Notes under the pieces: model-generated
Told to the model about the DNA's origin: nothing
Databases searched by the model: none
Seen by the model: only the letters and a program-made list of their open reading frames with translations
NCBI RefSeq assembly: GCF_000342045.1
Contig: NZ_AONQ01000028.1
Span: 1 to 54,370 of the forward strand
From: Paramagnetospirillum caucaseum
GTDB lineage: Bacteria; Pseudomonadota; Alphaproteobacteria; Rhodospirillales; Magnetospirillaceae
Direction: 5' to 3'
DNA: 54,370 nt
Position numbers and translations under genes: made by a program
Part shown: piece after piece, positions 1-54,370 of the stretch
Position numbering within the stretch: position 1 is the first letter of the stretch
How the letters are laid out: each line of letters begins with the position of its first letter

Positions 1-241
1 TGACGGCCGTGCCCGGGCGGGTCTCGCGCAGGCGGCGGCACAGGCTCAATCCGTCCTCGCCCGGCAGCATCAGGTCGAGCACCACCAGGTCGATGCGGCG
101 CTCGTCCAGCACCTTCATCATCTCGACGCCGTCCTTGGCGGCGCTGACCCGAAGGCCGTGGCGCACCATGAACTTGCCCAGCAGGTCGCGGATCTCGCGG
201 TCGTCGTCCACGACCAGGATATGCGGATTGGTAGTGTCCAT
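1..241 (-). CDS. Response regulator, receiver domain (partial, 3' end off window)
   Basis: The first 80 residues of a two-component response regulator are present; the gene continues beyond the left edge. The receiver fold is clear: an acidic pocket D12-D13-D14 after a hydrophobic strand, and the phosphoacceptor D56 in VVLDLMLPG. That motif and the E-I-R-D-L-L helix resemble OmpR/PhoB-type regulators, but the output domain is not in view, so the subfamily is an inference. The ATG at 241 starts right at the receiver domain. The gene diverges from hisG, so the 146 bases between them should hold both promoters. Confidence 0.85.
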   Translation of the reverse strand, partial: MDTTNPHILVVDDDREIRDLLGKFMVRHGLRVSAAKDGVEMMKVLDERRIDLVVLDLMLPGEDGLSLCRRLRETRPGTAV

Positions 242-387
242 GGATTCCGTTATACCCCTCCGTGCACGTGGCGTCGGTTGCTTTTCGGTAACCGATGGTA
301 ACAGACGAAAGATTGTTTCTCCGCACTGGAATGGGGGCGAGAAACCGGGTAAACAGGGCTCCCCGGATTCTATGAGTTTCGATCGAC

Positions 388-1047
388 GTGAGCCCGCAAG
401 ACAAACTGGTTATCGCCCTGCCCAAGGGCCGCATCCTCGACGAGGCCATGCCGCTGGTCCGCGCCGCAGGCATCCTTCCCGAACCCGCCTTCGACGACCC
501 GAAGAGCCGGCTGTTGCGCTTTGCCACCAACCATCCCCATATCGACATCATCCGGGTGCGCTCGTTCGACGTCGCCACATTCGTGGCGTTCGGGGCCGCC
601 CATCTGGGAGTGGCCGGCAACGACGTGCTGATGGAATTCGACTATCCCGAAATCTACGCGCCGCTCGACCTGGGCATCGGGGCCTGCCGCCTGTCGGTGG
701 CCGAGCCCGACGATCTGGCCGCCTCGGACGATCCCAGGCGGTGGAGCCATGTGCGCATCGCCACCAAATACCCGGAAGTGACGCGGCGCCATTTCGCGGC
801 GCGCGGCGTCCAGGCCGAATGCGTCAAGCTCAACGGCGCCATGGAGCTGGCCCCCTCGCTCGGCCTGTGTACCCGCATCGTCGACCTGGTGTCGTCGGGC
901 GCCACTCTCAAGGCCAACGGCCTGAAGGAGGTGGAGGTGCTTGCCGAGGTGACCTCGCGGCTGATCGTCAACCGCGCCGCGCTGAAGACCCGCCCCGACG
1001 AGATGACCGGCTGGATCGAGGCCTTTCGCAAGGCCTGCGGAGGCTGA
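388..1047 (+). CDS. hisG: ATP phosphoribosyltransferase, short form
   Basis: Catalyses the first step of histidine synthesis, joining ATP and PRPP to phosphoribosyl-ATP in the cytoplasm. At 219 residues it is the short form, which in known systems lacks the C-terminal regulatory domain and works with HisZ; no hisZ is in this window. The PRPP-binding loop is seen around residues 165-178 ([14 protein letters not shown]), and the LGVAGNDVL segment is typical. The start is GTG at 388; an ATG at 372 is out of frame. Its stop overlaps the hisD start by one base (TGATG), so the two are probably translationally coupled. Confidence 0.95.
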
Positions 1048-2348
1048 TGGTGCAGATTCTCGATACCCGCGATCCCGGCTTCGAAGCCGCCTTCCTGGCC
1101 CTGCTGGCCATGAAGCGCGAGGTGGACGAGGACGTGGATCAGGCGGTGGCCGCCATCCTTGCCGAAGTGAGGACGCGCGGCGACGCGGCGCTGATCGAGT
1201 ACACCGCCCGCTTCGACCGTCTCGACCTCACCGCCGCCACGCTCCGCATCACGGCCGCCGAGGTGGAGGCCGCCGCCGCCTCCTGCGATCCTGAACTGAT
1301 CGCCGCCCTGGAACTGGCGGCGGAGCGCATCCGCGCCTTCCACGCCCGCCAGGTGCCCAGCGACGATTCCTTCACCGATGCCGCCGGGGTGCGGCTGGGG
1401 CTGCGCTGGAGCCCGGTCTCCGCCGCCGGCCTCTACGTGCCGGGCGGCACCGCCGCCTATCCCTCGTCGGTGCTGATGAACGCCATTCCCGCCAAGGCCG
1501 CCGGAGTTCCCCGCCTGGTGATGGTGGTGCCCTCGCCCGGCGGCGTGCTCAACCCGCTGGTCCTGGCCGCCGCCAGGGTGGCCGGCATCGACGAGATCTA
1601 CCGCGTCGGCGGCGCCCAGGCGGTGGGCGCCCTGGCCTACGGCACGGAGACCATCCGTCCGGTGGACAAGATCGTCGGCCCCGGCAACGCCTATGTGGCC
1701 GCCGCCAAGCGCCGGGTGTTCGGCACGGTGGGCATCGACATGATCGCCGGACCGTCGGAAATCCTGGTGGTGGCCGACCGCTTCAACGATCCCGCCTGGA
1801 TCGCCGCCGATCTGCTGTCCCAGGCCGAGCACGACACCGCTGCCCAGAGCATCCTGATCACCGACGATACCGGTTTCGGCAGGCGGGTGGCCGAGGCGGT
1901 GGAGTCCCACCTCAAGACCCTGCCGCGCGCCAAGATCGCCCGGGAAAGCTGGGACAGCCATGGCGCCATCATCGTGGTGCCCGACCTGGAGGCCTCGCTG
2001 CCGCTGATCGATCGCATCGCGCCCGAGCACCTGGAACTGGCGGTGGAGGACCCCGATGCCCTGGCCGCCCGGGTGAAGCATGCCGGGGCCATCTTCCTGG
2101 GCCGCTACACGCCCGAGGCGGTGGGCGATTATATCGGCGGTCCCAACCACGTGCTGCCCACGGCGCGTTCGGCCCGCTTCTCGTCGGGCCTGGGCGTGCT
2201 GGACTTCATGAAGCGCACCACCCTGCTGGGCTGCGACGCCGACAGCTTGCGGGCCATCGGCCCGGCGGCGGTGCGCCTCGCCGAGGCCGAGGGGCTGGGT
2301 GCCCATGGCCTGTCGGTGGCGTTGCGCCTCAACATGGGGCCGGGCTGA
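1047..2348 (+). CDS. hisD: Histidinol dehydrogenase
   Basis: Performs the last two steps of histidine synthesis, oxidising L-histidinol to histidine with NAD and a zinc ion. The 433-residue length is normal for the family. The signature around residues 230-245 ([13 protein letters not shown]), the SQAEHD metal/substrate motif and the catalytic pair E327-H328 in [11 protein letters not shown] are all present. The same frame is open upstream to position 9, but the ATG at 1047 starts at the usual HisD N-terminus and overlaps the hisG stop, so the upstream extension is not coding. The stop overlaps the next start. Confidence 0.96.
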
Positions 2349-2821
2349 TGCCGCACCGGCAGAAGCTGGCCAAGATCGAACTGGTGGAGAAGCATCAGGT
2401 CCGCCGCGCCGCCGAGGTGGAGCACGAGCGGGCCGTCGCGGTCTATGATCTGCTGGAAGAGAACTACTTCGCCCCCAACGGCGATTTCATCGGCCCTTAC
2501 GCCCTTTATATCAAGCTGGAGGAGACGCGGCTGGTCTTCGACGTGCGCAAGGAGGACGAATCGCCCCTGGTGCAGGTGCCGTTGCCGCTGAAAACCTTCC
2601 AGTCCATCGTCAAGGACTACTTCCTGATCTGCGAGAGTTATTTCGCCGCCATCAAGAAGTCCACCCCCAGCCAGATCGAAGCCATCGACATGGGCCGCCG
2701 CGGCCTGCACAATGAGGGCTCCGAGCTGCTGCGCGAGCGCCTGGGGGGCAAGATCGACGTGGATTTCGATACCGCAAGGCGCCTGTTCACCCTCATCTGC
2801 GTCCTCCACATCAGGGGATAG
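2348..2821 (+). CDS. UPF0262 family protein
   Basis: A 157-residue soluble protein of the UPF0262 family, which is common in alphaproteobacteria and often found beside hisD; its function is not known. I recognise it from the conserved core containing ENYFAPNGDFIGPY and the FQSIVKDYFLICESYF block near residues 80-100. No signal peptide or membrane segment is visible. The ATG overlaps the hisD stop (TGATG), so it is read as part of the histidine operon. A link to histidine metabolism is inferred only from this position. Confidence 0.9.
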   Translation: MPHRQKLAKIELVEKHQVRRAAEVEHERAVAVYDLLEENYFAPNGDFIGPYALYIKLEETRLVFDVRKEDESPLVQVPLPLKTFQSIVKDYFLICESYFAAIKKSTPSQIEAIDMGRRGLHNEGSELLRERLGGKIDVDFDTARRLFTLICVLHIRG

Positions 2822-2828
2822 GGGGAAG

Positions 2829-3272
2829 ATGGGGGACCTGCCCTCCGCCGTGCTGTTCTGCTGCACCATGAACGCGGTGCGGTCGCCCATGGCGGAAGGC
2901 ATCATGAAGCGCATCCACGGCAAGCGCATCTATGTCTATTCCGTGGGGGTGCGCCGTGGCGAGCCCGATCCCTTCGTGGTCCAGGTGATGGACGAGATCG
3001 GAATCGACGTCTCCAAGCACAAGCCGCGCCTGTTCGAGGAACTGGAGGACGACAGCTTCGACGTGGTCGTGTCGCTGTCGCCCGAGGCCCAGCACAAGGC
3101 GGTGGACCTCACCCGGCACAACGCCTGCGAGGTGGAGTTCTGGCCGACCTTCGATCCCACGTTGATCGAGGGCAGCCGCGAGGTCCGTCTCGATGCCTAC
3201 CGCGCGGTGCGCGACGAATTGGAGCGCCATATCCGCAAGCGCTTCCCGCCCCAGGGCATGGCACGGGAATAA
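2829..3272 (+). CDS. Low-molecular-weight protein-tyrosine phosphatase-like protein
   Basis: A 147-residue member of the LMW-PTP/arsenate reductase fold. The P-loop fits C-x5-R as CTMNAVRS near the N-terminus, although the usual glycine-asparagine pattern is altered; a candidate general acid is the Asp in WPTFDPT. Substrates cannot be told from sequence: protein phosphatase is the likeliest role, arsenate reductase less so. The ATG at 2829 follows a purine-rich GGGGGAAG ribosome site and lies 7 bases after the UPF0262 stop, so it belongs to the his operon. Confidence 0.85.
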
Positions 3273-3297
3273 TAACCCTTCCCACGCTCGAAAAGGC

Positions 3298-3327
3298 TTG
3301 ACCAAAACCCTGCCTGCGCTCACTTAT
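3298..3327 (+). promoter_or_regulatory. Possible infA promoter
   Basis: TTGACC at 3298-3303 is a good -35 box. Eighteen bases on, ACTTAT at 3322-3327 is a weak -10. The placement just before infA and the same GGCTTGACC context as the tRNA-Phe promoter favour a real promoter; the -10 match is poor. Confidence 0.35.
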
Positions 3328-3360
3328 CTTCGCGCGCGCAAAACCCAGTTCGGAGGCCAA

Positions 3361-3579
3361 ATGGCGAAAGAGGATGTGATCGAGTTTTCGGGGACGGTGA
3401 CGGAATTGCTTCCGAACGCCATGTTCCGGGTCAAGCTCGACAACGACCATGAGATTCTTGCCCACACGTCCGGCAAGATGCGCAAGAACCGCATTCGCGT
3501 GCTGGCCGGTGACCGGGTGAACGTCGAGATGACGCCCTATGACCTGACCAAGGGCCGCATCACCTTCCGCTATAAGTAG
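3361..3579 (+). CDS. infA: Translation initiation factor IF-1
   Basis: IF-1 binds the 30S ribosomal A site during initiation and helps IF-2 and IF-3. The 72-residue protein is full length and one OB-fold domain: [11 protein letters not shown] at the start, the [14 protein letters not shown] centre, and the [10 protein letters not shown] end are the classic sequence. A strong GGAGG ribosome site lies 4 bases before the ATG. The frame is open further upstream, but this start fits the family exactly. It is separated from the phosphatase gene by 88 bases that may carry its own promoter. Confidence 0.98.
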
Positions 3580-3727
3580 TTTCGGCGGCTCAATACATTG
3601 ACCCGCATCGAGCCCTCAAACGCCGGGCGCTTCGCTTGGCTTTCGCGGCATAAGCCGCGCCGGGCTTTGCCCTTGCCTCCGGTCCGACGAGCCGCGGGGC
3701 GGCTCATCGAACCGTCGGAGTAATCCC

Positions 3728-4300
3728 ATGGCCGTTCTGGTGTTGGCGTCGGCATCGCCCAGGCGCCTCGACCTGCTTCGCCAGATCGCCATCACGCCCG
3801 GTCTCGTCGACCCCGCCCATGTGGACGAGACGCCCCTCAAAGGCGAATTGCCGCTTCCCCACGCCCGCCGCCTGGCCGAGGCGAAAGCCCTGGCCGTGGC
3901 CGCCCGCCATCCGGGGGCCTTCGTGCTGGCCGCCGATACGGTGGTGGCCTGCGGGCGGCGCATCCTGCCCAAGGCCGAGGACGAGGCCACCGCGCGGAAA
4001 TGCCTGGACCTGCTGTCCGGCCGCCGGCACCGCGTGGTGGGCGGCATCTGCCTGATCGCCCCTGATGGCCGGGTCGGACGCCGCACGGTGACCACCTCGG
4101 TGACCTTCAAACGCCTGTCCCACGCCGAGACCGCCGCCTATCTCGCCTCGGGCCAGTGGGACGGCAAGGCCGGCGGCTACGCCGTCCAGGGGCTGGCGGC
4201 GCGCTACGTGCGCGACATCCAGGGTTCCTACTCCAACATCGTCGGCCTGTCGCTGTTCGAGACGGCGCAGTTGCTGGACGGGTTCGGCTTCGCCCCGTGA
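3728..4300 (+). CDS. maf: Maf family nucleotide pyrophosphatase
   Basis: Maf proteins are house-cleaning pyrophosphatases that remove non-canonical or modified nucleoside triphosphates; the family was first linked to septum formation. The 190-residue protein shows the N-terminal LASASPRRLDLL motif, the ADTVV catalytic strand around residue 80, the SGRRHRVV motif, and WDGKAGGYAVQG near the C-terminus. The 148 bases upstream contain short hairpins such as GAGCCG-cgggg-CGGCTC but no clear promoter. Its stop overlaps the next start (GTGA). Substrate class (dTTP/UTP or m7GTP) was not assigned. Confidence 0.93.
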   Translation: MAVLVLASASPRRLDLLRQIAITPGLVDPAHVDETPLKGELPLPHARRLAEAKALAVAARHPGAFVLAADTVVACGRRILPKAEDEATARKCLDLLSGRRHRVVGGICLIAPDGRVGRRTVTTSVTFKRLSHAETAAYLASGQWDGKAGGYAVQGLAARYVRDIQGSYSNIVGLSLFETAQLLDGFGFAP

Positions 4301-5331
4301 GCGGGCGGCTGGAAATCCTTGTCTCCGCAGGCCCCGGCGAGGCCCGTTACCTGGTGCTGGCCGAGGGTCGCCCGCTGGAACTGGTCGTCGACCGTCCCTC
4401 CCTGCTGCTGGGTTCGGTGTTCCGCGGCCGCGTCGTGGCCCTGGACAAGAGCCTCGACGCCGCCTTCGTGGACCTGGGGGCCGGCCTGCGTCCCGGCTTC
4501 CTGCCCGGCGCCCGGGGCCTGGGCCTGTCCGAGGGCGCCGCCATCGTCGTGCGGGTGCGGGCGGAAGGCCGGGACGGCAAGGGGCCGCTGCTGATGCCCG
4601 AGGACGGTTTTCCGGCCAGCGGCGAGGCTCCGGCCCGGCTGCGCCGTCCCGATCCGCTGGAGCGCCTGCGCGCCGCCTTCCCCGAGGCCGGGATCGTCGA
4701 CAATGCCCACCACGAGGTGGATGAGGCCCTGGCCGCCGCCCTGGACCCGGTGGTGCCCTTGCCCGGCGGCGGGCGGCTGGTGATCGAGCCGACGGCGGCG
4801 CTCACCGCCATGGACGTGGATTCGGGCGGCACCCGCCCGGCCGAGGCCAATGCCGCCGCCGTGGCGGAAATCGCCCGTCAGTTGCGGCTGCGCAATGTGG
4901 GCGGGCAGGTGGTGGTGGACTTCGTCTCGGGCCGTGACCGCAAACCGCTGTTCCGCTTGGCCGAGGCGTTGAAACAGGCGGTGGCGGCCGACCCGGTGCC
5001 CACCCATGTGTTCGGGGTGTCGCCCCTGGGGCTGGTGGAGTTGACCCGCGAACGGCGCGGGCCGTCCTTGGTCGGGCTGCTGTGCCGCCGCGCCCAGGCG
5101 GCCACGCCGGAAACCCTGGCCCTGGCCGCCCTGCGCTCCCTGCTGGCCGAGACTCTGGCCCGCCCCGGCAAGATGCTGGCCTTGCGCGCCGCGCCCCCGG
5201 TGGCCGCCGCCCTGACGGTCCTGGCCGCCGAACGGGCGGAAACCGAACGCCGCCTGGGGCACCCCCTGACCATCCGCGAGGACGCCGCCCGCGCCCCCGA
5301 GGACGTGCTGATCGAGGATATGACCCGATGA
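4297..5331 (+). CDS. Ribonuclease E/G family protein, short form
   Basis: A 344-residue Rne/Rng-type protein. The catalytic-core signatures are present: MDVDSGG with acidic residues at 173 and 175, then IARQLRLRNVGGQVVVDF with Asp208, matching the two metal-binding aspartates of RNase E/G. An S1-like N-terminal region is recognisable (LLGSVFRGRVVALDKSLDAAFVDLG). The zinc-link CPxCxG motif and the C-terminal domain of full RNase G are missing, so it is shorter than E. coli RNase G; such short forms occur in alphaproteobacteria. The GTG start overlaps the maf stop. RNA cleavage is expected but not proven. Confidence 0.85.
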   Translation: MSGRLEILVSAGPGEARYLVLAEGRPLELVVDRPSLLLGSVFRGRVVALDKSLDAAFVDLGAGLRPGFLPGARGLGLSEGAAIVVRVRAEGRDGKGPLLMPEDGFPASGEAPARLRRPDPLERLRAAFPEAGIVDNAHHEVDEALAAALDPVVPLPGGGRLVIEPTAALTAMDVDSGGTRPAEANAAAVAEIARQLRLRNVGGQVVVDFVSGRDRKPLFRLAEALKQAVAADPVPTHVFGVSPLGLVELTRERRGPSLVGLLCRRAQAATPETLALAALRSLLAETLARPGKMLALRAAPPVAAALTVLAAERAETERRLGHPLTIREDAARAPEDVLIEDMTR

Positions 5332-5513
5332 CCTCCGATGTGACGACCGGCGAAAAGACGCCCGCCTGCCCCATCTGCGGCAAGCCCGCCGAAGCGAAGT
5401 ACACGCCGTTCTGTTCGCCCCGCTGCGCCGACGTGGACCTGCACCGCTGGCTGAACGAATCCTACCGGGCGCCGGCGGTCGAGGACCCGGAAGGCCTGCC
5501 CGAGGAAGATTGA
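5328..5513 (+). CDS. yacG: Zinc-binding DNA gyrase inhibitor YacG
   Basis: YacG is a small zinc protein that in E. coli binds GyrB and inhibits gyrase. The 61-residue protein carries the four zinc ligands C14, C17, C29 and C33 in CPICGKP and PFCSPRCADVDL, followed by the W-L/Y segment and an acidic tail. The ATG overlaps the RNase gene stop (ATGA), so it ends this translationally coupled series. Length and motif order match the family. Confidence 0.93.
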   Translation: MTSDVTTGEKTPACPICGKPAEAKYTPFCSPRCADVDLHRWLNESYRAPAVEDPEGLPEED

Positions 5514-5533
5514 ACTTTTTGCCTCAGGGGGGC

Positions 5534-5563
5534 TTGACCGACACCGGGAAAGTCGCCTATAAG
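5534..5563 (+). promoter_or_regulatory. Promoter of tRNA-Phe
   Basis: TTGACC (5534-5539) and TATAAG (5558-5563) are separated by 18 bases, a good sigma70-type pair. The predicted start near 5570 lies about 23 bases before the mature tRNA. Confidence 0.7.
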
Positions 5564-5592
5564 CGCCTCCTCTTCGCCGCGAGGTGCACGAG

Positions 5593-5668
5593 GCCCAGGT
5601 AGCTCAGTTGGTAGAGCATGCGACTGAAAATCGCAGTGTCGCTGGTTCGATTCCGGCCCTGGGCACCA
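5593..5668 (+). tRNA. tRNA-Phe (GAA)
   Basis: A complete 76-base tRNA with encoded CCA. The acceptor stem GCCCAGG pairs with CCTGGGC, the D arm GCTC/GAGC, anticodon stem TGCGA/TCGCA, and T arm GCTGG/CCGGC around TTCGATT all pair. The anticodon loop CTGAAAA gives anticodon GAA. The 3' part from 5624 is also the left copy of the 89-base repeat that flanks the mobile region, so integration has kept this tRNA intact. Confidence 0.98.
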
Positions 5669-5712
5669 CTTTAAGCCCCTGAAAGGTAACGCCTTTCGGG
5701 GGCTTTCCATTT
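5624..5712 (+). repeat. Left attachment repeat (attL) in tRNA-Phe
   Basis: An 89-base segment from the anticodon loop of tRNA-Phe to just past its terminator. It recurs in direct orientation at 47034-47122 with one difference (A at 5682, G at 47092). Such tRNA-3'-end duplication is the normal footprint of a site-specific integrase. Confidence 0.9.
5673..5706 (+). terminator. Rho-independent terminator after tRNA-Phe
   Basis: AAGCCCC-t-GAAAGG (5673-5686) pairs with CCTTTC-g-GGGGCTT (5692-5705) across the five-base loop TAACG, followed by TTTCCATTTT. The copy at 47083-47116 has one change that keeps pairing as G-T. Confidence 0.8.
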
Positions 5713-5736
5713 TGAGGGGTATGGTAAATCCCCCTT

Positions 5737-5757
5737 CCAGGTAACGCCCCAGGTAAC
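5737..5757 (+). repeat. Two CCAGGTAAC direct repeats beside attL
   Basis: CCAGGTAAC occurs at 5737-5745 and 5749-5757, 12 bases apart, just inside the left att repeat; GGTAACGCC also occurs in the terminator loop. Short direct repeats next to an att core can be integrase arm sites. Function here is an inference. Confidence 0.3.
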
Positions 5758-5768
5758 AAGAGGCATTG

Positions 5769-5818
5769 TGTAGCGCGCCGGGCGATTTTGCACCGAATCA
5801 CGTCCGATTTTGCACTGA
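5769..5818 (-). promoter_or_regulatory. Prophage right end with two transposase-binding-like sites
   Basis: Two copies of CGATTTTGCACYGA lie at 5783-5796 and 5805-5818, exactly 22 bases apart. The reverse complement matches the motif at the other prophage end. Mu has adjacent 22-base MuA sites at its right end, so this spacing is what one would expect. The terminal TG at 5769-5770 is tentative. Confidence 0.65.
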
Positions 5819-5891
5819 AAATCCTCACCCCGACCCCACATTGTGAGGCCGGGGATACAGATTGATGCACGATGACAAAGAGCGGCAAGCC

Positions 5892-6698
5892 CTACGGCTT
5901 GGTGATCAGCACTTCGGTGGTGGCCTTGGCGTTGTTGCCGCCACCGGCGTAGTAGGTCGTTTCGACGGTTTCGATGGCGAAGGCGGCGAAGATTTCGCGG
6001 ACCTCCGGGGTATCGTTGAGAGACATGATGAACCGCCCCTTCAGCCCCGCCAGCACCTCGGCCAGACGTCCGAAATCATCTCGGGTGAAGAGGCCTTTGC
6101 CGTAGTAATCCTCGCACCGGTAATAGGGCGGATCGAGGTAGAACAGGGTGTCAGCCCGGTCCCAGCGGCGGATGCAGTCGGCCCAGGGCAGGCACTCGAT
6201 CACCGCGCCTGACAGGCGGGCATGGGCCGCCTCCAACAGGGATTCCAGCCGGGTGATGTTGAAGCGGGCACCGCTGCCGGGGTGGACGGCGAAGACGGCG
6301 TCCGGCTTGCCGGCATAGGACAGCCGCTGGAGATAGAGATAGCGCGCCGCCCGCTCCAGGTCGGTCAGGGTCTCCGGGTCGGTCTGGCGCAGTCGCTCGA
6401 ACTCGGCCCTGGCCGTGACGCGAAACCGCAGGAAGTCGATGAAATAGGCATAGTGACGCTGCAGGACCCGGAACAGGGTCACCACGTCGCGGCTGATGTC
6501 GTTCATCACCTCGGATTTCGGAGCCAGTGACCGGCGCAGAAAGACGCCGCCCATGCCCACGAAGGGCTCCACATAGGTGGCGTGGGGAATCGCCGCGATG
6601 CGGTCGATGATGGTGGCGGCCAGCAGGCGCTTGCCGCCGATATAGGCCGCCACGGGTTTGGCCGGTGAGACCGGTCGGAAGTCGGATTGATGGGTCAA
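5892..6698 (-). CDS. Phage DNA adenine methylase (Dam-type)
   Basis: Predicted N6-adenine methyltransferase that marks phage DNA and probably protects it from host restriction. The order is that of Dam/M.DpnII-type enzymes: AAYIGGKRLL at the N-terminus, motif I VEPFVGMGG, and catalytic DPPYY at about residues 189-193. It is 268 residues if read from TTG at 6698, which overlaps the com-like stop (TTGA). The frame is open upstream but without a better start. In Mu this place after com is held by mom, whose translation depends on Com; a similar dependence is likely here given the poor start codon. Target sequence unknown. Confidence 0.88.
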   Translation of the reverse strand: MTHQSDFRPVSPAKPVAAYIGGKRLLAATIIDRIAAIPHATYVEPFVGMGGVFLRRSLAPKSEVMNDISRDVVTLFRVLQRHYAYFIDFLRFRVTARAEFERLRQTDPETLTDLERAARYLYLQRLSYAGKPDAVFAVHPGSGARFNITRLESLLEAAHARLSGAVIECLPWADCIRRWDRADTLFYLDPPYYRCEDYYGKGLFTRDDFGRLAEVLAGLKGRFIMSLNDTPEVREIFAAFAIETVETTYYAGGGNNAKATTEVLITKP

Positions 6699-6904
6699 GG
6701 AACACGCTCCCGTTCGGGCGCTCCGGCGCATGTCGCGCAGTCGGTTGGACTGCCGGCGAGGCCGGCCCGGCGCTCGGGTAAGGGGCTCGTGGCCCTCTGG
6801 ATCTGGTTGACCGCGCCACAGCGCGGACACTTGATGGCAAGGCGGCCGGTGATGTCGGCCTCGGCCAGCTTGCGCCGGCATGTCCCGCAAAGGATGGACT
6901 CCAT
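6695..6904 (-). CDS. Com-like zinc-finger translational regulator
   Basis: A 69-residue protein with two CxxC pairs near the start (CGTC, then CPRCGAVN), the layout of Mu Com, a zinc protein that binds mom mRNA and opens its ribosome site. The N-terminal half matches the family best; the C-terminal half has a second cysteine pair, CATC, and is poorly conserved. It lies directly before the adenine methylase and overlaps its TTG start, the same arrangement as com-mom, so control of methylase translation is the natural inference. Confidence 0.8.
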   Translation of the reverse strand: MESILCGTCRRKLAEADITGRLAIKCPRCGAVNQIQRATSPLPERRAGLAGSPTDCATCAGAPERERVP

Positions 6905-7022
6905 GATGATGCATGCCCATTATCACCCCGCCCGTGCACCGGGTGCGGGGATGGCCAGATTGCGGCCGGGTCTGGTACATGCGGGCTATACTCCCGTGGC
7001 TCTGGGCGTTGGTGCGCCCATC

Positions 7023-7048
7023 CCCCCGCCGGTCGAGACCGGCGGGGG
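7023..7048. terminator. Strong hairpin downstream of the tail-fibre genes
   Basis: CCCCCGCCGGTC (7023-7034) and GACCGGCGGGGG (7037-7048) are perfect inverted arms with almost no loop. There is no T run on either side, so it may be a non-canonical terminator for the tail operon or a regulatory site before com. Confidence 0.45.
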
Positions 7049-7080
7049 AGTCTGTCTCTCAGGGGCGGCCCAGGCCGCCA

Positions 7081-7272
7081 TCAGGCCGCCACCTTCGGTA
7101 TGGCCACTTTGATGGTCTCAATCTTCTCCCTGATAGCGTCGAGGGCGGCGGAATTGCCGTCCAGCAGGTAGTCCAGCACGGCGGCGCGGAACTCGTGCTC
7201 GGGGATGTCGCGCAGGTACCGCTCGCGGCGCTGGACGCGATAGGACGGGCCGGTGGTCACGGTGTCGGACAT
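7081..7272 (-). CDS. Small protein after the tail fibre
   Basis: A 63-residue charged protein with no recognised domain: a basic N-terminal half (QRRERYLRDI) and a predicted helical C-terminal half ending in KVAIPKVAA. It starts 13 bases after the fibre gene, the position where Mu-like phages often carry a fibre assembly protein, but no sequence match supports that role. A TGACCTC-ATG context gives a fair ribosome site (GAGGTGACC reads oppositely, so support is modest). Treat as hypothetical. Confidence 0.65.
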   Translation of the reverse strand: MSDTVTTGPSYRVQRRERYLRDIPEHEFRAAVLDYLLDGNSAALDAIREKIETIKVAIPKVAA

Positions 7273-7285
7273 GGAGGTCACCTCA

Positions 7286-8578
7286 TCAGGACGCGATGGC
7301 GCCGAGCGCGCGGATCTGCTGCTCGACTGTGTTATGGGTCGTGATCTTGACCAGCGGCTGGGTGCCGGCGGGCAAGGTCGATAGGTCGAAGTCGGCCACC
7401 AGATTGTTGTAGGTGGTGCCGTAGACGTAGGCGTCCTGAAGCGAGAGCACGCCCTCGACCCAGCCGCCGGCGCCCGAGCCATCACGAGCCATGAACGCCT
7501 TGATGTCGGTGTTGAGGACGCCGGCTCCGGTGAAGCGGTGCAGCAGGGACAGGCGGCCATCGAGCGGCGCGGCGGGCACGGTGAACGGGCTGTCAACCAG
7601 CACCATGTTGGAGGGCGCGGTCAGCTCATAAGCCTTAAACTCGGCAATGGAGGGCGAGGTATTGCCCACTTCATTGTCGGTGATGTCGATGCGATAGTCC
7701 GAGACGGTGTAGGCGTGGGCTGGCACGTCCAATACGCGGGTCTCGCCGTTAGCCCAGCCGGTCTGGACCGGAAAGGTATAGACGGCCTGGTAGGCGGCGC
7801 CGTCCCAGGCCTTCAGGGTGAAGGTCTTCGGCCCGGAATTGCCTGCCGCTGGATGGGTCTGGATTGAGACCCGGCGGATATTTTTCGGACCCGTGAGCTG
7901 AATGCGGAACCATGGGCTCAACTCGGCAGCCTGCCACCAAGTCGCCCCATTACCGTCAAGCGCCTTGTCGGGAGTATAGGACGCACCGTAATTGCTGCTG
8001 GCGGTGACGGTCGCGCCGACGACGATGTCCGCGCTGTAACCGCTCTGATTGCCGTAGGTCTTAGTCACGGCGTCCCAGACGGCTCCGGACTTGGTCGGCA
8101 AATTGTCGGACGGGAAGGTATTGACCCGCGCCCAGTCGGCGAAGGTACCGGCGGCGATGCTGCCCGATATGGACAGCTGGAAGGCGTTGACCATCGCCAT
8201 ATCGCGGGCAATCTGGTCGACACCAGCGCGGTTGGTGAACAGCTCGGCCACCGAGATCCGCTTGTGGGCGCCCCCCACCGCGATGGCCAGCTCGTCGCCA
8301 TCGGCGGCTGCGCCGGCGTGGTCGGGCAGCGCCGGGATGCTGAAGGCGGCGGCAGCCACGGCCTCGGCGATCATGGCGGCGATGGCGTCGCGCACCTGAT
8401 GGAGATTGGCTTCGTCGGGCACACCGCCCCCAGCCACGATGACGGCCAGCAGTTCGTCGGTGACGTCGTTATTCCATCTGGCCGGATCACGGGACGGCGG
8501 GATGCTCCCGTCGGCGGTGCCGTCGGTGAACTTGCCGAGGTGCAGGTACACATCCGTCAAACTGAGGGGATAATCCAT
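7286..8578 (-). CDS. Tail fibre-like protein with discoidin (F5/8 type C) domain
   Basis: A 430-residue protein in the place of the Mu tail fibre. The first 130 residues resemble fibre N-termini that join the baseplate. Residues about 190-315 look like an F5/8 type C or galactose-binding beta-sandwich: SSNYGASYTPDKALDGNGATWW, split here only for description, then WFRIQL, and the YRIDITDN and IAEFKAYEL strands. Such domains bind carbohydrate, so cell-surface sugar recognition is likely. The C-terminal part has more beta structure. Only one fibre gene is present; no invertible alternative is visible. Confidence 0.75.
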   Translation of the reverse strand: MDYPLSLTDVYLHLGKFTDGTADGSIPPSRDPARWNNDVTDELLAVIVAGGGVPDEANLHQVRDAIAAMIAEAVAAAAFSIPALPDHAGAAADGDELAIAVGGAHKRISVAELFTNRAGVDQIARDMAMVNAFQLSISGSIAAGTFADWARVNTFPSDNLPTKSGAVWDAVTKTYGNQSGYSADIVVGATVTASSNYGASYTPDKALDGNGATWWQAAELSPWFRIQLTGPKNIRRVSIQTHPAAGNSGPKTFTLKAWDGAAYQAVYTFPVQTGWANGETRVLDVPAHAYTVSDYRIDITDNEVGNTSPSIAEFKAYELTAPSNMVLVDSPFTVPAAPLDGRLSLLHRFTGAGVLNTDIKAFMARDGSGAGGWVEGVLSLQDAYVYGTTYNNLVADFDLSTLPAGTQPLVKITTHNTVEQQIRALGAIAS

Positions 8579-8588
8579 CGTGTCCTCG

Positions 8589-9170
8589 CTACTCGAATAG
8601 GACCACGGTGCCCGCTGGAGCCAGGCGCCGGATCATGCAGACCAGGGGGTAGTTGCCCCAGGTGGTGAATTTCTCGCCGCAAAAGGACTGGCCGAAGCGA
8701 CGGGGACGGATGGTGCCGGTGGTGCAGCTGACCTTCCAGGTCCACTGCATGTCCTCGGCCCCGAAGGACTCGCCGCAGCGGCGCCGACCGGACCAGCGGG
8801 CGCGGTATTGGGTGATGGTGATGTCGTAGCCGAGCGCCTTGGCCAGCTCGACGAAATAGGCCGGCGACTGGCCGCCGGTGGCGATCATGCGGGCATGGGC
8901 GGCGGCACGGCGCTCGGCGATGGTCTCGGCCCCGCCGGTGCATTCGTCGGGCAGGCCGAGGACGGCCTCCCACTCGGCCAGCAGCAGCAAGGCGGTGGCG
9001 GGCGAGCGCTCGGCCAGGATCTGCTCGAAGGCGGCGTCGATCCGGGCGAACTCGGCGGATTGCGCCGCGACCATTTGTCCGCGCAGGCTGTTTGGATCGC
9101 GCGGCCATGCCCGACCGGGCGGCAACAGGGCCAGCATCAGGCGGGCATAGGTCTCCGTATCGCGGGCCAT
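8589..9170 (-). CDS. Mu gp48-like tail protein (DUF2313)
   Basis: A 193-residue baseplate-region protein of the DUF2313/YmfQ family, which lies between the gpJ-like baseplate protein and the fibre in Mu-like phages. The N-terminal LMLALLPPGRAWPRD stretch and the EWEAVLGLPDEC motif around residue 70 are diagnostic. The C-terminal half contains repeated CG-ESFG/ CGEKF segments. The start ATG overlaps the end of the gp47-like gene, so translation is coupled. Role in the outer baseplate is known for the family only by position. Confidence 0.85.
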   Translation of the reverse strand: MARDTETYARLMLALLPPGRAWPRDPNSLRGQMVAAQSAEFARIDAAFEQILAERSPATALLLLAEWEAVLGLPDECTGGAETIAERRAAAHARMIATGGQSPAYFVELAKALGYDITITQYRARWSGRRRCGESFGAEDMQWTWKVSCTTGTIRPRRFGQSFCGEKFTTWGNYPLVCMIRRLAPAGTVVLFE

Positions 9171-10237
9171 CAGGCGTAATCCTGGAAGGTGATGGAGTTG
9201 ACCAGGGCCATCTCGAAGGCACTCAGCACCGCATCGGCGGCCGGCGCCACGATGCGGTGCTTGATCTCGCCATCGGCGGCGCTGATCGCCGCCGACAGGC
9301 GCGACAGGGCACCCAGCTGGCCGGGCACCGATTCGGCGCGGTACCAGGAGCGGATCGCCACCTCGACCGTGGCGCGGACCTCCGAATTGTTGGGGTATAT
9401 CTGGATGACCAGATCATGGGCGACGGACGTGGGGGGCAGAACGATGCACTCGCTGCACACCGGGGCCACGTCGGGCCGGTCCATATAGGCCTGGACCGCC
9501 GCCACCTCGCCCTCGGTGGGGATCGGCCCGCCCTCGTTGTTGTCGCGGACCACCAGCACGGTGACAAAGCCGCGCCGGGGCGTCGCCTTGTAGACCCAGG
9601 CCCGCGTGATGCCGTCGCAGGCCAAGGCCCATGCCTCGTAATCATCGGCGGCGCCGCCATGGGGCGGGCGGCGCATGCGGGCCAGCAGCCGGGCCAGCAG
9701 GCTGGCGGGCTCCTCCTGATCCGAGCCGCCGGAGATCTCGCCGCTGATGCCCTTGGCGGCAATGCCGGCAATGGGCGAGGCTAGGGCCATGGACAGGCCG
9801 GCATCCTGATTGCCGGCGATTCCGGCGGACACCGCCGTGACGGCCACCTCCATGGTGGCGGTGCTGACCGTCACCTCGGCATCCGTCGTATAATCCCGGC
9901 CGGCGCAACGCAGCACGGTCCCGGCGCCGACCACCACGTTGGCGGCGCCGCTGCGGGTCAGTGTCACGGTGCCGGTGGCGGGCACCGCCGGTTTGCGGTG
10001 GATGCCCCAGTCGGCGGCGATGATCTCCAGCTGATCCGTATCGGCGCTGTTGGGCAGGATCTGATCGGCGATGCGCAGGCCGAAATCGTAGAGGCCGCTG
10101 GCCACCTCGGCGATGACATGGCCGCTGACATTGAGATCGCTGGCCGGCAGCCGGGCATCGGCACCGGGCAGCCGCGTCTCGATGGTGGCGATGTAGCGCT
10201 CCAGCAGCGCCTTGTAGGTGGGGCGGCTAAGCGGCAT
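9170..10237 (-). CDS. Baseplate J-like protein (Mu gp47)
   Basis: A 355-residue baseplate wedge protein of the gpJ/gp47 family. Typical features include the N-terminal RPTYKALLERYIATIETRLP helix, LADQ..-like helix before a beta-rich centre (TGTVTLTRSGAANVVVGAGT), the SGGSDQEEPASLLARLLARM signature near residue 195, and a C-terminal region with GEIKHRIVAPAAD. In Mu-type contractile tails it links the central hub to the fibres. The ATG at 10237 lies 11 bases inside the upstream gp46-like gene, and the stop base is shared with the next gene. Confidence 0.92.
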   Translation of the reverse strand: MPLSRPTYKALLERYIATIETRLPGADARLPASDLNVSGHVIAEVASGLYDFGLRIADQILPNSADTDQLEIIAADWGIHRKPAVPATGTVTLTRSGAANVVVGAGTVLRCAGRDYTTDAEVTVSTATMEVAVTAVSAGIAGNQDAGLSMALASPIAGIAAKGISGEISGGSDQEEPASLLARLLARMRRPPHGGAADDYEAWALACDGITRAWVYKATPRRGFVTVLVVRDNNEGGPIPTEGEVAAVQAYMDRPDVAPVCSECIVLPPTSVAHDLVIQIYPNNSEVRATVEVAIRSWYRAESVPGQLGALSRLSAAISAADGEIKHRIVAPAADAVLSAFEMALVNSITFQDYA

Positions 10238-10700
10238 GTCGGGTCCAGTAATAATCGTAGATGCGGCTCCAGCGGGTGCCGTCGCGGCGGATGATTTCCA
10301 CGGACAGGCCCAGCAGGCCGGGGGCGGTGATTTCGGCGGTAACGGTGACCTGGCGGGCGTATTTGCGCCGCACCATCCAGGCCAGGGCGGTCTCGGCGTA
10401 GGATCTGGCCCGCGCCACCACGCTGGCCAACTGCTTCTCGCGATGCAGCAGCCACAGCCAGGAGCCGATCTCGTCCGACTCGGGGTCTTCATCCTGCTGG
10501 CGATGGGTCAGGCACCAGCCCCGGCGGTCGCCGCTGTTGTCGGGAATCGCGTCGTCGTCACGGGCGCGGCGGTCGGTGAACAGGCTGATGGTCACCGCCG
10601 TCTCCAGCCCGTCGGTCATGACGATGGCGCCGTCCTCGCCCAGGCCCAGGTCACCGGACAGGGTGGCGGGGTCGAAGGTGATCAGCCGGTCAGTCGCCAT
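10227..10700 (-). CDS. Mu gp46-like baseplate protein
   Basis: A 157-residue member of the phage GP46 family, a baseplate component comparable in position to the gp25-like protein of other contractile tails. The segment RRGWCLTHRQQDEDPESDEIGS, in part, and the SWLWLLHREKQL helix are characteristic. It overlaps its neighbours at both ends by about 11 bases, as usual for this compact tail module. No signal or membrane segment. Confidence 0.88.
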   Translation of the reverse strand: MATDRLITFDPATLSGDLGLGEDGAIVMTDGLETAVTISLFTDRRARDDDAIPDNSGDRRGWCLTHRQQDEDPESDEIGSWLWLLHREKQLASVVARARSYAETALAWMVRRKYARQVTVTAEITAPGLLGLSVEIIRRDGTRWSRIYDYYWTRHAA

Positions 10701-11268
10701 GGGGCACCTCCGCCGGGGACACCGCCACCGTCGCCGACGAGACCTCGCCGATGACGTAGTTTGTCACGGTGTAGGAGGCGCCCAGGGACGCCCAGCACCA
10801 GCCATGGCCGTTGCAATCCACGTCCAGGTACTTGGTCGCATGGATGTGCACCCGCTCGCCGGCCAGGCGCAGGGTCTTGGCGGATGCGACGGTGATGTCG
10901 AGCGGGCTGGTGACGGCGATGCCAGTGCGGGTCAGATGGACCTTCTGGCCCTTATCGTCATGGATGGCCACTTCGCCATATTCCAGGCTGATCGTGTACC
11001 GGCGGTCGTAAAGGCGGACCACCACACCGTTAGAGCGCAGCCCCGCCAGAAACAGCATTAACGCCTCGGCGCCGGGATGGGGCCGGGTGGAGATGCCGTA
11101 ATCCAGGACGTAATCCCGTTCGCCCAATACCTCGTCGTCGATGCCCTTGATGCCAGCCCGCATGAGGCCGCCATCGGCCTCCAACGCCGCCAGCACGCCG
11201 CGCCCGACCATCATGGCCAAGCGGTCGCGCAGCGGCTGGAGAGCGGCGGCGATCAGGCGTCTCACCAT
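10690..11268 (-). CDS. Mu gp45-like baseplate spike protein
   Basis: A 192-residue homologue of Mu gp45 (V), the trimeric membrane-piercing spike under the tail tube. The N-terminus (RRLIAAALQPLRDRL), the GERDYVLDYGISTRPHPGAEAL segment around residues 50-70, and a repetitive beta-rich second half with VHIHATKYLDVD fit the family, whose C-terminal beta-helix often binds metal through histidines. The ATG at 11268 overlaps the end of the gpP-like gene. Identification relies on motif and position. Confidence 0.87.
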   Translation of the reverse strand: MVRRLIAAALQPLRDRLAMMVGRGVLAALEADGGLMRAGIKGIDDEVLGERDYVLDYGISTRPHPGAEALMLFLAGLRSNGVVVRLYDRRYTISLEYGEVAIHDDKGQKVHLTRTGIAVTSPLDITVASAKTLRLAGERVHIHATKYLDVDCNGHGWCWASLGASYTVTNYVIGEVSSATVAVSPAEVPHGD

Positions 11269-12311
11269 GTCACCGCCCCCTGCTCTTTTTGCGCCAGCAG
11301 GTCGAAGGCGCCGGGGCCGACCAGGGACAGCCTGGCGATGGTGCCACCCTGCTCGTCCAGGGTGCGCTCGACGCTGGCGATCAGGCGGTCGCCTTCGATC
11401 TGGAGGCTGGGCGCGGACACCGGAACCAGCCTGTTGGGGCGCCACAGCCCGGTGGCGTGGCGCCAGCCCTGGACGGTGATCTCCACCGTCTCGGCCTTGG
11501 CCTTGGCGATCTTGGCATCCCATGCCGCCTGCTGCGCGGCGGTAATGCCGTCGGCTAGATCGTCGGCCATGCGGGCGGTGGGACGGTAACGGCGGATGCC
11601 GGCATCATGGGCGGTGCCCTTGGTGCCGGCATTGGCGTTGGCGTCGCCCCACAGATTGGTCTGGGAATAGACGGTGTAATCGCGATGGCGACCGATGCGG
11701 CTGTCCTTGGCTTTCCCCGCCTTGATGTTGACGCCCTCGACCAGTCGGGTGGAGATGCGCCCCGGCTGGCCCGGCCCCAGCACCAGCACACCGCGGCCAT
11801 CGGAATAGGGAAGGATGCCGCGCGCCGCACACAGGCGCTGGATGGCGGCCAGGGACTTCTCCCCCTTCTGCAGGGTGAATCCGGCAAAGGCCTTGCCCGG
11901 ATCGGCGCCGGGCGCCACCTCGACGGCGATCCCAAAGGGGGCGCAGATCTCGCGGACGATGTCGGCCAGCCCCCGGTCCTTCCATTCGCCGGGAGCAAGC
12001 ATGGTGGAGCAATCCACCAGATCGGCGGTGGCGTCGCGCCCCGTCACCCCGATGGTGTGGGTGCCGGCGGAGATCTCGCGCGCCACCTCGTCCACATGGC
12101 CCTTGATGACGGTGTCGTCGCCGATCCGCAGCTCGACCGCGTCCTCCTTGTGGATAGGACGCTGGGCCGCGCCCGGCCACTTTTCGGTCAGCGCAATGGT
12201 GAATCCGCCGGCGATGGCGTCCATGCCGGTGCGGATGGAGTTGATGGCGGTCCAGCCGCCGTACTCCACCCCAGCCACCCGCAGAGTGACCATGTCGCGC
12301 GGGTCAATCAT
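11262..12311 (-). CDS. Tail hub protein gpP-like (Mu gp44)
   Basis: A 349-residue late-control/hub protein of the gpP family, forming the central baseplate hub of contractile tails. The N-terminal VTLRVAGVEYGGWTAINSIRT, the GHVDEVAREISAGTHTIGVTGRDATADLVDC stretch (family hallmark GRD.T.DLVD), and LAAIQRLCAARGILPYSDGRG are typical. The real ATG at 12311 lies just inside the end of the upstream gene; the same frame is open further but in non-conserved sequence. Overlaps on both sides indicate coupling. Confidence 0.9.
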   Translation of the reverse strand: MIDPRDMVTLRVAGVEYGGWTAINSIRTGMDAIAGGFTIALTEKWPGAAQRPIHKEDAVELRIGDDTVIKGHVDEVAREISAGTHTIGVTGRDATADLVDCSTMLAPGEWKDRGLADIVREICAPFGIAVEVAPGADPGKAFAGFTLQKGEKSLAAIQRLCAARGILPYSDGRGVLVLGPGQPGRISTRLVEGVNIKAGKAKDSRIGRHRDYTVYSQTNLWGDANANAGTKGTAHDAGIRRYRPTARMADDLADGITAAQQAAWDAKIAKAKAETVEITVQGWRHATGLWRPNRLVPVSAPSLQIEGDRLIASVERTLDEQGGTIARLSLVGPGAFDLLAQKEQGAVTW

Positions 12312-13500
12312 TGAGCACCTCGATGGTGGCCCCGGCGGGGACGAACAGCGGGTGCCAGATCCGGGCGCGGTTGCGGGCCACCAGCTCGGCGGCACGGGTG
12401 GCATCGCCCAGTTCGCGATAGGCCAGCAGCACCGACGGCATGGACTCGGCCATCTCGATCAACCGCACGCTGGCCAGGGTACCCGCCTTGTCGGTCAAGG
12501 CCCTGACCGTCGCCGCCCGCAGATCGGTCAGTGCCGCGAACACCTTGCCGGTGGCGCCGTCGTCGATACGGGCGGCGTCCAGCAGTTTGACGGCATGATC
12601 GCGGGCGGCGATGGCATCGTCGCGACTGGAATAACCGGCGGATGCCGCCACCGCCGCCGCGCCGATGGCGGCTGAGCGCCGCACCAGCAGATCCAGGGCC
12701 GCCCGGTTGGTATCCTGGCGCGCCGAGGCCGACGTGGTCTTGATGGCACCGATTCCGCCGGAGATCAGGGACAGGGCCGACAGGGACGAGGACGCGGTAC
12801 CGGAACCGCCGGATGCCAGGCCACCAAACAGGGCGGCCAGACGAGCGGCCAAGCTGCGGGCATCGCGGATCAGATCCAGAGGGCCTGCACCGATGGCGCT
12901 GGTGGTGAGGATGACGCCCTCGACGGTGCGCATCACATGGCGGAGCGCCCCCATGGATTCGGAGATTACTCCCGCCACATTGAGCAAGGCCTGGGCGGCG
13001 TCGCTTTCCAGCAGGTCGAGGCCGCCGGTGTCGAAATTCCGGTCGAAATCCTCGGCGACGGCAACCTGGGCGGCATCCACCGCATCGGCGGCGGCCGTGG
13101 CGCTGATGGCGGTTTCGGTGGGATACCTGTTCTCGCCCTCTTCGACGAACACCAGGGTGAAGCGGGCCATGCCGCCTTCACGGGTGCTTTCCTGGATGCG
13201 GGCCGGCGGCTTCAAGACCACCGTCTTTTCCCCCATGGTGGGATGCACCAATGTGCCGGGGCCGCCCTCCTTGATGGCCTTGATCAGCGCGTCGCGGGCG
13301 ACCATGTAATCGGCGCCCAGCACATAGCCCACCACCTCGAACTCATCGGGGCCGAGGCCCAGATCCTCGGACCAGCCACCCCGACGCTGGGGGTATTTAT
13401 GCACCACCACCATGGGGTCGAAGGTGGTGTTGGCGTCGGTCCAATAGAATTCGGCACCACGCCAGGACGCCTTGCGCAGAGTGTCTTTCCAGCCCATCAC
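12304..13500 (-). CDS. DNA circularisation/tail protein N (Mu gp43)
   Basis: A 398-residue homologue of Mu gpN, a tail/baseplate protein whose N-terminal domain is also called the DNA circularisation domain. The N-terminus GWKDTLRKASWRGAEFYW and the KYPQRRGGWSEDLGLGPDEFEV motif near residue 45 are clear. The central part is helical and alanine-rich; the C-terminal end VLND is preceded by a LVARNRARIWHPLFVPAGATI-like segment common to the family, quoted in part. Two adjacent ATG codons begin the frame; either could be used. Confidence 0.88.
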   Translation of the reverse strand: MMGWKDTLRKASWRGAEFYWTDANTTFDPMVVVHKYPQRRGGWSEDLGLGPDEFEVVGYVLGADYMVARDALIKAIKEGGPGTLVHPTMGEKTVVLKPPARIQESTREGGMARFTLVFVEEGENRYPTETAISATAAADAVDAAQVAVAEDFDRNFDTGGLDLLESDAAQALLNVAGVISESMGALRHVMRTVEGVILTTSAIGAGPLDLIRDARSLAARLAALFGGLASGGSGTASSSLSALSLISGGIGAIKTTSASARQDTNRAALDLLVRRSAAIGAAAVAASAGYSSRDDAIAARDHAVKLLDAARIDDGATGKVFAALTDLRAATVRALTDKAGTLASVRLIEMAESMPSVLLAYRELGDATRAAELVARNRARIWHPLFVPAGATIEVLND

Positions 13501-15422
13501 GGCCCCAGCACGGTATAGCCGAGGTCGACGTCCAGGCCGGACGAGGACGACAGATTGGTGGCCCTGGCCGTCACGCCGGGCGGCAGATCGAGGCGCAGCG
13601 CCACGGTGCTTTCCACCTTGGTGGGTTCGGAGGCCCGCTCCTTCTCGCCGGCCAGCCAGTCGTAGAGGCGATTGGCGATGGTCTCGCCGCCCATGCCCCC
13701 GGCCTGCGCCCCGGCCAAGCCGCCGGCCAGGGTGCCGACGCCGGGCAGCGCCATGGAGCCGAGGGCGCCGCCGCCCATTGCACCGAGCAGGCTGCCGGCG
13801 GTGCGGCCCACGGCGCCGATGGCCGAGCGCTTGTCACCGTCGAGGTAGGAATCGATGGCGTCATAGGCCCCCAGGCCCACGGTGACCAGCGGTGCGGCAT
13901 GCCGCCCGATGGCACTGGCGATGCCGGCGCCGCGCGACGCGATGCGCGACAGCAGCCCCTTGGAGCCAGCGGCGGCCGATGCGGCAGCCGTGGCGGGCGC
14001 GCCAGCCTGCCCCGCCCCTTGGCCGATCACCGGGGCGCCGCCCAAGGCCCCGCCCGGCCAGTTCATGACGATGACCTGTATGGGGGCGCCACCGGCGATC
14101 CCCCCGGCCCCTCCAGCCGCCGCGCCCGCGATGCCGCCCCTGCCGCCCTTGACGAAGCGCATGGTGTCGGCGGTCCAGCGGACAGCATCGAACCCCTTCT
14201 TGACGGCGATCACCCCGGCCACGGCGATGGCACCGTATTTCAGCGCCGTCATGGTTGATTGCAGTTGCTCCGGCTGCAGCTTGCCGATGGCGTCGGCCAG
14301 TTCCCCCACCGGCCCCGCCAGATTGGTATCGGCGAACTGCTTGGCCGCCGTGGTCAAGGCGATCATGGAAGCGTTGATGTTTTTCGAATTGGCGCGGAGC
14401 GCATCGGCCTTGGTGGTGACACCGTCCGCCGCCACGCCCATGAACTCGTCAATGCTCTTCAGGCCGCCGGTGTTCTTGAATTCGGTGATACCGGCGTTGA
14501 AGGCACGCATGGCTTCGGCGTCGAAGATGGTGGAGAGCTTTGACACGTCGCCCTTGGACTTGGTGATCAGCTCCTTGTAGAGATCCACCGCCGAGCGCAT
14601 GCGCTTGGGGTCTTCGGGGTCCATGACGCGGATGCCGACGGCTTTGAGCTTCTTCAGCTTTTCGGCATCGCCAAAGGTGCGCATCATCGCCTCGAAGGCG
14701 GTGGCGGCCTGTTCCGAACCACCGACGCCCTTGCGGATCATCTGGATGGTCGCGTCCACTTCCATGGCGGCCTGCGGGCCGCTGCGCCCCATGGCGCCGT
14801 AGGCCGCCGCCAGGCGTTCGCCCTGGGTGGACAGATCCTTGAAGGTCATGGCACCGGCCTTGCCGGCGTTGATGGAATGGTCGATGGCGGCCAGGACGCC
14901 TTCCGGCGTCTTGATGTTGAATTTTTCGGACAGTTGCGCCGCCCAGGCGCCGACATCCTTGCCCTCGGCCTTGGTGGCGCGCATGGCCAGACCCATGTTG
15001 CGCAGATTGGCCATGGCGAAATCCAGGTCGCCGGTCTTCTCGACGATGGCGTCGACCGCATCCAGCAACTGGGCCGGATCGAGGCGGATATCGGGGGCCT
15101 GGGCGATGGCGAACACCTGCTTTTTCAGCGCGTCCATCGCCTCCGCCGACTTGCCGGCGGTGATGCCCATGTAGTTCATGCGCTCTTGCAGATCGCCGGT
15201 GAACTTGACGGCCCCGACGCCCGCCGCGCCCGACAGCAGGGCGGTGTAGCGGTTGGCCAGGCCGTCCACGGCGCGGCCCGCCACGCCCATGGAGCGCGAC
15301 AGCGCGCCCATATGGGCCTCGCCACGGGTGGACAGGCGCTGAAAGCCCTTCTCCAGCTCGTCCACCTTGTGGGCGGCATCGCCTTTGACGTAGAGCCCGA
15401 GATATGCGGCCAGATCGCCCAT
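13497..15422 (-). CDS. Tail tape measure protein (Mu gp42-like)
   Basis: A 641-residue tape measure protein that would fix tail length and sit inside the tube. The first 400 residues are the phage tail tape measure domain of P2/Mu type: repeated long helices with GITAGKSAEAMDALKKQVF and the FDAEAMRAFNAGI motif. Residues 400-600 include glycine/alanine-rich hydrophobic stretches that could be membrane-active during DNA ejection. The start follows directly after the frameshifted chaperone product, the usual order chaperone-tape measure. The product is shorter than many P2-type tape measures, implying a fairly short tail. Confidence 0.92.
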   Translation of the reverse strand: MGDLAAYLGLYVKGDAAHKVDELEKGFQRLSTRGEAHMGALSRSMGVAGRAVDGLANRYTALLSGAAGVGAVKFTGDLQERMNYMGITAGKSAEAMDALKKQVFAIAQAPDIRLDPAQLLDAVDAIVEKTGDLDFAMANLRNMGLAMRATKAEGKDVGAWAAQLSEKFNIKTPEGVLAAIDHSINAGKAGAMTFKDLSTQGERLAAAYGAMGRSGPQAAMEVDATIQMIRKGVGGSEQAATAFEAMMRTFGDAEKLKKLKAVGIRVMDPEDPKRMRSAVDLYKELITKSKGDVSKLSTIFDAEAMRAFNAGITEFKNTGGLKSIDEFMGVAADGVTTKADALRANSKNINASMIALTTAAKQFADTNLAGPVGELADAIGKLQPEQLQSTMTALKYGAIAVAGVIAVKKGFDAVRWTADTMRFVKGGRGGIAGAAAGGAGGIAGGAPIQVIVMNWPGGALGGAPVIGQGAGQAGAPATAAASAAAGSKGLLSRIASRGAGIASAIGRHAAPLVTVGLGAYDAIDSYLDGDKRSAIGAVGRTAGSLLGAMGGGALGSMALPGVGTLAGGLAGAQAGGMGGETIANRLYDWLAGEKERASEPTKVESTVALRLDLPPGVTARATNLSSSSGLDVDLGYTVLGP

Positions 15423-15563
15423 TTACTTCGCTACCTTGGTAACCAGCCGTGTGACGGCCCGAATCGACATGGCCATCACGTCGGCCCGCGTACAGCCGAT
15501 CCGGCCCGGCAGGAACAGGGCCAGATCGGCGAACAGATCACGATGGCGGAGCACCTCGCCCCC
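15423..15563 (-). CDS. Tail-assembly chaperone extension reached by -2 frameshift
   Basis: In a different frame from the preceding chaperone gene, this segment encodes a well-formed sequence (EVLRHRDLFADLALFLPG, then TRADVMAMSIRAV) with no start codon. It begins at the run GGGGG (complement of 15559-15563) read in the first frame as CGG GGG CGA. A glycine tRNA can slip back two bases onto GGG and continue. In Mu itself the corresponding genes are expressed by a -2 frameshift, so this is the expected arrangement. The longer product would be made as a minor species with the short one. Confidence 0.75.
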   Translation of the reverse strand, partial: GGEVLRHRDLFADLALFLPGRIGCTRADVMAMSIRAVTRLVTKVAK

Positions 15564-15921
15564 GCTCGGACATCCGGTCCAGGGCCTCCTGCCCGGCCTT
15601 GTCCATGGTCTCGGCCGCCTGCTGGATCGCCAGGAAGTCCTCCGGTGCCAACCTGAAGAACATGGGCACGTCCAGCGGGCCGTCCATGACGGTGCCGCCC
15701 GCATCCTCCAGCCGTTTGATCTGACGGCGCAGCAGATGCAGGCCGGACAGGGTCGGGCTGACCACCAGGTGGTATTGCCCGTCGGGACCGAGAACGCATT
15801 TCTCGGAATCCTCGCCGGCACCGACGATGTCGGCGGTGCCCAGCTCGCGCAGGATGGCGATGACGGCGGTGCGCTCGCCGAATTTGCTGCCGGTGGGCAG
15901 GGGGACCTTGATCTCGGCCAT
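15538..15921 (-). CDS. Tail-assembly chaperone (Mu gp41-like)
   Basis: A 127-residue protein of the gp41 family, made before the tape measure protein and thought to coat it during assembly. MAEIKVPLPTG and the CVLGPDGQYHLVVSPTLSGL block are typical. The frame stops shortly after a G-rich slippery site (CGG GGG CGA), and the -2 frame continues into the extension at 15423-15563. The ATG at 15921 follows the tube gene directly. Confidence 0.85.
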   Translation of the reverse strand: MAEIKVPLPTGSKFGERTAVIAILRELGTADIVGAGEDSEKCVLGPDGQYHLVVSPTLSGLHLLRRQIKRLEDAGGTVMDGPLDVPMFFRLAPEDFLAIQQAAETMDKAGQEALDRMSERGRGAPPS

Positions 15922-15922
15922 G

Positions 15923-16285
15923 TCAGATCTCCTCCGGGATGGCCGACGCCGAGCCGATCTCCACCTCCACCTCGCCATCGCCCGAGCCCCATTTTGGGGT
16001 CGTCAGGGTGCAGGCGTCGCGGAAGATGAACACCTGACCGGTGTTCATGGTGGCGATCACCGTGGCGTCGGCGAAGGCGAAGTCGCTCAGGCGTTCGCCC
16101 GCCGCCAGTTGCCCCTTGGCCTTCAGCACGCCGGGCGCCGTCTCCTCGGTGACGCCGTTGATGACGCCGCCGGCGCCCACATGGACCTTGCGATTGACGC
16201 CGCCGGGGTCAAGCTCGACCTTGGGCAGCAGGCGCAGAACCGCGCCGTTCTTGGTGACGGTCGCCTGACCCGCCAGTTTCGTCAT
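15923..16285 (-). CDS. Tail tube protein (Mu gp40-like, gpM)
   Basis: A 120-residue tail tube protein of the Mu family. The N-terminus AGQATVTKNGAVLRLLPKV, the GGVNRKVHVGAGGVINGVTEE segment, and SDFAFADATVIATMNTGQVF are characteristic of the Mu tube. It stacks as hexamers to form the inner tube within the sheath. It starts 12 bases after the sheath stop and is followed immediately by the chaperone gene. The end is acidic. Confidence 0.9.
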   Translation of the reverse strand: MTKLAGQATVTKNGAVLRLLPKVELDPGGVNRKVHVGAGGVINGVTEETAPGVLKAKGQLAAGERLSDFAFADATVIATMNTGQVFIFRDACTLTTPKWGSGDGEVEVEIGSASAIPEEI

Positions 16286-16297
16286 GATACTGCCCCC

Positions 16298-17768
16298 TTA
16301 GTTGATGAAGTCGACGCGGGCCGCGAAGACGCGGAACTGGTTGACCAGATCCGGCGGCACGATGGAGTTGACCCGGTTGACGTTGTTGGTATCGCGCTCC
16401 ACCAGCAATTCGGCCTTGAACTGCTCGATGCTTTCCACCAGGCCCGCGTCCTGCCAGTCGCCGGCCAGGGCGATCAGCTCGTGACGGATATCCTTGGGCC
16501 GCACGATGAATTGGCCGGGGCGAAGCTCGAAGCTGTCGCCGGCCAGCTTGTGGCGGGGGAAGCGCTGGGCGATGCGGGCGCGCATGGAATAGCGCAGGAA
16601 GGCCAGGGTCTTGACCGTCTCCAGCTGCAGATACGAGGTGTCCTCGTAGCCATAGGAATTGCGCTGGTAGCTGGTGATGATGTTGTCGAGGCGGATGGAG
16701 CCGTCGTCGTCGGCCCACCAGGTGGAGATACCGTCCTTCAGCAGCTGCTCGCGGGCGTCCAGGTCGAAGCGGTCGCCCACCGGCGGAGCCAGGATCTGGC
16801 CACGCGGCAACACCAGGGTCTGATAGGGCCGGGCCGGGTCCTGCTTGGCTTCAAAGGCGCAGATGCCGGCCAGGGCCGCCGCCCATTTCCACGGCGACGA
16901 CGGGCTGTTCGTACCCGCCGATATAGGTGAGGTTGGGCGAGTTGCGGGTATTGCCGAAAGTCGCCAGGGCGCCGTAGGTGCCGTGCTTGCCCACATAATA
17001 ATGGGCGTCGGTCATCACCGTGCCGCCCCAGCGCCGCTCGCCGTCGGCCTCCAGCTGGGTGATGTTGTCGGCGTCGGCATAGGGGCAGACGATGTCGGTG
17101 TACCAGTCGCCGGCCACCACGGCCAGGGCGTCGCCCACATCGGGGTCGGCGGTGCCGCCGGCCATGGCGGTGAAGGTGTAGTCCAGACCGGCGGGCGGAG
17201 CCTCCTCCTCGTAATGGCCCACCCGCGCGTCGATGGCGTTGCCGGTGGCGCCCTTCCAGCGGCAGGTCCAGGTGACCACGCCGGCGGCGGAAGTGGCGGT
17301 GACCGGCAGGGCGGGGTCGGCGTTGATGGAAGCCGCCAGGGCGGTCGCCATGGAGGCGACGGCCTGCCCGGCGGCGATGGCGATGCGGATGCGGATGCCG
17401 TCCAGGCGCAGGGTGAAGGTGCCCGAGACGGGAGCGGCGGCGTTGAAGGTGATTCCGCCGCTGGCGGCCAGGGCCGCCGCGTCGTCGGGCAGGGCGATCA
17501 TCCAGGTGTCGATGGAGGTGTTGGCGGCCTTCAAGGCCGCGACCATGGCGTAAAGCTGCGAGCCCTTGCCCACCAGCCCGGCGGCCTCGGTGGGATTGGC
17601 CACGCGTGTGGGCTGGAGCATGGCCACGCTGCCGTTGCTCAGCTTCTGGCCGATCAGCAGGATCTTGACCGGCATGCCCACCAGCTTCTGGCCGGCGCGG
17701 CTGTTGTTGTACTCCACGTACTGGCCGGACGAGCGCAGGTCGATGGGGATGGTGTTGAAGGAGATCAT
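16298..17768 (-). pseudogene. Tail sheath protein gene, split by a one-base frameshift
   Basis: A contractile tail sheath (Mu gp39/gpL-like), about 490 residues when joined. The first part, from ATG 17768, includes IPIDLRSSGQYVEYNNSRA and PNLTYIGGYEQP; this frame stops near 16851. The second part, in the next frame, reads SSPWKWAAALAGICAFEAKQ, DPARPYQTL and on to the true C-terminus ARVDFIN at 16298. The switch lies close to 16895-16905, where one extra base in a CCGTCGTCGCC stretch would explain it. Sheath genes have no known recoding, so this is either an inactivating mutation or a sequencing error. A phage with this lesion would not make contractile tails. Confidence 0.85.
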
Positions 17769-17774
17769 GGGGGA

Positions 17775-18032
17775 CTACTCCTTGGCCTTGCGGGCGGCTT
17801 TGCCGGTTTCCGCCTGGGTGGCTTCCGCCGGGGCGGCCTCGGGCGGGGCGGCCTCGGGCGCCTCACCGGCGGCGATCTCCGCCGCAGTGGTCTCGACCAC
17901 GTCGCCGTGGCGCGCGAGCCGGCGCCAGAACGGGCTGGCGGGGACGCTGGCGCCATGAGCGGGGATGGGACGGCCGGTGGCCGGATCGCGAATCACCAGC
18001 CCTTCGGCCGGCTTCAGGTGCAGAATCTTCAT
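17775..18032 (-). CDS. Mu gp38-like small tail protein (DUF2635)
   Basis: An 85-residue protein. The N-terminus KILHLKPAEGLVIRDP, followed by GRPIPAHGASVPASPFWRRL, is the DUF2635 signature found just before the sheath in Mu-like phages. The second half is an alanine/proline/glutamate-rich linker with a basic end (ARKAKE). Its ATG overlaps the upstream stop (ATGA). Its exact role in tail assembly is not known. Confidence 0.85.
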   Translation of the reverse strand: MKILHLKPAEGLVIRDPATGRPIPAHGASVPASPFWRRLARHGDVVETTAAEIAAGEAPEAAPPEAAPAEATQAETGKAARKAKE

Positions 18033-18655
18033 GGGTTGCTTTCCCTCGGTTTGATCAGGTCGCGGGCGTCGGCCTCGGCGGTCGGCAGAGGCGGCTGGAC
18101 GTTGCCCAGCGGCGGCACGTCCCAGGCCACGTCCAATTCGAGGAATTCGCCCATGGCCTCGTCGGAGACCGGCGACAGATCCTCGTACCAAATGGTAGAA
18201 AAGGAGCAGGCATAGACCGAGATCGAGCGGTTGTTGGATTTGCCGTTGATGACGCTTTGCACCGGGCCGGGCACCAGCCCGTCGATCTGATCGTCGAAGC
18301 CCAGCATCTGCATCTTCAGCAGCTGGCGGATGTCCCAGGCGATCTGGTAGGAGCCGGGCTTGCCGGCGGCGCCCCGCCGCCGCGCGGCCTCGTTGCGGCG
18401 GTTCTGGGCGGCGACGAAGACGGTATAGGTCAGCCGGACCTTCTGGCCTTGCCCGACATCCACACCGGCGCCGATCTCCTTGAGCAACACCAGGGCGCAC
18501 GGAAAGTTGACGGCCGCGCTCGCCAGCTCCTGGTCGGTGTCGAACTCGCCGCCATAGCCGCCGACGGTCAGGGCATAGCCCAGCTTGCCGGCGCCGGTGC
18601 CGGCATGGGCAATGATGCGGTCGATGATCGCCTGTTCGAGGCCGGAGATGATCAC
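18029..18655 (-). CDS. Mu gp37-like tail protein (DUF1834)
   Basis: A 208-residue protein of the DUF1834/gp37 family, which by position takes part in joining or ending the tail. IISGLEQAIIDRI at the start, FPCALVLLKE and VRLTYTVFVAAQNRRNE in the middle, then PGSYQIAWDIRQLL are shared features. It overlaps its neighbours on both sides (ATGA type), and follows the virion morphogenesis gene as in Mu. No membrane segment. Confidence 0.85.
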   Translation of the reverse strand: MIISGLEQAIIDRIIAHAGTGAGKLGYALTVGGYGGEFDTDQELASAAVNFPCALVLLKEIGAGVDVGQGQKVRLTYTVFVAAQNRRNEAARRRGAAGKPGSYQIAWDIRQLLKMQMLGFDDQIDGLVPGPVQSVINGKSNNRSISVYACSFSTIWYEDLSPVSDEAMGEFLELDVAWDVPPLGNVQPPLPTAEADARDLIKPRESNP

Positions 18656-19173
18656 GGCAGCACCTCGCGCAGATAGGCCTGGGCCAGGCCTTCGATCATC
18701 TGTTCATCGGCGGCCGACAGGCCGAGATAGGGCCGCGCCGGGATGGAGACCTTCTTGCCCCGCCCGGCCCTGCCGCCGAACTGGTGGATGGCGCCGTAGG
18801 CCAGACTGGTGCCGATCTCGACACCGGTGCGGCTGGCGCGGAACGTCATGGAATTGCGCAGATGCCCTTCGGCGAACAGGATGCGCAGATTGCCCATGCG
18901 GGCCTGCGTCCCTTTGCGGAATCGCATTTTCTGGGTGTAGACGCGCTTGGTGCCACCGAGACGGCTGATCACCGTATCGGCGGAATGGGGCGCCCAGCGG
19001 CGGCCATCGGGGCCGCTTTGAGTGTCGAAGCGGTTCCGGGTCGAAGTGACCAGGGCCGCGCCGATATCGGTCAGCAACGGCTTCGGGTCGGCCAGACGTT
19101 CGCCCACCTGGCGCAGCAGCGCCTGGACGCGGGCGAGCCCGGAGAAGTCGGAGACCAGGGAGGCGCCGCTCAT
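18652..19173 (-). CDS. Virion morphogenesis protein (Mu gpG-like)
   Basis: A 173-residue member of the phage virion morphogenesis/tail completion family (P2 gpS, Mu gpG). The motif RNRFDTQSGPDGRRWAPHS around residue 50, then GHLRNSMTF and GTSLAYGAIHQFGG, and the IPARPYLGLS signature near residue 148, are diagnostic. In Mu gpG lies next to gpF; here it is instead between gp36- and gp37-like genes, a common variation. It is expected to help head-tail joining. Confidence 0.9.
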   Translation of the reverse strand: MSGASLVSDFSGLARVQALLRQVGERLADPKPLLTDIGAALVTSTRNRFDTQSGPDGRRWAPHSADTVISRLGGTKRVYTQKMRFRKGTQARMGNLRILFAEGHLRNSMTFRASRTGVEIGTSLAYGAIHQFGGRAGRGKKVSIPARPYLGLSAADEQMIEGLAQAYLREVLP

Positions 19174-19595
19174 GGCCAGGTGCCCCCGAGGCCGAACACG
19201 CGCGGCGCGGCGGTGCCCTGTACCCGCCCGCCGGCATTGGCGGGCTCGGGCAAACCGGGCGGCAGATCAAGGACGAACAGGCCCTTGGCGATACGCTCCA
19301 GGGTGGCGATGGCATCCTCGTAATCCACCCGCACCCGGCCATCGGGCTGGTCGGCGGCCAGGCGGTAGCGGGCAATGGCCAGGGCCAGTTGCCGCAGGGA
19401 CTCGGGCACCACCGCCAGCGGCAAGACCGCCACCCGGCCCACATAGCCGTCGATCTCCGCCCCAGCCGCCGCCAGCGCCGCCGACAGCACCGCGTCGTCG
19501 ATGGCGTCGGCGGGCGGGTCGGCGCGGTCGGTGAGCTCGATCAGCTCGACCTCCCCGAACGCGGCGATCATGTCGGCCTTGGTGGCGTAGGTCAT
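19170..19595 (-). CDS. Mu gp36-like head-tail protein (DUF1320)
   Basis: A 141-residue DUF1320 (gp36) protein. The MTYATKADMIAAFGEVELIELTD start and the DGYVGRVAVLPLAVVPESLRQLALAIARY stretch, quoted in part, are family hallmarks. Such proteins resemble head-tail adaptors that sit under the portal. It starts 6 bases after the gp35-like gene and overlaps the virion morphogenesis start. The tail, rich in glycine and proline, is variable. Confidence 0.88.
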   Translation of the reverse strand: MTYATKADMIAAFGEVELIELTDRADPPADAIDDAVLSAALAAAGAEIDGYVGRVAVLPLAVVPESLRQLALAIARYRLAADQPDGRVRVDYEDAIATLERIAKGLFVLDLPPGLPEPANAGGRVQGTAAPRVFGLGGTWP

Positions 19596-19601
19596 GGCCC
19601 G

Positions 19602-20027
19602 TTACCCCTTGGCCTTGGGCCTGGTGGCTGCCTTGGCCTGAGAGGTGCCCTGTTCCACCGTGCTGGCGGGGGCAGCGCCCGTCTTGTCGTTGGCCCCCGT
19701 CTTGTCGTCGGCCAAGGCTGCCTCGGCGGCAGCGGCGCGGGAGAGGGCTACGTCACGTTCGGCCTCGGCCACCTCTGCCCGCCGGGCGGCAGTGGCCAGC
19801 TGTTCATGGAGATCCTTCACCCGGCGGTGCAGATCGTCGGTCTCCACGTCCCGATCGGCGGCAGCGGCGGCGTCCGGCGATTCGGCGAGAGCCTCCCTCC
19901 CGGCCAGGGAGACCATGCCTTGACGCAGCAGTTCGGCGACCTCGGCATCGGGCGCCTCGAAAACCTCTCCCGGCTTGTGGTGGCCGGAGGAAAGGCGGAG
20001 ATGCCCGTGGGCGATATAGCCCGGCAT
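19602..20027 (-). CDS. Mu gp35-like protein with coiled coil
   Basis: A 141-residue protein directly after the major capsid gene. The N-terminal 40 residues (a GHLRLSSGHHKPGEVFEAPD segment) resemble the Mu-like gp35/FluMu N-terminal domain; residues about 60-105 form a strongly charged predicted coiled coil (DLHRRVKDLHEQLATA), and the tail is alanine/lysine rich. The function is unknown, but the position fits Mu gp35. It abuts the capsid stop with no gap. Confidence 0.7.
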   Translation of the reverse strand: MPGYIAHGHLRLSSGHHKPGEVFEAPDAEVAELLRQGMVSLAGREALAESPDAAAAADRDVETDDLHRRVKDLHEQLATAARRAEVAEAERDVALSRAAAAEAALADDKTGANDKTGAAPASTVEQGTSQAKAATRPKAKG

Positions 20028-21011
20028 TTACTTGGTCCCCGCGCCGATGAAGACGAAGCCGGCCAGCATGCCGGTGAGCACCGACTTCTGCTCCCGCAGG
20101 TTCGGGTACTTCCAGCTGCGGGTGTCCTCGTGATAGTAGGGCTGCTCGACCACCAGGCCGTTGACCAGGGTGTAGGTGTAGCCGAAGCTGGGCATGGCGC
20201 GCTGGAAGATGCCGGGCTTGGTCGCCGGATTCTGGGCGGTGGGGTTGACCCAGGCCATGACTGCGTGCGCGCCCCACATATCCTGGAAGCCGTCCAGCCC
20301 GTCATCCCAATAGGTGCGGGTGCCGACGCGGATGGTGTCGATCTCGATCAGCTTGGCGAACTGCTCCAGGGTGATGACGCCCTCGTGCACCGGGAAGCGG
20401 GCCAGAACCTGGGGATGCCGGCGTACCGCCGACCAGGCGCTCGGGCTCAGTACGAAGGTGTTGGGATAGCGGCCGCAGGTGCGGCGCACCGCCTCCTTCG
20501 CCTCGGCGATGTCGGTCAGCGGCTTGGAGTCGTCGTTCCACCACGACGTGAGGTTGGTGTAGGCCAGCTTGTGATTGGCGTCGTAGCTGGCGGCGCTGGT
20601 GGCCAGGGTGGCCTGATCGTGCTCCTGGATCTGGGTCAACACCTCCATGGTCAGGCTGACCGCCCCCTGGCCCAGGTCGATGTTGTGGGCGGCCTGAGCC
20701 TCCTGGGCGATCTCCACCGGGATCTTGGCGGTGATGGCGTCCTGGACCACCGCGTAGTCGTCGGCGGTGTAGCCGAACATCACCTCGGCGATGTGGGCGC
20801 CGGGAGCCCGCTTGGTGCTGTAAAGGCGAAACGCCTCCAGGCCGAAGCGGATGATCTTGCCGGCACGCAGGATCACCGGCACCGAGGGAAACAGCAGGGA
20901 GCCCACGGCATCGGTGTTGGAATAGCCGAGGGCCAGATTGGTGAGGACGGCATCGGCAACGCGAACGTTGCCGGGGCCGACCGGCGAGAGGATGGCGCCG
21001 GGAATGGTCAT
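20028..21011 (-). CDS. Major capsid protein (Mu gpT-like)
   Basis: A 327-residue major head subunit. It occupies the gpT place between the decoration-like protein and gp35. The sequence fits the E-loop/A-domain pattern of HK97-fold capsids: NLALGYSNTDAVGSLLFPSV near residue 30, RCGRYPNTFVLSPSAWSAVR, part-quoted, around residue 180, and WVNPTAQNPATKPGIFQRA near 250. It keeps a typical full length, so no extra domain or N-terminal scaffold is attached. A ribosome site AAGGAGACC precedes the ATG. Confidence 0.88.
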   Translation of the reverse strand: MTIPGAILSPVGPGNVRVADAVLTNLALGYSNTDAVGSLLFPSVPVILRAGKIIRFGLEAFRLYSTKRAPGAHIAEVMFGYTADDYAVVQDAITAKIPVEIAQEAQAAHNIDLGQGAVSLTMEVLTQIQEHDQATLATSAASYDANHKLAYTNLTSWWNDDSKPLTDIAEAKEAVRRTCGRYPNTFVLSPSAWSAVRRHPQVLARFPVHEGVITLEQFAKLIEIDTIRVGTRTYWDDGLDGFQDMWGAHAVMAWVNPTAQNPATKPGIFQRAMPSFGYTYTLVNGLVVEQPYYHEDTRSWKYPNLREQKSVLTGMLAGFVFIGAGTK

Positions 21012-21022
21012 TAACGGTCTCC

Positions 21023-21373
21023 TTAACGGGGCAGCAGCAGGACTTCGACCTTCTGGCCGGCGGCGGACGCGGCCGACAGGGCGCGGCCCAGCGGGCGTTG
21101 GGTCGCGGCGTCGGTGACCGGGATCACCCGGCCGACGGCATCGGTGGTGAGATCGTCGTCGAGATTGAGGGCGGCGCCGGCCTCGGCCAGGGCGGAGCCC
21201 AGCACGTCGATGGTGGCGGCCTGGCCATCGGCGACGCCGTAGCGGGCGATGCCGAGAATCTTCTCGCCGATGGCCGTGGCCTGAGCGCCGCCGGCCTTGA
21301 CGCAGCGCGCCGAGGCGATGGCGCCGGAGGCGGTGACGCTGCGGGTGTAAAGAGAGGTGAAGGTGGGGTGCAA
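21023..21373 (-). CDS. Capsid decoration-like protein (DUF2190-like)
   Basis: A 116-residue beta-rich protein between the protease/scaffold and capsid genes. The pattern ASARCVKAGGAQATAIGEKI, GIARYGVADGQAATIDV and DDDLTTDAVGRVIPVT is like DUF2190 proteins, which decorate or stabilise capsids. It has a good ribosome site (AGGAGG at 21378-21383 as read on its strand) and lies 11 bases before the capsid gene. Decoration is inferred from family and position. Confidence 0.75.
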   Translation of the reverse strand: MHPTFTSLYTRSVTASGAIASARCVKAGGAQATAIGEKILGIARYGVADGQAATIDVLGSALAEAGAALNLDDDLTTDAVGRVIPVTDAATQRPLGRALSAASAAGQKVEVLLLPR

Positions 21374-21383
21374 GGGGACCTCC

Positions 21384-21890
21384 TTACTTCAGGATTGCGG
21401 CCAACGCCGTCGCGTAATCGATTTCGGGATGGGCACGCTGATAGGCGATCGCCCTGGCGTTGATGTCGGCGCTGAGGGGGCTGACCGTGTAGCCGTCGGG
21501 GGCGGCGAAATCGACGGCGCCGGGGTCGCGCTTGCCCTTGTCGAATTCCCCGCGCTCCACCAGCTTGGAGGCCTTGGACAGGCGCGAACGGTAGGCCTGG
21601 CGCGGGGTCAGCTTGACCGTCTTGCCCTCGTCGGCGGCCAGCTCGATCACGGCGGCGCCGTCATCCATGGCGGCCAGTTCGGCCAGGACCGAATCCTTCT
21701 CGCCGGGGGCGAGACGACCCTCGGCGATCAGGCCGTCCACGAAGGCGGCATCGTCCTTCTTGCGGCTGTCGTCCTCGGCGGCGGCCAGGGCCACCGCGCG
21801 GGCATCGACAGTCTTCTCGCGAGCGCCCAACTCGGCTTCGCGCTTGATCAACGCGGCCTCACGGGCCGCCAGATCCTCTTGGGTCCCCAT
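21384..21890 (-). CDS. Scaffold protein from internal start (Mu gpZ-like)
   Basis: An in-frame internal ATG at 21890 begins MGTQEDLAAREAALIKRE and would make a 168-residue scaffold identical to the C-terminus of the protease protein. A strong GGAGG lies 4 bases upstream of it, within coding sequence and better than the ribosome site of the full-length gene. Mu is known to make its scaffold Z from such an internal start in gene I. The helical, charged sequence and EFDKGKRDPGAVDF region fit a scaffold. Confidence 0.7.
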   Translation of the reverse strand: MGTQEDLAAREAALIKREAELGAREKTVDARAVALAAAEDDSRKKDDAAFVDGLIAEGRLAPGEKDSVLAELAAMDDGAAVIELAADEGKTVKLTPRQAYRSRLSKASKLVERGEFDKGKRDPGAVDFAAPDGYTVSPLSADINARAIAYQRAHPEIDYATALAAILK

Positions 21891-22571
21891 GGGGCCTCCA
21901 TTGTCGGGAGTGGAAAAACTGGTGGTGGGCGCGGCCCGCTCCTCGGCCTGGGTATCGGCCTCGATGCCGGCAGCGGTGGAGCGCAGATCCTCGGCCACAT
22001 AGGCGGGCATGATCTTATCGGCGGCCTCGACGCCCTGCTCCTGGATCAGCCAGTCGCGGAAACGGCCGAAACCGTTGGCGATAGAGCGAAAGGCCCAGGG
22101 CATCCGCCAGTCGGCGGCGCACAGATCGATGACGACGGCATCGTCGTCCCCCTCGCCGAAGGCGATGGGCTTGAGGCCCGGCACCGCCGGGGCGCGGGCG
22201 CCCAGCAGGCCGAGATGCTTGGGGTAGTGCGAGCCCGGCTTGGGGTTACCCCGCGATGCCGGGCGATAGAACGACAGCGAGCGGTGCTTGTAGCGCCCGG
22301 CCTGGAGGCTGGCGGCGAAATCGGGATCGACCCCGTCCAGGTCGCACAGCAGCACCTCGCCATCGACCCGCAGGTTGCGCATCCAGCCATAGGCGGGATC
22401 GTCCATCTTGGGATGGCCCACCACCGCCGGGGCGTCGCGCAGGGCCGGATCATAGGCGGCGGCCAGTTCGATCATGTCGGCCGTGGTCACAGTCACCTGG
22501 CGGCCATTGGCGTCGGCATAGGTACCGGGCCGCAGGATCTCGACGGCTTCAAGGGTAAGGGTGTCGGCCAA
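21384..22571 (-). CDS. Head maturation protease and scaffold (Mu gpI-like)
   Basis: A 395-residue Mu gpI-type protein. The N-terminal half is the prohead protease: GHPKMDDPAYGW (His at about 53), and the HRSLSFY serine motif at about residue 115, are the likely catalytic positions. The C-terminal half (after residue 228) is a charged helical region of scaffold type, ending in AHPEIDYATALAAILK. In Mu the scaffold Z is also made from an internal start in the same frame, and a matching site exists here at 21890. The gene is preceded by the only long non-coding gap in the head region. Confidence 0.9.
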   Translation of the reverse strand: MADTLTLEAVEILRPGTYADANGRQVTVTTADMIELAAAYDPALRDAPAVVGHPKMDDPAYGWMRNLRVDGEVLLCDLDGVDPDFAASLQAGRYKHRSLSFYRPASRGNPKPGSHYPKHLGLLGARAPAVPGLKPIAFGEGDDDAVVIDLCAADWRMPWAFRSIANGFGRFRDWLIQEQGVEAADKIMPAYVAEDLRSTAAGIEADTQAEERAAPTTSFSTPDNGGPMGTQEDLAAREAALIKREAELGAREKTVDARAVALAAAEDDSRKKDDAAFVDGLIAEGRLAPGEKDSVLAELAAMDDGAAVIELAADEGKTVKLTPRQAYRSRLSKASKLVERGEFDKGKRDPGAVDFAAPDGYTVSPLSADINARAIAYQRAHPEIDYATALAAILK

Positions 22572-22922
22572 GGGTGCGCCCCCGCATCGGGAAAACCATG
22601 CGGATCAGGCTAGGGGCTGCGGTCTTGGAGGGTAACCCTGAGGGATTTCAGGGCCGGGCGGCATGGGGGATGCGCGCCTCATTGTTGCCCTGGTTTTCCC
22701 GCCCGCGCAATCCCCAACCCCGCCTGCCTGGACGCATGCCCATTGCCGCGCCTCTAACGGGGGTCTAACGGGGGGGTGGACGGCAGGGCCTTGCCCACGG
22801 ACCCGGAATTGATTTCGCCCGCCAGCGGCGCTATGATGGGCGCACGACGGCGCTGGTCGGGAGTGGCTCCGACAACCATCGCCCGGCGCTCCGCCGGCCA
22901 CCTCGGCGAGGGCCCCACCTCA
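22572..22922. promoter_or_regulatory. Non-coding gap before protease gene, likely late promoter region
   Basis: These 351 bases hold no convincing gene. They contain a tandem 11-base repeat TCTAACGGGGG (22753-22763 and 22764-22774) and an inverted repeat CCCTGA-gggatt-TCAGGG (22636-22653) about 65 bases before the protease ATG. In Mu a late promoter lies upstream of gene I and needs the activator C, so these may be promoter elements. Confidence 0.45.
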
Positions 22923-24155
22923 CTATCTCCCATACAACAGTTTGCCGATCCGGGACCGGTCCAATTGCTTGGGCTTGTCCGAGGGCACGAAGGTCCAGGC
23001 CTCCAGCCGCCCCTTGTTGGCCTGGGCCACCAGGGTCAACGCCCCCTTGTCGGTATCGACCACCTTGATGATCCGCTTGCGCAGCTCGACCTTGCCGGTG
23101 CCCTTGTGCCGCTCGAAGGCCATCCAGATTTCGAAGGGATCGGCCAGCAGGTCGGGCAGATAGGGCAGCCAACCAGCCCGCCGAGGGTCCACATGGGCGG
23201 CCAGGGAGGCGGCATCCACCAGCACGCGGCTGCCATCGGGCAGCGCGAAGACCCGCTCCGGCCCGCCGATCACCTGGGTGATGATGCGGGACAGATCGTC
23301 GGCGGAGGAGGCCTTGCCCCCCAGCAGCGCCTTGCTCGCTGGATCGAGCCGGGGCTTGTCCACCGGGACCAGGGCCGGGCGATTGGCGGTGACGCGGTCA
23401 CCGGGGGTCAGCACCTCCCAGGCGTCTCGCTTGGCCTGGCGCCACTGCTCCATGACCTGGTCGTTGAGCCTGTGGCCGAAGGCGGCCTCGCCGGGATTGT
23501 AGTCGAAGCCGGGGCCGATGCCCTTGGGCACGCTGACGGTCATGGGGCCGGACGGCGTATTGATGGTGTGCGTCACCATGGGGTCGGGGGGCGGATCGTC
23601 GGATATGGCCCAGCCGGCCAGCTTGGCGACCCTGGCCGACAGCACGTCCACCTGGCAGTGGCACCCCCAGTCGTTGATGGGCCAATGCGTGCCCCACCAG
23701 GCATGCGACAGGGGCAAGGTGGTGCCGTGCCAGGCCTTGTGCTCCTTGCGCTCGTGGTCGCTGGGGTTATGGCGGTAGCGGCCCACCGGATCATCCAGGC
23801 CCTTGGCCTGTTCCCAGCGCCCGGCATTGTAGGCCTGGGACAGGTTGGTGTTGTAGATCACCGCTGACCGCCAGCCGCGCGAGCCGTTGTAGCTCCAGCC
23901 GTGACTCGCCACCAGGCGGTCGAAATCCTTGCGGAAGTCGGCGAGCGTCCGGCCCTCGGCCAGGGCCTTGCCGATGGCCTGGTGAAAGCCGGTGACCAGT
24001 TCGTCGGTGGCGGCGCCGGCCACGATGAAGCCGCGCCCATGCTCGCGCCCCTTGATGTCCGTCCAGGACTTGGACGGCAGCGCCAGCTTGTTGCGGTGAT
24101 AGTCGATGGCCTCGGCGAAATCCACGCCCTGGCCGGTGGTGCCGTCACCGGCCAT
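22923..24155 (-). CDS. Mu gpF-like head protein with C-terminal PBECR-type nuclease domain
   Basis: A 410-residue head morphogenesis protein (Mu gp30/F, SPP1 gp7 type). The family core is at about residues 60-185, with RTLADFRKDFDRLV, the SAVIYNTNLSQAYNAGRWEQ helix, and HWPINDWGCHCQVDVLS. The last 140 residues form a separate domain (VIGGPERVFALPDGSRVLVDAASLA, in part, then GWLPYLPDLLADPFEIW and RLEAWTFVPSDK) that resembles the phage Barnase/EndoU/ColicinE5/RelE-like (PBECR) nuclease domains fused to such proteins. Mu gpF is packaged in the head, so this domain may be delivered into the host. Nuclease activity is inferred. Confidence 0.85.
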   Translation of the reverse strand: MAGDGTTGQGVDFAEAIDYHRNKLALPSKSWTDIKGREHGRGFIVAGAATDELVTGFHQAIGKALAEGRTLADFRKDFDRLVASHGWSYNGSRGWRSAVIYNTNLSQAYNAGRWEQAKGLDDPVGRYRHNPSDHERKEHKAWHGTTLPLSHAWWGTHWPINDWGCHCQVDVLSARVAKLAGWAISDDPPPDPMVTHTINTPSGPMTVSVPKGIGPGFDYNPGEAAFGHRLNDQVMEQWRQAKRDAWEVLTPGDRVTANRPALVPVDKPRLDPASKALLGGKASSADDLSRIITQVIGGPERVFALPDGSRVLVDAASLAAHVDPRRAGWLPYLPDLLADPFEIWMAFERHKGTGKVELRKRIIKVVDTDKGALTLVAQANKGRLEAWTFVPSDKPKQLDRSRIGKLLYGR

Positions 24156-25701
24156 GGGCGGCGTCCAGGCGGCCGGTCAGATTGCCCAGCGTCATGGCCT
24201 CGGCGATGGCCAGCCCCAGATCGGACGGGTCCAGCGCCGGATAGAGGTCGGCCAGGCGGCCCAGCACATCGGCCAGATCGCCGCCCCCGGCCTCCACGTC
24301 GGCGAGCATTTGGCGCAACTGGCCGATCAACCTGTCCATGGCCGGAGCGGCAGCGGCGTCCAGATCGGCGGCGAGATGGTCCATGGGGGCCGGGCGGTCG
24401 GGGGCCGCCAGTGCCGGGACGGGCGGCGCCAAAGAGTCTGCCGATACCAATGGAGTGTCGGGCGCCGCTGGCGGCCGGGCGTCGATCTGCGACACGATGC
24501 CGGTATAGGTCCACCCGCCGGACCATTGTTCGGTGATATCCGCCGCCGGGTCCTCGGGCTCCCAGCCGGCGGCCAGCATGGCCTTGATATAGTCCAAGGC
24601 CATCTGGCGGGCCTTCAACTGCTCCTGTTCGGTCTTGGCTTCGGCCTCCTTGCGGGTCGGCCGGGGCCGCCAGACGGAGGCCGGACGCGCATCCGGGTAA
24701 TTCGCCTGGCTCACCCAGGCCAGCAACTGGCCGTTCAGCGTGCCGGACAACAGATCCGAATCGGCGTCGATGATCTCGTCCTTGACCGTCTGGTGGACCT
24801 GGCCCAAGGCCCGGCTGCCGGCGTTGCCCTCGCTGGTGGTCAGCGTCTCGCCCAGCACGGCGATGGTGATCATCTGGTCGCAATAGGAGACCAGATCGGG
24901 ATAGGTGACGGTGCCCGAGCGCATGGCCTCCAGCAGCTTGACCACCGTCCCGGTGGGGACGGTCATGGCGCATTCCTGGGCGATGCCGGCCAGCTTGGCC
25001 AACAGCTTGTCCTCGTCCTCGGGCAGCATGGTGTCCGGCACTTCGCCGATCACCGTCGGACTGCCGAATTTGTCGGCAAAGCCCAGCCAGAACTGGGCCG
25101 CCATGCGCTTGAAGTACACCCACCAGAACAGCTGGTGGCCGAGGCCGCGCCCGTAGGGATCGCCGGTCTTGTCGCCGAATCGGTGGACCAGGAACTTCTT
25201 TTCCGGCAATTCCTCGCCGAACAAAGGGTTTTCCCAGGTCAGCAGCCGGGGCCGCCCCTCGTCGTCGAAGACGAAGCGGCGCTGGTCCTTGGGCTTGATC
25301 TCGACGGGGACATTGTAACCGTCCACCAGATCCCAGATGATCTCCGCCACGGCATAGCCCTTGAGGTTGGCGTCCAGCAGATCCAGGCAGACCCGGTCGA
25401 AGGACAGTCCCCACTCGCCGCCCAGCACCCGCTCGGCCAGTTCGACCGCCAGGCGGTCCTGGCGGCGGGGGCCGCCGGGTTCGACCGTCCAGGTGCGGGC
25501 CACCATTCCCAATTTGCGCTTCTGCAGCACGGCAAAGGCCAGGGGGTCGCGCTCGATCTCCTCGTAGATCTTGAGGCCCTTGCCGCCGCCCTGGGCGATC
25601 AGCACATCGTCCTGGGGCCGCATCAGATCCCCGAAGACCTGGACGAAGATGTCGCGCTTGGGCGTGGCGATATGCTGGCGCAGGCCGGGCTTGAGGGTCA
25701 T
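24145..25701 (-). CDS. Portal protein (Mu gp29, DUF935)
   Basis: A 518-residue portal of the DUF935 family, forming the ring through which DNA enters the head. Recognised from DPLAFAVLQKRKLGMVARTW near residue 55, the YAVAEIIWDLVDG and FVFDDEGRPRLLTW motifs, DPYGRGLGHQLFWWVYFKR near residue 180, and the DADSDLLSGTLNGQLLAWV segment at about 320. Its ATG overlaps the terminase stop (ATGA) and its stop overlaps the gpF-like gene by 11 bases. The C-terminal 100 residues are proline/alanine rich. Confidence 0.93.
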   Translation of the reverse strand: MTLKPGLRQHIATPKRDIFVQVFGDLMRPQDDVLIAQGGGKGLKIYEEIERDPLAFAVLQKRKLGMVARTWTVEPGGPRRQDRLAVELAERVLGGEWGLSFDRVCLDLLDANLKGYAVAEIIWDLVDGYNVPVEIKPKDQRRFVFDDEGRPRLLTWENPLFGEELPEKKFLVHRFGDKTGDPYGRGLGHQLFWWVYFKRMAAQFWLGFADKFGSPTVIGEVPDTMLPEDEDKLLAKLAGIAQECAMTVPTGTVVKLLEAMRSGTVTYPDLVSYCDQMITIAVLGETLTTSEGNAGSRALGQVHQTVKDEIIDADSDLLSGTLNGQLLAWVSQANYPDARPASVWRPRPTRKEAEAKTEQEQLKARQMALDYIKAMLAAGWEPEDPAADITEQWSGGWTYTGIVSQIDARPPAAPDTPLVSADSLAPPVPALAAPDRPAPMDHLAADLDAAAAPAMDRLIGQLRQMLADVEAGGGDLADVLGRLADLYPALDPSDLGLAIAEAMTLGNLTGRLDAAHGR

Positions 25702-27350
25702 GACTGGAATCCTGCGAGGCTGTGGGAGGTGACGGCCCGGCGACCGCCGGTGCGGATGTTGGAGCGGCCGGAGCGGATGGATTGGGCCATCTGCCACAGC
25801 ATCTCCAGCATGTCGGGGCCGTCGTCGTGGGCGGCCTGGGGATAGAACAGCAGCTGTTCCTTCAGCACGGCTTGGTTGGCGCCGATGCGGATCAGGCCAT
25901 TCCTGATGTGGGGTTCCAGACTTTCGATACGCAGTGCCTTTTCCGTGGTGGATTGGATGCCCACCATGGGAATGGGGGTGCCGCGTATCGCCGATTCCTT
26001 AACCAGCTGCTGGGCGAAGAAGGCCTGGAACTGGACGATCTCGACGCCCCATTTCAGGCATTTGTATTCGCGATGAAGCGCCTCGATGTCGGCCATGATG
26101 ACGCTGGGCACCCGCTTGCGGATCGAGGCCTCGACCACATCGAGAATGCCGGTGGCGCGGTTGAAGCCGCCGACGCCGATGGCCGAGGGATCGGCGTTCT
26201 TGCCCGCGCCTCCCATGGAGGGGTCGCAGGCGCCGACGAACACCCATTCGGCCAGGCGCGAGGTCCAGAAGGTCAGGTGCGCGAACATCTGGTTGGCGCC
26301 GTCCATGGGCTCGTTTTGGTATTCCGAGCTGAAGGGGCCGTCCCCGATGCGGACCCTGATCTTGGCCAGCTTGACCAGGGGCTGGACGGCGGGCCACAGC
26401 ACCTTGCTACCTGCCAGCATCTCTGCCTCGTGGTCGTGGTAGAACTGGTCGGCCAGGGCCTCGGCCAACGCGGGATCGGAATTGCGCAGGATGCCTTCCC
26501 ACCGCTCCCACAGATCCAGGCGGTCGGGCTGGCGGATCACCGCCTTGAACACCTTGCAGCGCCACAGGGGATTGCGGGATTTCCGCATGGCCACGGCGTC
26601 GTAATGCAGGAAGGTGTTGACCCAGATCAGGTCCATGGAGCCGTCGGGCGGACCCAGGGGCTCCACCGTCTTGTCGATCCAGGATTCCAGCTTGTTGCGC
26701 TGGTCGGGATTCTTGACGTTCTCGTCGTTCTCCAAATCGTCGGCGATGACCAGATCGGGGCGCTGGGCACCGTGACGGAAGCCACGTAGCGCCTTGCCGG
26801 CACCGCCGATCTTGACCTTGGCGCCGGTGATCGTGACAATCTCGCCCGCCTGCCACACCGGCCCGGCGCCGGTATCGTCGGGAAAGTCGGCCCGCAGGCG
26901 GGGATTGAATTCCAACTCGGATTTGAGGCCCTGAAGATGGACGGCGGCCTGGTCGAAGGTGTCGGACAGGATGACCGGAAAGCGCTTGATGCGCCGGATC
27001 AGGCACCACAGGGTGAACAGCAGGGTGACCACCGTGGATTTGGCGTTGCCGCGCGGCGCGGCGATCAACTCACGCCGCCCTTCCGGGGCCACGGCCACCT
27101 GGGGCAGGTGGTCGAACAGCCACTCGTGGAACTCGCTGGACTCCCCCTTGATGTAATGTGGGAAGTAGGTGCGGCAGAAGAAGCGGAAGCCGTCATCGGC
27201 CAGGACCTTGGCCCGGCGTTGAGCCGAGGCGATCCGATCCATGGTGAAACCGGGGCACTCGGTTTCGATCAGACGGCGCTGTTCGGCCGCCAGCTCGGCC
27301 AGGGACTTAAGGAAGTCGTCGGCGGTGACCCGCTTACCGCGCCCAGTCAT
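25698..27350 (-). CDS. Terminase large subunit (Mu gp28)
   Basis: A 550-residue DNA-packaging motor. The ATPase has a Walker A-like motif APRGNAKST at about residues 98-106 and a Walker B RPDLVIADDLEN near 208-219. The nuclease domain begins at FVGACDPSMGG (about 372-382), with further acidic residues in VIMADIEALHREY. Length and motif order match Mu gp28. It follows the small terminase by 5 bases and overlaps the portal gene by 4. Mu packages headfull DNA from integrated copies, so flanking host DNA would be carried. Confidence 0.94.
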   Translation of the reverse strand: MTGRGKRVTADDFLKSLAELAAEQRRLIETECPGFTMDRIASAQRRAKVLADDGFRFFCRTYFPHYIKGESSEFHEWLFDHLPQVAVAPEGRRELIAAPRGNAKSTVVTLLFTLWCLIRRIKRFPVILSDTFDQAAVHLQGLKSELEFNPRLRADFPDDTGAGPVWQAGEIVTITGAKVKIGGAGKALRGFRHGAQRPDLVIADDLENDENVKNPDQRNKLESWIDKTVEPLGPPDGSMDLIWVNTFLHYDAVAMRKSRNPLWRCKVFKAVIRQPDRLDLWERWEGILRNSDPALAEALADQFYHDHEAEMLAGSKVLWPAVQPLVKLAKIRVRIGDGPFSSEYQNEPMDGANQMFAHLTFWTSRLAEWVFVGACDPSMGGAGKNADPSAIGVGGFNRATGILDVVEASIRKRVPSVIMADIEALHREYKCLKWGVEIVQFQAFFAQQLVKESAIRGTPIPMVGIQSTTEKALRIESLEPHIRNGLIRIGANQAVLKEQLLFYPQAAHDDGPDMLEMLWQMAQSIRSGRSNIRTGGRRAVTSHSLAGFQS

Positions 27351-27355
27351 GACAA

Positions 27356-27856
27356 TCAGCCGTATTTCTTGGCGACGAAGGCCCCGAAGGGCTCCAGGAT
27401 CTCCAGGAGGCCGGCGCGGTGATCGGGGAATTCGCGGGCCACGAACTCGGCTAGGTCGGACAGCAGCTCGGTGGCCACGGCGAAGCGGCCGAGATCGGGG
27501 GCGGCCTTGGCCACGGCAGACATGGTCTTCTGGAAGGCGTCGGCCAGACGCGACAGGGTTTCGGCCCGCTGCATGGCCGGCAGGGTGATGTCATCGCGCA
27601 CCGCGTCCACGGTGGACTGGTACATGGCCAGGAAATCGTGCAGCACCAGCTGGGCGATGGTGCCTGCGCCGGAAGAGGTGAGCGAATGGGCGGCGCGGGC
27701 CTTGTCCCAATCATCGGCGGCGGCCGAGGCGGCGGCCTTCCACTTGCGCGCCGTGGCATGGGGGATTCCGGTACGGGCGGCTGCCTGTTCCAGATCCAGC
27801 TTGTCGACCACATAGGCGTGACGGATAGCGGCCTTGGCCTCGGGCGGATGGGCCAT
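27356..27856 (-). CDS. Terminase small subunit (Mu gp27, DUF1804)
   Basis: A 166-residue DUF1804 protein. The N-terminal HTH (EAKAAIRHAYVVDKLDLEQA then TGIPHATARKWK) would recognise phage DNA, and the helical second half (FLAMYQSTVDAVRDDITLPA, EFVAREFPDHRAGLLEILEP) would make the oligomer that loads the motor. It lies directly before the large subunit, matching Mu gene 27. Confidence 0.9.
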   Translation of the reverse strand: MAHPPEAKAAIRHAYVVDKLDLEQAAARTGIPHATARKWKAAASAAADDWDKARAAHSLTSSGAGTIAQLVLHDFLAMYQSTVDAVRDDITLPAMQRAETLSRLADAFQKTMSAVAKAAPDLGRFAVATELLSDLAEFVAREFPDHRAGLLEILEPFGAFVAKKYG

Positions 27857-27857
27857 G

Positions 27858-28193
27858 TCAACCTCCCAGCCGGGCGCGGGCGGCGTTAGAGGCGGCCCCC
27901 ATGATGTCGGCCGGGGACGGTCGTTTAACGCCCGGCACGCGAGCGCGGCCCGACGCCACGTCGGCGCCGCGCGGGGTCAGGGTGACCACAGTGACGGGGC
28001 CGCGCGGGGCGACGGTCACCAGCCCCTGCTCGGCCAGCCAGGCGCACAGGGTCTCCACCTGGTCGCGGGACATGCCGAAGCCGATCTGGTCGAGCAGATC
28101 CTGCAGCACCGAGGTGTTGTGGGAGTAGTCCCCGTCATCGGCCAGGAAGCGCAGGATGGCGAGGCGGGCGGATTCGATGATGACGTCGCTCAT
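27858..28193 (-). CDS. Mu gp26-like winged-helix protein (VpaChn25_0724 family)
   Basis: A 111-residue protein with a winged-helix look (LAILRFLADDGDYSHNTSVLQ, LCAWLAEQGLVTV, VVTLTPRGADVA). The same family occurs between the DUF2730 and terminase genes of many Mu-like prophages; its function is not established, and packaging or DNA binding are possible. The ATG overlaps the upstream stop by 4 bases and the stop is 1 base from the small terminase start. Confidence 0.82.
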   Translation of the reverse strand: MSDVIIESARLAILRFLADDGDYSHNTSVLQDLLDQIGFGMSRDQVETLCAWLAEQGLVTVAPRGPVTVVTLTPRGADVASGRARVPGVKRPSPADIMGAASNAARARLGG

Positions 28194-28561
28194 TTCAGGT
28201 GAGCCTCCAATGCGCCCTCGACCATGGATCTGACCGGGGTTTCCACCCGATGCAGGATGGCGGTCACCACGCGGATGTCGCCGCCCAGGCGCTCCATCTG
28301 GATCTTGAGGTCGGCGATGTCGCCTTTGGTCGGCAGATCGGCCAGGGTCGATTCCAGCCGTTCGAACCGGATCTCGCCTCTGGCGAAGCGATCGGTCACC
28401 TCGTCATGCGCGGACTCGTGGGTATCGCGGAATTCGCTGAACTGATCGTGGGTCACGAACTGCTTGCGGGCCGACCACGCGGTCCACATGCCCAGCCCCC
28501 CGAGCAGACTGCCGAGGACAGCGGAAATGATGGGCCACCATTGCAAGATCCAGTCACCCAT
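28190..28561 (-). CDS. Mu gp25-like membrane protein (DUF2730)
   Basis: A 123-residue protein with one N-terminal membrane segment (about residues 7-30, WWPIISAVLGSLLGGLGMW) and a long charged helical tail likely to form a coiled coil. This is the DUF2730 layout seen between lysis and packaging genes in Mu-like phages. The ATG at 28561 shares a base with the previous stop (TGATG). A lysis-related role is possible from the neighbours but is not known. Confidence 0.8.
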   Translation of the reverse strand: MGDWILQWWPIISAVLGSLLGGLGMWTAWSARKQFVTHDQFSEFRDTHESAHDEVTDRFARGEIRFERLESTLADLPTKGDIADLKIQMERLGGDIRVVTAILHRVETPVRSMVEGALEAHLK

Positions 28562-28731
28562 CAACGCCCCTCCTTGTCCAAAACATGGCCGTCCGCATCC
28601 GCCAGCGCTGTGTCATCAGCGTAATGGGGCGGCGGGATCACCAGGGGCCGGGGTTTGATGCCTGCCCGGACCAGGGATTCGGCGCGAAAGCGCTCCTCGC
28701 GGGCTTGGGCCTCGTCGGCGGTATCGCTCAC
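28561..28731 (-). CDS. Small protein in lysis/packaging junction
   Basis: A 56-residue charged protein beginning at GTG 28731, overlapping the Rz stop (GTGA), and ending at the next ATG. The sequence (SDTADEAQAREERFRAESLV, then PRPLVIPPPHYADD) has no family I can name. Overlaps at both ends and normal codon use support it as a real gene; it lacks cysteines and membrane segments. Confidence 0.6.
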   Translation of the reverse strand: MSDTADEAQAREERFRAESLVRAGIKPRPLVIPPPHYADDTALADADGHVLDKEGR

Positions 28732-29309
28732 GGTGCGATCTCCGGGGCGCGGGCGGCGTCCGGGGCGGCGATGGTGGCCCCTGCGGCCAGGGCCGCACCG
28801 TCTTGTTCGGCGGTCTTCGCCGCCAGGGCGGCGATGGTGGCCACGTCTACGGCGTCCTGTCCGATCCGAGCAGCTTCGTTGCCGCCGATTTCGAGGAGTT
28901 CCAGCGCTCCAAGGGACCGGGAGAGGGCGGCACGTAATTGCGCACAGCCGTCGGGGCCGGCATCGGCTTGGCCGAGGGGGCCACCACCACCGCGCCGATC
29001 CGCTCCGGCGAGGGCGAGCAGGCGGTTGCGAGCAGCATCAAGGTCAGCAGACAGGCGGACGCCATCAGCCTGGGCGCGGGCGGTATCCTGGGAGAGGCGG
29101 GCATAGTCGTTCTCCAGCTTGGTGTATTGATCGATCTTGTCCTGCATCAGGCGGAGCACGATTTCGGTCTGGTCGGCCAGGGTGGTGGCGGCCTCGGCCC
29201 GCAGATCGGCGACGGCCTGGCCGTGGATTGCGGCGTCATAGCGATGCACCAGGATGCCGGACAGGATGGCCGCGCCGAGGGCGGCCAGGGTGGCGAGACG
29301 CAGACTCAC
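28728..29309 (-). CDS. Rz-like inner-membrane spanin
   Basis: A 193-residue protein with an N-terminal membrane anchor (about residues 3-20, LATLAALGAAILSGILV) followed by a long periplasmic coiled-coil region (DLRAEAATTLADQTEIVLRL, then KLENDYARLSQDTARAQADG). This is the layout of an i-spanin, which joins an outer-membrane partner to break the cell envelope at lysis. A lipoprotein frame of Rz1 type lies inside it. The GTG start overlaps the transglycosylase stop. Confidence 0.8.
   Translation of the reverse strand: MSLRLATLAALGAAILSGILVHRYDAAIHGQAVADLRAEAATTLADQTEIVLRLMQDKIDQYTKLENDYARLSQDTARAQADGVRLSADLDAARNRLLALAGADRRGGGGPLGQADAGPDGCAQLRAALSRSLGALELLEIGGNEAARIGQDAVDVATIAALAAKTAEQDGAALAAGATIAAPDAARAPEIAP
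28847..29104 (-). CDS. Rz1-like outer-membrane lipoprotein, nested in Rz
   Basis: An 85-residue frame entirely inside the Rz-like gene in another frame. It shows a lipoprotein signal: a hydrophobic stretch SACLLTLMLLATAC with a cysteine at about residue 29, then a proline-rich mature part (APSAKPMPAPTA, NYVPPSPGP). Nested, proline-rich lipoproteins are the rule for o-spanins. An alternative start is ATG at 29065, which gives a shorter signal without basic residues. The lipobox is not perfect. Confidence 0.7.
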   Translation of the reverse strand: MPASPRIPPAPRLMASACLLTLMLLATACSPSPERIGAVVVAPSAKPMPAPTAVRNYVPPSPGPLERWNSSKSAATKLLGSDRTP

Positions 29310-30052
29310 AGCCCCGCCTCCATGCGGGCGGTGTAATCGGCGATGCGCGATACATAGGTCAGGGTCTCGCGGGAGTGAATGCCGGTCACCGTCCCTAAGC
29401 AAGGGGCAATCACGGCCCACAGCCGCGCGCCGCCGCAGACCTTCTGGGCGTTGATGATATTGCCCGCCCCGGCGTTGTAGCTGGCCTGGGCCAGGGGCTG
29501 GCGGTCAGCGGAATCGCGCCCGGCGCGCCAGATGTGGCGCAGCCTGGCCATGTAATAGGCGCCGGCCTGGATGGCGATGTCGTGATGGGGGGACGCCGCG
29601 CCCAGGCGCAGCTCGCGGGTCACCTGGTCCCAGGTGCCGGGCATGAATTGCGCCAGGCCCTTGGCGCCCACCGGTGACACCGCCGCCGGGTCGAGGCGGC
29701 TTTCGGCGTACAGCTGGGCCTTCCAGCTCGCGGGGCGGGGATAGTCGGGCCAGTAGGTTTTGACCGCCGAGGCGATCTCGTCGTCGTAGCGGCTGGAATA
29801 GATCGTCCCGGCGCTGGCGGCCGAGCAGCCCATCAGGGCGCCCAACAGCAGGGCCAGGCCGATGAAGCGCAGGCCGTAATAGAGCGCCAGGCCGATGGGG
29901 TCCTTGGCAATCTCCTCCATGCTCTGGGCGAAGGTCCGCCCGGCTCGTTGGTCGAGGTGGGAGGACAGCCAGATCAGGCCGAGCACGGCGACGACGCCGT
30001 ACCCCAGCTTGAGGAGAAAGGCGGTGATGGCGAAGTCGCTGAAGTCGAACAT
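29306..30052 (-). CDS. Phage lytic transglycosylase with N-terminal membrane segments
   Basis: A 248-residue endolysin. Residues about 85-225 form an SLT/goose-type transglycosylase: the catalytic Glu is in YAESRLDPAAVSPVGAKGLA, followed by QFMPGTWDQ and the AYYMARLRHIW and QASYNAGAGNI motifs. The first 80 residues have two membrane segments (about 8-28 and 57-75), the second ending LLLGALMGCSA, which looks like a lipobox. So the protein is either membrane-anchored, a lipoprotein, or a holin-like/endolysin fusion. No separate holin gene is seen nearby. It overlaps the Rz start by 4 bases. Confidence 0.85.
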   Translation of the reverse strand: MFDFSDFAITAFLLKLGYGVVAVLGLIWLSSHLDQRAGRTFAQSMEEIAKDPIGLALYYGLRFIGLALLLGALMGCSAASAGTIYSSRYDDEIASAVKTYWPDYPRPASWKAQLYAESRLDPAAVSPVGAKGLAQFMPGTWDQVTRELRLGAASPHHDIAIQAGAYYMARLRHIWRAGRDSADRQPLAQASYNAGAGNIINAQKVCGGARLWAVIAPCLGTVTGIHSRETLTYVSRIADYTARMEAGL

Positions 30053-30171
30053 GGGAGGCCCTCGCGGCGGGATTGCGATCGATGCGAGGGTATGGGGTGC
30101 GAGGGCGCCATTGAGCCCTGTTGGACTTCAGGTCCAGTCAATCCCGCAGGATTTCAGGCGGCCAAAGCATC

Positions 30172-30576
30172 TCAGCCTTTGGCCATGTATGCAAGCAGCG
30201 GCGGCTCCTCGACCGGGGCGGCGGCCCCCATGGACCGGGGGCGCGGCCCGGCCAGTGTGGCGTAGACGGTGCGCTCGGTGCAGCGCATCTCGGCGGCGAT
30301 CCGCGCGATGGTCCATTTGTGGACCTCGCGCAATTCCCACACCCGCGCCCGCTTGCCCGGCCCCAGCGGCACATCGATATGGGTGCCGCCGTAACGCTGC
30401 GCCAGGCTCTCGGCCGCCGCAATCCCCACCAGGATCACCACCGGCGTCTGCGGCCCCAGGCGGCGCGGCGACGGGATGTAAAGGGCGCGCCCGCCGCGCT
30501 CCTTGGACAGGTGCAGCGCCAGACTCTCCCCGATCAATTGGGCGATATCGGCATAGCTGATGATGCTGGCGGCCAT
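30172..30576 (-). CDS. Mor/C family transcription activator
   Basis: A 134-residue activator of the Mor/C family, which in Mu turn on middle and late transcription. The beta-dimer motif RYGGTHIDVPLGPGKRARVW and the helix-turn-helix WTIARIAAEMRCTERTVYATL at about residues 88-108 are diagnostic. It lies directly upstream of the lysis genes. Only one such protein is present, whereas Mu uses two (Mor then C), so a single regulator may control both steps. A 95-base gap follows before the transglycosylase start, where a target promoter could lie. Confidence 0.88.
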   Translation of the reverse strand: MAASIISYADIAQLIGESLALHLSKERGGRALYIPSPRRLGPQTPVVILVGIAAAESLAQRYGGTHIDVPLGPGKRARVWELREVHKWTIARIAAEMRCTERTVYATLAGPRPRSMGAAAPVEEPPLLAYMAKG

Positions 30577-30622
30577 GGTTCAACGGTCTTTCAAAGGGAG
30601 GTGTTACTGGGCCGACGCGGCC

Positions 30623-30802
30623 CTATTCGGCCGCCGCAGCATCCAGAACATCGGCCACCGTTTCGTCCACGGTCATGGCCTCGTCGTAGGCGTTGGAGAC
30701 ATCACCGACCAAGTTGTCGGCCTGATCACGGGGCCAGCCCGTCTTGGTCACGACGCCATCAATGACGGCCTGGCGGAATTCGGAATAGGTCAGGTCATCC
30801 AT
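30623..30802 (-). CDS. Small acidic early protein
   Basis: A 59-residue protein, strongly acidic (DDLTYSEFRQAVIDGVV, YDEAMTVDETVADVLDAA). It has an excellent ribosome site (GGAGGAAA) 5 bases before the ATG at 30802, which is the main reason to trust it. No family is recognised. It stands between the Mor-like activator and a hypothetical early gene, so expression with the early/middle genes is likely. Confidence 0.7.
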   Translation of the reverse strand: MDDLTYSEFRQAVIDGVVTKTGWPRDQADNLVGDVSNAYDEAMTVDETVADVLDAAAAE

Positions 30803-30840
30803 GGCGTTTCCTCCAATTGTTTCGATCTAAACGAGGTGTG

Positions 30841-31386
30841 TCAGATCGCCAGCAAAGGACTTTCCAGTCCATCACGGCACCAGTACGCGACGGTGAAAGC
30901 CGGCCAAATAGTTTTCCAGAACCATTTGCATTCAGGCGTGTAGCGCTCCTGGATCACATGCCACCAGTCGTCGTGGCCGATGCATTCGAGGATGGCGGAG
31001 CTGGTGTAAATCTCGTGAGCGAGCAGGTCACGGGGCAGCCCTTCTTCGATATTCTCCAGTTCGTCCCAGGCGTCCCGCGCCTGCGCCTTGGTGCTGCACT
31101 GGTCACGCCGGGCCAGCAAGATGGCGTCCTTGATCGCCCGGCGGGTGGAATCCTCGTCGTACTCCCTGGCTCGCTGCCCACGGGTCTTCCCCATGAAGTA
31201 GTCAAAATCGCAGGTGGTGACGAACTCACCAAGCGGCTGGCTGCGGTGCTGCCGAGGCCAGATATAGTTGAACGACCCATAGCTGCTTTCGATGGCGATC
31301 ATGCCGGTGACGTCATCAAGGGCGATCAGCGCCCACTCATGTCCGGCCCGCACCCGGAAGATTTCTGCTGTGGAAATGACTGTCAT
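30841..31386 (-). CDS. Hypothetical early phage protein
   Basis: A 181-residue protein of unknown function, rich in aromatic residues: SSYGSFNYIWPRQHRSQPL in the first third and a C-terminal WWHVIQERY ... CKWFWKTIWPAFTVAYWCRD stretch. No membrane topology is clear, as the tryptophans are mixed with charges. Its codon use is less GC-biased than that of neighbouring genes, hinting at later acquisition. A clean start and ribosome site (GGAAGCC region) support it as real. Confidence 0.65.
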   Translation of the reverse strand: MTVISTAEIFRVRAGHEWALIALDDVTGMIAIESSYGSFNYIWPRQHRSQPLGEFVTTCDFDYFMGKTRGQRAREYDEDSTRRAIKDAILLARRDQCSTKAQARDAWDELENIEEGLPRDLLAHEIYTSSAILECIGHDDWWHVIQERYTPECKWFWKTIWPAFTVAYWCRDGLESPLLAI

Positions 31387-31441
31387 GGCTTCCTTCCTGT
31401 CGCCCGTCTTTTGGGGCCGTTGTGGCTCATTCAGACCAAGG

Positions 31442-32077
31442 TCACTGAGACTGCTTCGCCGCCCGCACGCGGGCGCCGAGGTCGGTGATCAGCTTGTCGA
31501 GATCGGCGGCGCGGCAAAAATGCAACGATGCCACCTTGACCAGGGCGTAGGCGTGGGCGGCGAGGTCGAGGGCCGGGGTGGCGCCGGCCGCCGCCAGGAT
31601 GCGCCACTGGGCGGCCAGCACGGCGCGCCGGCCCCGGAATTCGGAGCCCAGTTTTTCGAAGGTGTCCCAGGCGACGCCGGCGCGGGTGGCCCAGGCCTTG
31701 AGGCCCTCGATCACCGGGGCGGCGTCGGAGGCGCGGACGAAGCGCAGATCGTCGACCTGGTGCTGGCGCTTGACCCAGGCGCGCAGGGCCGATTCCCTGG
31801 GGTCCGTGACCTCGCCGAGATTGTAAAGCGAGATCCACAGCGCCCGGGCCAGCCTGGCATGGGGCGACCGGGCGGCATTGGCCGGCGCCGGAGTCCGGTT
31901 GCCGCCGTTGAGGTGGTCGAGCACCTGGCGCAGTTGGGCGTCGGTGCAGTCCTTGGCCGAGCGCTTGCCGGTCTGGGCCGCCAGCATGGCGCGGTAGGTG
32001 TCGTCGTCCAGGCCCTTGGCCTTGGCGGCGGCATGGACGGCGGCGTTGAGCGCGCGGCGGGCGGGGGTTGTGGTCAT
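31442..32077 (-). CDS. GemA-like early protein (Mu gp16, DUF1018)
   Basis: A 211-residue GemA family protein. In Mu, GemA changes host gene expression and DNA relaxation, and the family is common in Mu-like prophages. The N-terminal AVHAAAKAKGLDDDTYRAML, the GKRSAKDCTDAQLRQVLDHL motif and then ALWISLYNLGEVTDPRESAL match well. The ATG at 32077 overlaps the preceding stop (ATGA), linking it to the small early genes. A C-terminal helical part is variable. Confidence 0.87.
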   Translation of the reverse strand: MTTTPARRALNAAVHAAAKAKGLDDDTYRAMLAAQTGKRSAKDCTDAQLRQVLDHLNGGNRTPAPANAARSPHARLARALWISLYNLGEVTDPRESALRAWVKRQHQVDDLRFVRASDAAPVIEGLKAWATRAGVAWDTFEKLGSEFRGRRAVLAAQWRILAAAGATPALDLAAHAYALVKVASLHFCRAADLDKLITDLGARVRAAKQSQ

Positions 32078-32247
32078 GCGGTCCTCCCTGGAAACAGCGC
32101 CCTGGCCCGCATGCGCCCGGCCTGGCGATAGGCCTTGGTGCAGATCCAGCCCGCCACGTCCCCCACACGCCACACGGCATCGGCGGCCAGCAGCAGGAGG
32201 ACGCGCAGGATGGGACGCCACAGGTGGTGGGGGTTACGGTTGCTCAT
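32074..32247 (-). CDS. Small putative membrane protein
   Basis: A 57-residue basic protein with one hydrophobic segment (about residues 10-24, LWRPILRVLLLLAADAVW). It is coupled to both neighbours by four-base overlaps, the start at 32247 with one gene and the stop with gemA, which is the main support. No family recognised; membrane insertion is a prediction. Confidence 0.55.
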   Translation of the reverse strand: MSNRNPHHLWRPILRVLLLLAADAVWRVGDVAGWICTKAYRQAGRMRARALFPGRTA

Positions 32248-32456
32248 GGGGCGGCCCCATCCTCTTCGCGGCGGATCACTTCGGCCATGGTGGGCACGCA
32301 CGGCCATCCCCAGCGGCCCTGCGCCTCCCGTGTCGGACAAGGCGGCGCGCCTCGGGCTGGGCCGGTAGTCTGGGCAGACGACCAGCGGGCAGCGCAATTG
32401 AGAGGACAGATCCCAACGCTGGACTCCCCATAGGGAGTGGGTTTGGACTTGATCAT
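32244..32456 (-). CDS. Small cysteine-containing early protein
   Basis: A 70-residue protein starting at ATG 32456 (MIKSKPTPYGESSVGICPLN) with cysteines in CPLNCA, PPCPT and WPCVP that might bind a metal. Four-base overlaps with genes on both sides suggest coupled translation. No family recognised. GC-rich composition means a chance frame cannot be excluded. Confidence 0.45.
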   Translation of the reverse strand: MIKSKPTPYGESSVGICPLNCAARWSSAQTTGPARGAPPCPTREAQGRWGWPCVPTMAEVIRREEDGAAP

Positions 32457-32632
32457 CGGGCAGCCCCCGGCATCTGGCGGACGCGGAGGCGCTCCGGCCA
32501 TTCGGCCTGGCGGTAGCTCAGATCCCGGCCCACGTCGGGCGACAGGCGGATGGCGGCGCCTCCGTGGACCGTTGGCAGGAGCCCCCTCCAAGGTGCATGC
32601 TGGGCACTCTCGACCACCAGGATGGGTGACAT
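32453..32632 (-). CDS. Small early protein, divergent start
   Basis: A 59-residue frame from ATG 32632 (SPILVVESAQHAPWRGLL, then LSYRQAEWPERLRVRQ). It would be coupled to the next gene by an ATGA overlap. No ribosome site is apparent, and the start shares the same CATG as a plus-strand gene starting at 32631, so at most one of the two is likely used at a time. Hypothetical and less certain than its neighbours. Confidence 0.4.
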   Translation of the reverse strand: MSPILVVESAQHAPWRGLLPTVHGGAAIRLSPDVGRDLSYRQAEWPERLRVRQMPGAAR

Positions 32633-32857
32633 GGCTACCGACAACATCGAACCCGTCGCCAGGGCGATCTGCGAGCGCGAGGTCCGGGGTTCCCCAATGT
32701 CTCCGAGGCCGAACTCCCCGCCCTGGTGGATCGGTACTGGCAGGTGATCGCCGCCCAGATTGTGGCGGGGCTGCGTGACGACGACGGCAACACGATCCCG
32801 CACACACCGGCCACCGGGATCGCAGCCTGGGAAACGTGGCTGGACGAGAGGCAGTAG
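32631..32857 (+). pseudogene. Small phage protein gene, frameshifted
   Basis: Reading from ATG 32631 gives TDNIEPVARAICEREVRG, then the frame is lost; a second frame continues with FPNVSEAELPALVDRYWQVI and AAQIVAGLRDDDGN to a TAG at 32857. Joined, it is a sensible 75-residue protein, so one base has been gained or lost in the CCGGGGTTCCCC stretch near 32683-32694. It lies against the direction of all surrounding phage genes, between the convergent ASCH gene and a divergent one. It may be a true lesion or a homopolymer sequencing error. Confidence 0.55.
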
Positions 32858-32861
32858 GTGG

Positions 32862-33344
32862 TCATCGCAGCACCTCGTCGGCGACATCGAACAGGCGCTG
32901 GCGCCCCCGATAGGGAATGGGCTTCGGCAGCAGCTGCGCGTCGGTCAATTCCCAGGCGAAGCGATCCTCGCCGAAATCGCCGAATTCCGCTGATGGCCCG
33001 CTCGGTTGCCAGGTGTTGCAGTCGTGACAGGCCACCACCAGCACCGTTCCCAGCAGGCATCCCAGCGGCAGGCGCGCGAGGCTGGTGAAGCCGCCCGCCG
33101 ACAGCGCCGGGATGAACGATTCCAGTGCCGGGTCCTGGCGGGCGGGGGTGCGGTAGTTCAGGTATCCCCGCAGCAGGTTGATGTCGTCGGTCGCCTTGGC
33201 CGCGTGGATTGCCAGCCTGCGCCCGATCAGCCAACGCGGCGCCGGCCAGCCACGGGTTTCATAAGGCTTGACCATCCCGACCCAACCGGGCGCGGGAATG
33301 AAGATCAGACTGGCGTGGGGCTGCCAGAGAGAAAGCGCCTTCAT
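32862..33344 (-). CDS. ASCH domain protein
   Basis: A 160-residue protein of the ASCH fold, a PUA-like domain thought to bind RNA. MKALSLWQPHASLI at the N-terminus, the KPYETRGWPAPRWLIGRRLAIHA region (in part), and a later GTVLVV strand are the common phage ASCH pattern. No catalytic residues can be assigned. The ATG overlaps the preceding stop by four bases. It is common in prophages of Mu and lambdoid type but without a proven function. Confidence 0.85.
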   Translation of the reverse strand: MKALSLWQPHASLIFIPAPGWVGMVKPYETRGWPAPRWLIGRRLAIHAAKATDDINLLRGYLNYRTPARQDPALESFIPALSAGGFTSLARLPLGCLLGTVLVVACHDCNTWQPSGPSAEFGDFGEDRFAWELTDAQLLPKPIPYRGRQRLFDVADEVLR

Positions 33345-33676
33345 GACGGATCTCCGAACATATCCATGGTGTCCGGGCAGCGCCCGGTCTCCGCCTCGGT
33401 AGTGAAGGCGGTGCAGGTGGGCTGTCCGTCGGCGCCGAATTGCCAGGCCTCGGGATAGAGCGGGTTGGAAACGTCGAAGGTCATGGTGGCCGATAGGATC
33501 GGGCACGGCTCGCCCAGGGCGGGGTCGGCGCGGTAGGCGGCCTCGCGGGCGCAATCGGCGCACCACGCGCCATAAAACAGCTCGCCCTCGGTGCCGTTGG
33601 ACGGGCGGTATTTCTGCCCGGCCCGCTTGGCGCAGACGGTGGCGAGGTCGTCAGGATAGATGGTGCGGTCTGCCAT
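33341..33676 (-). CDS. Hypothetical cysteine-containing phage protein
   Basis: A 111-residue protein from ATG 33676. It has CAKRAGQKYRPSNGTEGELF, then FYGAWCADCAREAAYRA, a pattern (C, CxxC) that may form a small zinc site, followed by another cysteine pair further on. Similar proteins occur as hypotheticals in alphaproteobacterial phages. It overlaps the ASCH start. Function unknown. Confidence 0.65.
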   Translation of the reverse strand: MADRTIYPDDLATVCAKRAGQKYRPSNGTEGELFYGAWCADCAREAAYRADPALGEPCPILSATMTFDVSNPLYPEAWQFGADGQPTCTAFTTEAETGRCPDTMDMFGDPS

Positions 33677-33678
33677 GG

Positions 33679-33954
33679 TCAGGCTCCCGAATTTCGTTGG
33701 TGGTATTCGTTGAGGGCATCGCGCATGTCCGGCCAGGTGAGGCCAGCGGCCTCGGCGGCGGCGAAGATGCGCATCAGGTCGGTCTTGGGGTCCGGCTGCT
33801 CGGCTGCCTGGCGCAGGGCCAGCGGCGCGAGGGTGCGGCGCAGATCTGCGGCGATCTGGCTCAACTGGTGCCCGGCCCGGGTGCGGCCGAGGAGACCGGC
33901 GCCGATGCGGGCGACGGTGTCGAGCTGCAGCAGGGTGTCGAGCAGCCGGGCCAT
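33679..33954 (-). CDS. Small helical early protein
   Basis: A 91-residue protein, mostly helical (ARLLDTLLQLDTVARIGAG; KTDLMRIFAAAEAAGLTWPD). It starts 3 bases after the stop of the 409-residue gene and ends 2 bases before the next ATG, so it is in the same transcript. No known family; the C-terminal TWPDMRDALNEYHQRN might be part of a DNA-binding helix pair, but this is only a guess. Confidence 0.6.
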   Translation of the reverse strand: MARLLDTLLQLDTVARIGAGLLGRTRAGHQLSQIAADLRRTLAPLALRQAAEQPDPKTDLMRIFAAAEAAGLTWPDMRDALNEYHQRNSGA

Positions 33955-33957
33955 GGC

Positions 33958-35187
33958 CTACAGCCCCCGCACGCTGAAGGGCGGCAGGCCGTTGGCCGTG
34001 CGATACTGGTTGGCAGCGGCCAGCAGGCGCTTGGGCGGCAGGGCGCAGCCGTCGATGGTCCAGGCGCCAGTCTCGTTCAGGCCGACCGTCTGGCCGCAGC
34101 CGCGCAGGTAGTCGGCGACGGTGTCGATGGTGGCCGGGGCCGCCGCCTGGGCTTCGGGCGGGCGGCGGATGGCGTCCTCGGGCAGGCGGGGGCGTTCGGG
34201 GGCGGCCCGGGGCTTGGCCAGCGCGGCGCCGACCTTGGCCGCCTTGGCCTCGGCCCAGGCGGCGGTCAGGCACTGACGCGGAATCTGCTGCTCGACCTGC
34301 AGGGGGGCGAGGCCGAGTTCGGCGGCCATCTCTTCGACGCTGCGGCCCTCCAACACCATGTCGCGCAGGCGGTCCTTGCGCTCCTTGGCCCAGACCGTCA
34401 CCGCGTAGTCGCGCTTGGGCTTGACCTGGGCGGCAGGCTCGCGGATCTCGACCGGCGGAGGCGGCAGTTCGACGCCCGGGTCCTGGCCGGTGGCCGCCAA
34501 CTCGGGTGCGGGGGGCGGCGGGGCTTCGGTCTGCTGCCCGGCCCGGCGGCGCTCGCGCGCCTCGCGCCATTCGGCGGTCCAGCCGAAGCGATGGGCGTTG
34601 GCGAAGGCGCCGTTGTCCTTGAGGCCCATGGCGGCCTCGATCTCCTTGGCCTCCAGGCCCTGCAGGCAGAGGCGGCGCAGCTCGGTCTGGCGCTCCGGGG
34701 TCCACCGGAGATGTCCCGCAGGGACCTTGCGGGCGGGCTTGACCTTGGCGGTCAGCTCCTGGGCGGTGCCCTCCTGGCCAGGGTCTTGTGCAGGCGGCGG
34801 TTGGCCTCCTCGATCTCCCGCCTCTGCTCGGCCGGCGTCTGGCATTGCCACGGGCGTTTCGACAGGGCGGTCATGATCGGCCTCCTCGATGGGCTCATCG
34901 CCCGGCATGATGATGGCGTCCCACTGCCGCTCCTCGGCCAGCTCGGCGGCGAGATCGTCGCCGTGGCCGATCAACGGCCCCAGGGAGGCGGCGGACTCGG
35001 ACAGGCGGATGATGGTGTCGGCCAATTGGTCCGTGGCCTCGGCAGGGACGTGGTACAGCGGCCCCAGCACGTAACCTTCAGCCTTGGCGGCGAGGTCGAT
35101 CACGTCGCGGCCGGCGGTGGGGAGCAGCAGCTCGATCAGGTGGAGGCGCAGCGCGGGTCCGGTGGGGATCTTGGCGGCGATGGTCAT
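33958..35187 (-). CDS. Early protein with two GcrA-like helix-turn-helix segments
   Basis: A 409-residue protein of unknown function with proline/alanine-rich linkers. Two segments look alike: LRWTPERQTELRRLCLQGLE (about 160-190, continuing AKEIEAAMGL) and VWAKERKDRLRDMVLEGRSV (about 265-295, continuing EEMAAELGL). Each resembles the N-terminal HTH of GcrA, the alphaproteobacterial cell-cycle regulator that senses adenine methylation. The C-terminal 80 residues end in LPPKRLLAAANQYRTANGL. Gene regulation is an inference. Confidence 0.7.
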   Translation of the reverse strand: MTIAAKIPTGPALRLHLIELLLPTAGRDVIDLAAKAEGYVLGPLYHVPAEATDQLADTIIRLSESAASLGPLIGHGDDLAAELAEERQWDAIIMPGDEPIEEADHDRPVETPVAMPDAGRAEAGDRGGQPPPAQDPGQEGTAQELTAKVKPARKVPAGHLRWTPERQTELRRLCLQGLEAKEIEAAMGLKDNGAFANAHRFGWTAEWREARERRRAGQQTEAPPPPAPELAATGQDPGVELPPPPVEIREPAAQVKPKRDYAVTVWAKERKDRLRDMVLEGRSVEEMAAELGLAPLQVEQQIPRQCLTAAWAEAKAAKVGAALAKPRAAPERPRLPEDAIRRPPEAQAAAPATIDTVADYLRGCGQTVGLNETGAWTIDGCALPPKRLLAAANQYRTANGLPPFSVRGL

Positions 35188-35246
35188 GGCGGGCGGTCCT
35201 CAGGGATGGCCCCGGCGCCGCTCCTGGCGCCGGGGGCTGTGGAGGG

Positions 35247-35759
35247 TCAGTCGGCGACGGCGGCCAGGGCCTTGGCCAGTTCGTAGACGCGCTTGCGGAC
35301 GGTGGGATCGGCGATGGTGTAATAGGCGCGGACCAGCTCCAGGGTTTCCCGCTTCATCATCGGGTCGGGCTCGAAGCCGGTGGGGGCCTCGGTCAGGGCG
35401 GCATCCCCCTTGATGATGTTCACCGGGCTCTGGGCCTGGACGCCGTCGGCCATGTCGTCGAAGAAGTAGGACACCGGCACGTCGAGGACGCGGGACAGGT
35501 CGAACAGCCGCGAGGCGCCGATGCGGTTGGCGCCGCGTTCGTATTTCTGCACCTGCTGGAAGGTCAGGCCGATGGCCTCGCCCAGCTTCTCCTGGGACAT
35601 GCCCAGCAGGGTGCGGCGCAGACGCATGCGGCCGCCCACATGGACGTCCACCGGGTTGGGGGCGCCGGAATCGAGGCGCCCACGGGTGGAATGATTACCG
35701 GTGGGGATCGGGCGGGACTTTTTCGGAATGGTGCCGGAACCGGCGGGCATGATATTCAT
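35247..35759 (-). CDS. XRE family transcription regulator
   Basis: A 170-residue DNA-binding protein. The cro/cI-type HTH lies at about residues 40-95: RMRLRRTLLGMSQEKLGEAI, then LTFQQVQKYERGANRIGASR, and LFDLSRVLDVPVSYFFDD. This is the type common as chromosomal regulators in alphaproteobacteria, so it may be captured from a host. A good ribosome site (AGGAGAG) precedes the ATG at 35759. It is separate from the true prophage repressor at 44041, and its targets are unknown. Confidence 0.85.
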   Translation of the reverse strand: MNIMPAGSGTIPKKSRPIPTGNHSTRGRLDSGAPNPVDVHVGGRMRLRRTLLGMSQEKLGEAIGLTFQQVQKYERGANRIGASRLFDLSRVLDVPVSYFFDDMADGVQAQSPVNIIKGDAALTEAPTGFEPDPMMKRETLELVRAYYTIADPTVRKRVYELAKALAAVAD

Positions 35760-35830
35760 GGTGCTCTCCTGATATCGCGGCGTTTGCCGCTGTGAAGGCC
35801 GGTCCCGGTGCAACGGGGCCGGCCAAATCC

Positions 35831-36016
35831 TTATGGGGCGTTGGCCACCGCGAGGGCGGCCTTGGCGATGTCCGAGATGGGTTGGCCGAGAATGTCCTGG
35901 GCCATGGCCTTGGCCACCGGCGCCGGGATCAGCAGGGTCTCGTTGCCCCAGCGCATCTCGAACGTGCCGGCATCCTCCCAGCCATAGGTCAGGGTGGCCT
36001 CGGTCCTGGTCTGCAT
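35831..36016 (-). CDS. Small hypothetical early protein
   Basis: A 61-residue protein (TRTEATLTYGWEDAGTFEMRW, then PVAKAMAQDILGQPISDIAK). It has a two-strand start and a helical end, and it starts 4 bases after the next gene upstream, so it is co-transcribed. No family recognised. Confidence 0.6.
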   Translation of the reverse strand: MQTRTEATLTYGWEDAGTFEMRWGNETLLIPAPVAKAMAQDILGQPISDIAKAALAVANAP

Positions 36017-36020
36017 GGAC

Positions 36021-36653
36021 TCAGCCCTCCTGCCCGGTCTTGGGGGCCAAGATGCCCTCGTCGACCGGCGGCCAGGGCTCGCGCACCACCTCGGGCCTGG
36101 GGATGCCGTCGGTGCAGGCGGCGGCCTGCTGTTCGGCGACCATCACCTCATCCATGGTGCGGAATTCGGTGAAGGCCCAGAGCGTGCCCGGTGGCACGTC
36201 GCGCGCGGCCTGGGGGCGGCGGGCCTCGGCGCAGGCCGCCAGGGTGTCCTCGGCCCAGGCAGCATGATCGATGATCTCGCCCGACTCGCCGGGCAGCAGC
36301 TGCAGGGCGACGTGGTCAGCCAGCTGGCGCGGGGTGTCCCAGGCCAGCCGGGGCGGCAGGTGCATCTGGTGCGCCTCGTACTCGTCCTCCAGATCCAGCT
36401 CGACCTGGACCTTGTGGACCGAGCGCACGCCCATGTCCTGAAGGGGGGCGTCGAGAGTCACCGCTTGGCCTGGAATGTAGCGGGCGATGGCGGCCAGCAC
36501 GGTGGTGTCGATCTGGTCGCGGGTGATGGGCAGGAGGCGCGGCTCGTGCTCGGCGGCATCCTGACAACCGGCGCAGCGCGTGGGGATGATGGCGCCGCCA
36601 ACCTGATGGCGGCAGGACTGGCAGGCGGGGAAGCGCAGGGAGTGCTGGGACAT
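36021..36653 (-). CDS. Protein with zinc ribbon and acyl-carrier-like domain
   Basis: A 210-residue protein. Residues 11-30 hold C11xxC14 and C27xxC30, a possible zinc ribbon. Residues about 48-115 look like an acyl carrier protein: TTVLAAIARYIPGQ, then LQDMGVRSVHKVQVELDLED with Ser78 where carrier proteins have the phosphopantetheine serine (the usual DSL reads RSV), and the TPRQLADHVALQ helix. The C-terminal third is proline rich. Whether Ser78 is modified is unknown. Carrier-like domains are unusual in a Mu-like early region. Confidence 0.6.
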   Translation of the reverse strand: MSQHSLRFPACQSCRHQVGGAIIPTRCAGCQDAAEHEPRLLPITRDQIDTTVLAAIARYIPGQAVTLDAPLQDMGVRSVHKVQVELDLEDEYEAHQMHLPPRLAWDTPRQLADHVALQLLPGESGEIIDHAAWAEDTLAACAEARRPQAARDVPPGTLWAFTEFRTMDEVMVAEQQAAACTDGIPRPEVVREPWPPVDEGILAPKTGQEG

Positions 36654-36656
36654 GGC

Positions 36657-37136
36657 TCAGGACTCCTTCGCTTTGGCGATCCAGCGGGCGATATTGTCCT
36701 CAACCCACTCACCGGCGGCGACGAACAAGTCCTGAAGAGATTCGCCATACAGCCAGGTGTAGGTGGTGTGCGCCCACGAGTCCGACCAACTGCTTCCACT
36801 GCTGTGGTATTTGCGAACAGGGGTAGAGACCATGGCGAGGATGCCAAGGTGTCCCTTCTCAATCAGCCAATCGGCCACATGGCCCGCTTCAAGTTCGTCG
36901 AAATCGTCTCGCTTAAGGAGCTTGGCAATAGCCGGAAGGCTTTTGATAAGCGGATCGAAATTCACGTTTCCGGCCTCGAAGGACTGGATGAAATCCTCGA
37001 AGAAGGTTTCGGTGAATACGTCGGGAAGGCCGTCATCGATCCAGTTGGCGCAGGACAGCGCGATGGGAATGATGGCATCGAAGCGAATGCCTTCCTCGGC
37101 GCAGATTTGCAGGGCATCGGCGGAGAAGTTGCTCAT
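36657..37136 (-). CDS. Hypothetical early phage protein
   Basis: A 159-residue acidic protein (SADALQICAEEGIRFDAIIP; NWIDDGLPDVFTETFFEDFI) with an aromatic serine-rich stretch (YHSSGSSWSDSWAHTTYTWL). No family recognised. Its codon use is more AT-rich than that of adjacent genes, like the 30841-31386 gene, so both may be recent additions to the early region. It follows DUF3164 by 4 bases. Confidence 0.65.
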   Translation of the reverse strand: MSNFSADALQICAEEGIRFDAIIPIALSCANWIDDGLPDVFTETFFEDFIQSFEAGNVNFDPLIKSLPAIAKLLKRDDFDELEAGHVADWLIEKGHLGILAMVSTPVRKYHSSGSSWSDSWAHTTYTWLYGESLQDLFVAAGEWVEDNIARWIAKAKES

Positions 37137-37140
37137 GGCG

Positions 37141-38007
37141 TCAGCCCTCCCCCTGGATGCCGGCCTGGACGCGCTCCGGGACGCCCAGCAGGCGCAGAGA
37201 ACTGGAGATCAGGTCGCGGGCCACCTCGGTGTTGCCGCCCTCCAGGGACAGGTGCATCAGAGCGCGGTCCAACAGGTCGGCCAGTCGGGTGCTGATCTGC
37301 TCGGCCTCCTCGACCTGGCGGCGCAGGCTGCGGCGCTCGAAGGCGGCGGGGCCGGGCTCGATTGCGGCCAGGTCGAGGGGAATCATCGACCAGTTGGCCT
37401 GGGGATTGGGCCGGCGGTAGATGCGGATGTAGCGCTTGGAGCCCACAACACGGACGGAATCGTCGATGGCGCGGCAGAATTCGGGCCAGCGGGGATCGTC
37501 CACCTGCATGCGGCGCAGCGCCAGGATGGAGCGGACGTCCACCTTGCCCTCCTGGTCGACCTTGAAGGCCCGCTGGATCAGGGTCATCAGGAAGGGATCG
37601 ACGCCGGTGCCGCGCTCGCGGATCAGGGTGTCGAGCACCGTCTTGGCCGCCTGCAGCTCGGGGCCGAGCACGATGCGCTCGGACACCGCCACCTTGACCT
37701 GGAGCAGGCCATCGAAGCTGGTGAAGGTGCGGTTGCCCTTGGTCTCCTTGGGCTCGACGCCGTAATCCTGGGCGATCAAGGCGTCCAGGGCGGCGATATC
37801 GGCGTCGGTGTGGGCGGCGAAGCGGGCCAGCTCGGCCGACAGATCCTCGCCGTAGGCGGCCACCTTGCGGACCATCTCGTCCATCAGGCGGTCCATGGGC
37901 TTGATGTTGGCCAGCGCCACCAGGTCGCCCTGGGCGTTGGGGAGATAGGTCTCGCCGCCGATCACGACGGCGCCGGGGATGGTCTTTTCGGGGGATTGAA
38001 CGGTCAT
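37141..38007 (-). CDS. DUF3164 family early protein
   Basis: A 288-residue DUF3164 protein, which occurs in the early region of most Mu-like phages between the transposition genes and GemA. Characteristic parts are YLPNAQGDLVALANIKPMDR, GNRTFTSFDGLLQVKVAVSE, and FKVDQEGKVDVRSILALRRM. The last 80 residues with a RRQVEEAEQISTRLADLLDR helix are an extra extension. Function unknown; it is often expressed soon after infection. It follows a small membrane protein by 11 bases. Confidence 0.87.
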   Translation of the reverse strand: MTVQSPEKTIPGAVVIGGETYLPNAQGDLVALANIKPMDRLMDEMVRKVAAYGEDLSAELARFAAHTDADIAALDALIAQDYGVEPKETKGNRTFTSFDGLLQVKVAVSERIVLGPELQAAKTVLDTLIRERGTGVDPFLMTLIQRAFKVDQEGKVDVRSILALRRMQVDDPRWPEFCRAIDDSVRVVGSKRYIRIYRRPNPQANWSMIPLDLAAIEPGPAAFERRSLRRQVEEAEQISTRLADLLDRALMHLSLEGGNTEVARDLISSSLRLLGVPERVQAGIQGEG

Positions 38008-38018
38008 TGAAGGGCCTC

Positions 38019-38159
38019 TTACGGCTGGGGTGGAATGAAGTGGGTGATGCCGAGGGACGGGGCGGTCTGCTCGATCTCGGCGGCGATCTCGGCCGAGGCG
38101 GTGAGCAGCACCACCAGGGCGAGGACCAGGGCCAGGCTGGGCAGGATCAGGGCGCGCAT
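38019..38159 (-). CDS. Very small exported or membrane protein
   Basis: A 46-residue protein from ATG 38159 to TAA. It is one hydrophobic N-terminal segment (RALILPSLALVLALVVLLTA) followed by a short charged tail (EIAAEIEQTAPSLGITHFIP). The start overlaps the end of the DnaA-like gene by 13 bases. The hydrophobic segment is either a signal peptide or a membrane anchor. No family recognised. Confidence 0.5.
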   Translation of the reverse strand: MRALILPSLALVLALVVLLTASAEIAAEIEQTAPSLGITHFIPPQP

Positions 38160-38602
38160 GCGGCATCTCCCTCGGCCAGCATGGCCATGGCCCGCGCCAC
38201 GAAGGCTTGGGGATCGCGCAGCGCCGCCCGGCGGGCGACGGCGCGGAACTCATCGACCAGCGCATCGACCATGCGGGCGGCGGCATCGGGGATCTGCTCG
38301 GAGGGGATGTCGATGGCCTCCGGCCGGCAGGCCGCCAGCAGGCGGTCCATGCGGGCCGCCAGATCCGGGTCACGGGCGCGCCGATCCTCGATTACGGCCA
38401 TGGCATGGTGGATCGTGGTGGGATCGCGCCGGAACAGCCGCCCGATCTGGGAGTAGGAACTGCCGAGGGCGAAGCGGATGATCCACATGGCCACCCGACG
38501 CGGCTGGGCCAGTCGCTGGCTGCGGCAATTGCCATCCATCTCCGGGATGGTGATGCCGAACTCGTCGGCCACCAGCCGCTTGATGGTGCCGCCGGTGATC
38601 AT
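38147..38602 (-). CDS. DnaA domain IV-like DNA-binding protein
   Basis: A 151-residue protein. Residues about 35-80 look like the DnaA C-terminal DNA-binding domain: RVAMWIIRFALGSSYSQIGR then LFRRDPTTIHHAMAVIEDRR, with the conserved DHTT reading DPTT. The rest of DnaA (ATPase) is absent, so it is a stand-alone DNA binder, found in several Mu-like and other phages. It might bind DnaA boxes or phage sites. The start overlaps the upstream stop (ATGA). Confidence 0.78.
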   Translation of the reverse strand: MITGGTIKRLVADEFGITIPEMDGNCRSQRLAQPRRVAMWIIRFALGSSYSQIGRLFRRDPTTIHHAMAVIEDRRARDPDLAARMDRLLAACRPEAIDIPSEQIPDAAARMVDALVDEFRAVARRAALRDPQAFVARAMAMLAEGDAACAP

Positions 38603-39069
38603 GCCGCACCTCCGCGCTCGGGGGGCTGGGGGCCGAAGCCGAGGGCCGAGGCCCGGGTAACGGCGCCGAGACGCAGCTTGCGGGCCAGGGCCAGGGTCTC
38701 GATGTCGGTGGTGGCGATGATGTCGGCGTGCAGGCGCAGCGCCACCTCCCAGGCCCAGGCCCGCGAGGCGGCCTCGTTGAAGATCGCGATGAAGGTCAGG
38801 CGGGCGGCGCGCGACAGGGTGGCGCCGTCGGGGATGGCGGCGAAGGACTGGGCCAGACCCTCCATGGTGGCGGCCAGGGAATCCGCCGGGTCGGCCACCA
38901 GGCCCTCCTCCATCAGGTGGACCAGGTCGCGGACGTCCTGAAGGTTGGTGACGAAGGCCCGCAGCTTGGCGGCATCCTGGCGGCGGCACTCGGCGTCGAT
39001 GGTGGGCTTGAGCCAGGTCTGGGCGGTGGCCAGCAGCTCGTCCAGCAGCATGGTGCAGGTATCAGTCAT
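38599..39069 (-). CDS. Hypothetical helical early protein
   Basis: A 156-residue mostly helical protein (LLDELLATAQTWLKPTIDAE, AAKLRAFVTNLQDVRDLVHL, FIAIFNEAASRAWAWEVALR). It begins inside the end of the upstream gene (8-base overlap) and overlaps the DnaA-like start by 4 bases. No family recognised; its location suggests an early role. Confidence 0.6.
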   Translation of the reverse strand: MTDTCTMLLDELLATAQTWLKPTIDAECRRQDAAKLRAFVTNLQDVRDLVHLMEEGLVADPADSLAATMEGLAQSFAAIPDGATLSRAARLTFIAIFNEAASRAWAWEVALRLHADIIATTDIETLALARKLRLGAVTRASALGFGPQPPERGGAA

Positions 39070-39487
39070 CGGCGCTCTCCTTCGGACGGTGGGGCAGGAT
39101 TGGCGGACGGTGGGGCAGGATTGGCGGACGGTGGGGCAGGATTGGCGGACGGTGGGGGCAGGATTGGCAGGCCCGGTACAGCCGCGCGGCGCGGGACGAG
39201 GCGGCGGAAAACGGCTTGGCGGCCTGGGCGCGGCATTTGGCCAAGGCGATGTCCTCGCCGAAGGCCGGGCAGCGCACCTGGTCCATCAGCTTGGCGCGCA
39301 CCCGGGCCTCGACCCGGTCCAGGCCGGCGGGATAGCCGCCCGACAGCACCAGGGAGACCGAGGCCCGCGCCATGCCGATGCGCCGGGCGGCGGCGGCGAT
39401 GGACGTGGCCGCCGCCTCGGCCCGCAATTGGGCCAGCCAGTCGGGATCGTCGGCGTGGGGCATCAGGATGGCGGGCGCTACAGGCAT
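39062..39487 (-). CDS. HTH protein with C-terminal PHRPPIL repeats
   Basis: A 141-residue protein from ATG 39487 (MPVAPAILMPHADDPDWLAQ). It has an HTH-like segment (SIAAAARRIGMARASVSLVL, about residues 28-47) and then two cysteines before the C-terminus (CQSCPHRPP). The end is a run of three PHRPPIL heptads encoded by 21-base tandem repeats. Removing three repeat units would leave CQSCPHRPKESADD, so the repeats look like a recent expansion. DNA binding is inferred. It overlaps the preceding gene by 10 bases. Confidence 0.7.
   Translation of the reverse strand: MPVAPAILMPHADDPDWLAQLRAEAAATSIAAAARRIGMARASVSLVLSGGYPAGLDRVEARVRAKLMDQVRCPAFGEDIALAKCRAQAAKPFSAASSRAARLYRACQSCPHRPPILPHRPPILPHRPPILPHRPKESADD
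39083..39167. repeat. Tandem repeat, 21-base unit, four copies
   Basis: Copies begin at 39083, 39104 and 39125 (unit CGGACGGTGGGGCAGGATTGG), and a fourth at 39146 has one extra G (22 bases). The three 21-base copies add in-frame PHRPPIL heptads to the C-terminus of the HTH protein. Slippage between generations could change the copy number. Confidence 0.95.
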
Positions 39488-40116
39488 GCCGGCTCCTCCT
39501 CGCGCCACACCACCTTGCGGAGGTTGGGGTCGAACAGTTGGTGGGAGCGCTGGATCTGCGGCGGCAGCGGGCCGGTGCTTTTCGAGGGCAGCAGGCGGTA
39601 GCCGGTGGGGATGCGGTTGTCGGCCGGGCGGTCGGTGACCATCACGTAGCCGGCCCGGACCAGCCAGCGGACGAAATGGGTGGCATCCACCCGGTTGATG
39701 GCCACTTCCTCGGTGGAACCCAGCCTGACCAGATCGTCCAGGGTGAATTGGCCGAGGATGCGGATGGTGCGCCAGATGGCCCGGCGGCCCGCCCCCATCT
39801 CGACACGGCTGCCGTCCCTGCGGACGCGCGGCGTCTTGGCGCCGTCGTCCTGGGCCAGAAGGTAAGCGCCATCCGCCTCGGTCAGGATGGCGGCGGCCGT
39901 TAGACGGGCGAGATAATCCTTGACCGTTTTACGGTCGGCGGACAGGCGCGGCGCACGGGCTTCGGCGAAATACCCCATGATCCGGTCAAGGGTTATGCCC
40001 TGGCCGCCGGACAGGGCGCGCAATGCAATCCACACCGCGTCCTGGCCCGTGACGGCCCGGCCGGTGGCGATCTTGTCGGCCGGCTGGCGGCCGGGGTGGC
40101 GGGGATGGGCGGCCAT
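39478..40116 (-). CDS. Putative winged-helix protein after MuB
   Basis: A 212-residue protein starting at ATG 40116, overlapping the MuB stop by 4 bases. It looks like two winged-helix units: QDAVWIALRALSGGQGITLD with KTVKDYLARLTAAAILTEAD, and RTIRILGQFTLDDLVRLGST with FVRWLVRAGYVMVTDRPADN. Such proteins follow MuB in alphaproteobacterial Mu-like phages. The function is unknown; a regulatory or replication role is plausible from its place. Confidence 0.7.
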   Translation of the reverse strand: MAAHPRHPGRQPADKIATGRAVTGQDAVWIALRALSGGQGITLDRIMGYFAEARAPRLSADRKTVKDYLARLTAAAILTEADGAYLLAQDDGAKTPRVRRDGSRVEMGAGRRAIWRTIRILGQFTLDDLVRLGSTEEVAINRVDATHFVRWLVRAGYVMVTDRPADNRIPTGYRLLPSKSTGPLPPQIQRSHQLFDPNLRKVVWREEEPACL

Positions 40117-40871
40117 CAGGAGTGCCTCTTGCGGGCGACCACCGCGCCGGTGTTGAACTTGCGCTCGCCCCACAGCTTGCGGTCCACCTTGTCCCAGCCA
40201 TTGCGCAGGCCCTCTTCCTGGATATCGTCCAGGTTGGCGGCGACGCGGCGCGTGCAGCCGGTGACCTCGGCCAGCAGATGCATCAGCAGATCGTCGGCGA
40301 TCTCCACCTTGTCGCAATACAGGCGGGTCAGGTGGCGGGCGTCGTCCAGGGTGCAGGGCAGTGCCGGAGCCGGGCGGGCCATGCGGTTGTGCAGCCGCTC
40401 GTACCGCTCCAGCTTGACCGGCAGATCCTCCTCGCCGATCAGGATGATGGGGGTGTTGGCGATCTCGTAGAGGTCGCGGATGATCTCGATATAGCCGCGA
40501 TCCACCACATAGTCGGCCTCGTCCACGAACAGCACCATGCGCCCCGTCATCAGCTTCTCGGCGGCGATCTCGATCAGGTCGTAGACCGGCCGGGAACGGT
40601 AATTGACGCCGGGGGCCAGTTCGCCCAGCAGCGCATCCATGAACTTCTTTTTGGTCCAGGTGGAGCGCGCCTCCACATAGACCGCGCGGTCATCCAGCTT
40701 GTTGGCGGCGTATGTGGTGGCGATGGATTTGCCGTAGCCGGAAAAGCCGTAGAAGCAGCCGATGCCGGGCAGATGGGGCTTGCGGTCGCGCAGGCGGCCG
40801 ACCAGTTCCTGCATGATGGCCACGTTGGTCAGCGGCGCGACGGTGTTGACGATGGGCGTGATCACGGTCAT
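40116..40871 (-). CDS. Transposition ATPase MuB-like
   Basis: A 251-residue AAA+ ATPase that in Mu binds target DNA, activates the transposase and protects the phage from self-insertion. The Walker A motif is GFSGYGKS at residues 42-49 and Walker B is MVLFVDEADYV near residue 118-128. It is shorter than Mu B (312) and lacks the N-terminal HTH part, as in many alphaproteobacterial relatives. The real start is ATG 40871 with a GGGGAA ribosome site; the frame is open further upstream. It lies just after MuA. Confidence 0.9.
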   Translation of the reverse strand: MTVITPIVNTVAPLTNVAIMQELVGRLRDRKPHLPGIGCFYGFSGYGKSIATTYAANKLDDRAVYVEARSTWTKKKFMDALLGELAPGVNYRSRPVYDLIEIAAEKLMTGRMVLFVDEADYVVDRGYIEIIRDLYEIANTPIILIGEEDLPVKLERYERLHNRMARPAPALPCTLDDARHLTRLYCDKVEIADDLLMHLLAEVTGCTRRVAANLDDIQEEGLRNGWDKVDRKLWGERKFNTGAVVARKRHS

Positions 40872-40900
40872 AAGATTCCCCTGTGTGTTGATGTTTTCTA

Positions 40901-40930
40901 AGCCGCCCGCCGCTCCAACGGCGGGCGGTT
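40901..40930. terminator. Hairpin between transposase and ATPase genes
   Basis: CCGCCCGCCG (40903-40912) pairs with CGGCGGGCGG (40919-40928) around CTCCAA, extended by G-T and A-T pairs. On the gene strand it is not followed by a T run, so it may be an attenuator or processing site instead of a full terminator. Confidence 0.5.
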
Positions 40931-40936
40931 TGCTTA

Positions 40937-43081
40937 TCAGCCGGCCCGGTCGGCGTTGACCTCCTCCCGATCGAAACTCGCGGCCATTTCGGTCTGGGCG
41001 CGCCATTCCGCCGACAGCGGGTAGCGCTGGTGCCAGCGGCGCTCATCGTCGGAAACGGGGGTGCCGGTGGCGGTGGCGGCGTCGAGGTCGCGCCAGCGCT
41101 GGAAGCGGCCAGCGGCGGTTTCGGGGATGGCGGCGATGGTGGCGGCGGGAATTTGGGTGGCGGTCATCTCCAGCACCAGATGCTGGTGGATGGCGGCGAC
41201 GTTGTCGGGCAGCACCGGGGTGGCGGTGACGTCGATCATCTGGTGGCCGCGCTCGGCGTGGATCTCGGCCACATGGGCCTCGGCCCGCTGGATGCGGCCC
41301 TGGTGGCGCCTGTCCAGGGCGGCGTCCAGATAGGAGCGTGGCACCACCGAGCGCTTGTTGGCCTCGAATCCCGCCTCGCAGATCAGGCGGCCGTCGAGAT
41401 CGCGGACATAGACCTTGGAGGCGTCGTGGACGTCGTAGCCCACCAGCACCTCGCAATCGTGCCAGTCCTTGAGATCGCGGTTGAAATAGCTGCTGCCCAG
41501 CACGGAGACGGTGCCGCGCAGCACCTTGCGGGTCTCGTAGGGCCGGGTCAGGTCGGCGGCCTCGGCCTGTGACACCCGCAGGGGGTTCCAGCCGCGTTGA
41601 ATGGCGGCGGTCCAGGCCTCCATGGGGGTCTGGTGACGGCGCCGCCCGGTCACCGGGTCGGTAATCTTGGGCAGGCCGCGATGGGGGGTGTTGTTGTACT
41701 CGGTCACCATCGCCTCGGCCCAGGCCAGGTACTCGTTCCAGGCCATCAGGTGACGCGAGGCGCCAAACGCCTTGATGTCGGCGCGGGTGATCTTGTGCAC
41801 CTTCTGCCCGGCCTGGCGGTCCATGTCCCGGCCCATATAGGTGGGCAGGCGACGCGCGCCCTTGATCCAGATGCTTTGGTGCGAGCGCTCCACATAGCCG
41901 CCGGCCTGGGGGTTGTTGGGCAGGCGGTTGAGCTTGGTGGTGCGGATGCGGGCCAGCAGGCCGGTGCGCCCGTCATCCATCAGCTGGTTGTTGTAGCCCG
42001 AGCCGTTGTCCACGTACCACACCGCCGGGATGCACCAGCGGGTGACCATGTAGACGATGGCCTCGGTCACCCCCAGGGCGTTTTCGGCCAGCCCCGCCGA
42101 CCAGCCGACGCACAGGCGGGTGGCCAGATCGATGATGGTGGTCATCTCGGGCCGGAAGGGGCGACCGTGGCGGGGGTGGGTGACCTCGGCATCCAGGCAA
42201 TGGCCGTCGCTTTGCACGATGTCGAGGGGATCGAGGCCGGACAGGTCGCGCCGGACATAGGGCTGCAGCGACTTGAGCTCTTTCGGACCCAAACGGCCCC
42301 GGTTGCGCTCGATGGTCGAGACCTTGTCCAGCCAGCGCCGCGCCTGGCCGTAGCTGGGCGGCGCGATACCCATGGGCAGGGCACCCGGCTTGGCCAGATC
42401 GTTTTCGACGATGTCGCGCAGCGAGCGCTTGGTGGGTGTGTTGTAAAGCGACAGCAAGGCGGGCGCCCAGGCGGGGACGCTCATGTCCGGCTCCGGCACC
42501 TTGGGCGCCAGGGCGACGGCCTTGCCGCCGGCCGCCGTGCGCTCGGTGTGCCAGTTGATCAGGGTCCGCAGGCAGATGGTGCGGCTGCCCGCCGTGCCGG
42601 CCTTGGCGTTGGCCACCGGCAGCAGCCGGGCGATCTCGGGCGGCAGATTGCCCCCCTTGGCCAGCCGCTCCACCTGTTGGCGCGCCTGGGTGATACCGCC
42701 GGCGACGGGGATCAGCCGGTCCACATAGGCCAGGATGGCGGCCCGCGCATCCATGATGGCGCGCTGGCTGTTGGTCAGGTGGGTGGTGTCGCCGATGAGT
42801 TCCACCGGGGCCAGACTCGTGGCGGCGGCGGCCACTACCGGCGCCGGGAGGAGAGATGCGGCGACATGGTGGGCGTGGCCGTGCCGCAGGATCTCGCGGG
42901 CCGCGTCGTCCAGGGCGGGCAGGATGGCGGCTACCCGGTATTCCCAGGCGTGGGTGGCATCGGCGCGGCGGCGGCGCGGCCATCCCTCGGTGCCGGCCCG
43001 CTTGTTGACGCCCTGGGGAGAGGCGGGAAATTTGGGCAGGCCCAGCCCGGCCAATTCGGCGGCGGTCATCCAGTCGCTCAT
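40937..43081 (-). CDS. Mu A-like transposase (DDE)
   Basis: A 714-residue transposase of the MuA family, which cuts and joins the prophage ends and replicates by transposition. The catalytic triad is D292 in QSDGHCLD, D358 in WYVDNGSGY and E398 in AGGYVERSHQSIW, in the correct order and spacing. An N-terminal Mu-type DNA-binding region (DWMTAAELAGLGLPKFPASP) would bind the end sites. The C-terminus is long and should contact MuB. It overlaps the preceding gene by 4 bases and looks intact. Confidence 0.95.
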   Translation of the reverse strand: MSDWMTAAELAGLGLPKFPASPQGVNKRAGTEGWPRRRRADATHAWEYRVAAILPALDDAAREILRHGHAHHVAASLLPAPVVAAAATSLAPVELIGDTTHLTNSQRAIMDARAAILAYVDRLIPVAGGITQARQQVERLAKGGNLPPEIARLLPVANAKAGTAGSRTICLRTLINWHTERTAAGGKAVALAPKVPEPDMSVPAWAPALLSLYNTPTKRSLRDIVENDLAKPGALPMGIAPPSYGQARRWLDKVSTIERNRGRLGPKELKSLQPYVRRDLSGLDPLDIVQSDGHCLDAEVTHPRHGRPFRPEMTTIIDLATRLCVGWSAGLAENALGVTEAIVYMVTRWCIPAVWYVDNGSGYNNQLMDDGRTGLLARIRTTKLNRLPNNPQAGGYVERSHQSIWIKGARRLPTYMGRDMDRQAGQKVHKITRADIKAFGASRHLMAWNEYLAWAEAMVTEYNNTPHRGLPKITDPVTGRRRHQTPMEAWTAAIQRGWNPLRVSQAEAADLTRPYETRKVLRGTVSVLGSSYFNRDLKDWHDCEVLVGYDVHDASKVYVRDLDGRLICEAGFEANKRSVVPRSYLDAALDRRHQGRIQRAEAHVAEIHAERGHQMIDVTATPVLPDNVAAIHQHLVLEMTATQIPAATIAAIPETAAGRFQRWRDLDAATATGTPVSDDERRWHQRYPLSAEWRAQTEMAASFDREEVNADRAG

Positions 43082-43536
43082 CGTCCCGCCCCCCGTGCCC
43101 GCCGCTCCTCGACCGCCGCCAGTTGCTCCAGCTCGCGGGCCTTCTCGCGGATCTGGGTGGCGCGGATCAGCGAGACATAGCGGTCATCGACCACCGCCCA
43201 GCCGAAGGGCTCGGCCATCACCTGCAGCAGCCGGACATCGTCGGTGACATGGGCCAGGGCCATGATCCGCACCCCGTTGATGACGGTGTCGGCGCGGGCC
43301 TCGCTGGCGTAGTTGTCCAGCATGTTTTCCGAGATGGTCTCGCCCAGATAGGCGCTCATGCGTTGGGCGACATCGGCGCGGCTCATGCCGCAATCCTTGA
43401 GCGTCAGGCTGACCGCCTTGGCCAGCAGGGTCGCCAGCGAGGTGGATTTGAGCGCCACGTCCGGGTAGCGGCGGGTGATCGGCGGCGGCTGCCAGTCCAG
43501 CAGGGGCGTGGTCGGGTCCTGGCGGCGGCGGGTCAT
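43078..43536 (-). CDS. Small DNA-binding-like early protein
   Basis: A 152-residue protein from ATG 43536, one base after the ner-like stop. A helical centre (SLTLKDCGMSRADVAQRMSA, then YLGETISENMLDNYASEARA) resembles an HTH or phage regulatory fold, and RIMALAHVTDDVRLLQVMAE follows. Proteins of this kind lie between Ner and MuA in alphaproteobacterial Mu-like phages. DNA binding is an inference. A GGGGGA ribosome site is present. Confidence 0.65.
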   Translation of the reverse strand: MTRRRQDPTTPLLDWQPPPITRRYPDVALKSTSLATLLAKAVSLTLKDCGMSRADVAQRMSAYLGETISENMLDNYASEARADTVINGVRIMALAHVTDDVRLLQVMAEPFGWAVVDDRYVSLIRATQIREKARELEQLAAVEERRARGAGR

Positions 43537-43537
43537 G

Positions 43538-43861
43538 TCAGCGTCCCCCCGCACTTTCGACCTTGTCGCACCTTGGCTGCGTGCTACGCTGAATGGTGCG
43601 AGTCCTGGTCAGCCGGACCCCGCCCGCCCCGAAGCGCTCGGGAAATAGCGTCTGGGGCGTCAAGCCGATGGCCTCGGCGATGGCCGGTTCGAGATGAATG
43701 TTGGGCGCCATCAGGGCGGCGCTCATGGCCTGATGGGTTACTCCGGCCCTGAGCGCCAACGCACGCAGGCTGGTGCCCCGGATACGGAGCTGGCCGCAAA
43801 TCCACACCCGCCTGATGGCGGGGTTTTTTGGGACGTCAGTAGTTGCAATGGCATTTGACAT
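43538..43861 (-). CDS. Ner-like negative regulator of early transcription
   Basis: A 107-residue protein of the Ner/Nlp HTH family, which in Mu represses the repressor and early promoters after infection. The segment GTSLRALALRAGVTHQAMSA (about 30-50), and then IAEAIGLTPQTLFPERFG, is the typical Ner sequence. From ATG 43861 the gene would start only two bases after a predicted transcription start, so the mRNA may be nearly leaderless. GTG at the RRVWI position is another possible start. Its promoter overlaps a likely operator. Confidence 0.82.
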   Translation of the reverse strand: MSNAIATTDVPKNPAIRRVWICGQLRIRGTSLRALALRAGVTHQAMSAALMAPNIHLEPAIAEAIGLTPQTLFPERFGAGGVRLTRTRTIQRSTQPRCDKVESAGGR

Positions 43862-43869
43862 GGCAAACG

Positions 43870-43898
43870 TTATAAACCCCAAACGGGGTTATTTGCAA
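43870..43898 (-). promoter_or_regulatory. Likely early promoter (Pe) with operator
   Basis: On the minus strand TTGCAA (-35, complement of 43893-43898) and TTATAA (-10, 43870-43875) are 17 bases apart. The spacer holds an inverted repeat AACCCC-gttt-GGGGTT (43875-43890), a good repressor or Ner site. It would drive ner and the transposition genes. Confidence 0.65.
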
Positions 43899-43920
43899 CG
43901 GCGAAAAACACCGTTCGGCA

Positions 43921-44054
43921 GTTTCAGCGGCTGGGCGGTGCCTTGCGTGGCCTGGATGTCTAAAACACCTTTATTATTCAATCAGTTGAATGCCGCTGAA
44001 ACGGTTTCAGCGGGCCTGTGCCGGAGTTTCAGCCGTGGCTATGTCCGCTGAAAC
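43921..44054. promoter_or_regulatory. Operator cluster between ner and repressor
   Basis: GTTTCAGCGG-type half-sites occur five times: 43921-43930; a perfect palindrome at 43993-44013 (arms CCGCTGAAAC around one G); 44026-44035 (GTTTCAGCCG); and 44045-44054, inside the repressor start. This layout is typical of phage operators controlled by the divergent repressor. A TATTAT at 43972-43977 could be the -10 of the repressor promoter, but no good -35 is seen. Confidence 0.7.
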
Positions 44055-44484
44055 CAAAGGCCAGACCGTTGGGGAGCGCATCCGAATGGTGCGTGGAGAT
44101 GTGCGGCAGCCGGACTTTGCAACCCGTTTGGGCGTCGACAAGAACACCATCGGCCGCTACGAGCGGGACGAGCGACAACCGGATGCGGAGTTTTTGGCCA
44201 AGCTTTGCGCCCTGGGCTATAGCGGCCATTGGCTGGTCACCGGGGAAGGGCCGCAGATGGCCAGCGCCCCCTTGCTGGAGCCAAAGATCGAAAGCGTCAA
44301 TGCGGGCGCCTTGGCCGGGGCCATCACGGCAGTCGAAGAATTGTTGCGGGCACGTCAGGCAACCTTACCCCCGGAAAAGAAGGGGGAAATGATCGCTCTT
44401 GTATACAAACAATTGACGGACGTTGTTGCAAAAGGCCAAATACCCGGTGAAATCCTCAAGGACTTATTGAATCAAGCGAGTTGA
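44041..44484 (+). CDS. Prophage repressor (HTH, c-like)
   Basis: A 147-residue repressor that should keep the prophage quiet. The N-terminal HTH GERIRMVRGDVRQPDFATRL, then DKNTIGRYERDERQPDAEFL, is the cI/XRE type, not the unusual Mu c type. A helical tail (LLRARQATLPPEKKGEMIAL) probably makes dimers. I chose ATG 44041; an in-frame ATG at 43990 would put the palindromic operator in the coding region and has no ribosome site. Downstream genes are coupled (TGATG). Confidence 0.85.
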   Translation: MSAETKGQTVGERIRMVRGDVRQPDFATRLGVDKNTIGRYERDERQPDAEFLAKLCALGYSGHWLVTGEGPQMASAPLLEPKIESVNAGALAGAITAVEELLRARQATLPPEKKGEMIALVYKQLTDVVAKGQIPGEILKDLLNQAS

Positions 44485-44846
44485 TGGCGATGGGTGGGAA
44501 AGATTGGACGACCGAGGCGCGGAGATTGCTGGCATCGGCTGCCGGCAGCAACGACAACAGGCAGATTTCCCAGGCAGCCCCCACCATCATCTTTCAGGCC
44601 CCGGTCACCGTCCTTAACCTGACCATGGAATCCGGCCTGGATGCCCAGCGGAAGACCTTGATTCACCGGCTGGAGGGCTTCCTGGCTGGCGAAGGCGAGA
44701 AGGTTGAAGAGGCGTTCCGAGGGGAATTGAAGCGGGCGTTCGGTACGGATGCGGTAGCCGACCTGCAGGATACTCAATTGGCCGATTTAGTGGCTGGTTT
44801 CAACACCATGCTCCGCTTCGCACGCCTGTTATCGGGCGCGCCATAG
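44484..44846 (+). CDS. Hypothetical protein in repressor operon
   Basis: A 120-residue protein (KDWTTEARRLLASAAGSNDN; PTIIFQAPVTVLNLTMESGL; HRLEGFLAGEGEKVEEAFRG). The ATG shares a base with the repressor stop. Being expressed with the repressor in the lysogen, it may act on the host or on superinfecting phages, but no family is recognised. Confidence 0.65.
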   Translation: MAMGGKDWTTEARRLLASAAGSNDNRQISQAAPTIIFQAPVTVLNLTMESGLDAQRKTLIHRLEGFLAGEGEKVEEAFRGELKRAFGTDAVADLQDTQLADLVAGFNTMLRFARLLSGAP

Positions 44847-44863
44847 CGTTAGAGGGGGTTACC

Positions 44864-45373
44864 ATGCGCCTTGCCGTCATCACCATTCTAACGCTGCTGT
44901 CCATGGGATCGGTGGCTCGGGCCGACGCGGTAAATGACAGACTTACCGCCCAAGTCTCCCAGTATCTGGTAGCCAATCCCACCGCCATCAAACAGGTGCA
45001 GACTCCCGCCGACGTGGTGCGGACCTGGCGCGACATGGTGATGGTCGGGGATATGATTCAGCTGGCCGCTGACAACGCACTGCCCGCGCCACTCAAGCCG
45101 CAGATCGCGGGTCGCCTTGATGCCGCCAACATCTCCATGCGAATCGCCGCCGGCCAAGAGGATCGGCAGATCGCCTTACTGTCCGATATAGCCCTGCTGT
45201 TCGCCAAGACAGCCTTGGATTTCACCAAGGGGAAGGTGCCCTACACCACCTTCGGCGACGCCAGGGCGCTGCTCACCGGTGGCGGGGCCAAGGCACTCGC
45301 CAGGGATCTGGAAGGGAAGTACTCGAAGCCAGGCGCCATCATTCCGCCCGATCCCGTCATCGAAAAGTGGTGA
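44864..45373 (+). CDS. Exported hypothetical protein in repressor operon
   Basis: A 169-residue protein with a Sec signal peptide (RLAVITILTLLSMGSVARAD, cleavage after ARA at about residue 20). The mature part is helical (QYLVANPTAIKQVQTPADVV; WRDMVMVGDMIQLAADNALP). It is read from 18 bases after the previous gene with a GAGGGGG ribosome site. A periplasmic protein made in the lysogen suggests lysogenic conversion or superinfection exclusion, which is an inference. Confidence 0.7.
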   Translation: MRLAVITILTLLSMGSVARADAVNDRLTAQVSQYLVANPTAIKQVQTPADVVRTWRDMVMVGDMIQLAADNALPAPLKPQIAGRLDAANISMRIAAGQEDRQIALLSDIALLFAKTALDFTKGKVPYTTFGDARALLTGGGAKALARDLEGKYSKPGAIIPPDPVIEKW

Positions 45374-45402
45374 GCCATTTCCGCCTCGTCGGAACCCCTA
45401 TC

Positions 45403-45489
45403 CGGTGCAAAATCGACCGGCAATTTGACCATTCCTGACCATTCTTGCCCGATACTCGGTGCAAAACCCCCATCGCCTCAAACCCGCAT
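45403..45489 (+). promoter_or_regulatory. Prophage left end with transposase-binding-like sites
   Basis: CGGTGCAAAATCG (45403-45415) and TCGGTGCAAAAC (45456-45467) are in inverted orientation to the two sites at the other end. The 54-base spacing between them recalls the split L sites of Mu. A five-base CATTG at 45490-45494 matches the base run just outside the other end; the exact boundary is tentative. Confidence 0.6.
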
Positions 45490-45627
45490 CATTGCTTGGT
45501 TTGGTGCTGATCCCCCAATTTCATCGCCAGTGCAGAAACGGTCACCTCCCCACACATTGCCATACCTGTTGCGCTGTCAGGGTGTCGCGCTCCAAGCTGC
45601 AATTTTCATATATCAGGCTGCCATCGG

Positions 45628-46212
45628 ATGCGCATTCCGCCACCGCCTCCCAGAGGAAAGACATTCGCCATCCATACGGCTGGTCACATGCTGGGCAAGC
45701 TGGCGTGGGAAATTTCCAACCTGGATCGTGCATCCAAAGGGGACAGTTTTTTTGACGTCCGCTACACGGCCTTTAATTGCGCGGTTACCGCATGGCATAT
45801 CAGCGACTGGGCGTGGGAAGAATTGGACGAGGAGGTCAAAGGAGACCTCTCTGCCCGCGCGGGAGACCGGATTGCGGATGTGGGGACGTTTCAAGCATTT
45901 CTTCGCCGCCAATGCCGAGCCTTGCATCTGTGCCGACAGATTGCAACCGGCTCCAAGCATAAAGTCGTGCAACGCGGAAACGACGAGAATGTCACCGCCG
46001 ATCTCGGTTGGGAGGTCGTCGATGAGGCGACGTGTGAAGGTACCTGTGACAGCCCGCTGCGGACCTATCGCCAGCATGCGGTGATCCATGACGGCTCAAA
46101 TATGCTGGAAACGATTGATGTGTTCAGGGACGCCTTCCGTTACTGGGAAAGGGAATTGGCCTCATGGTTCTTGATCGAGGACCGAGTTATCTTCGGTGAT
46201 GGCGAAGACTGA
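45628..46212 (+). CDS. Hypothetical protein of the tRNA-Phe element
   Basis: A 194-residue protein outside the prophage end but inside the att repeats. It has FAIHTAGHMLGKLAWEISNL, AFNCAVTAWHISDWAWEELD and a charged C-terminal half ending with WFLIEDRVIFGDGED. No family recognised. The first 20 residues (RIPPPPPRGKTFA) are poorly coding-like, and an ATG at 45688 is an alternative start. It might be a remnant of the element that first entered tRNA-Phe. Confidence 0.6.
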   Translation: MRIPPPPPRGKTFAIHTAGHMLGKLAWEISNLDRASKGDSFFDVRYTAFNCAVTAWHISDWAWEELDEEVKGDLSARAGDRIADVGTFQAFLRRQCRALHLCRQIATGSKHKVVQRGNDENVTADLGWEVVDEATCEGTCDSPLRTYRQHAVIHDGSNMLETIDVFRDAFRYWERELASWFLIEDRVIFGDGED

Positions 46213-46264
46213 TACCGGAAGCCGTGGTTCGTGCTTCCACCCTGTGGGTGCGACCGAGGGCCGT

Positions 46265-46293
46265 TTGGACTGTCACGCAAGCTGTGGTAGGGT
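46265..46293 (+). promoter_or_regulatory. Possible promoter of mntA-hepT
   Basis: TTGGAC (46265-46270) and TAGGGT (46288-46293) are 17 bases apart, about 25 bases before the antitoxin ATG. The -10 match is weak. Confidence 0.4.
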
Positions 46294-46318
46294 CAAATGA
46301 TCCTGCCCCGGAAAGACC

Positions 46319-46633
46319 ATGCATCACCTCATTGATCAGCACCGCGCCGAAATCGCCACCATGTGCCGCCGCTATGGCGTGCGGCGGCTGGAGGTTTTCG
46401 GCTCGGCGGCGAGGGGAGTGGATTTTGATCCGGTGGAGAGCGATGCCGATTTCCTGGTGGCGTTCGATCCGGCAGTATCCAACCTTTCGCCGCTGGAGCA
46501 ATATTTCGGCCTTGCCGAGGGGCTTGCTGGCTTGCTGGGGCGGCCCGTGGATCTTGTCGAGGCCGGAGCGTTGCGCAACCCGTTCTTGCTCGCCTCCGTC
46601 AACCAGACGCGCGAGGTGGTCTATGCGTCGTGA
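46319..46633 (+). CDS. mntA: MntA-type nucleotidyltransferase antitoxin
   Basis: A 104-residue minimal nucleotidyltransferase. The family motif GS...DxD is here as GSAARGVDFDPVESDADFLV, with the aspartates at the end for metal binding. In the MntA/HepT (type VII) system the antitoxin AMPylates the toxin HepT and so neutralises it. It overlaps the hepT start by 11 bases. GS is separated from DxD by 12 residues, slightly more than the common 10, but such spacing varies. Confidence 0.88.
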   Translation: MHHLIDQHRAEIATMCRRYGVRRLEVFGSAARGVDFDPVESDADFLVAFDPAVSNLSPLEQYFGLAEGLAGLLGRPVDLVEAGALRNPFLLASVNQTREVVYAS

Positions 46634-46970
46634 CGCACGAGCCTATCTCTGGGACATCCAGCAGGCGGCCGATGCGATCATGCGTTTCCTGGACGGGTTC
46701 GACCCAACGACCTTTGCCGAGAACGAATTGGTTTACTCGGCGGTGGAGCGGAAGTTCGAGATTATCGGCGAAGCCTTGGGTCAATTGGCGAAGGTCGATC
46801 CCGATTTGGCCCTGCGTGTCCCAGACATGCGCGACATTATCGCCTTCCGCAATGTCCTGATCCACGGCTATGCCGGAATCGAACATCGCCGCGTGTGGGA
46901 TATTGCCCAAAGCGCGCTGCCGGGGCTGCGAACGGTCGTAGCCGAACTGCTTGGAGATCTTGGCAGGTAG
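46623..46970 (+). CDS. hepT: HepT-type HEPN toxin
   Basis: A 115-residue HEPN RNase toxin. The catalytic motif RX4HXY is present as RNVLIHGY near residue 85, with DMRDIIAFRNVLIHGYAGIE (in part) around it. Known HepT toxins cleave RNA, for example tRNA, unless AMPylated by MntA. It starts at ATG 46623 inside the antitoxin gene. The gene pair sits on the right remnant of the tRNA-Phe element, where a toxin-antitoxin pair would prevent its loss. Confidence 0.88.
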   Translation: MRRDARAYLWDIQQAADAIMRFLDGFDPTTFAENELVYSAVERKFEIIGEALGQLAKVDPDLALRVPDMRDIIAFRNVLIHGYAGIEHRRVWDIAQSALPGLRTVVAELLGDLGR

Positions 46971-47033
46971 TGCGCCGTATATAGAGCGTTGTTACCTCGC
47001 CGCATCAGCATATTGATTTATCGCCCGGCAGGT

Positions 47034-47122
47034 CTGAAAATCGCAGTGTCGCTGGTTCGATTCCGGCCCTGGGCACCACTTTAAGCCCCTGGAAGGTAAC
47101 GCCTTTCGGGGGCTTTCCATTT
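47034..47122 (+). repeat. Right attachment repeat (attR)
   Basis: Direct copy of 5624-5712 with one change at 47092. It has the 3' part of tRNA-Phe from the anticodon loop on and the terminator hairpin, but no 5' tRNA half, so it is not a working tRNA gene. Confidence 0.92.
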
Positions 47123-47169
47123 GTGGGGTGTGGTGAGGGCCACAGGCACATCAGCTGGGCGCCCAAGCC

Positions 47170-48399
47170 TCAGGCGAACAGCAGGCGGCAGACGATCACC
47201 GCGCTGACCAGGGCGGCGAGGTCGGCGATCAGCCCGACCGCCAGGGCATGGCGGATGCGCCGCACCTGCACCGCTCCGAAATAGACGGCCAGCACGTAGA
47301 AGGTGGTTTCCGTCGAACCGTAAAGGGTGGACAGCAGGGCGCCGAGATAGGAATCGGGGCCGATGGCCGGGTCCTTCAGATTGGCGGCCAGCATGCCGTA
47401 GGAACCCGAGCCCGACAGGGTGCGCATGGCGGCCATCACCAGCGCCTCGGCCGGCAGGCCCAGCCCCTCGGTCAGGCGGCCCAGGGGGCGGATCAGCAGG
47501 TCCATGGCGCCCGAGGCCCGCACCATGCCGATGGCCGCCAGGATGGCCACCAGATAGGGGATGATGCGCACCGCCACATCGAAGCCTTCCTTGGCGCCTT
47601 CGATGAACACCTCGTAGAGGCGGACCCGCCTGGCCGCGCCGTAGACCAGCAGTCCGACCACCAGCGACGGCATGATCCACGGCCCCACCGCCTTGCCCCA
47701 GGCCAGCAGCGCCCCCGACAGGGCCAGGAGGACGGCCAGGGCGGCGATGGACGGCCACAGCGGGCCGGGTGCCGCTCCGGCTTCGGGCAACGGCTCGGAG
47801 GGACGCGGCTGCCACAGGCCCTGCAGCCCGCGCGCCGCCAGCACCGCGACCAGCGTGGCGATGATGGTGGCGATCAGGGTGGGGGCGACGATGGACGCCG
47901 GCTCGGCCGAGCCGGTGGCGGCCCGCAGCGCGATGACGTTGGTGGGCAGCAGGGTGAGGCCCGCCGTGTTGATGGCCAGGAACAGCACCTGGGCGTTGCT
48001 GGCGGTGCCCTTGTCGCGGTTGAGGCTTTCCAGGTGCTCCATGGCGCGGATGCCGAACGGCGTGGCGGCGTTGCCCAGCCCCAGCAGGTTGGCGGCCAGG
48101 TTCATCACCATGGCGCCCATGGCCGGGTGGCCGGCGGGGATTTCCGGGAACAGGCGGCGCAGCGGCGGTTCCAGCAGCCGGGCCACCGCGCCCAGCAGCC
48201 CGCCGGCCTCGGCCACCTTCATCAGGCCGAGGAACAGCGCCATGATGCCCACCAGCCCCAGCGCCAGGGGCACGGCGCCGGCCACCGCCTCCACCAGGCC
48301 GGCCGACAGCGTCTCCATGGCGCCGGCGCCGCCCGACAGCTCGGCTGCCGCGGCCACCACGAACGACACCACCACCAGGACCAGGAAAACGGCGTTCAC
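47170..48399 (-). CDS. SpmA/SpmB-type nucleoside-recognition membrane protein
   Basis: A protein of about 409 residues with some ten membrane segments, equal to SpmA and SpmB in one chain; the two nucleoside-recognition (Gate) domains are at about 20-200 and 240-405. MVMNLAANLLGLGNAATPFG and SGSGSYGMLAANLKDPAIGP with STETTFYVLAVYFGAV are the family motifs. In Bacillus these affect spore maturation; in proteobacteria the role and substrate are unknown. GTG 48399 starts at the first membrane segment with a GGGGGG ribosome site; earlier starts are possible. Confidence 0.87.
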   Translation of the reverse strand: MNAVFLVLVVVSFVVAAAAELSGGAGAMETLSAGLVEAVAGAVPLALGLVGIMALFLGLMKVAEAGGLLGAVARLLEPPLRRLFPEIPAGHPAMGAMVMNLAANLLGLGNAATPFGIRAMEHLESLNRDKGTASNAQVLFLAINTAGLTLLPTNVIALRAATGSAEPASIVAPTLIATIIATLVAVLAARGLQGLWQPRPSEPLPEAGAAPGPLWPSIAALAVLLALSGALLAWGKAVGPWIMPSLVVGLLVYGAARRVRLYEVFIEGAKEGFDVAVRIIPYLVAILAAIGMVRASGAMDLLIRPLGRLTEGLGLPAEALVMAAMRTLSGSGSYGMLAANLKDPAIGPDSYLGALLSTLYGSTETTFYVLAVYFGAVQVRRIRHALAVGLIADLAALVSAVIVCRLLFA

Positions 48400-48518
48400 G
48401 CTGGCACCCCCCCAATTCACGCCGACCCTATCAGAAGGAATGGCGCCGCGCATCCTTGCCGCCCGCCTTCGCACGTTGTAAATCTCGGGGGACGAATATG
48501 CGGGAGAAATGAACCATC

Positions 48519-49100
48519 ATGCGCCGTGCCGTGCTCATCCTCGGCCTTGCCACCCTGCTGGCCTCTCCCGTCCTGGCGGCGGATTCTGTTCCCGCCCGCC
48601 TCGACGCCGCCCGCATTGCCCATGCCAGGGGCGATCTGGCCCGCGCCGCCATGGAACTGGAGGCGGCGGTGGCCGAATTGCAGGGCCGTCTGGGCCGGCA
48701 ACTGGCCGAGTTCCTGCCGCCGCCCCTGGCCGGCTGGCAGGCCGATGCGGTGGAGACCCATTCCCTGGCGGGAAGCGGCGGCGGGCTGGCGGTGACCCGG
48801 GCCTATGGGCGCGACGACGGCACGCTCAACATCTCTCTGATCATCGACAGCCCGGCGGTGTCCGCCGCCACCTCCCAGCTTGCCGCCTTTCCCCAGCCCA
48901 ACGCCCGCAAGGTGGCGGTGGGCAACGAGGAGGCGGTGCTGCGCTGGGACCCCCAGGGCCGCAACGGCGAGGTGTTGATGGTGCTGGGGGCGCGCGTCCT
49001 GCTGCAGATCGAGGGCGACAACCTGCCCAACGGCGAGGTGCTGAGCGACGCCGCCAAGGGCTGGAACCTCGGCGGTATCCGCAAGGCCCTACCGCAGTAA
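48519..49100 (+). CDS. Exported hypothetical protein
   Basis: A 193-residue protein with a clear signal peptide (RRAVLILGLATLLASPVLAA, cleavage after VLA at about 20). The mature part has an early helical segment (RLDAARIAHARGDLARAAME) and a beta-rich C-terminus (TLNISLIIDSPAVSAATSQL; EVLMVLGARVLLQIEGDNLP). It is most likely periplasmic, with no family I can name. It is convergent with lrgB, overlapping its end by 12 bases. Confidence 0.8.
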   Translation: MRRAVLILGLATLLASPVLAADSVPARLDAARIAHARGDLARAAMELEAAVAELQGRLGRQLAEFLPPPLAGWQADAVETHSLAGSGGGLAVTRAYGRDDGTLNISLIIDSPAVSAATSQLAAFPQPNARKVAVGNEEAVLRWDPQGRNGEVLMVLGARVLLQIEGDNLPNGEVLSDAAKGWNLGGIRKALPQ

Positions 49101-49808
49101 TCCCAGGATCAGCGGCACCAGCACGGCGGTGAACAGCCCGGTCAGCCCGATGGCCAGGCCGCCGAAGGCTCCCGCCTTCTCGCTCATCTGCAGGGCGCGG
49201 ACGGTGCCGATGCCGTGCGCCGCGATGCCCAGCGCCAATCCCCGCGCCGCCTGATCCCGGACCCGCGCCAGATCGAGAATCCAGGCGCCGGCCATGGAAC
49301 CGGAAATGCCGGTCAGCAGCACCATGACGGCGGTCAGCGAGGGAATGCCGCCGACCCGCTCGGCGATGCCCATGGCGATGGGGGTGGTCACCGATTTGGC
49401 GGCCAGGGACAGCATCACCTTTTCCGAACCGCCCAGGACCCAGGCGATCAGCACCGCGCCGCCGCCGGCGATCAGGGCGCCGACCAGCACCACCAGCAGG
49501 ATGACCGGCCAGGCGCGGCGCAGGATGGGCAACTGGTTATAGAGCGGCACCGCCAGGGCCACCGTGGCCGGCCCCAGCAGGAAGTGGACGAACTGGGCGC
49601 CGTCGAAATAGGTGCGGTAGGGGGTGCCGGTGGCCATCAGGAAGGCGACGATCATGAACACCGACACCACCATGGGGTTGAGCAGCGGCGTGCGCCCGCT
49701 TTTCTCGAACAGCCAGACGGCGACCTGATAGGCCAGCAGGGTGGAGGTCAGCCCCAGCAGCGGTGAGGTGGAGAGATAGACCCACAGGCCGGCGAAATCC
49801 TGGCTCAT
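49089..49808 (-). CDS. lrgB: LrgB/CidB family membrane protein
   Basis: A 239-residue LrgB protein with about seven membrane segments. The conserved AKSVTTPIAMGIAERVGGIP and GIAAHGIGTVRALQMSEKAG motifs are clear. With LrgA it is often linked to murein hydrolase control or cell death; more recent work ties the family to transport of small acids such as glycolate or pyruvate. It overlaps lrgA by 4 bases (ATGA), so the two are in one operon. Confidence 0.92.
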   Translation of the reverse strand: MSQDFAGLWVYLSTSPLLGLTSTLLAYQVAVWLFEKSGRTPLLNPMVVSVFMIVAFLMATGTPYRTYFDGAQFVHFLLGPATVALAVPLYNQLPILRRAWPVILLVVLVGALIAGGGAVLIAWVLGGSEKVMLSLAAKSVTTPIAMGIAERVGGIPSLTAVMVLLTGISGSMAGAWILDLARVRDQAARGLALGIAAHGIGTVRALQMSEKAGAFGGLAIGLTGLFTAVLVPLILGLLR

Positions 49809-50158
49809 GGAGTGTCGCCCCCCTTGCTCCGCATCAGGAACTGCATCAGCCGGCCGGAGATCACCAGGGTGGCGGCGGTGCTGCCCAACACCGCCAGGGC
49901 GATGGGCAGGGCCTCGGCGGCAATCACCTCCAGATGGACCATCACGCCGACACAGGCGGGGATGAACAACAGGGCGAAGTTGGCGAAGATGCCCTTTACC
50001 GTCTGCTCCAGGCCGTCGGGCACCCGGCCGCGGATCACCAGGCCGGCGAACAGGATCACCATGCCGACCACCGGGCCGGGCAGGGGCAGGCCGGAGAGGC
50101 GGACCAGGACCTCGCCGGCAAGCTGGCAGAGCAGCAGAACCGTGATATAGGGAAGCAT
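49805..50158 (-). CDS. lrgA: LrgA/CidA family membrane protein
   Basis: A 117-residue LrgA protein with about four membrane segments; LSGLPLPGPVVGMVILFAGL and FANFALLFIPACVGVMVHLE are the conserved parts. It is holin-like in structure and works with LrgB. The operon diverges from the SemiSWEET gene, and the 26 bases between the two starts should hold both promoters or only one of them. Function in this host unknown. Confidence 0.92.
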   Translation of the reverse strand: MLPYITVLLLCQLAGEVLVRLSGLPLPGPVVGMVILFAGLVIRGRVPDGLEQTVKGIFANFALLFIPACVGVMVHLEVIAAEALPIALAVLGSTAATLVISGRLMQFLMRSKGGDTP

Positions 50159-50184
50159 TGTCGCTCTCCTCTCAGGTTTTATCC

Positions 50185-50481
50185 ATGGACTGGCTCTCTC
50201 CCATCGACCTGCTTGGCGCCGTCGCGGGGCTCCTTACGACCATCTCCTTCGTGCCGCAGGTGGTCAAGACCCTGCGCACGCGTCGGACGCGGGATATCTC
50301 CCTGGCCATGTGGGTGACCTTCATCACCGGGGTGAGCCTGTGGACGATCTACGGCCTGTTGCTGGGGGCGTGGCCCATCGTGGCGTCCAACGTCCCCACC
50401 CTGGCCCTGGCCGGGACCATCCTGGTGGTCAAGCTTCGCAACATGGGAAACGAAACGGGGGGCGACAAGCCCCCCGTCTGA
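50185..50481 (+). CDS. SemiSWEET-type PQ-loop transporter
   Basis: A 98-residue membrane protein with three helices and the PQ motif TTISFVPQVVKTLRTRRTRD near residue 22. This is the SemiSWEET pattern: two copies make a sugar or small-molecule transporter. FITGVSLWTIYGLLLGAWPI and the NVPTLALAGTILVVKL helix follow. I use ATG 50185; a longer in-frame start at 50158 adds nine residues that are not conserved in such proteins. Substrate unknown. Confidence 0.88.
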   Translation: MDWLSPIDLLGAVAGLLTTISFVPQVVKTLRTRRTRDISLAMWVTFITGVSLWTIYGLLLGAWPIVASNVPTLALAGTILVVKLRNMGNETGGDKPPV

Positions 50482-50542
50482 ATGCCCGTCCGGGACGCGG
50501 CCTTCATGCGAAGTCCCGCGCCCGGCGAATGTAGGACCTGTA

Positions 50543-51235
50543 TTACGCGCTGCGGCCGCCGTGCAGGGACGACCACTGGACGGGATCGTGGAGGAACGAG
50601 CGGACCTCCTCGATGGCGCGCTTGTCGAACTGGCCTTCCTGCTCGACCACTTCCAGAACGTCCCACCAATTGCACAGATAGCCCATGCTGACGCCGATTT
50701 CCTCCAGGCTCTTCAGGGCGCCGGGGAAGACGCCGTAGAAGAACACCACGAAGGAATGGTCCACCTTGGCGCCGGCCTGACGCAGCGCGTTGACGAAATT
50801 GACCTTGGAGGCGCCATCGGAGGCCAGATCCTCGACCAGCACCACCCGGTCGCCGTCCTTGAAGTCGCCCTCGATCTGGGCGTTGCGGCCGAAGCCCTTG
50901 GGCTTCTTGCGGATGTAGAGCATGGGCAGGTTCAGGCGGTCGGAAATCCACGCCGCGTAGGGAATGCCCGCCGTTTCGCCGCCGGCCACCGCCTCGGTGG
51001 ATTCATAGCCGACCTCGCGCAGGATGGCGTTGGACATCAGTTCGCTGATCTTGGTCCGCGCGCGCGGGAACGAGATCACCTTGCGGCAATCCACATAGAC
51101 CGGGCTGGCCCAGCCCGAGGTCAGGATGTAGGGCTCTTCCGGGCGGAAATTGATCGCCTTGATCTCCAGCAGGATGCGCGCGGTGGTCAGCGCCGCCTTC
51201 TTCTGTTCCGGGGTGCGGGAAACGGTGGTTGCCAT
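50543..51235 (-). CDS. pyrE: Orotate phosphoribosyltransferase
   Basis: Converts orotate and PRPP to OMP in pyrimidine synthesis. The 230-residue protein has YILTSGWASPVYVDCRKVIS near the start and the PRPP loop VVLVEDLASDGASKVNFVNA around residues 130-150, where the usual VEDVVTTG reads VEDLASDG, so the thymine/threonine-rich loop is altered. KKPKGFGRN holds the flexible lysine loop. This is the variant type seen in some alphaproteobacteria. The gene has its own divergent promoter region toward the next gene. Confidence 0.9.
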   Translation of the reverse strand: MATTVSRTPEQKKAALTTARILLEIKAINFRPEEPYILTSGWASPVYVDCRKVISFPRARTKISELMSNAILREVGYESTEAVAGGETAGIPYAAWISDRLNLPMLYIRKKPKGFGRNAQIEGDFKDGDRVVLVEDLASDGASKVNFVNALRQAGAKVDHSFVVFFYGVFPGALKSLEEIGVSMGYLCNWWDVLEVVEQEGQFDKRAIEEVRSFLHDPVQWSSLHGGRSA

Positions 51236-51319
51236 GTGGGGAGCCCTCTTGCCTTGCCGATAACGGGGTCTATAGGCACAATCGCGCCTTCCTGCAAGAA
51301 GACAGAATAGGGAAGTGAG

Positions 51320-52099
51320 ATGTCCGACGTGATCCAGCTTGTCCGGGACGGTGCCGTCGCCACCGTGACGCTGAACCGCCCCGACCGCATGAACGCGCTG
51401 AATCTGCCCATGTGGCGCGGCCTGGCCGAGGCGTTCGAGGCCATCGCCGCCGACAAGTCCATTCACGTGGCGATCCTGCGCGGTGCCGGCACCAAGGCCT
51501 TCGCCCCGGGCGCCGACATCGACGAGTTCGATACCGACCGCTCCAATCCCGCCCAGGCCAAGGCCTATGACGCGGTGATGCGCAAGGCGCTGGACGCGGT
51601 GCGGAACTGCCCGCAGCCGGTGGTCGCCGCCATCTGGGGACCCTGCGTCGGCGGCGGGCTGGAACTGGCCTGCTGCTGCGATATCAGGCTGTCGGCCCGG
51701 TCGGGCAAGTTCGGCGTGCCCATCAACAAGATCTCGGTGGTGATGGCGTATCCGGAACTGGCGCAGATCCGCCGGGTGGCGGGTGCGTCGGCCGCCTTGG
51801 AGATCCTGCTGGAAGGCCGCATCATGGATGCCGAGGAGGCCTTGGCCAAGCGCCTCGTCAACCGGGTGCTCGAAGACGACGCGTTGGAGGCCGAACTGGC
51901 CGCCACCGCCAGGCGCATCGCCGGGGGCGCGCCGCTGGCCAACCGCTGGCACAAGGCGTTCATAGCCCGCCTGGACGATGCCGCCCCGGTGTCCGAGGCG
52001 GAACTGGACGAGTGCTACCGCTTCCTGGAGACCAAGGACTACGCCGAGGGACTGGCCGCCTTCCGCGCCAAGCGCAAGCCGGTGTTCACGGCGGAATAG
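51320..52099 (+). CDS. Enoyl-CoA hydratase/isomerase family protein
   Basis: A 259-residue crotonase-fold protein. The N-terminal VATVTLNRPDRMNALNLPMW, then GAGTKAFAPGADIDEFDT (oxyanion loop), and IWGPCVGGGLELACCCDIRL with CoA-binding pattern are typical. The residue at the second catalytic position near 140 (PELAQIRRVAG) is not a clear Glu match, so the exact reaction, hydratase or isomerase, is open. It starts with a GGGAAGTGAG ribosome site. Confidence 0.9.
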   Translation: MSDVIQLVRDGAVATVTLNRPDRMNALNLPMWRGLAEAFEAIAADKSIHVAILRGAGTKAFAPGADIDEFDTDRSNPAQAKAYDAVMRKALDAVRNCPQPVVAAIWGPCVGGGLELACCCDIRLSARSGKFGVPINKISVVMAYPELAQIRRVAGASAALEILLEGRIMDAEEALAKRLVNRVLEDDALEAELAATARRIAGGAPLANRWHKAFIARLDDAAPVSEAELDECYRFLETKDYAEGLAAFRAKRKPVFTAE

Positions 52100-52107
52100 G
52101 GGGGGGG

Positions 52108-53091
52108 TCACCCCCGGAACGCCGCTTCCGTCATCTGGGGCAGGAGCTTGAGGTCGGTGTGGGGGCCGACCTCGCGCTTGTCCAGGCGTTGGGCGATGGC
52201 GGCCACCACGGCGGGCTTGCCGGGGATGCCGAACTGGGCGGTGAAGCCGGCGCGGCCCAGCAGCTTGTAGGCGGTGACCATGATGACCGCCGCCTGGAGG
52301 GTGCTCAGCCCCAGCCTGGCGAACAGGTCGGCATGCACCAGGTCGTTGACCTCGCCCAGGGCGGCGACCAGTTCGCGGGTTTCGGATTCCGGGCGTGCAC
52401 CCAGGACCTTGACCGCCGCCGGGTCGTTCAGGGCCTTCCACCATTGCTGTTCCGGCTGCGGCAGGTCGGGGATGGCCGGCGCACGGGGGGAATGGATGGG
52501 CAACAGGGTGGCCGCCTTGGTCGCCCCGGCGATGGAATCAAGGATTTCCGATTCGCGGATGTCCAGCAGGCGCGGCCCCATCTCCTGCACCTTGGCCAGC
52601 GGCAGCGGAGCGTAATGGGGGACCAGCGAGACCTGCCAGTCGTGGATCAGGTATTCGTTGATGGCCTTGTACATGGCGCCGGCCCGCGACGTGGGGTCGT
52701 TGGGGTCGCCGCCCAGGGTGGCCTTGAAATGGCGCTTGGCGTGGGTGCGGACGATCATGGCGATGACGTCGTGCACCGAACGGCCGCAGCGCAGCGCCAC
52801 GAAATCATCGTTGACCGGCCGGCCGCGCGCGTCGACCAGCAGATTGCGGAAGGCGGAGCGGTTGCGGCGGAAGATGGAGATGCAGCCGTGCAGCATCTCG
52901 GAATTGGCCATGACGATGTCGTAGAACTCTTCCCCCGAGGTGGAGGCGAAGGCCGGGATCAGCGAGCGGAAGACCTCGGCCACCCGGCCCTTCAGGGTGT
53001 CGTTGATGATCCGGACGACATCGTTGTGGGCGTGGGGGAGCCTGAGGCTGGCGCCGCTCGCCTTCTTCACGCTGACATCGTCCCTCGGCAT
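52108..53091 (-). CDS. Conserved hypothetical protein
   Basis: A 327-residue protein of unknown function, without signal peptide or membrane segments. It has a helical first half (RIINDTLKGRVAEVFRSLIP; SVHDVIAMIVRTHAKRHFKA) and a C-terminal helical region ending TDLKLLPQMTEAAFRG. The composition suggests a cytoplasmic protein of the magnetospirillum group. It is convergent with the enoyl-CoA hydratase gene with 8 bases between. Confidence 0.75.
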   Translation of the reverse strand: MPRDDVSVKKASGASLRLPHAHNDVVRIINDTLKGRVAEVFRSLIPAFASTSGEEFYDIVMANSEMLHGCISIFRRNRSAFRNLLVDARGRPVNDDFVALRCGRSVHDVIAMIVRTHAKRHFKATLGGDPNDPTSRAGAMYKAINEYLIHDWQVSLVPHYAPLPLAKVQEMGPRLLDIRESEILDSIAGATKAATLLPIHSPRAPAIPDLPQPEQQWWKALNDPAAVKVLGARPESETRELVAALGEVNDLVHADLFARLGLSTLQAAVIMVTAYKLLGRAGFTAQFGIPGKPAVVAAIAQRLDKREVGPHTDLKLLPQMTEAAFRG

Positions 53092-53212
53092 ATCCGGATA
53101 CCCCTGGCTCCGGAAATCCGGCGCCAGTCTCAGGTTATCGGGGCTTCATCGGCGAGGCAAAGCGCGAATTATGACTCTTTGTAGCGCTATCTATTTGAAT
53201 CAACAGGAGACT

Positions 53213-54370
53213 CTATCCTTTCGCATAGGCCGGAAGCAGGCGGGCCAGGGCCTCGCGCAGGTGGGGCAGTTCCACCGGCTTGGACAGGTACGAGTCCATG
53301 CCGGCCCGCAGGCAGCGTTCCGCTTCGCCGGCCAGGGCGTTGGCGGTCAGCGCCAGGATGGGGGTATGGCGGCCCAGGGGGGCTTCCTCGGCGCGGATGG
53401 CGGCGGTCAGCTGGAAACCGTCCATGATGGGCATGTGGCAGTCGGTGAGCACCAGGGAATAGGGCCTGGCGCGCCAGGCGGCCAGGGCGGCGGCCCCGTC
53501 GGGGAAAACCTCGGCGGCGAAGCCCAGCAGCTGCAGCTGGCGGCGGATCACCTGCTGGTTCACCGGGTGGTCCTCGGCCACCAGGATGGGGGCGCCGTCC
53601 CAGGCGGTGGCCCGGGGCTCGGGCGGGGCCGAGGGGGCGCAGGCCGGACGGGCCGGGGCCGCGGCGCCGGTTACCCGCTCCACCGCCGCCATGAGCTGGG
53701 TGCGGGTCAGCGGCCGGCCGAGGAAGCCGAGGCAATTGGGCCGGCGTTCCAGGTGGAAGCGCCGCCCGGCATCCTGGCCCTCGATGAACAGCAGCGGGGT
53801 GGCGCCCAGGGGGGCCAGATCCTCCGGCGTGACCGAATCGGCGGTGATCAGGGCCAAGTCGAAGGGCGCCTGGGTGGTGGTGGCCTTGGCCGAGGCCGCC
53901 TCGGCCTCCCTGGGGCCGGGGACGCGGACCACGGCGGCGGCGCCCTGTTCGGCGACCAGGGCGATCAGGGTACGCTCCTCGGTGTCGGGATCGACCACCA
54001 GGATGCGCAGGCCGATGAAATCGGTGGTCGGCGGGGTTTCCCGCGCCTCGGCGGCGGGGGGCTCGATCATGGGCAGCGGCAGGCGGCACCAGAACGACGA
54101 GCCCTCGCCCGGCCGGGATTCGAAGCCGGCGGCGCCGTCCATCAAATCCACCAGCCGCCGGGTGATGGACAGGCCCAGCCCGGTGCCGCCGAAGCGTCTT
54201 GTGGTCGAGGTTTCGGCCTGGGTGAAGGGCTGGAACAGGCGGTCCTTCAGCGAATCCTCGATGCCGATGCCGGTATCGACCACCCGGATGGACAGCAGAA
54301 CCCGGCCTTGCCCGTCGACGCCGCCATGGCCGAGATGGATGGCGACGCGGCCCTCGGCGGTGAACTTGAC
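53213..54370 (-). CDS. Hybrid sensor histidine kinase, C-terminal part
   Basis: The last 385 residues of a hybrid kinase; the N-terminal sensor and the phosphoacceptor histidine are beyond the right edge. From the edge come the ATP-binding G1 (VVDTGIGIED), F box (FQPFTQAET) and G2 (FGGTGLGLSI) motifs. Next is a degenerate receiver-like domain (about 100-215 of this part) and a complete receiver near the C-terminus, with PILVAEDHPVNQQVI and the phosphoacceptor Asp in LVLTDCHMPIMDG. The end LLPAYAKG has no HPt domain. A partner regulator may be elsewhere. Confidence 0.93.
   Translation of the reverse strand, partial: VKFTAEGRVAIHLGHGGVDGQGRVLLSIRVVDTGIGIEDSLKDRLFQPFTQAETSTTRRFGGTGLGLSITRRLVDLMDGAAGFESRPGEGSSFWCRLPLPMIEPPAAEARETPPTTDFIGLRILVVDPDTEERTLIALVAEQGAAAVVRVPGPREAEAASAKATTTQAPFDLALITADSVTPEDLAPLGATPLLFIEGQDAGRRFHLERRPNCLGFLGRPLTRTQLMAAVERVTGAAAPARPACAPSAPPEPRATAWDGAPILVAEDHPVNQQVIRRQLQLLGFAAEVFPDGAAALAAWRARPYSLVLTDCHMPIMDGFQLTAAIRAEEAPLGRHTPILALTANALAGEAERCLRAGMDSYLSKPVELPHLREALARLLPAYAKG

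Follow-up and report, generated by a model that had tools for sequence, protein, structure and literature searches.

Organization of the tRNA-Phe locus

The window (contig C28, the whole 54,370-nt stretch of DNA that was analyzed) carries a tRNA-Phe gene (GAA anticodon; 5593–5668, + strand; ARAGORN), the integration target, inside which starts the left copy of an 89-nt direct repeat (5624–5712, +; attL core side). The right copy lies at 47034–47122 (+; attR core side). Each copy comprises the tRNA-Phe 3′ half and terminator, and the right copy, a 3′ half only, was not called as a tRNA by ARAGORN. The copies differ at one base (A at 5682 versus G at 47092), are the only two in the assembly, and are far more alike than any other long repeat pair in the window. 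The tRNA-Phe-associated 89-base repeat with a single mismatch, described in the original prediction, was thus recovered.

Most of the intervening DNA is a Mu/D3112-like transposable prophage of 39,786 bp (5769–45554, −, with its transposase end at 45554). Its termini read TGTAGC... at 5769 (+) and TGTGGGG... at 45554 (−), the latter end being confirmed by matches to two relatives (L151 and L153) that both stop there, and it is bordered at both ends by a perfect 5-nt target-site duplication, CATTG (5764–5768 and 45555–45559, both +). The prophage starts 57 nt past the left repeat, and 1,480 nt separate its other end from the right repeat, where the original prediction had put these distances at about 57 bases and about 1.5 kb.

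Transposition functions are encoded by a MuA-like transposase (714 aa; 40937–43081, −), with Mu-transpos_C and HTH_Tnp_Mu_1 domains (Pfam PF09299, PF02316), and a MuB-like AAA ATPase (40116–41006, −; PF13401; phrog_296, DNA transposition protein), and a repressor-like helix-turn-helix protein is present at 43990–44484 (+; Pfam, PHROGs). The morphogenesis genes include those for a terminase large subunit (25698–27350, −; phrog_38), a Mu-type portal protein (24145–25797, −; PF06074), a MuF-like head protein whose C-terminal domain is of the PBECR2 nuclease type (22923–24155, −; PF04233, PF18810), a major head protein (20028–21011, −; phrog_1005), and a tail tape-measure protein (13497–15422, −; phrog_973). 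A D12-class adenine DNA methyltransferase (5892–6980, −; PF02086) is the last gene at the distal prophage end. The Mu-like identity proposed earlier is upheld by the Mu portal, MuF, and Mu transposase C-terminal domains. Like the D3112/JBD30-like Pseudomonas phages, the prophage has a MuA-family DDE transposase with a MuB partner, a Mu-type portal, TG...CA ends, and a 5-nt duplication; unlike them, it resides in a different host, and its transposase, homologous over 98% of its length, reaches only 39.3% identity to Pseudomonas transposable phages (best match by tblastn against 148 phage records). The phage records matching the transposase presumably belong to the D3112 group.

A small integrase-less unit around the prophage

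Without the prophage, 1,530 bp stay between the two repeats. The first of three ORFs encodes a hypothetical protein of 194 aa (45628–46212, +; start uncertain) that had no family match in Pfam, PHROGs, NCBIfam, or PADLOC and no PDB, plasmid, or viral match, and for which a single-sequence fold was not interpretable (mean pLDDT 38.8). It is followed by genes for an MntA-like nucleotidyltransferase, the putative antitoxin (46319–46633, +; PF01909, 4.7e-8; PADLOC PDC-S09), and a HepT-like RNase, the putative toxin (46623–46970, +; PF01934, 8.5e-20). As in type VII MntA/HepT toxin–antitoxin systems, an MNT nucleotidyltransferase adjoins a HepT-like RNase, the genes overlap, and both domains exceed the Pfam cut-off; unlike those systems, the pair scored 36.7 and 35.8 bits against the NCBIfam equivalog models, short of the curated cut-off of 60, and is therefore named MntA/HepT-like only. 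The HepT-like protein had no PDB match at E 0.01, and the pair had no plasmid DNA match. The predicted content, a hypothetical gene and an MntA/HepT pair, accordingly held in a unit of 1,530 bp.

No integrase or relaxase match was found in Pfam for the three ORFs, and none of the 36 integrase-domain (PF00589) matches in the genome falls on C28, so that an integrase acting from within the region was not found. The nested arrangement, with a Mu-like prophage inside an integrase-less unit bounded by tRNA-Phe repeats, therefore stands as predicted, and the prophage entered this pre-existing unit through ordinary transposition.

In 60 relatives we found neither the unit without its prophage, nor a second copy of it, nor an empty site of exactly this unit. 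Substantial matches to the unit outside the repeat were confined to mntA/hepT-like DNA in 2 of the 60 genomes, at 71–72%. Nor did strains turn up that have this 89-base repeat on both sides but lack the prophage or the toxin–antitoxin pair.

Arm-type sites at the two ends

Shortly past the left repeat are putative twin arm-type sites, CCAGGTAAC-(3 nt)-CCAGGTAACAA (5737–5759, +), in which CCAGGTAAC occurs twice and which start at +113 from the crossover boundary. Among 31 genomes, a twin direct repeat at +110 to +116 past this boundary was present in 12, the window included, as compared to 14 of 3,003 control bins; the twin was defined as a 9-nt direct repeat with a spacing of 11–12 and a motif that differs between genomes, its offset and spacing were fixed only after inspection of the data, and the 12 are not independent events, since the genomes form pairs with common motifs. 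At the opposite end, twins were located 115–151 nt ahead of the right boundary in all five islands scanned (the right ends from G009 and G010 being 93% alike); in a further fragment, the sixth (G001, L033), twins were at −21/−10, and the scan left out the G003 fragment (L104). The right end of the window has no twins, even allowing up to 4 mismatches in 16, and its hepT-like gene stops 63 nt short of the boundary. Both repeat cores and the attL twins are therefore present, while the distal attR twins are absent.

A single, inverted arm-like site (putative), AGGTAACAA, lies at −45 from the right boundary (46989–46997, −), as compared to −47 in G009 and G010, and such a site near −45 was seen in only three of six islands. 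The motif occurs three times in 4.86 Mb, twice at the two inner edges of the unit. A 9-mer common to two such short stretches was recovered in 72 of 5,000 shuffles and in 403 of 4,957 random window pairs; taken alone, the 9-mer shared between the inner edges is not rare.

The third occurrence (C22:39152) was considered as a link to a trans-acting integrase. C22 has no PF00589 match, and inspection of the surroundings by eye revealed no tRNA 3′ end or integrase; the link was dropped. A search of viral contigs for the arm pattern was also set aside: it returned 96 matching stretches, and the contexts viewed mostly resemble coding repeats. Of 80 of these stretches, one (L204) was near a G026-type integrase (36%), and a tRNA scan of 60 of the 80 gave one tRNA-Thr.

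tRNA-Phe islands in relatives

In this bacterial family, tRNA-Phe is a hotspot for integration. In G026, an 8.4-kb tRNA-Phe island carries GGGGTAACA twins, and an integrase gene adjoins its right repeat; integrase genes also adjoin tRNA-Phe in G003 and G018. The crossover boundary of the window is the same as that of the islands in G026, G009, G010, G018, G038, and G003, and the first five of these have twin arm sites at the window's offset. This identical boundary and the family-typical offset of the attL twins both support the earlier proposal that the repeats are the product of integration. Unlike the window, the islands of G026, G018, and G003 possess a tyrosine-recombinase gene, the relatives' islands measure ~8–59 kb in the cases with both ends on one stretch, and the five scanned have right-end twins too. 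We also looked for one conserved "native" downstream neighbor of tRNA-Phe, an idea that was abandoned, as the downstream regions of the 20 loci compared have little in common.

Origin of the 1,530-bp unit

We consider it likely that the unit is what remains of a decayed island that kept attL intact and a toxin–antitoxin pair, had its attR arm truncated, lost its integrase, and was later hit by a phage. An island with a tyrosine integrase that recognized GGTAAC-type arm sites would have inserted at tRNA-Phe, placing the 3′ half of the gene and its terminator at both ends. As the features now missing suggest, a right-side deletion would then have taken most of the island, along with its integrase and the distal arm sites of the right end, so that only 1,530 bp survived as a stub containing one hypothetical ORF and the MntA/HepT-like pair. 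The lack of right-end twins, present in five of five islands, fits deletion of a larger island; we infer this deletion, as an intact parent island was not found in the 60 relatives. Subsequently, transposition carried the Mu/D3112-like phage into the stub, 5 nt past the left arm sites, and duplicated CATTG. Both parts, the transposable prophage and the island leftover, are known kinds of mobile DNA.

The original prediction had treated the unit as a mobile element of 1.6 kb, a claim that its twin-less right end does not support. In its strict form, a true minimal element composed of att sites and a toxin–antitoxin pair, moved in trans by a distant integrase and now holding a 40-kb prophage, would draw on the core repeats and attL twins, which the phage insertion left in place, and on the 36 integrase-domain matches elsewhere in the genome, two of them 39–41% identical to the G026 integrase. 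We regard this as unlikely, given the absence of distal arm twins at the right end, the placement of the sole other genomic AGGTAACAA on C22, which has no integrase match, the lack of a second copy in the 60 relatives, and the lack of plasmid or viral matches for the ORF and of plasmid DNA matches for the pair.

The proposed remnant resembles cis-mobilizable elements (CIMEs), outlined in PMC5704250 as decayed ICEs or IMEs with attL and attR kept. As with CIMEs in that outline, the unit is tRNA-flanked, retains its att cores, and lacks integration and transfer genes, going by the PF00589 matches and by Pfam searches of its three ORFs; it differs in having no right arm sites, no identified resident cognate integrase, and a transposable prophage inside. 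Because the right arm sites are missing, the trait of kept att sites may not hold for this unit. The stub is probably a remnant of the cis-mobilizable type that can no longer move, since attL is complete and attR is without its distal arm. What was a puzzling "element without integrase" thereby becomes a readable history, in which the leftover displays the recognition sites that were kept against those seemingly lost. Moreover, looking not just for the repeats but also for arm sites that lie at set offsets to either side offers a simple test of whether a tRNA-bound element is living or a stump.

The right flank and a probable chromosome rearrangement

Past the right repeat, a junction (47123–47174) leads into DNA encoding a nucleoside-recognition "Gate" protein, an LrgB-like protein, and others (47175–54370), which is conserved elsewhere in congeners. 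In all 11 congeners whose region was compared, this flank adjoins a block (the U block) that lies on another contig here, C31, and is not next to tRNA-Phe, indicating that the chromosome was probably rearranged beyond the right repeat; this step would complete the history of the remnant, whatever its place in the order of events. The original prediction had overlooked that the right flank is an unusual neighbor for tRNA-Phe.

The same 11 congeners, which imply that some rearrangement did happen at this junction, could be taken to mean that the right repeat itself is a tRNA-Phe fragment brought there by rearrangement or duplication, not by integration. This we find very improbable: the starting base of the repeat (CTGAAAATC) is shared with the island fragments in G009, G010, G026, G038, and G018, and an inverted arm site sits just inside it.

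The U block on C31 is likewise interrupted, at the corresponding position (near C31:44052), and after it come ~1.4 kb like G009 DNA found 8.4–9.8 kb beyond the right repeat of that genome, in the expected orientation; among the matches listed, none in this genome was to the sequence immediately past the G009 repeat. These observations bear on an assembly error joining the hepT-like gene and repeat to the wrong flank. The assembly is a draft of 236 contigs, a wrong join could plausibly arise at the 89-nt repeat, and the right-flank adjacency was found in this genome alone. Such an error nevertheless seems quite unlikely, as the only two repeat copies in the assembly differ by one base and the break on C31 continues into G009-like DNA in the same direction, an argument limited by the accessory nature of that DNA, which G005 and G013 carry in different contexts. 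Its presence in those contexts also led us to reject C31 as a clean reciprocal inversion junction, and the C31/G009 likeness lends weak support to an inversion there.

tRNA-Phe is thus indicated as a busy site of both integration and rearrangement in this family. Tentatively, in these alphaproteobacteria it might act as a common docking port, at which unrelated-looking islands share a constant twin geometry with a changing motif (twins one helical turn apart, at ~+113 and ~−115 to −151) and island boundaries recur as breakpoints of chromosomal inversions. In G010, the halves of one island are ~1.07 Mb apart and in opposite orientation; this split island and the window's foreign right flank are the cases cited for the breakpoint idea.

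Direct repeats, prophage and interrupted unit

The source assembly is a draft of 4.86 Mb in 236 contigs, of which the window is one complete contig (C28). A repeat search recovered the predicted 89-nt direct repeat with one mismatch (5624-5712 and 47034-47122), which comprised the final 45 nt of tRNA-Phe (5593-5668), the terminator, and a few extra bases. At the mismatch position most relatives printed had A, matching the left copy, and 58 of the 60 relatives yielded a match to tRNA-Phe.

The original prediction of a Mu-like phage within this region was upheld, in that genes for a transposase, a MuB-like ATPase, a repressor-like protein, terminase, portal, MuF, head and tape measure proteins, and a DNA methyltransferase were present. 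Alignments of two sequences, L151 (titled a Phaeospirillum MAG) and L153 (from IMG/VR), to the prophage both ended at 45554, and CATTG lies directly outside this position as well as directly before 5769, where the opposite end starts TGTAGC. Because the relatives stop at 45554 and CATTG occurs at both ends, the prophage spans 39,786 bp (5769-45554) with a perfect 5-nt target duplication. There was no sign of an adjoining deletion at either end, and the prophage arrived by a single plain transposition. Transposase matches to 148 phage records were all below 60% identity (top 39.3%). Additionally, the MuF-like head protein (22923-24155) carries a C-terminal PBECR2 domain (phage Barnase/EndoU/Colicin-like nuclease), and a 33-nt repeat is present in three exact, overlapping copies with a period of 21 nt (39083-39157).

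Once the prophage and one duplication copy were subtracted, 1,530 bp remained between the repeats. This stretch carries a hypothetical ORF followed by MntA-like and HepT-like genes, and the HepT-like gene ends 63 nt ahead of the right boundary. The region was correctly predicted to lack an integrase: none of the genome's 36 integrase-domain matches is on this contig.

Arm-like repeats and tRNA-Phe islands

Twin 9-nt direct repeats were present just downstream of the left repeat. The first scan covered 39 distinct places. Twins matching at 8 or more of 9 bases were present in 16 of them, and 15 of these twins started at +108 to +116 (counted from the crossover boundary); this score was reached in 115 of 3,000 random-sequence trials. 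For the second scan the spacing was tightened to 11-12 nt in light of the first, and one full tRNA-Phe was taken from each of 31 genomes (e.g., stretches L008, L015, L018, L022, L030, and L094). Twins stood at +110 to +116 in 12 genomes, among them the window's own, against 14 of 3,003 bins elsewhere between -400 and +600. The motif varied by genome but was shared within pairs (G007/G008, G009/G010, G017/G038, and G018/G023), so independent events number fewer than 12. Position and spacing suggest that the twins are integrase arm sites.

In five relatives (G009, G010, G026, G038, and G018) a second tRNA-Phe 3' half with an identical start base lies downstream. Tyrosine-recombinase genes were located near tRNA-Phe in G003 and G018, the two being 74% alike, and, in G026, adjoining the far repeat; NCBIfam recombinase models matched the proteins of G003 and G026 with scores under cut-off. 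Queried with its own left motif, each of the five islands (G009 and G010 being alike) had right-end twins spaced by 11 nt that lay 115 to 151 nt inside the boundary, a count that leaves out a differing G001 fragment (twins at -21/-10) and an unscanned G003 fragment. The unit in the window had no such twins within 400 nt of its right boundary, even with 4 mismatches in 16 allowed, and the best motif-free pair there matched at 5 of 9 bases.

One inverted copy of the window's own arm-like motif, AGGTAACAA, was found at -45 from the right boundary. Inverted own-motif copies were at -47 in G009 and G010 and at -113 in G026, and none was seen near the right boundary in G018 or G038. The genome holds AGGTAACAA three times, twice in the window, and the reversed pattern six times; by chance, a 9-mer was shared 72 times in 5,000 shuffles and 403 times among 4,957 random pairs. 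The shared 9-mer by itself is weak evidence, and the weight rests on the shared positions. In G024 (L161, 13217) a single AGGTAACAA lies downstream of an ordinary tRNA-Phe and is perhaps the scar of a similar island; long ORFs further downstream appeared nitrogenase-like by eye.

Origin of the unit

We infer that the unit is the remnant of an island integrated by a tyrosine integrase. Such an integrase would have put the island into tRNA-Phe, its integrase side would later have been deleted, and mobility would thereby have been lost. The nesting of elements originally predicted is real and its interpretation mostly sound, apart from the unit itself, which, with its right arm twins missing, reads as an island remnant rather than a tiny element. 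The nearest named class is the CIME, as defined in PMC5704250; the unit is like one in working or descent but is not filed there because its attR arm appears cut. Dehalococcoides islands that lie between direct repeats and lack an integrase are described in PMC3146451. All parts of the finding belong to known kinds.

Flanking DNA and probable rearrangement

The right flank is foreign to the tRNA-Phe site. DNA from 47175 onward was matched in 51 of 60 relatives, and in the 11 congeners for which its region was fetched it adjoins a block equivalent to C31:39384-44052 of the window's genome; it had no match in 20 tRNA-Phe-type stretches from 16 congeners, which cover only some kilobases downstream. 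In the three genomes with a single large chromosome the two sites were far apart (e.g., 3.63 Mb versus 1.43 Mb in G009). Since the right flank sits elsewhere in congeners, while the left flank adjoins tRNA-Phe across kilobases in 11 of the 16, this genome, barring a misjoined contig, has a breakpoint directly beyond the right repeat.

We take G009, G010, and G016 to be strains AMB-1, ME-1, and XM-1. In G010 the two ends of one island lie about 1.07 Mb apart on opposite strands, the left (L101, minus) at 27.7 kb and the right (L103, plus) at 1.10 Mb, as if an inversion had run through the island; compared with G009, the right end was 93% alike over 3,002 bp and the left end 97% over 316 bp.
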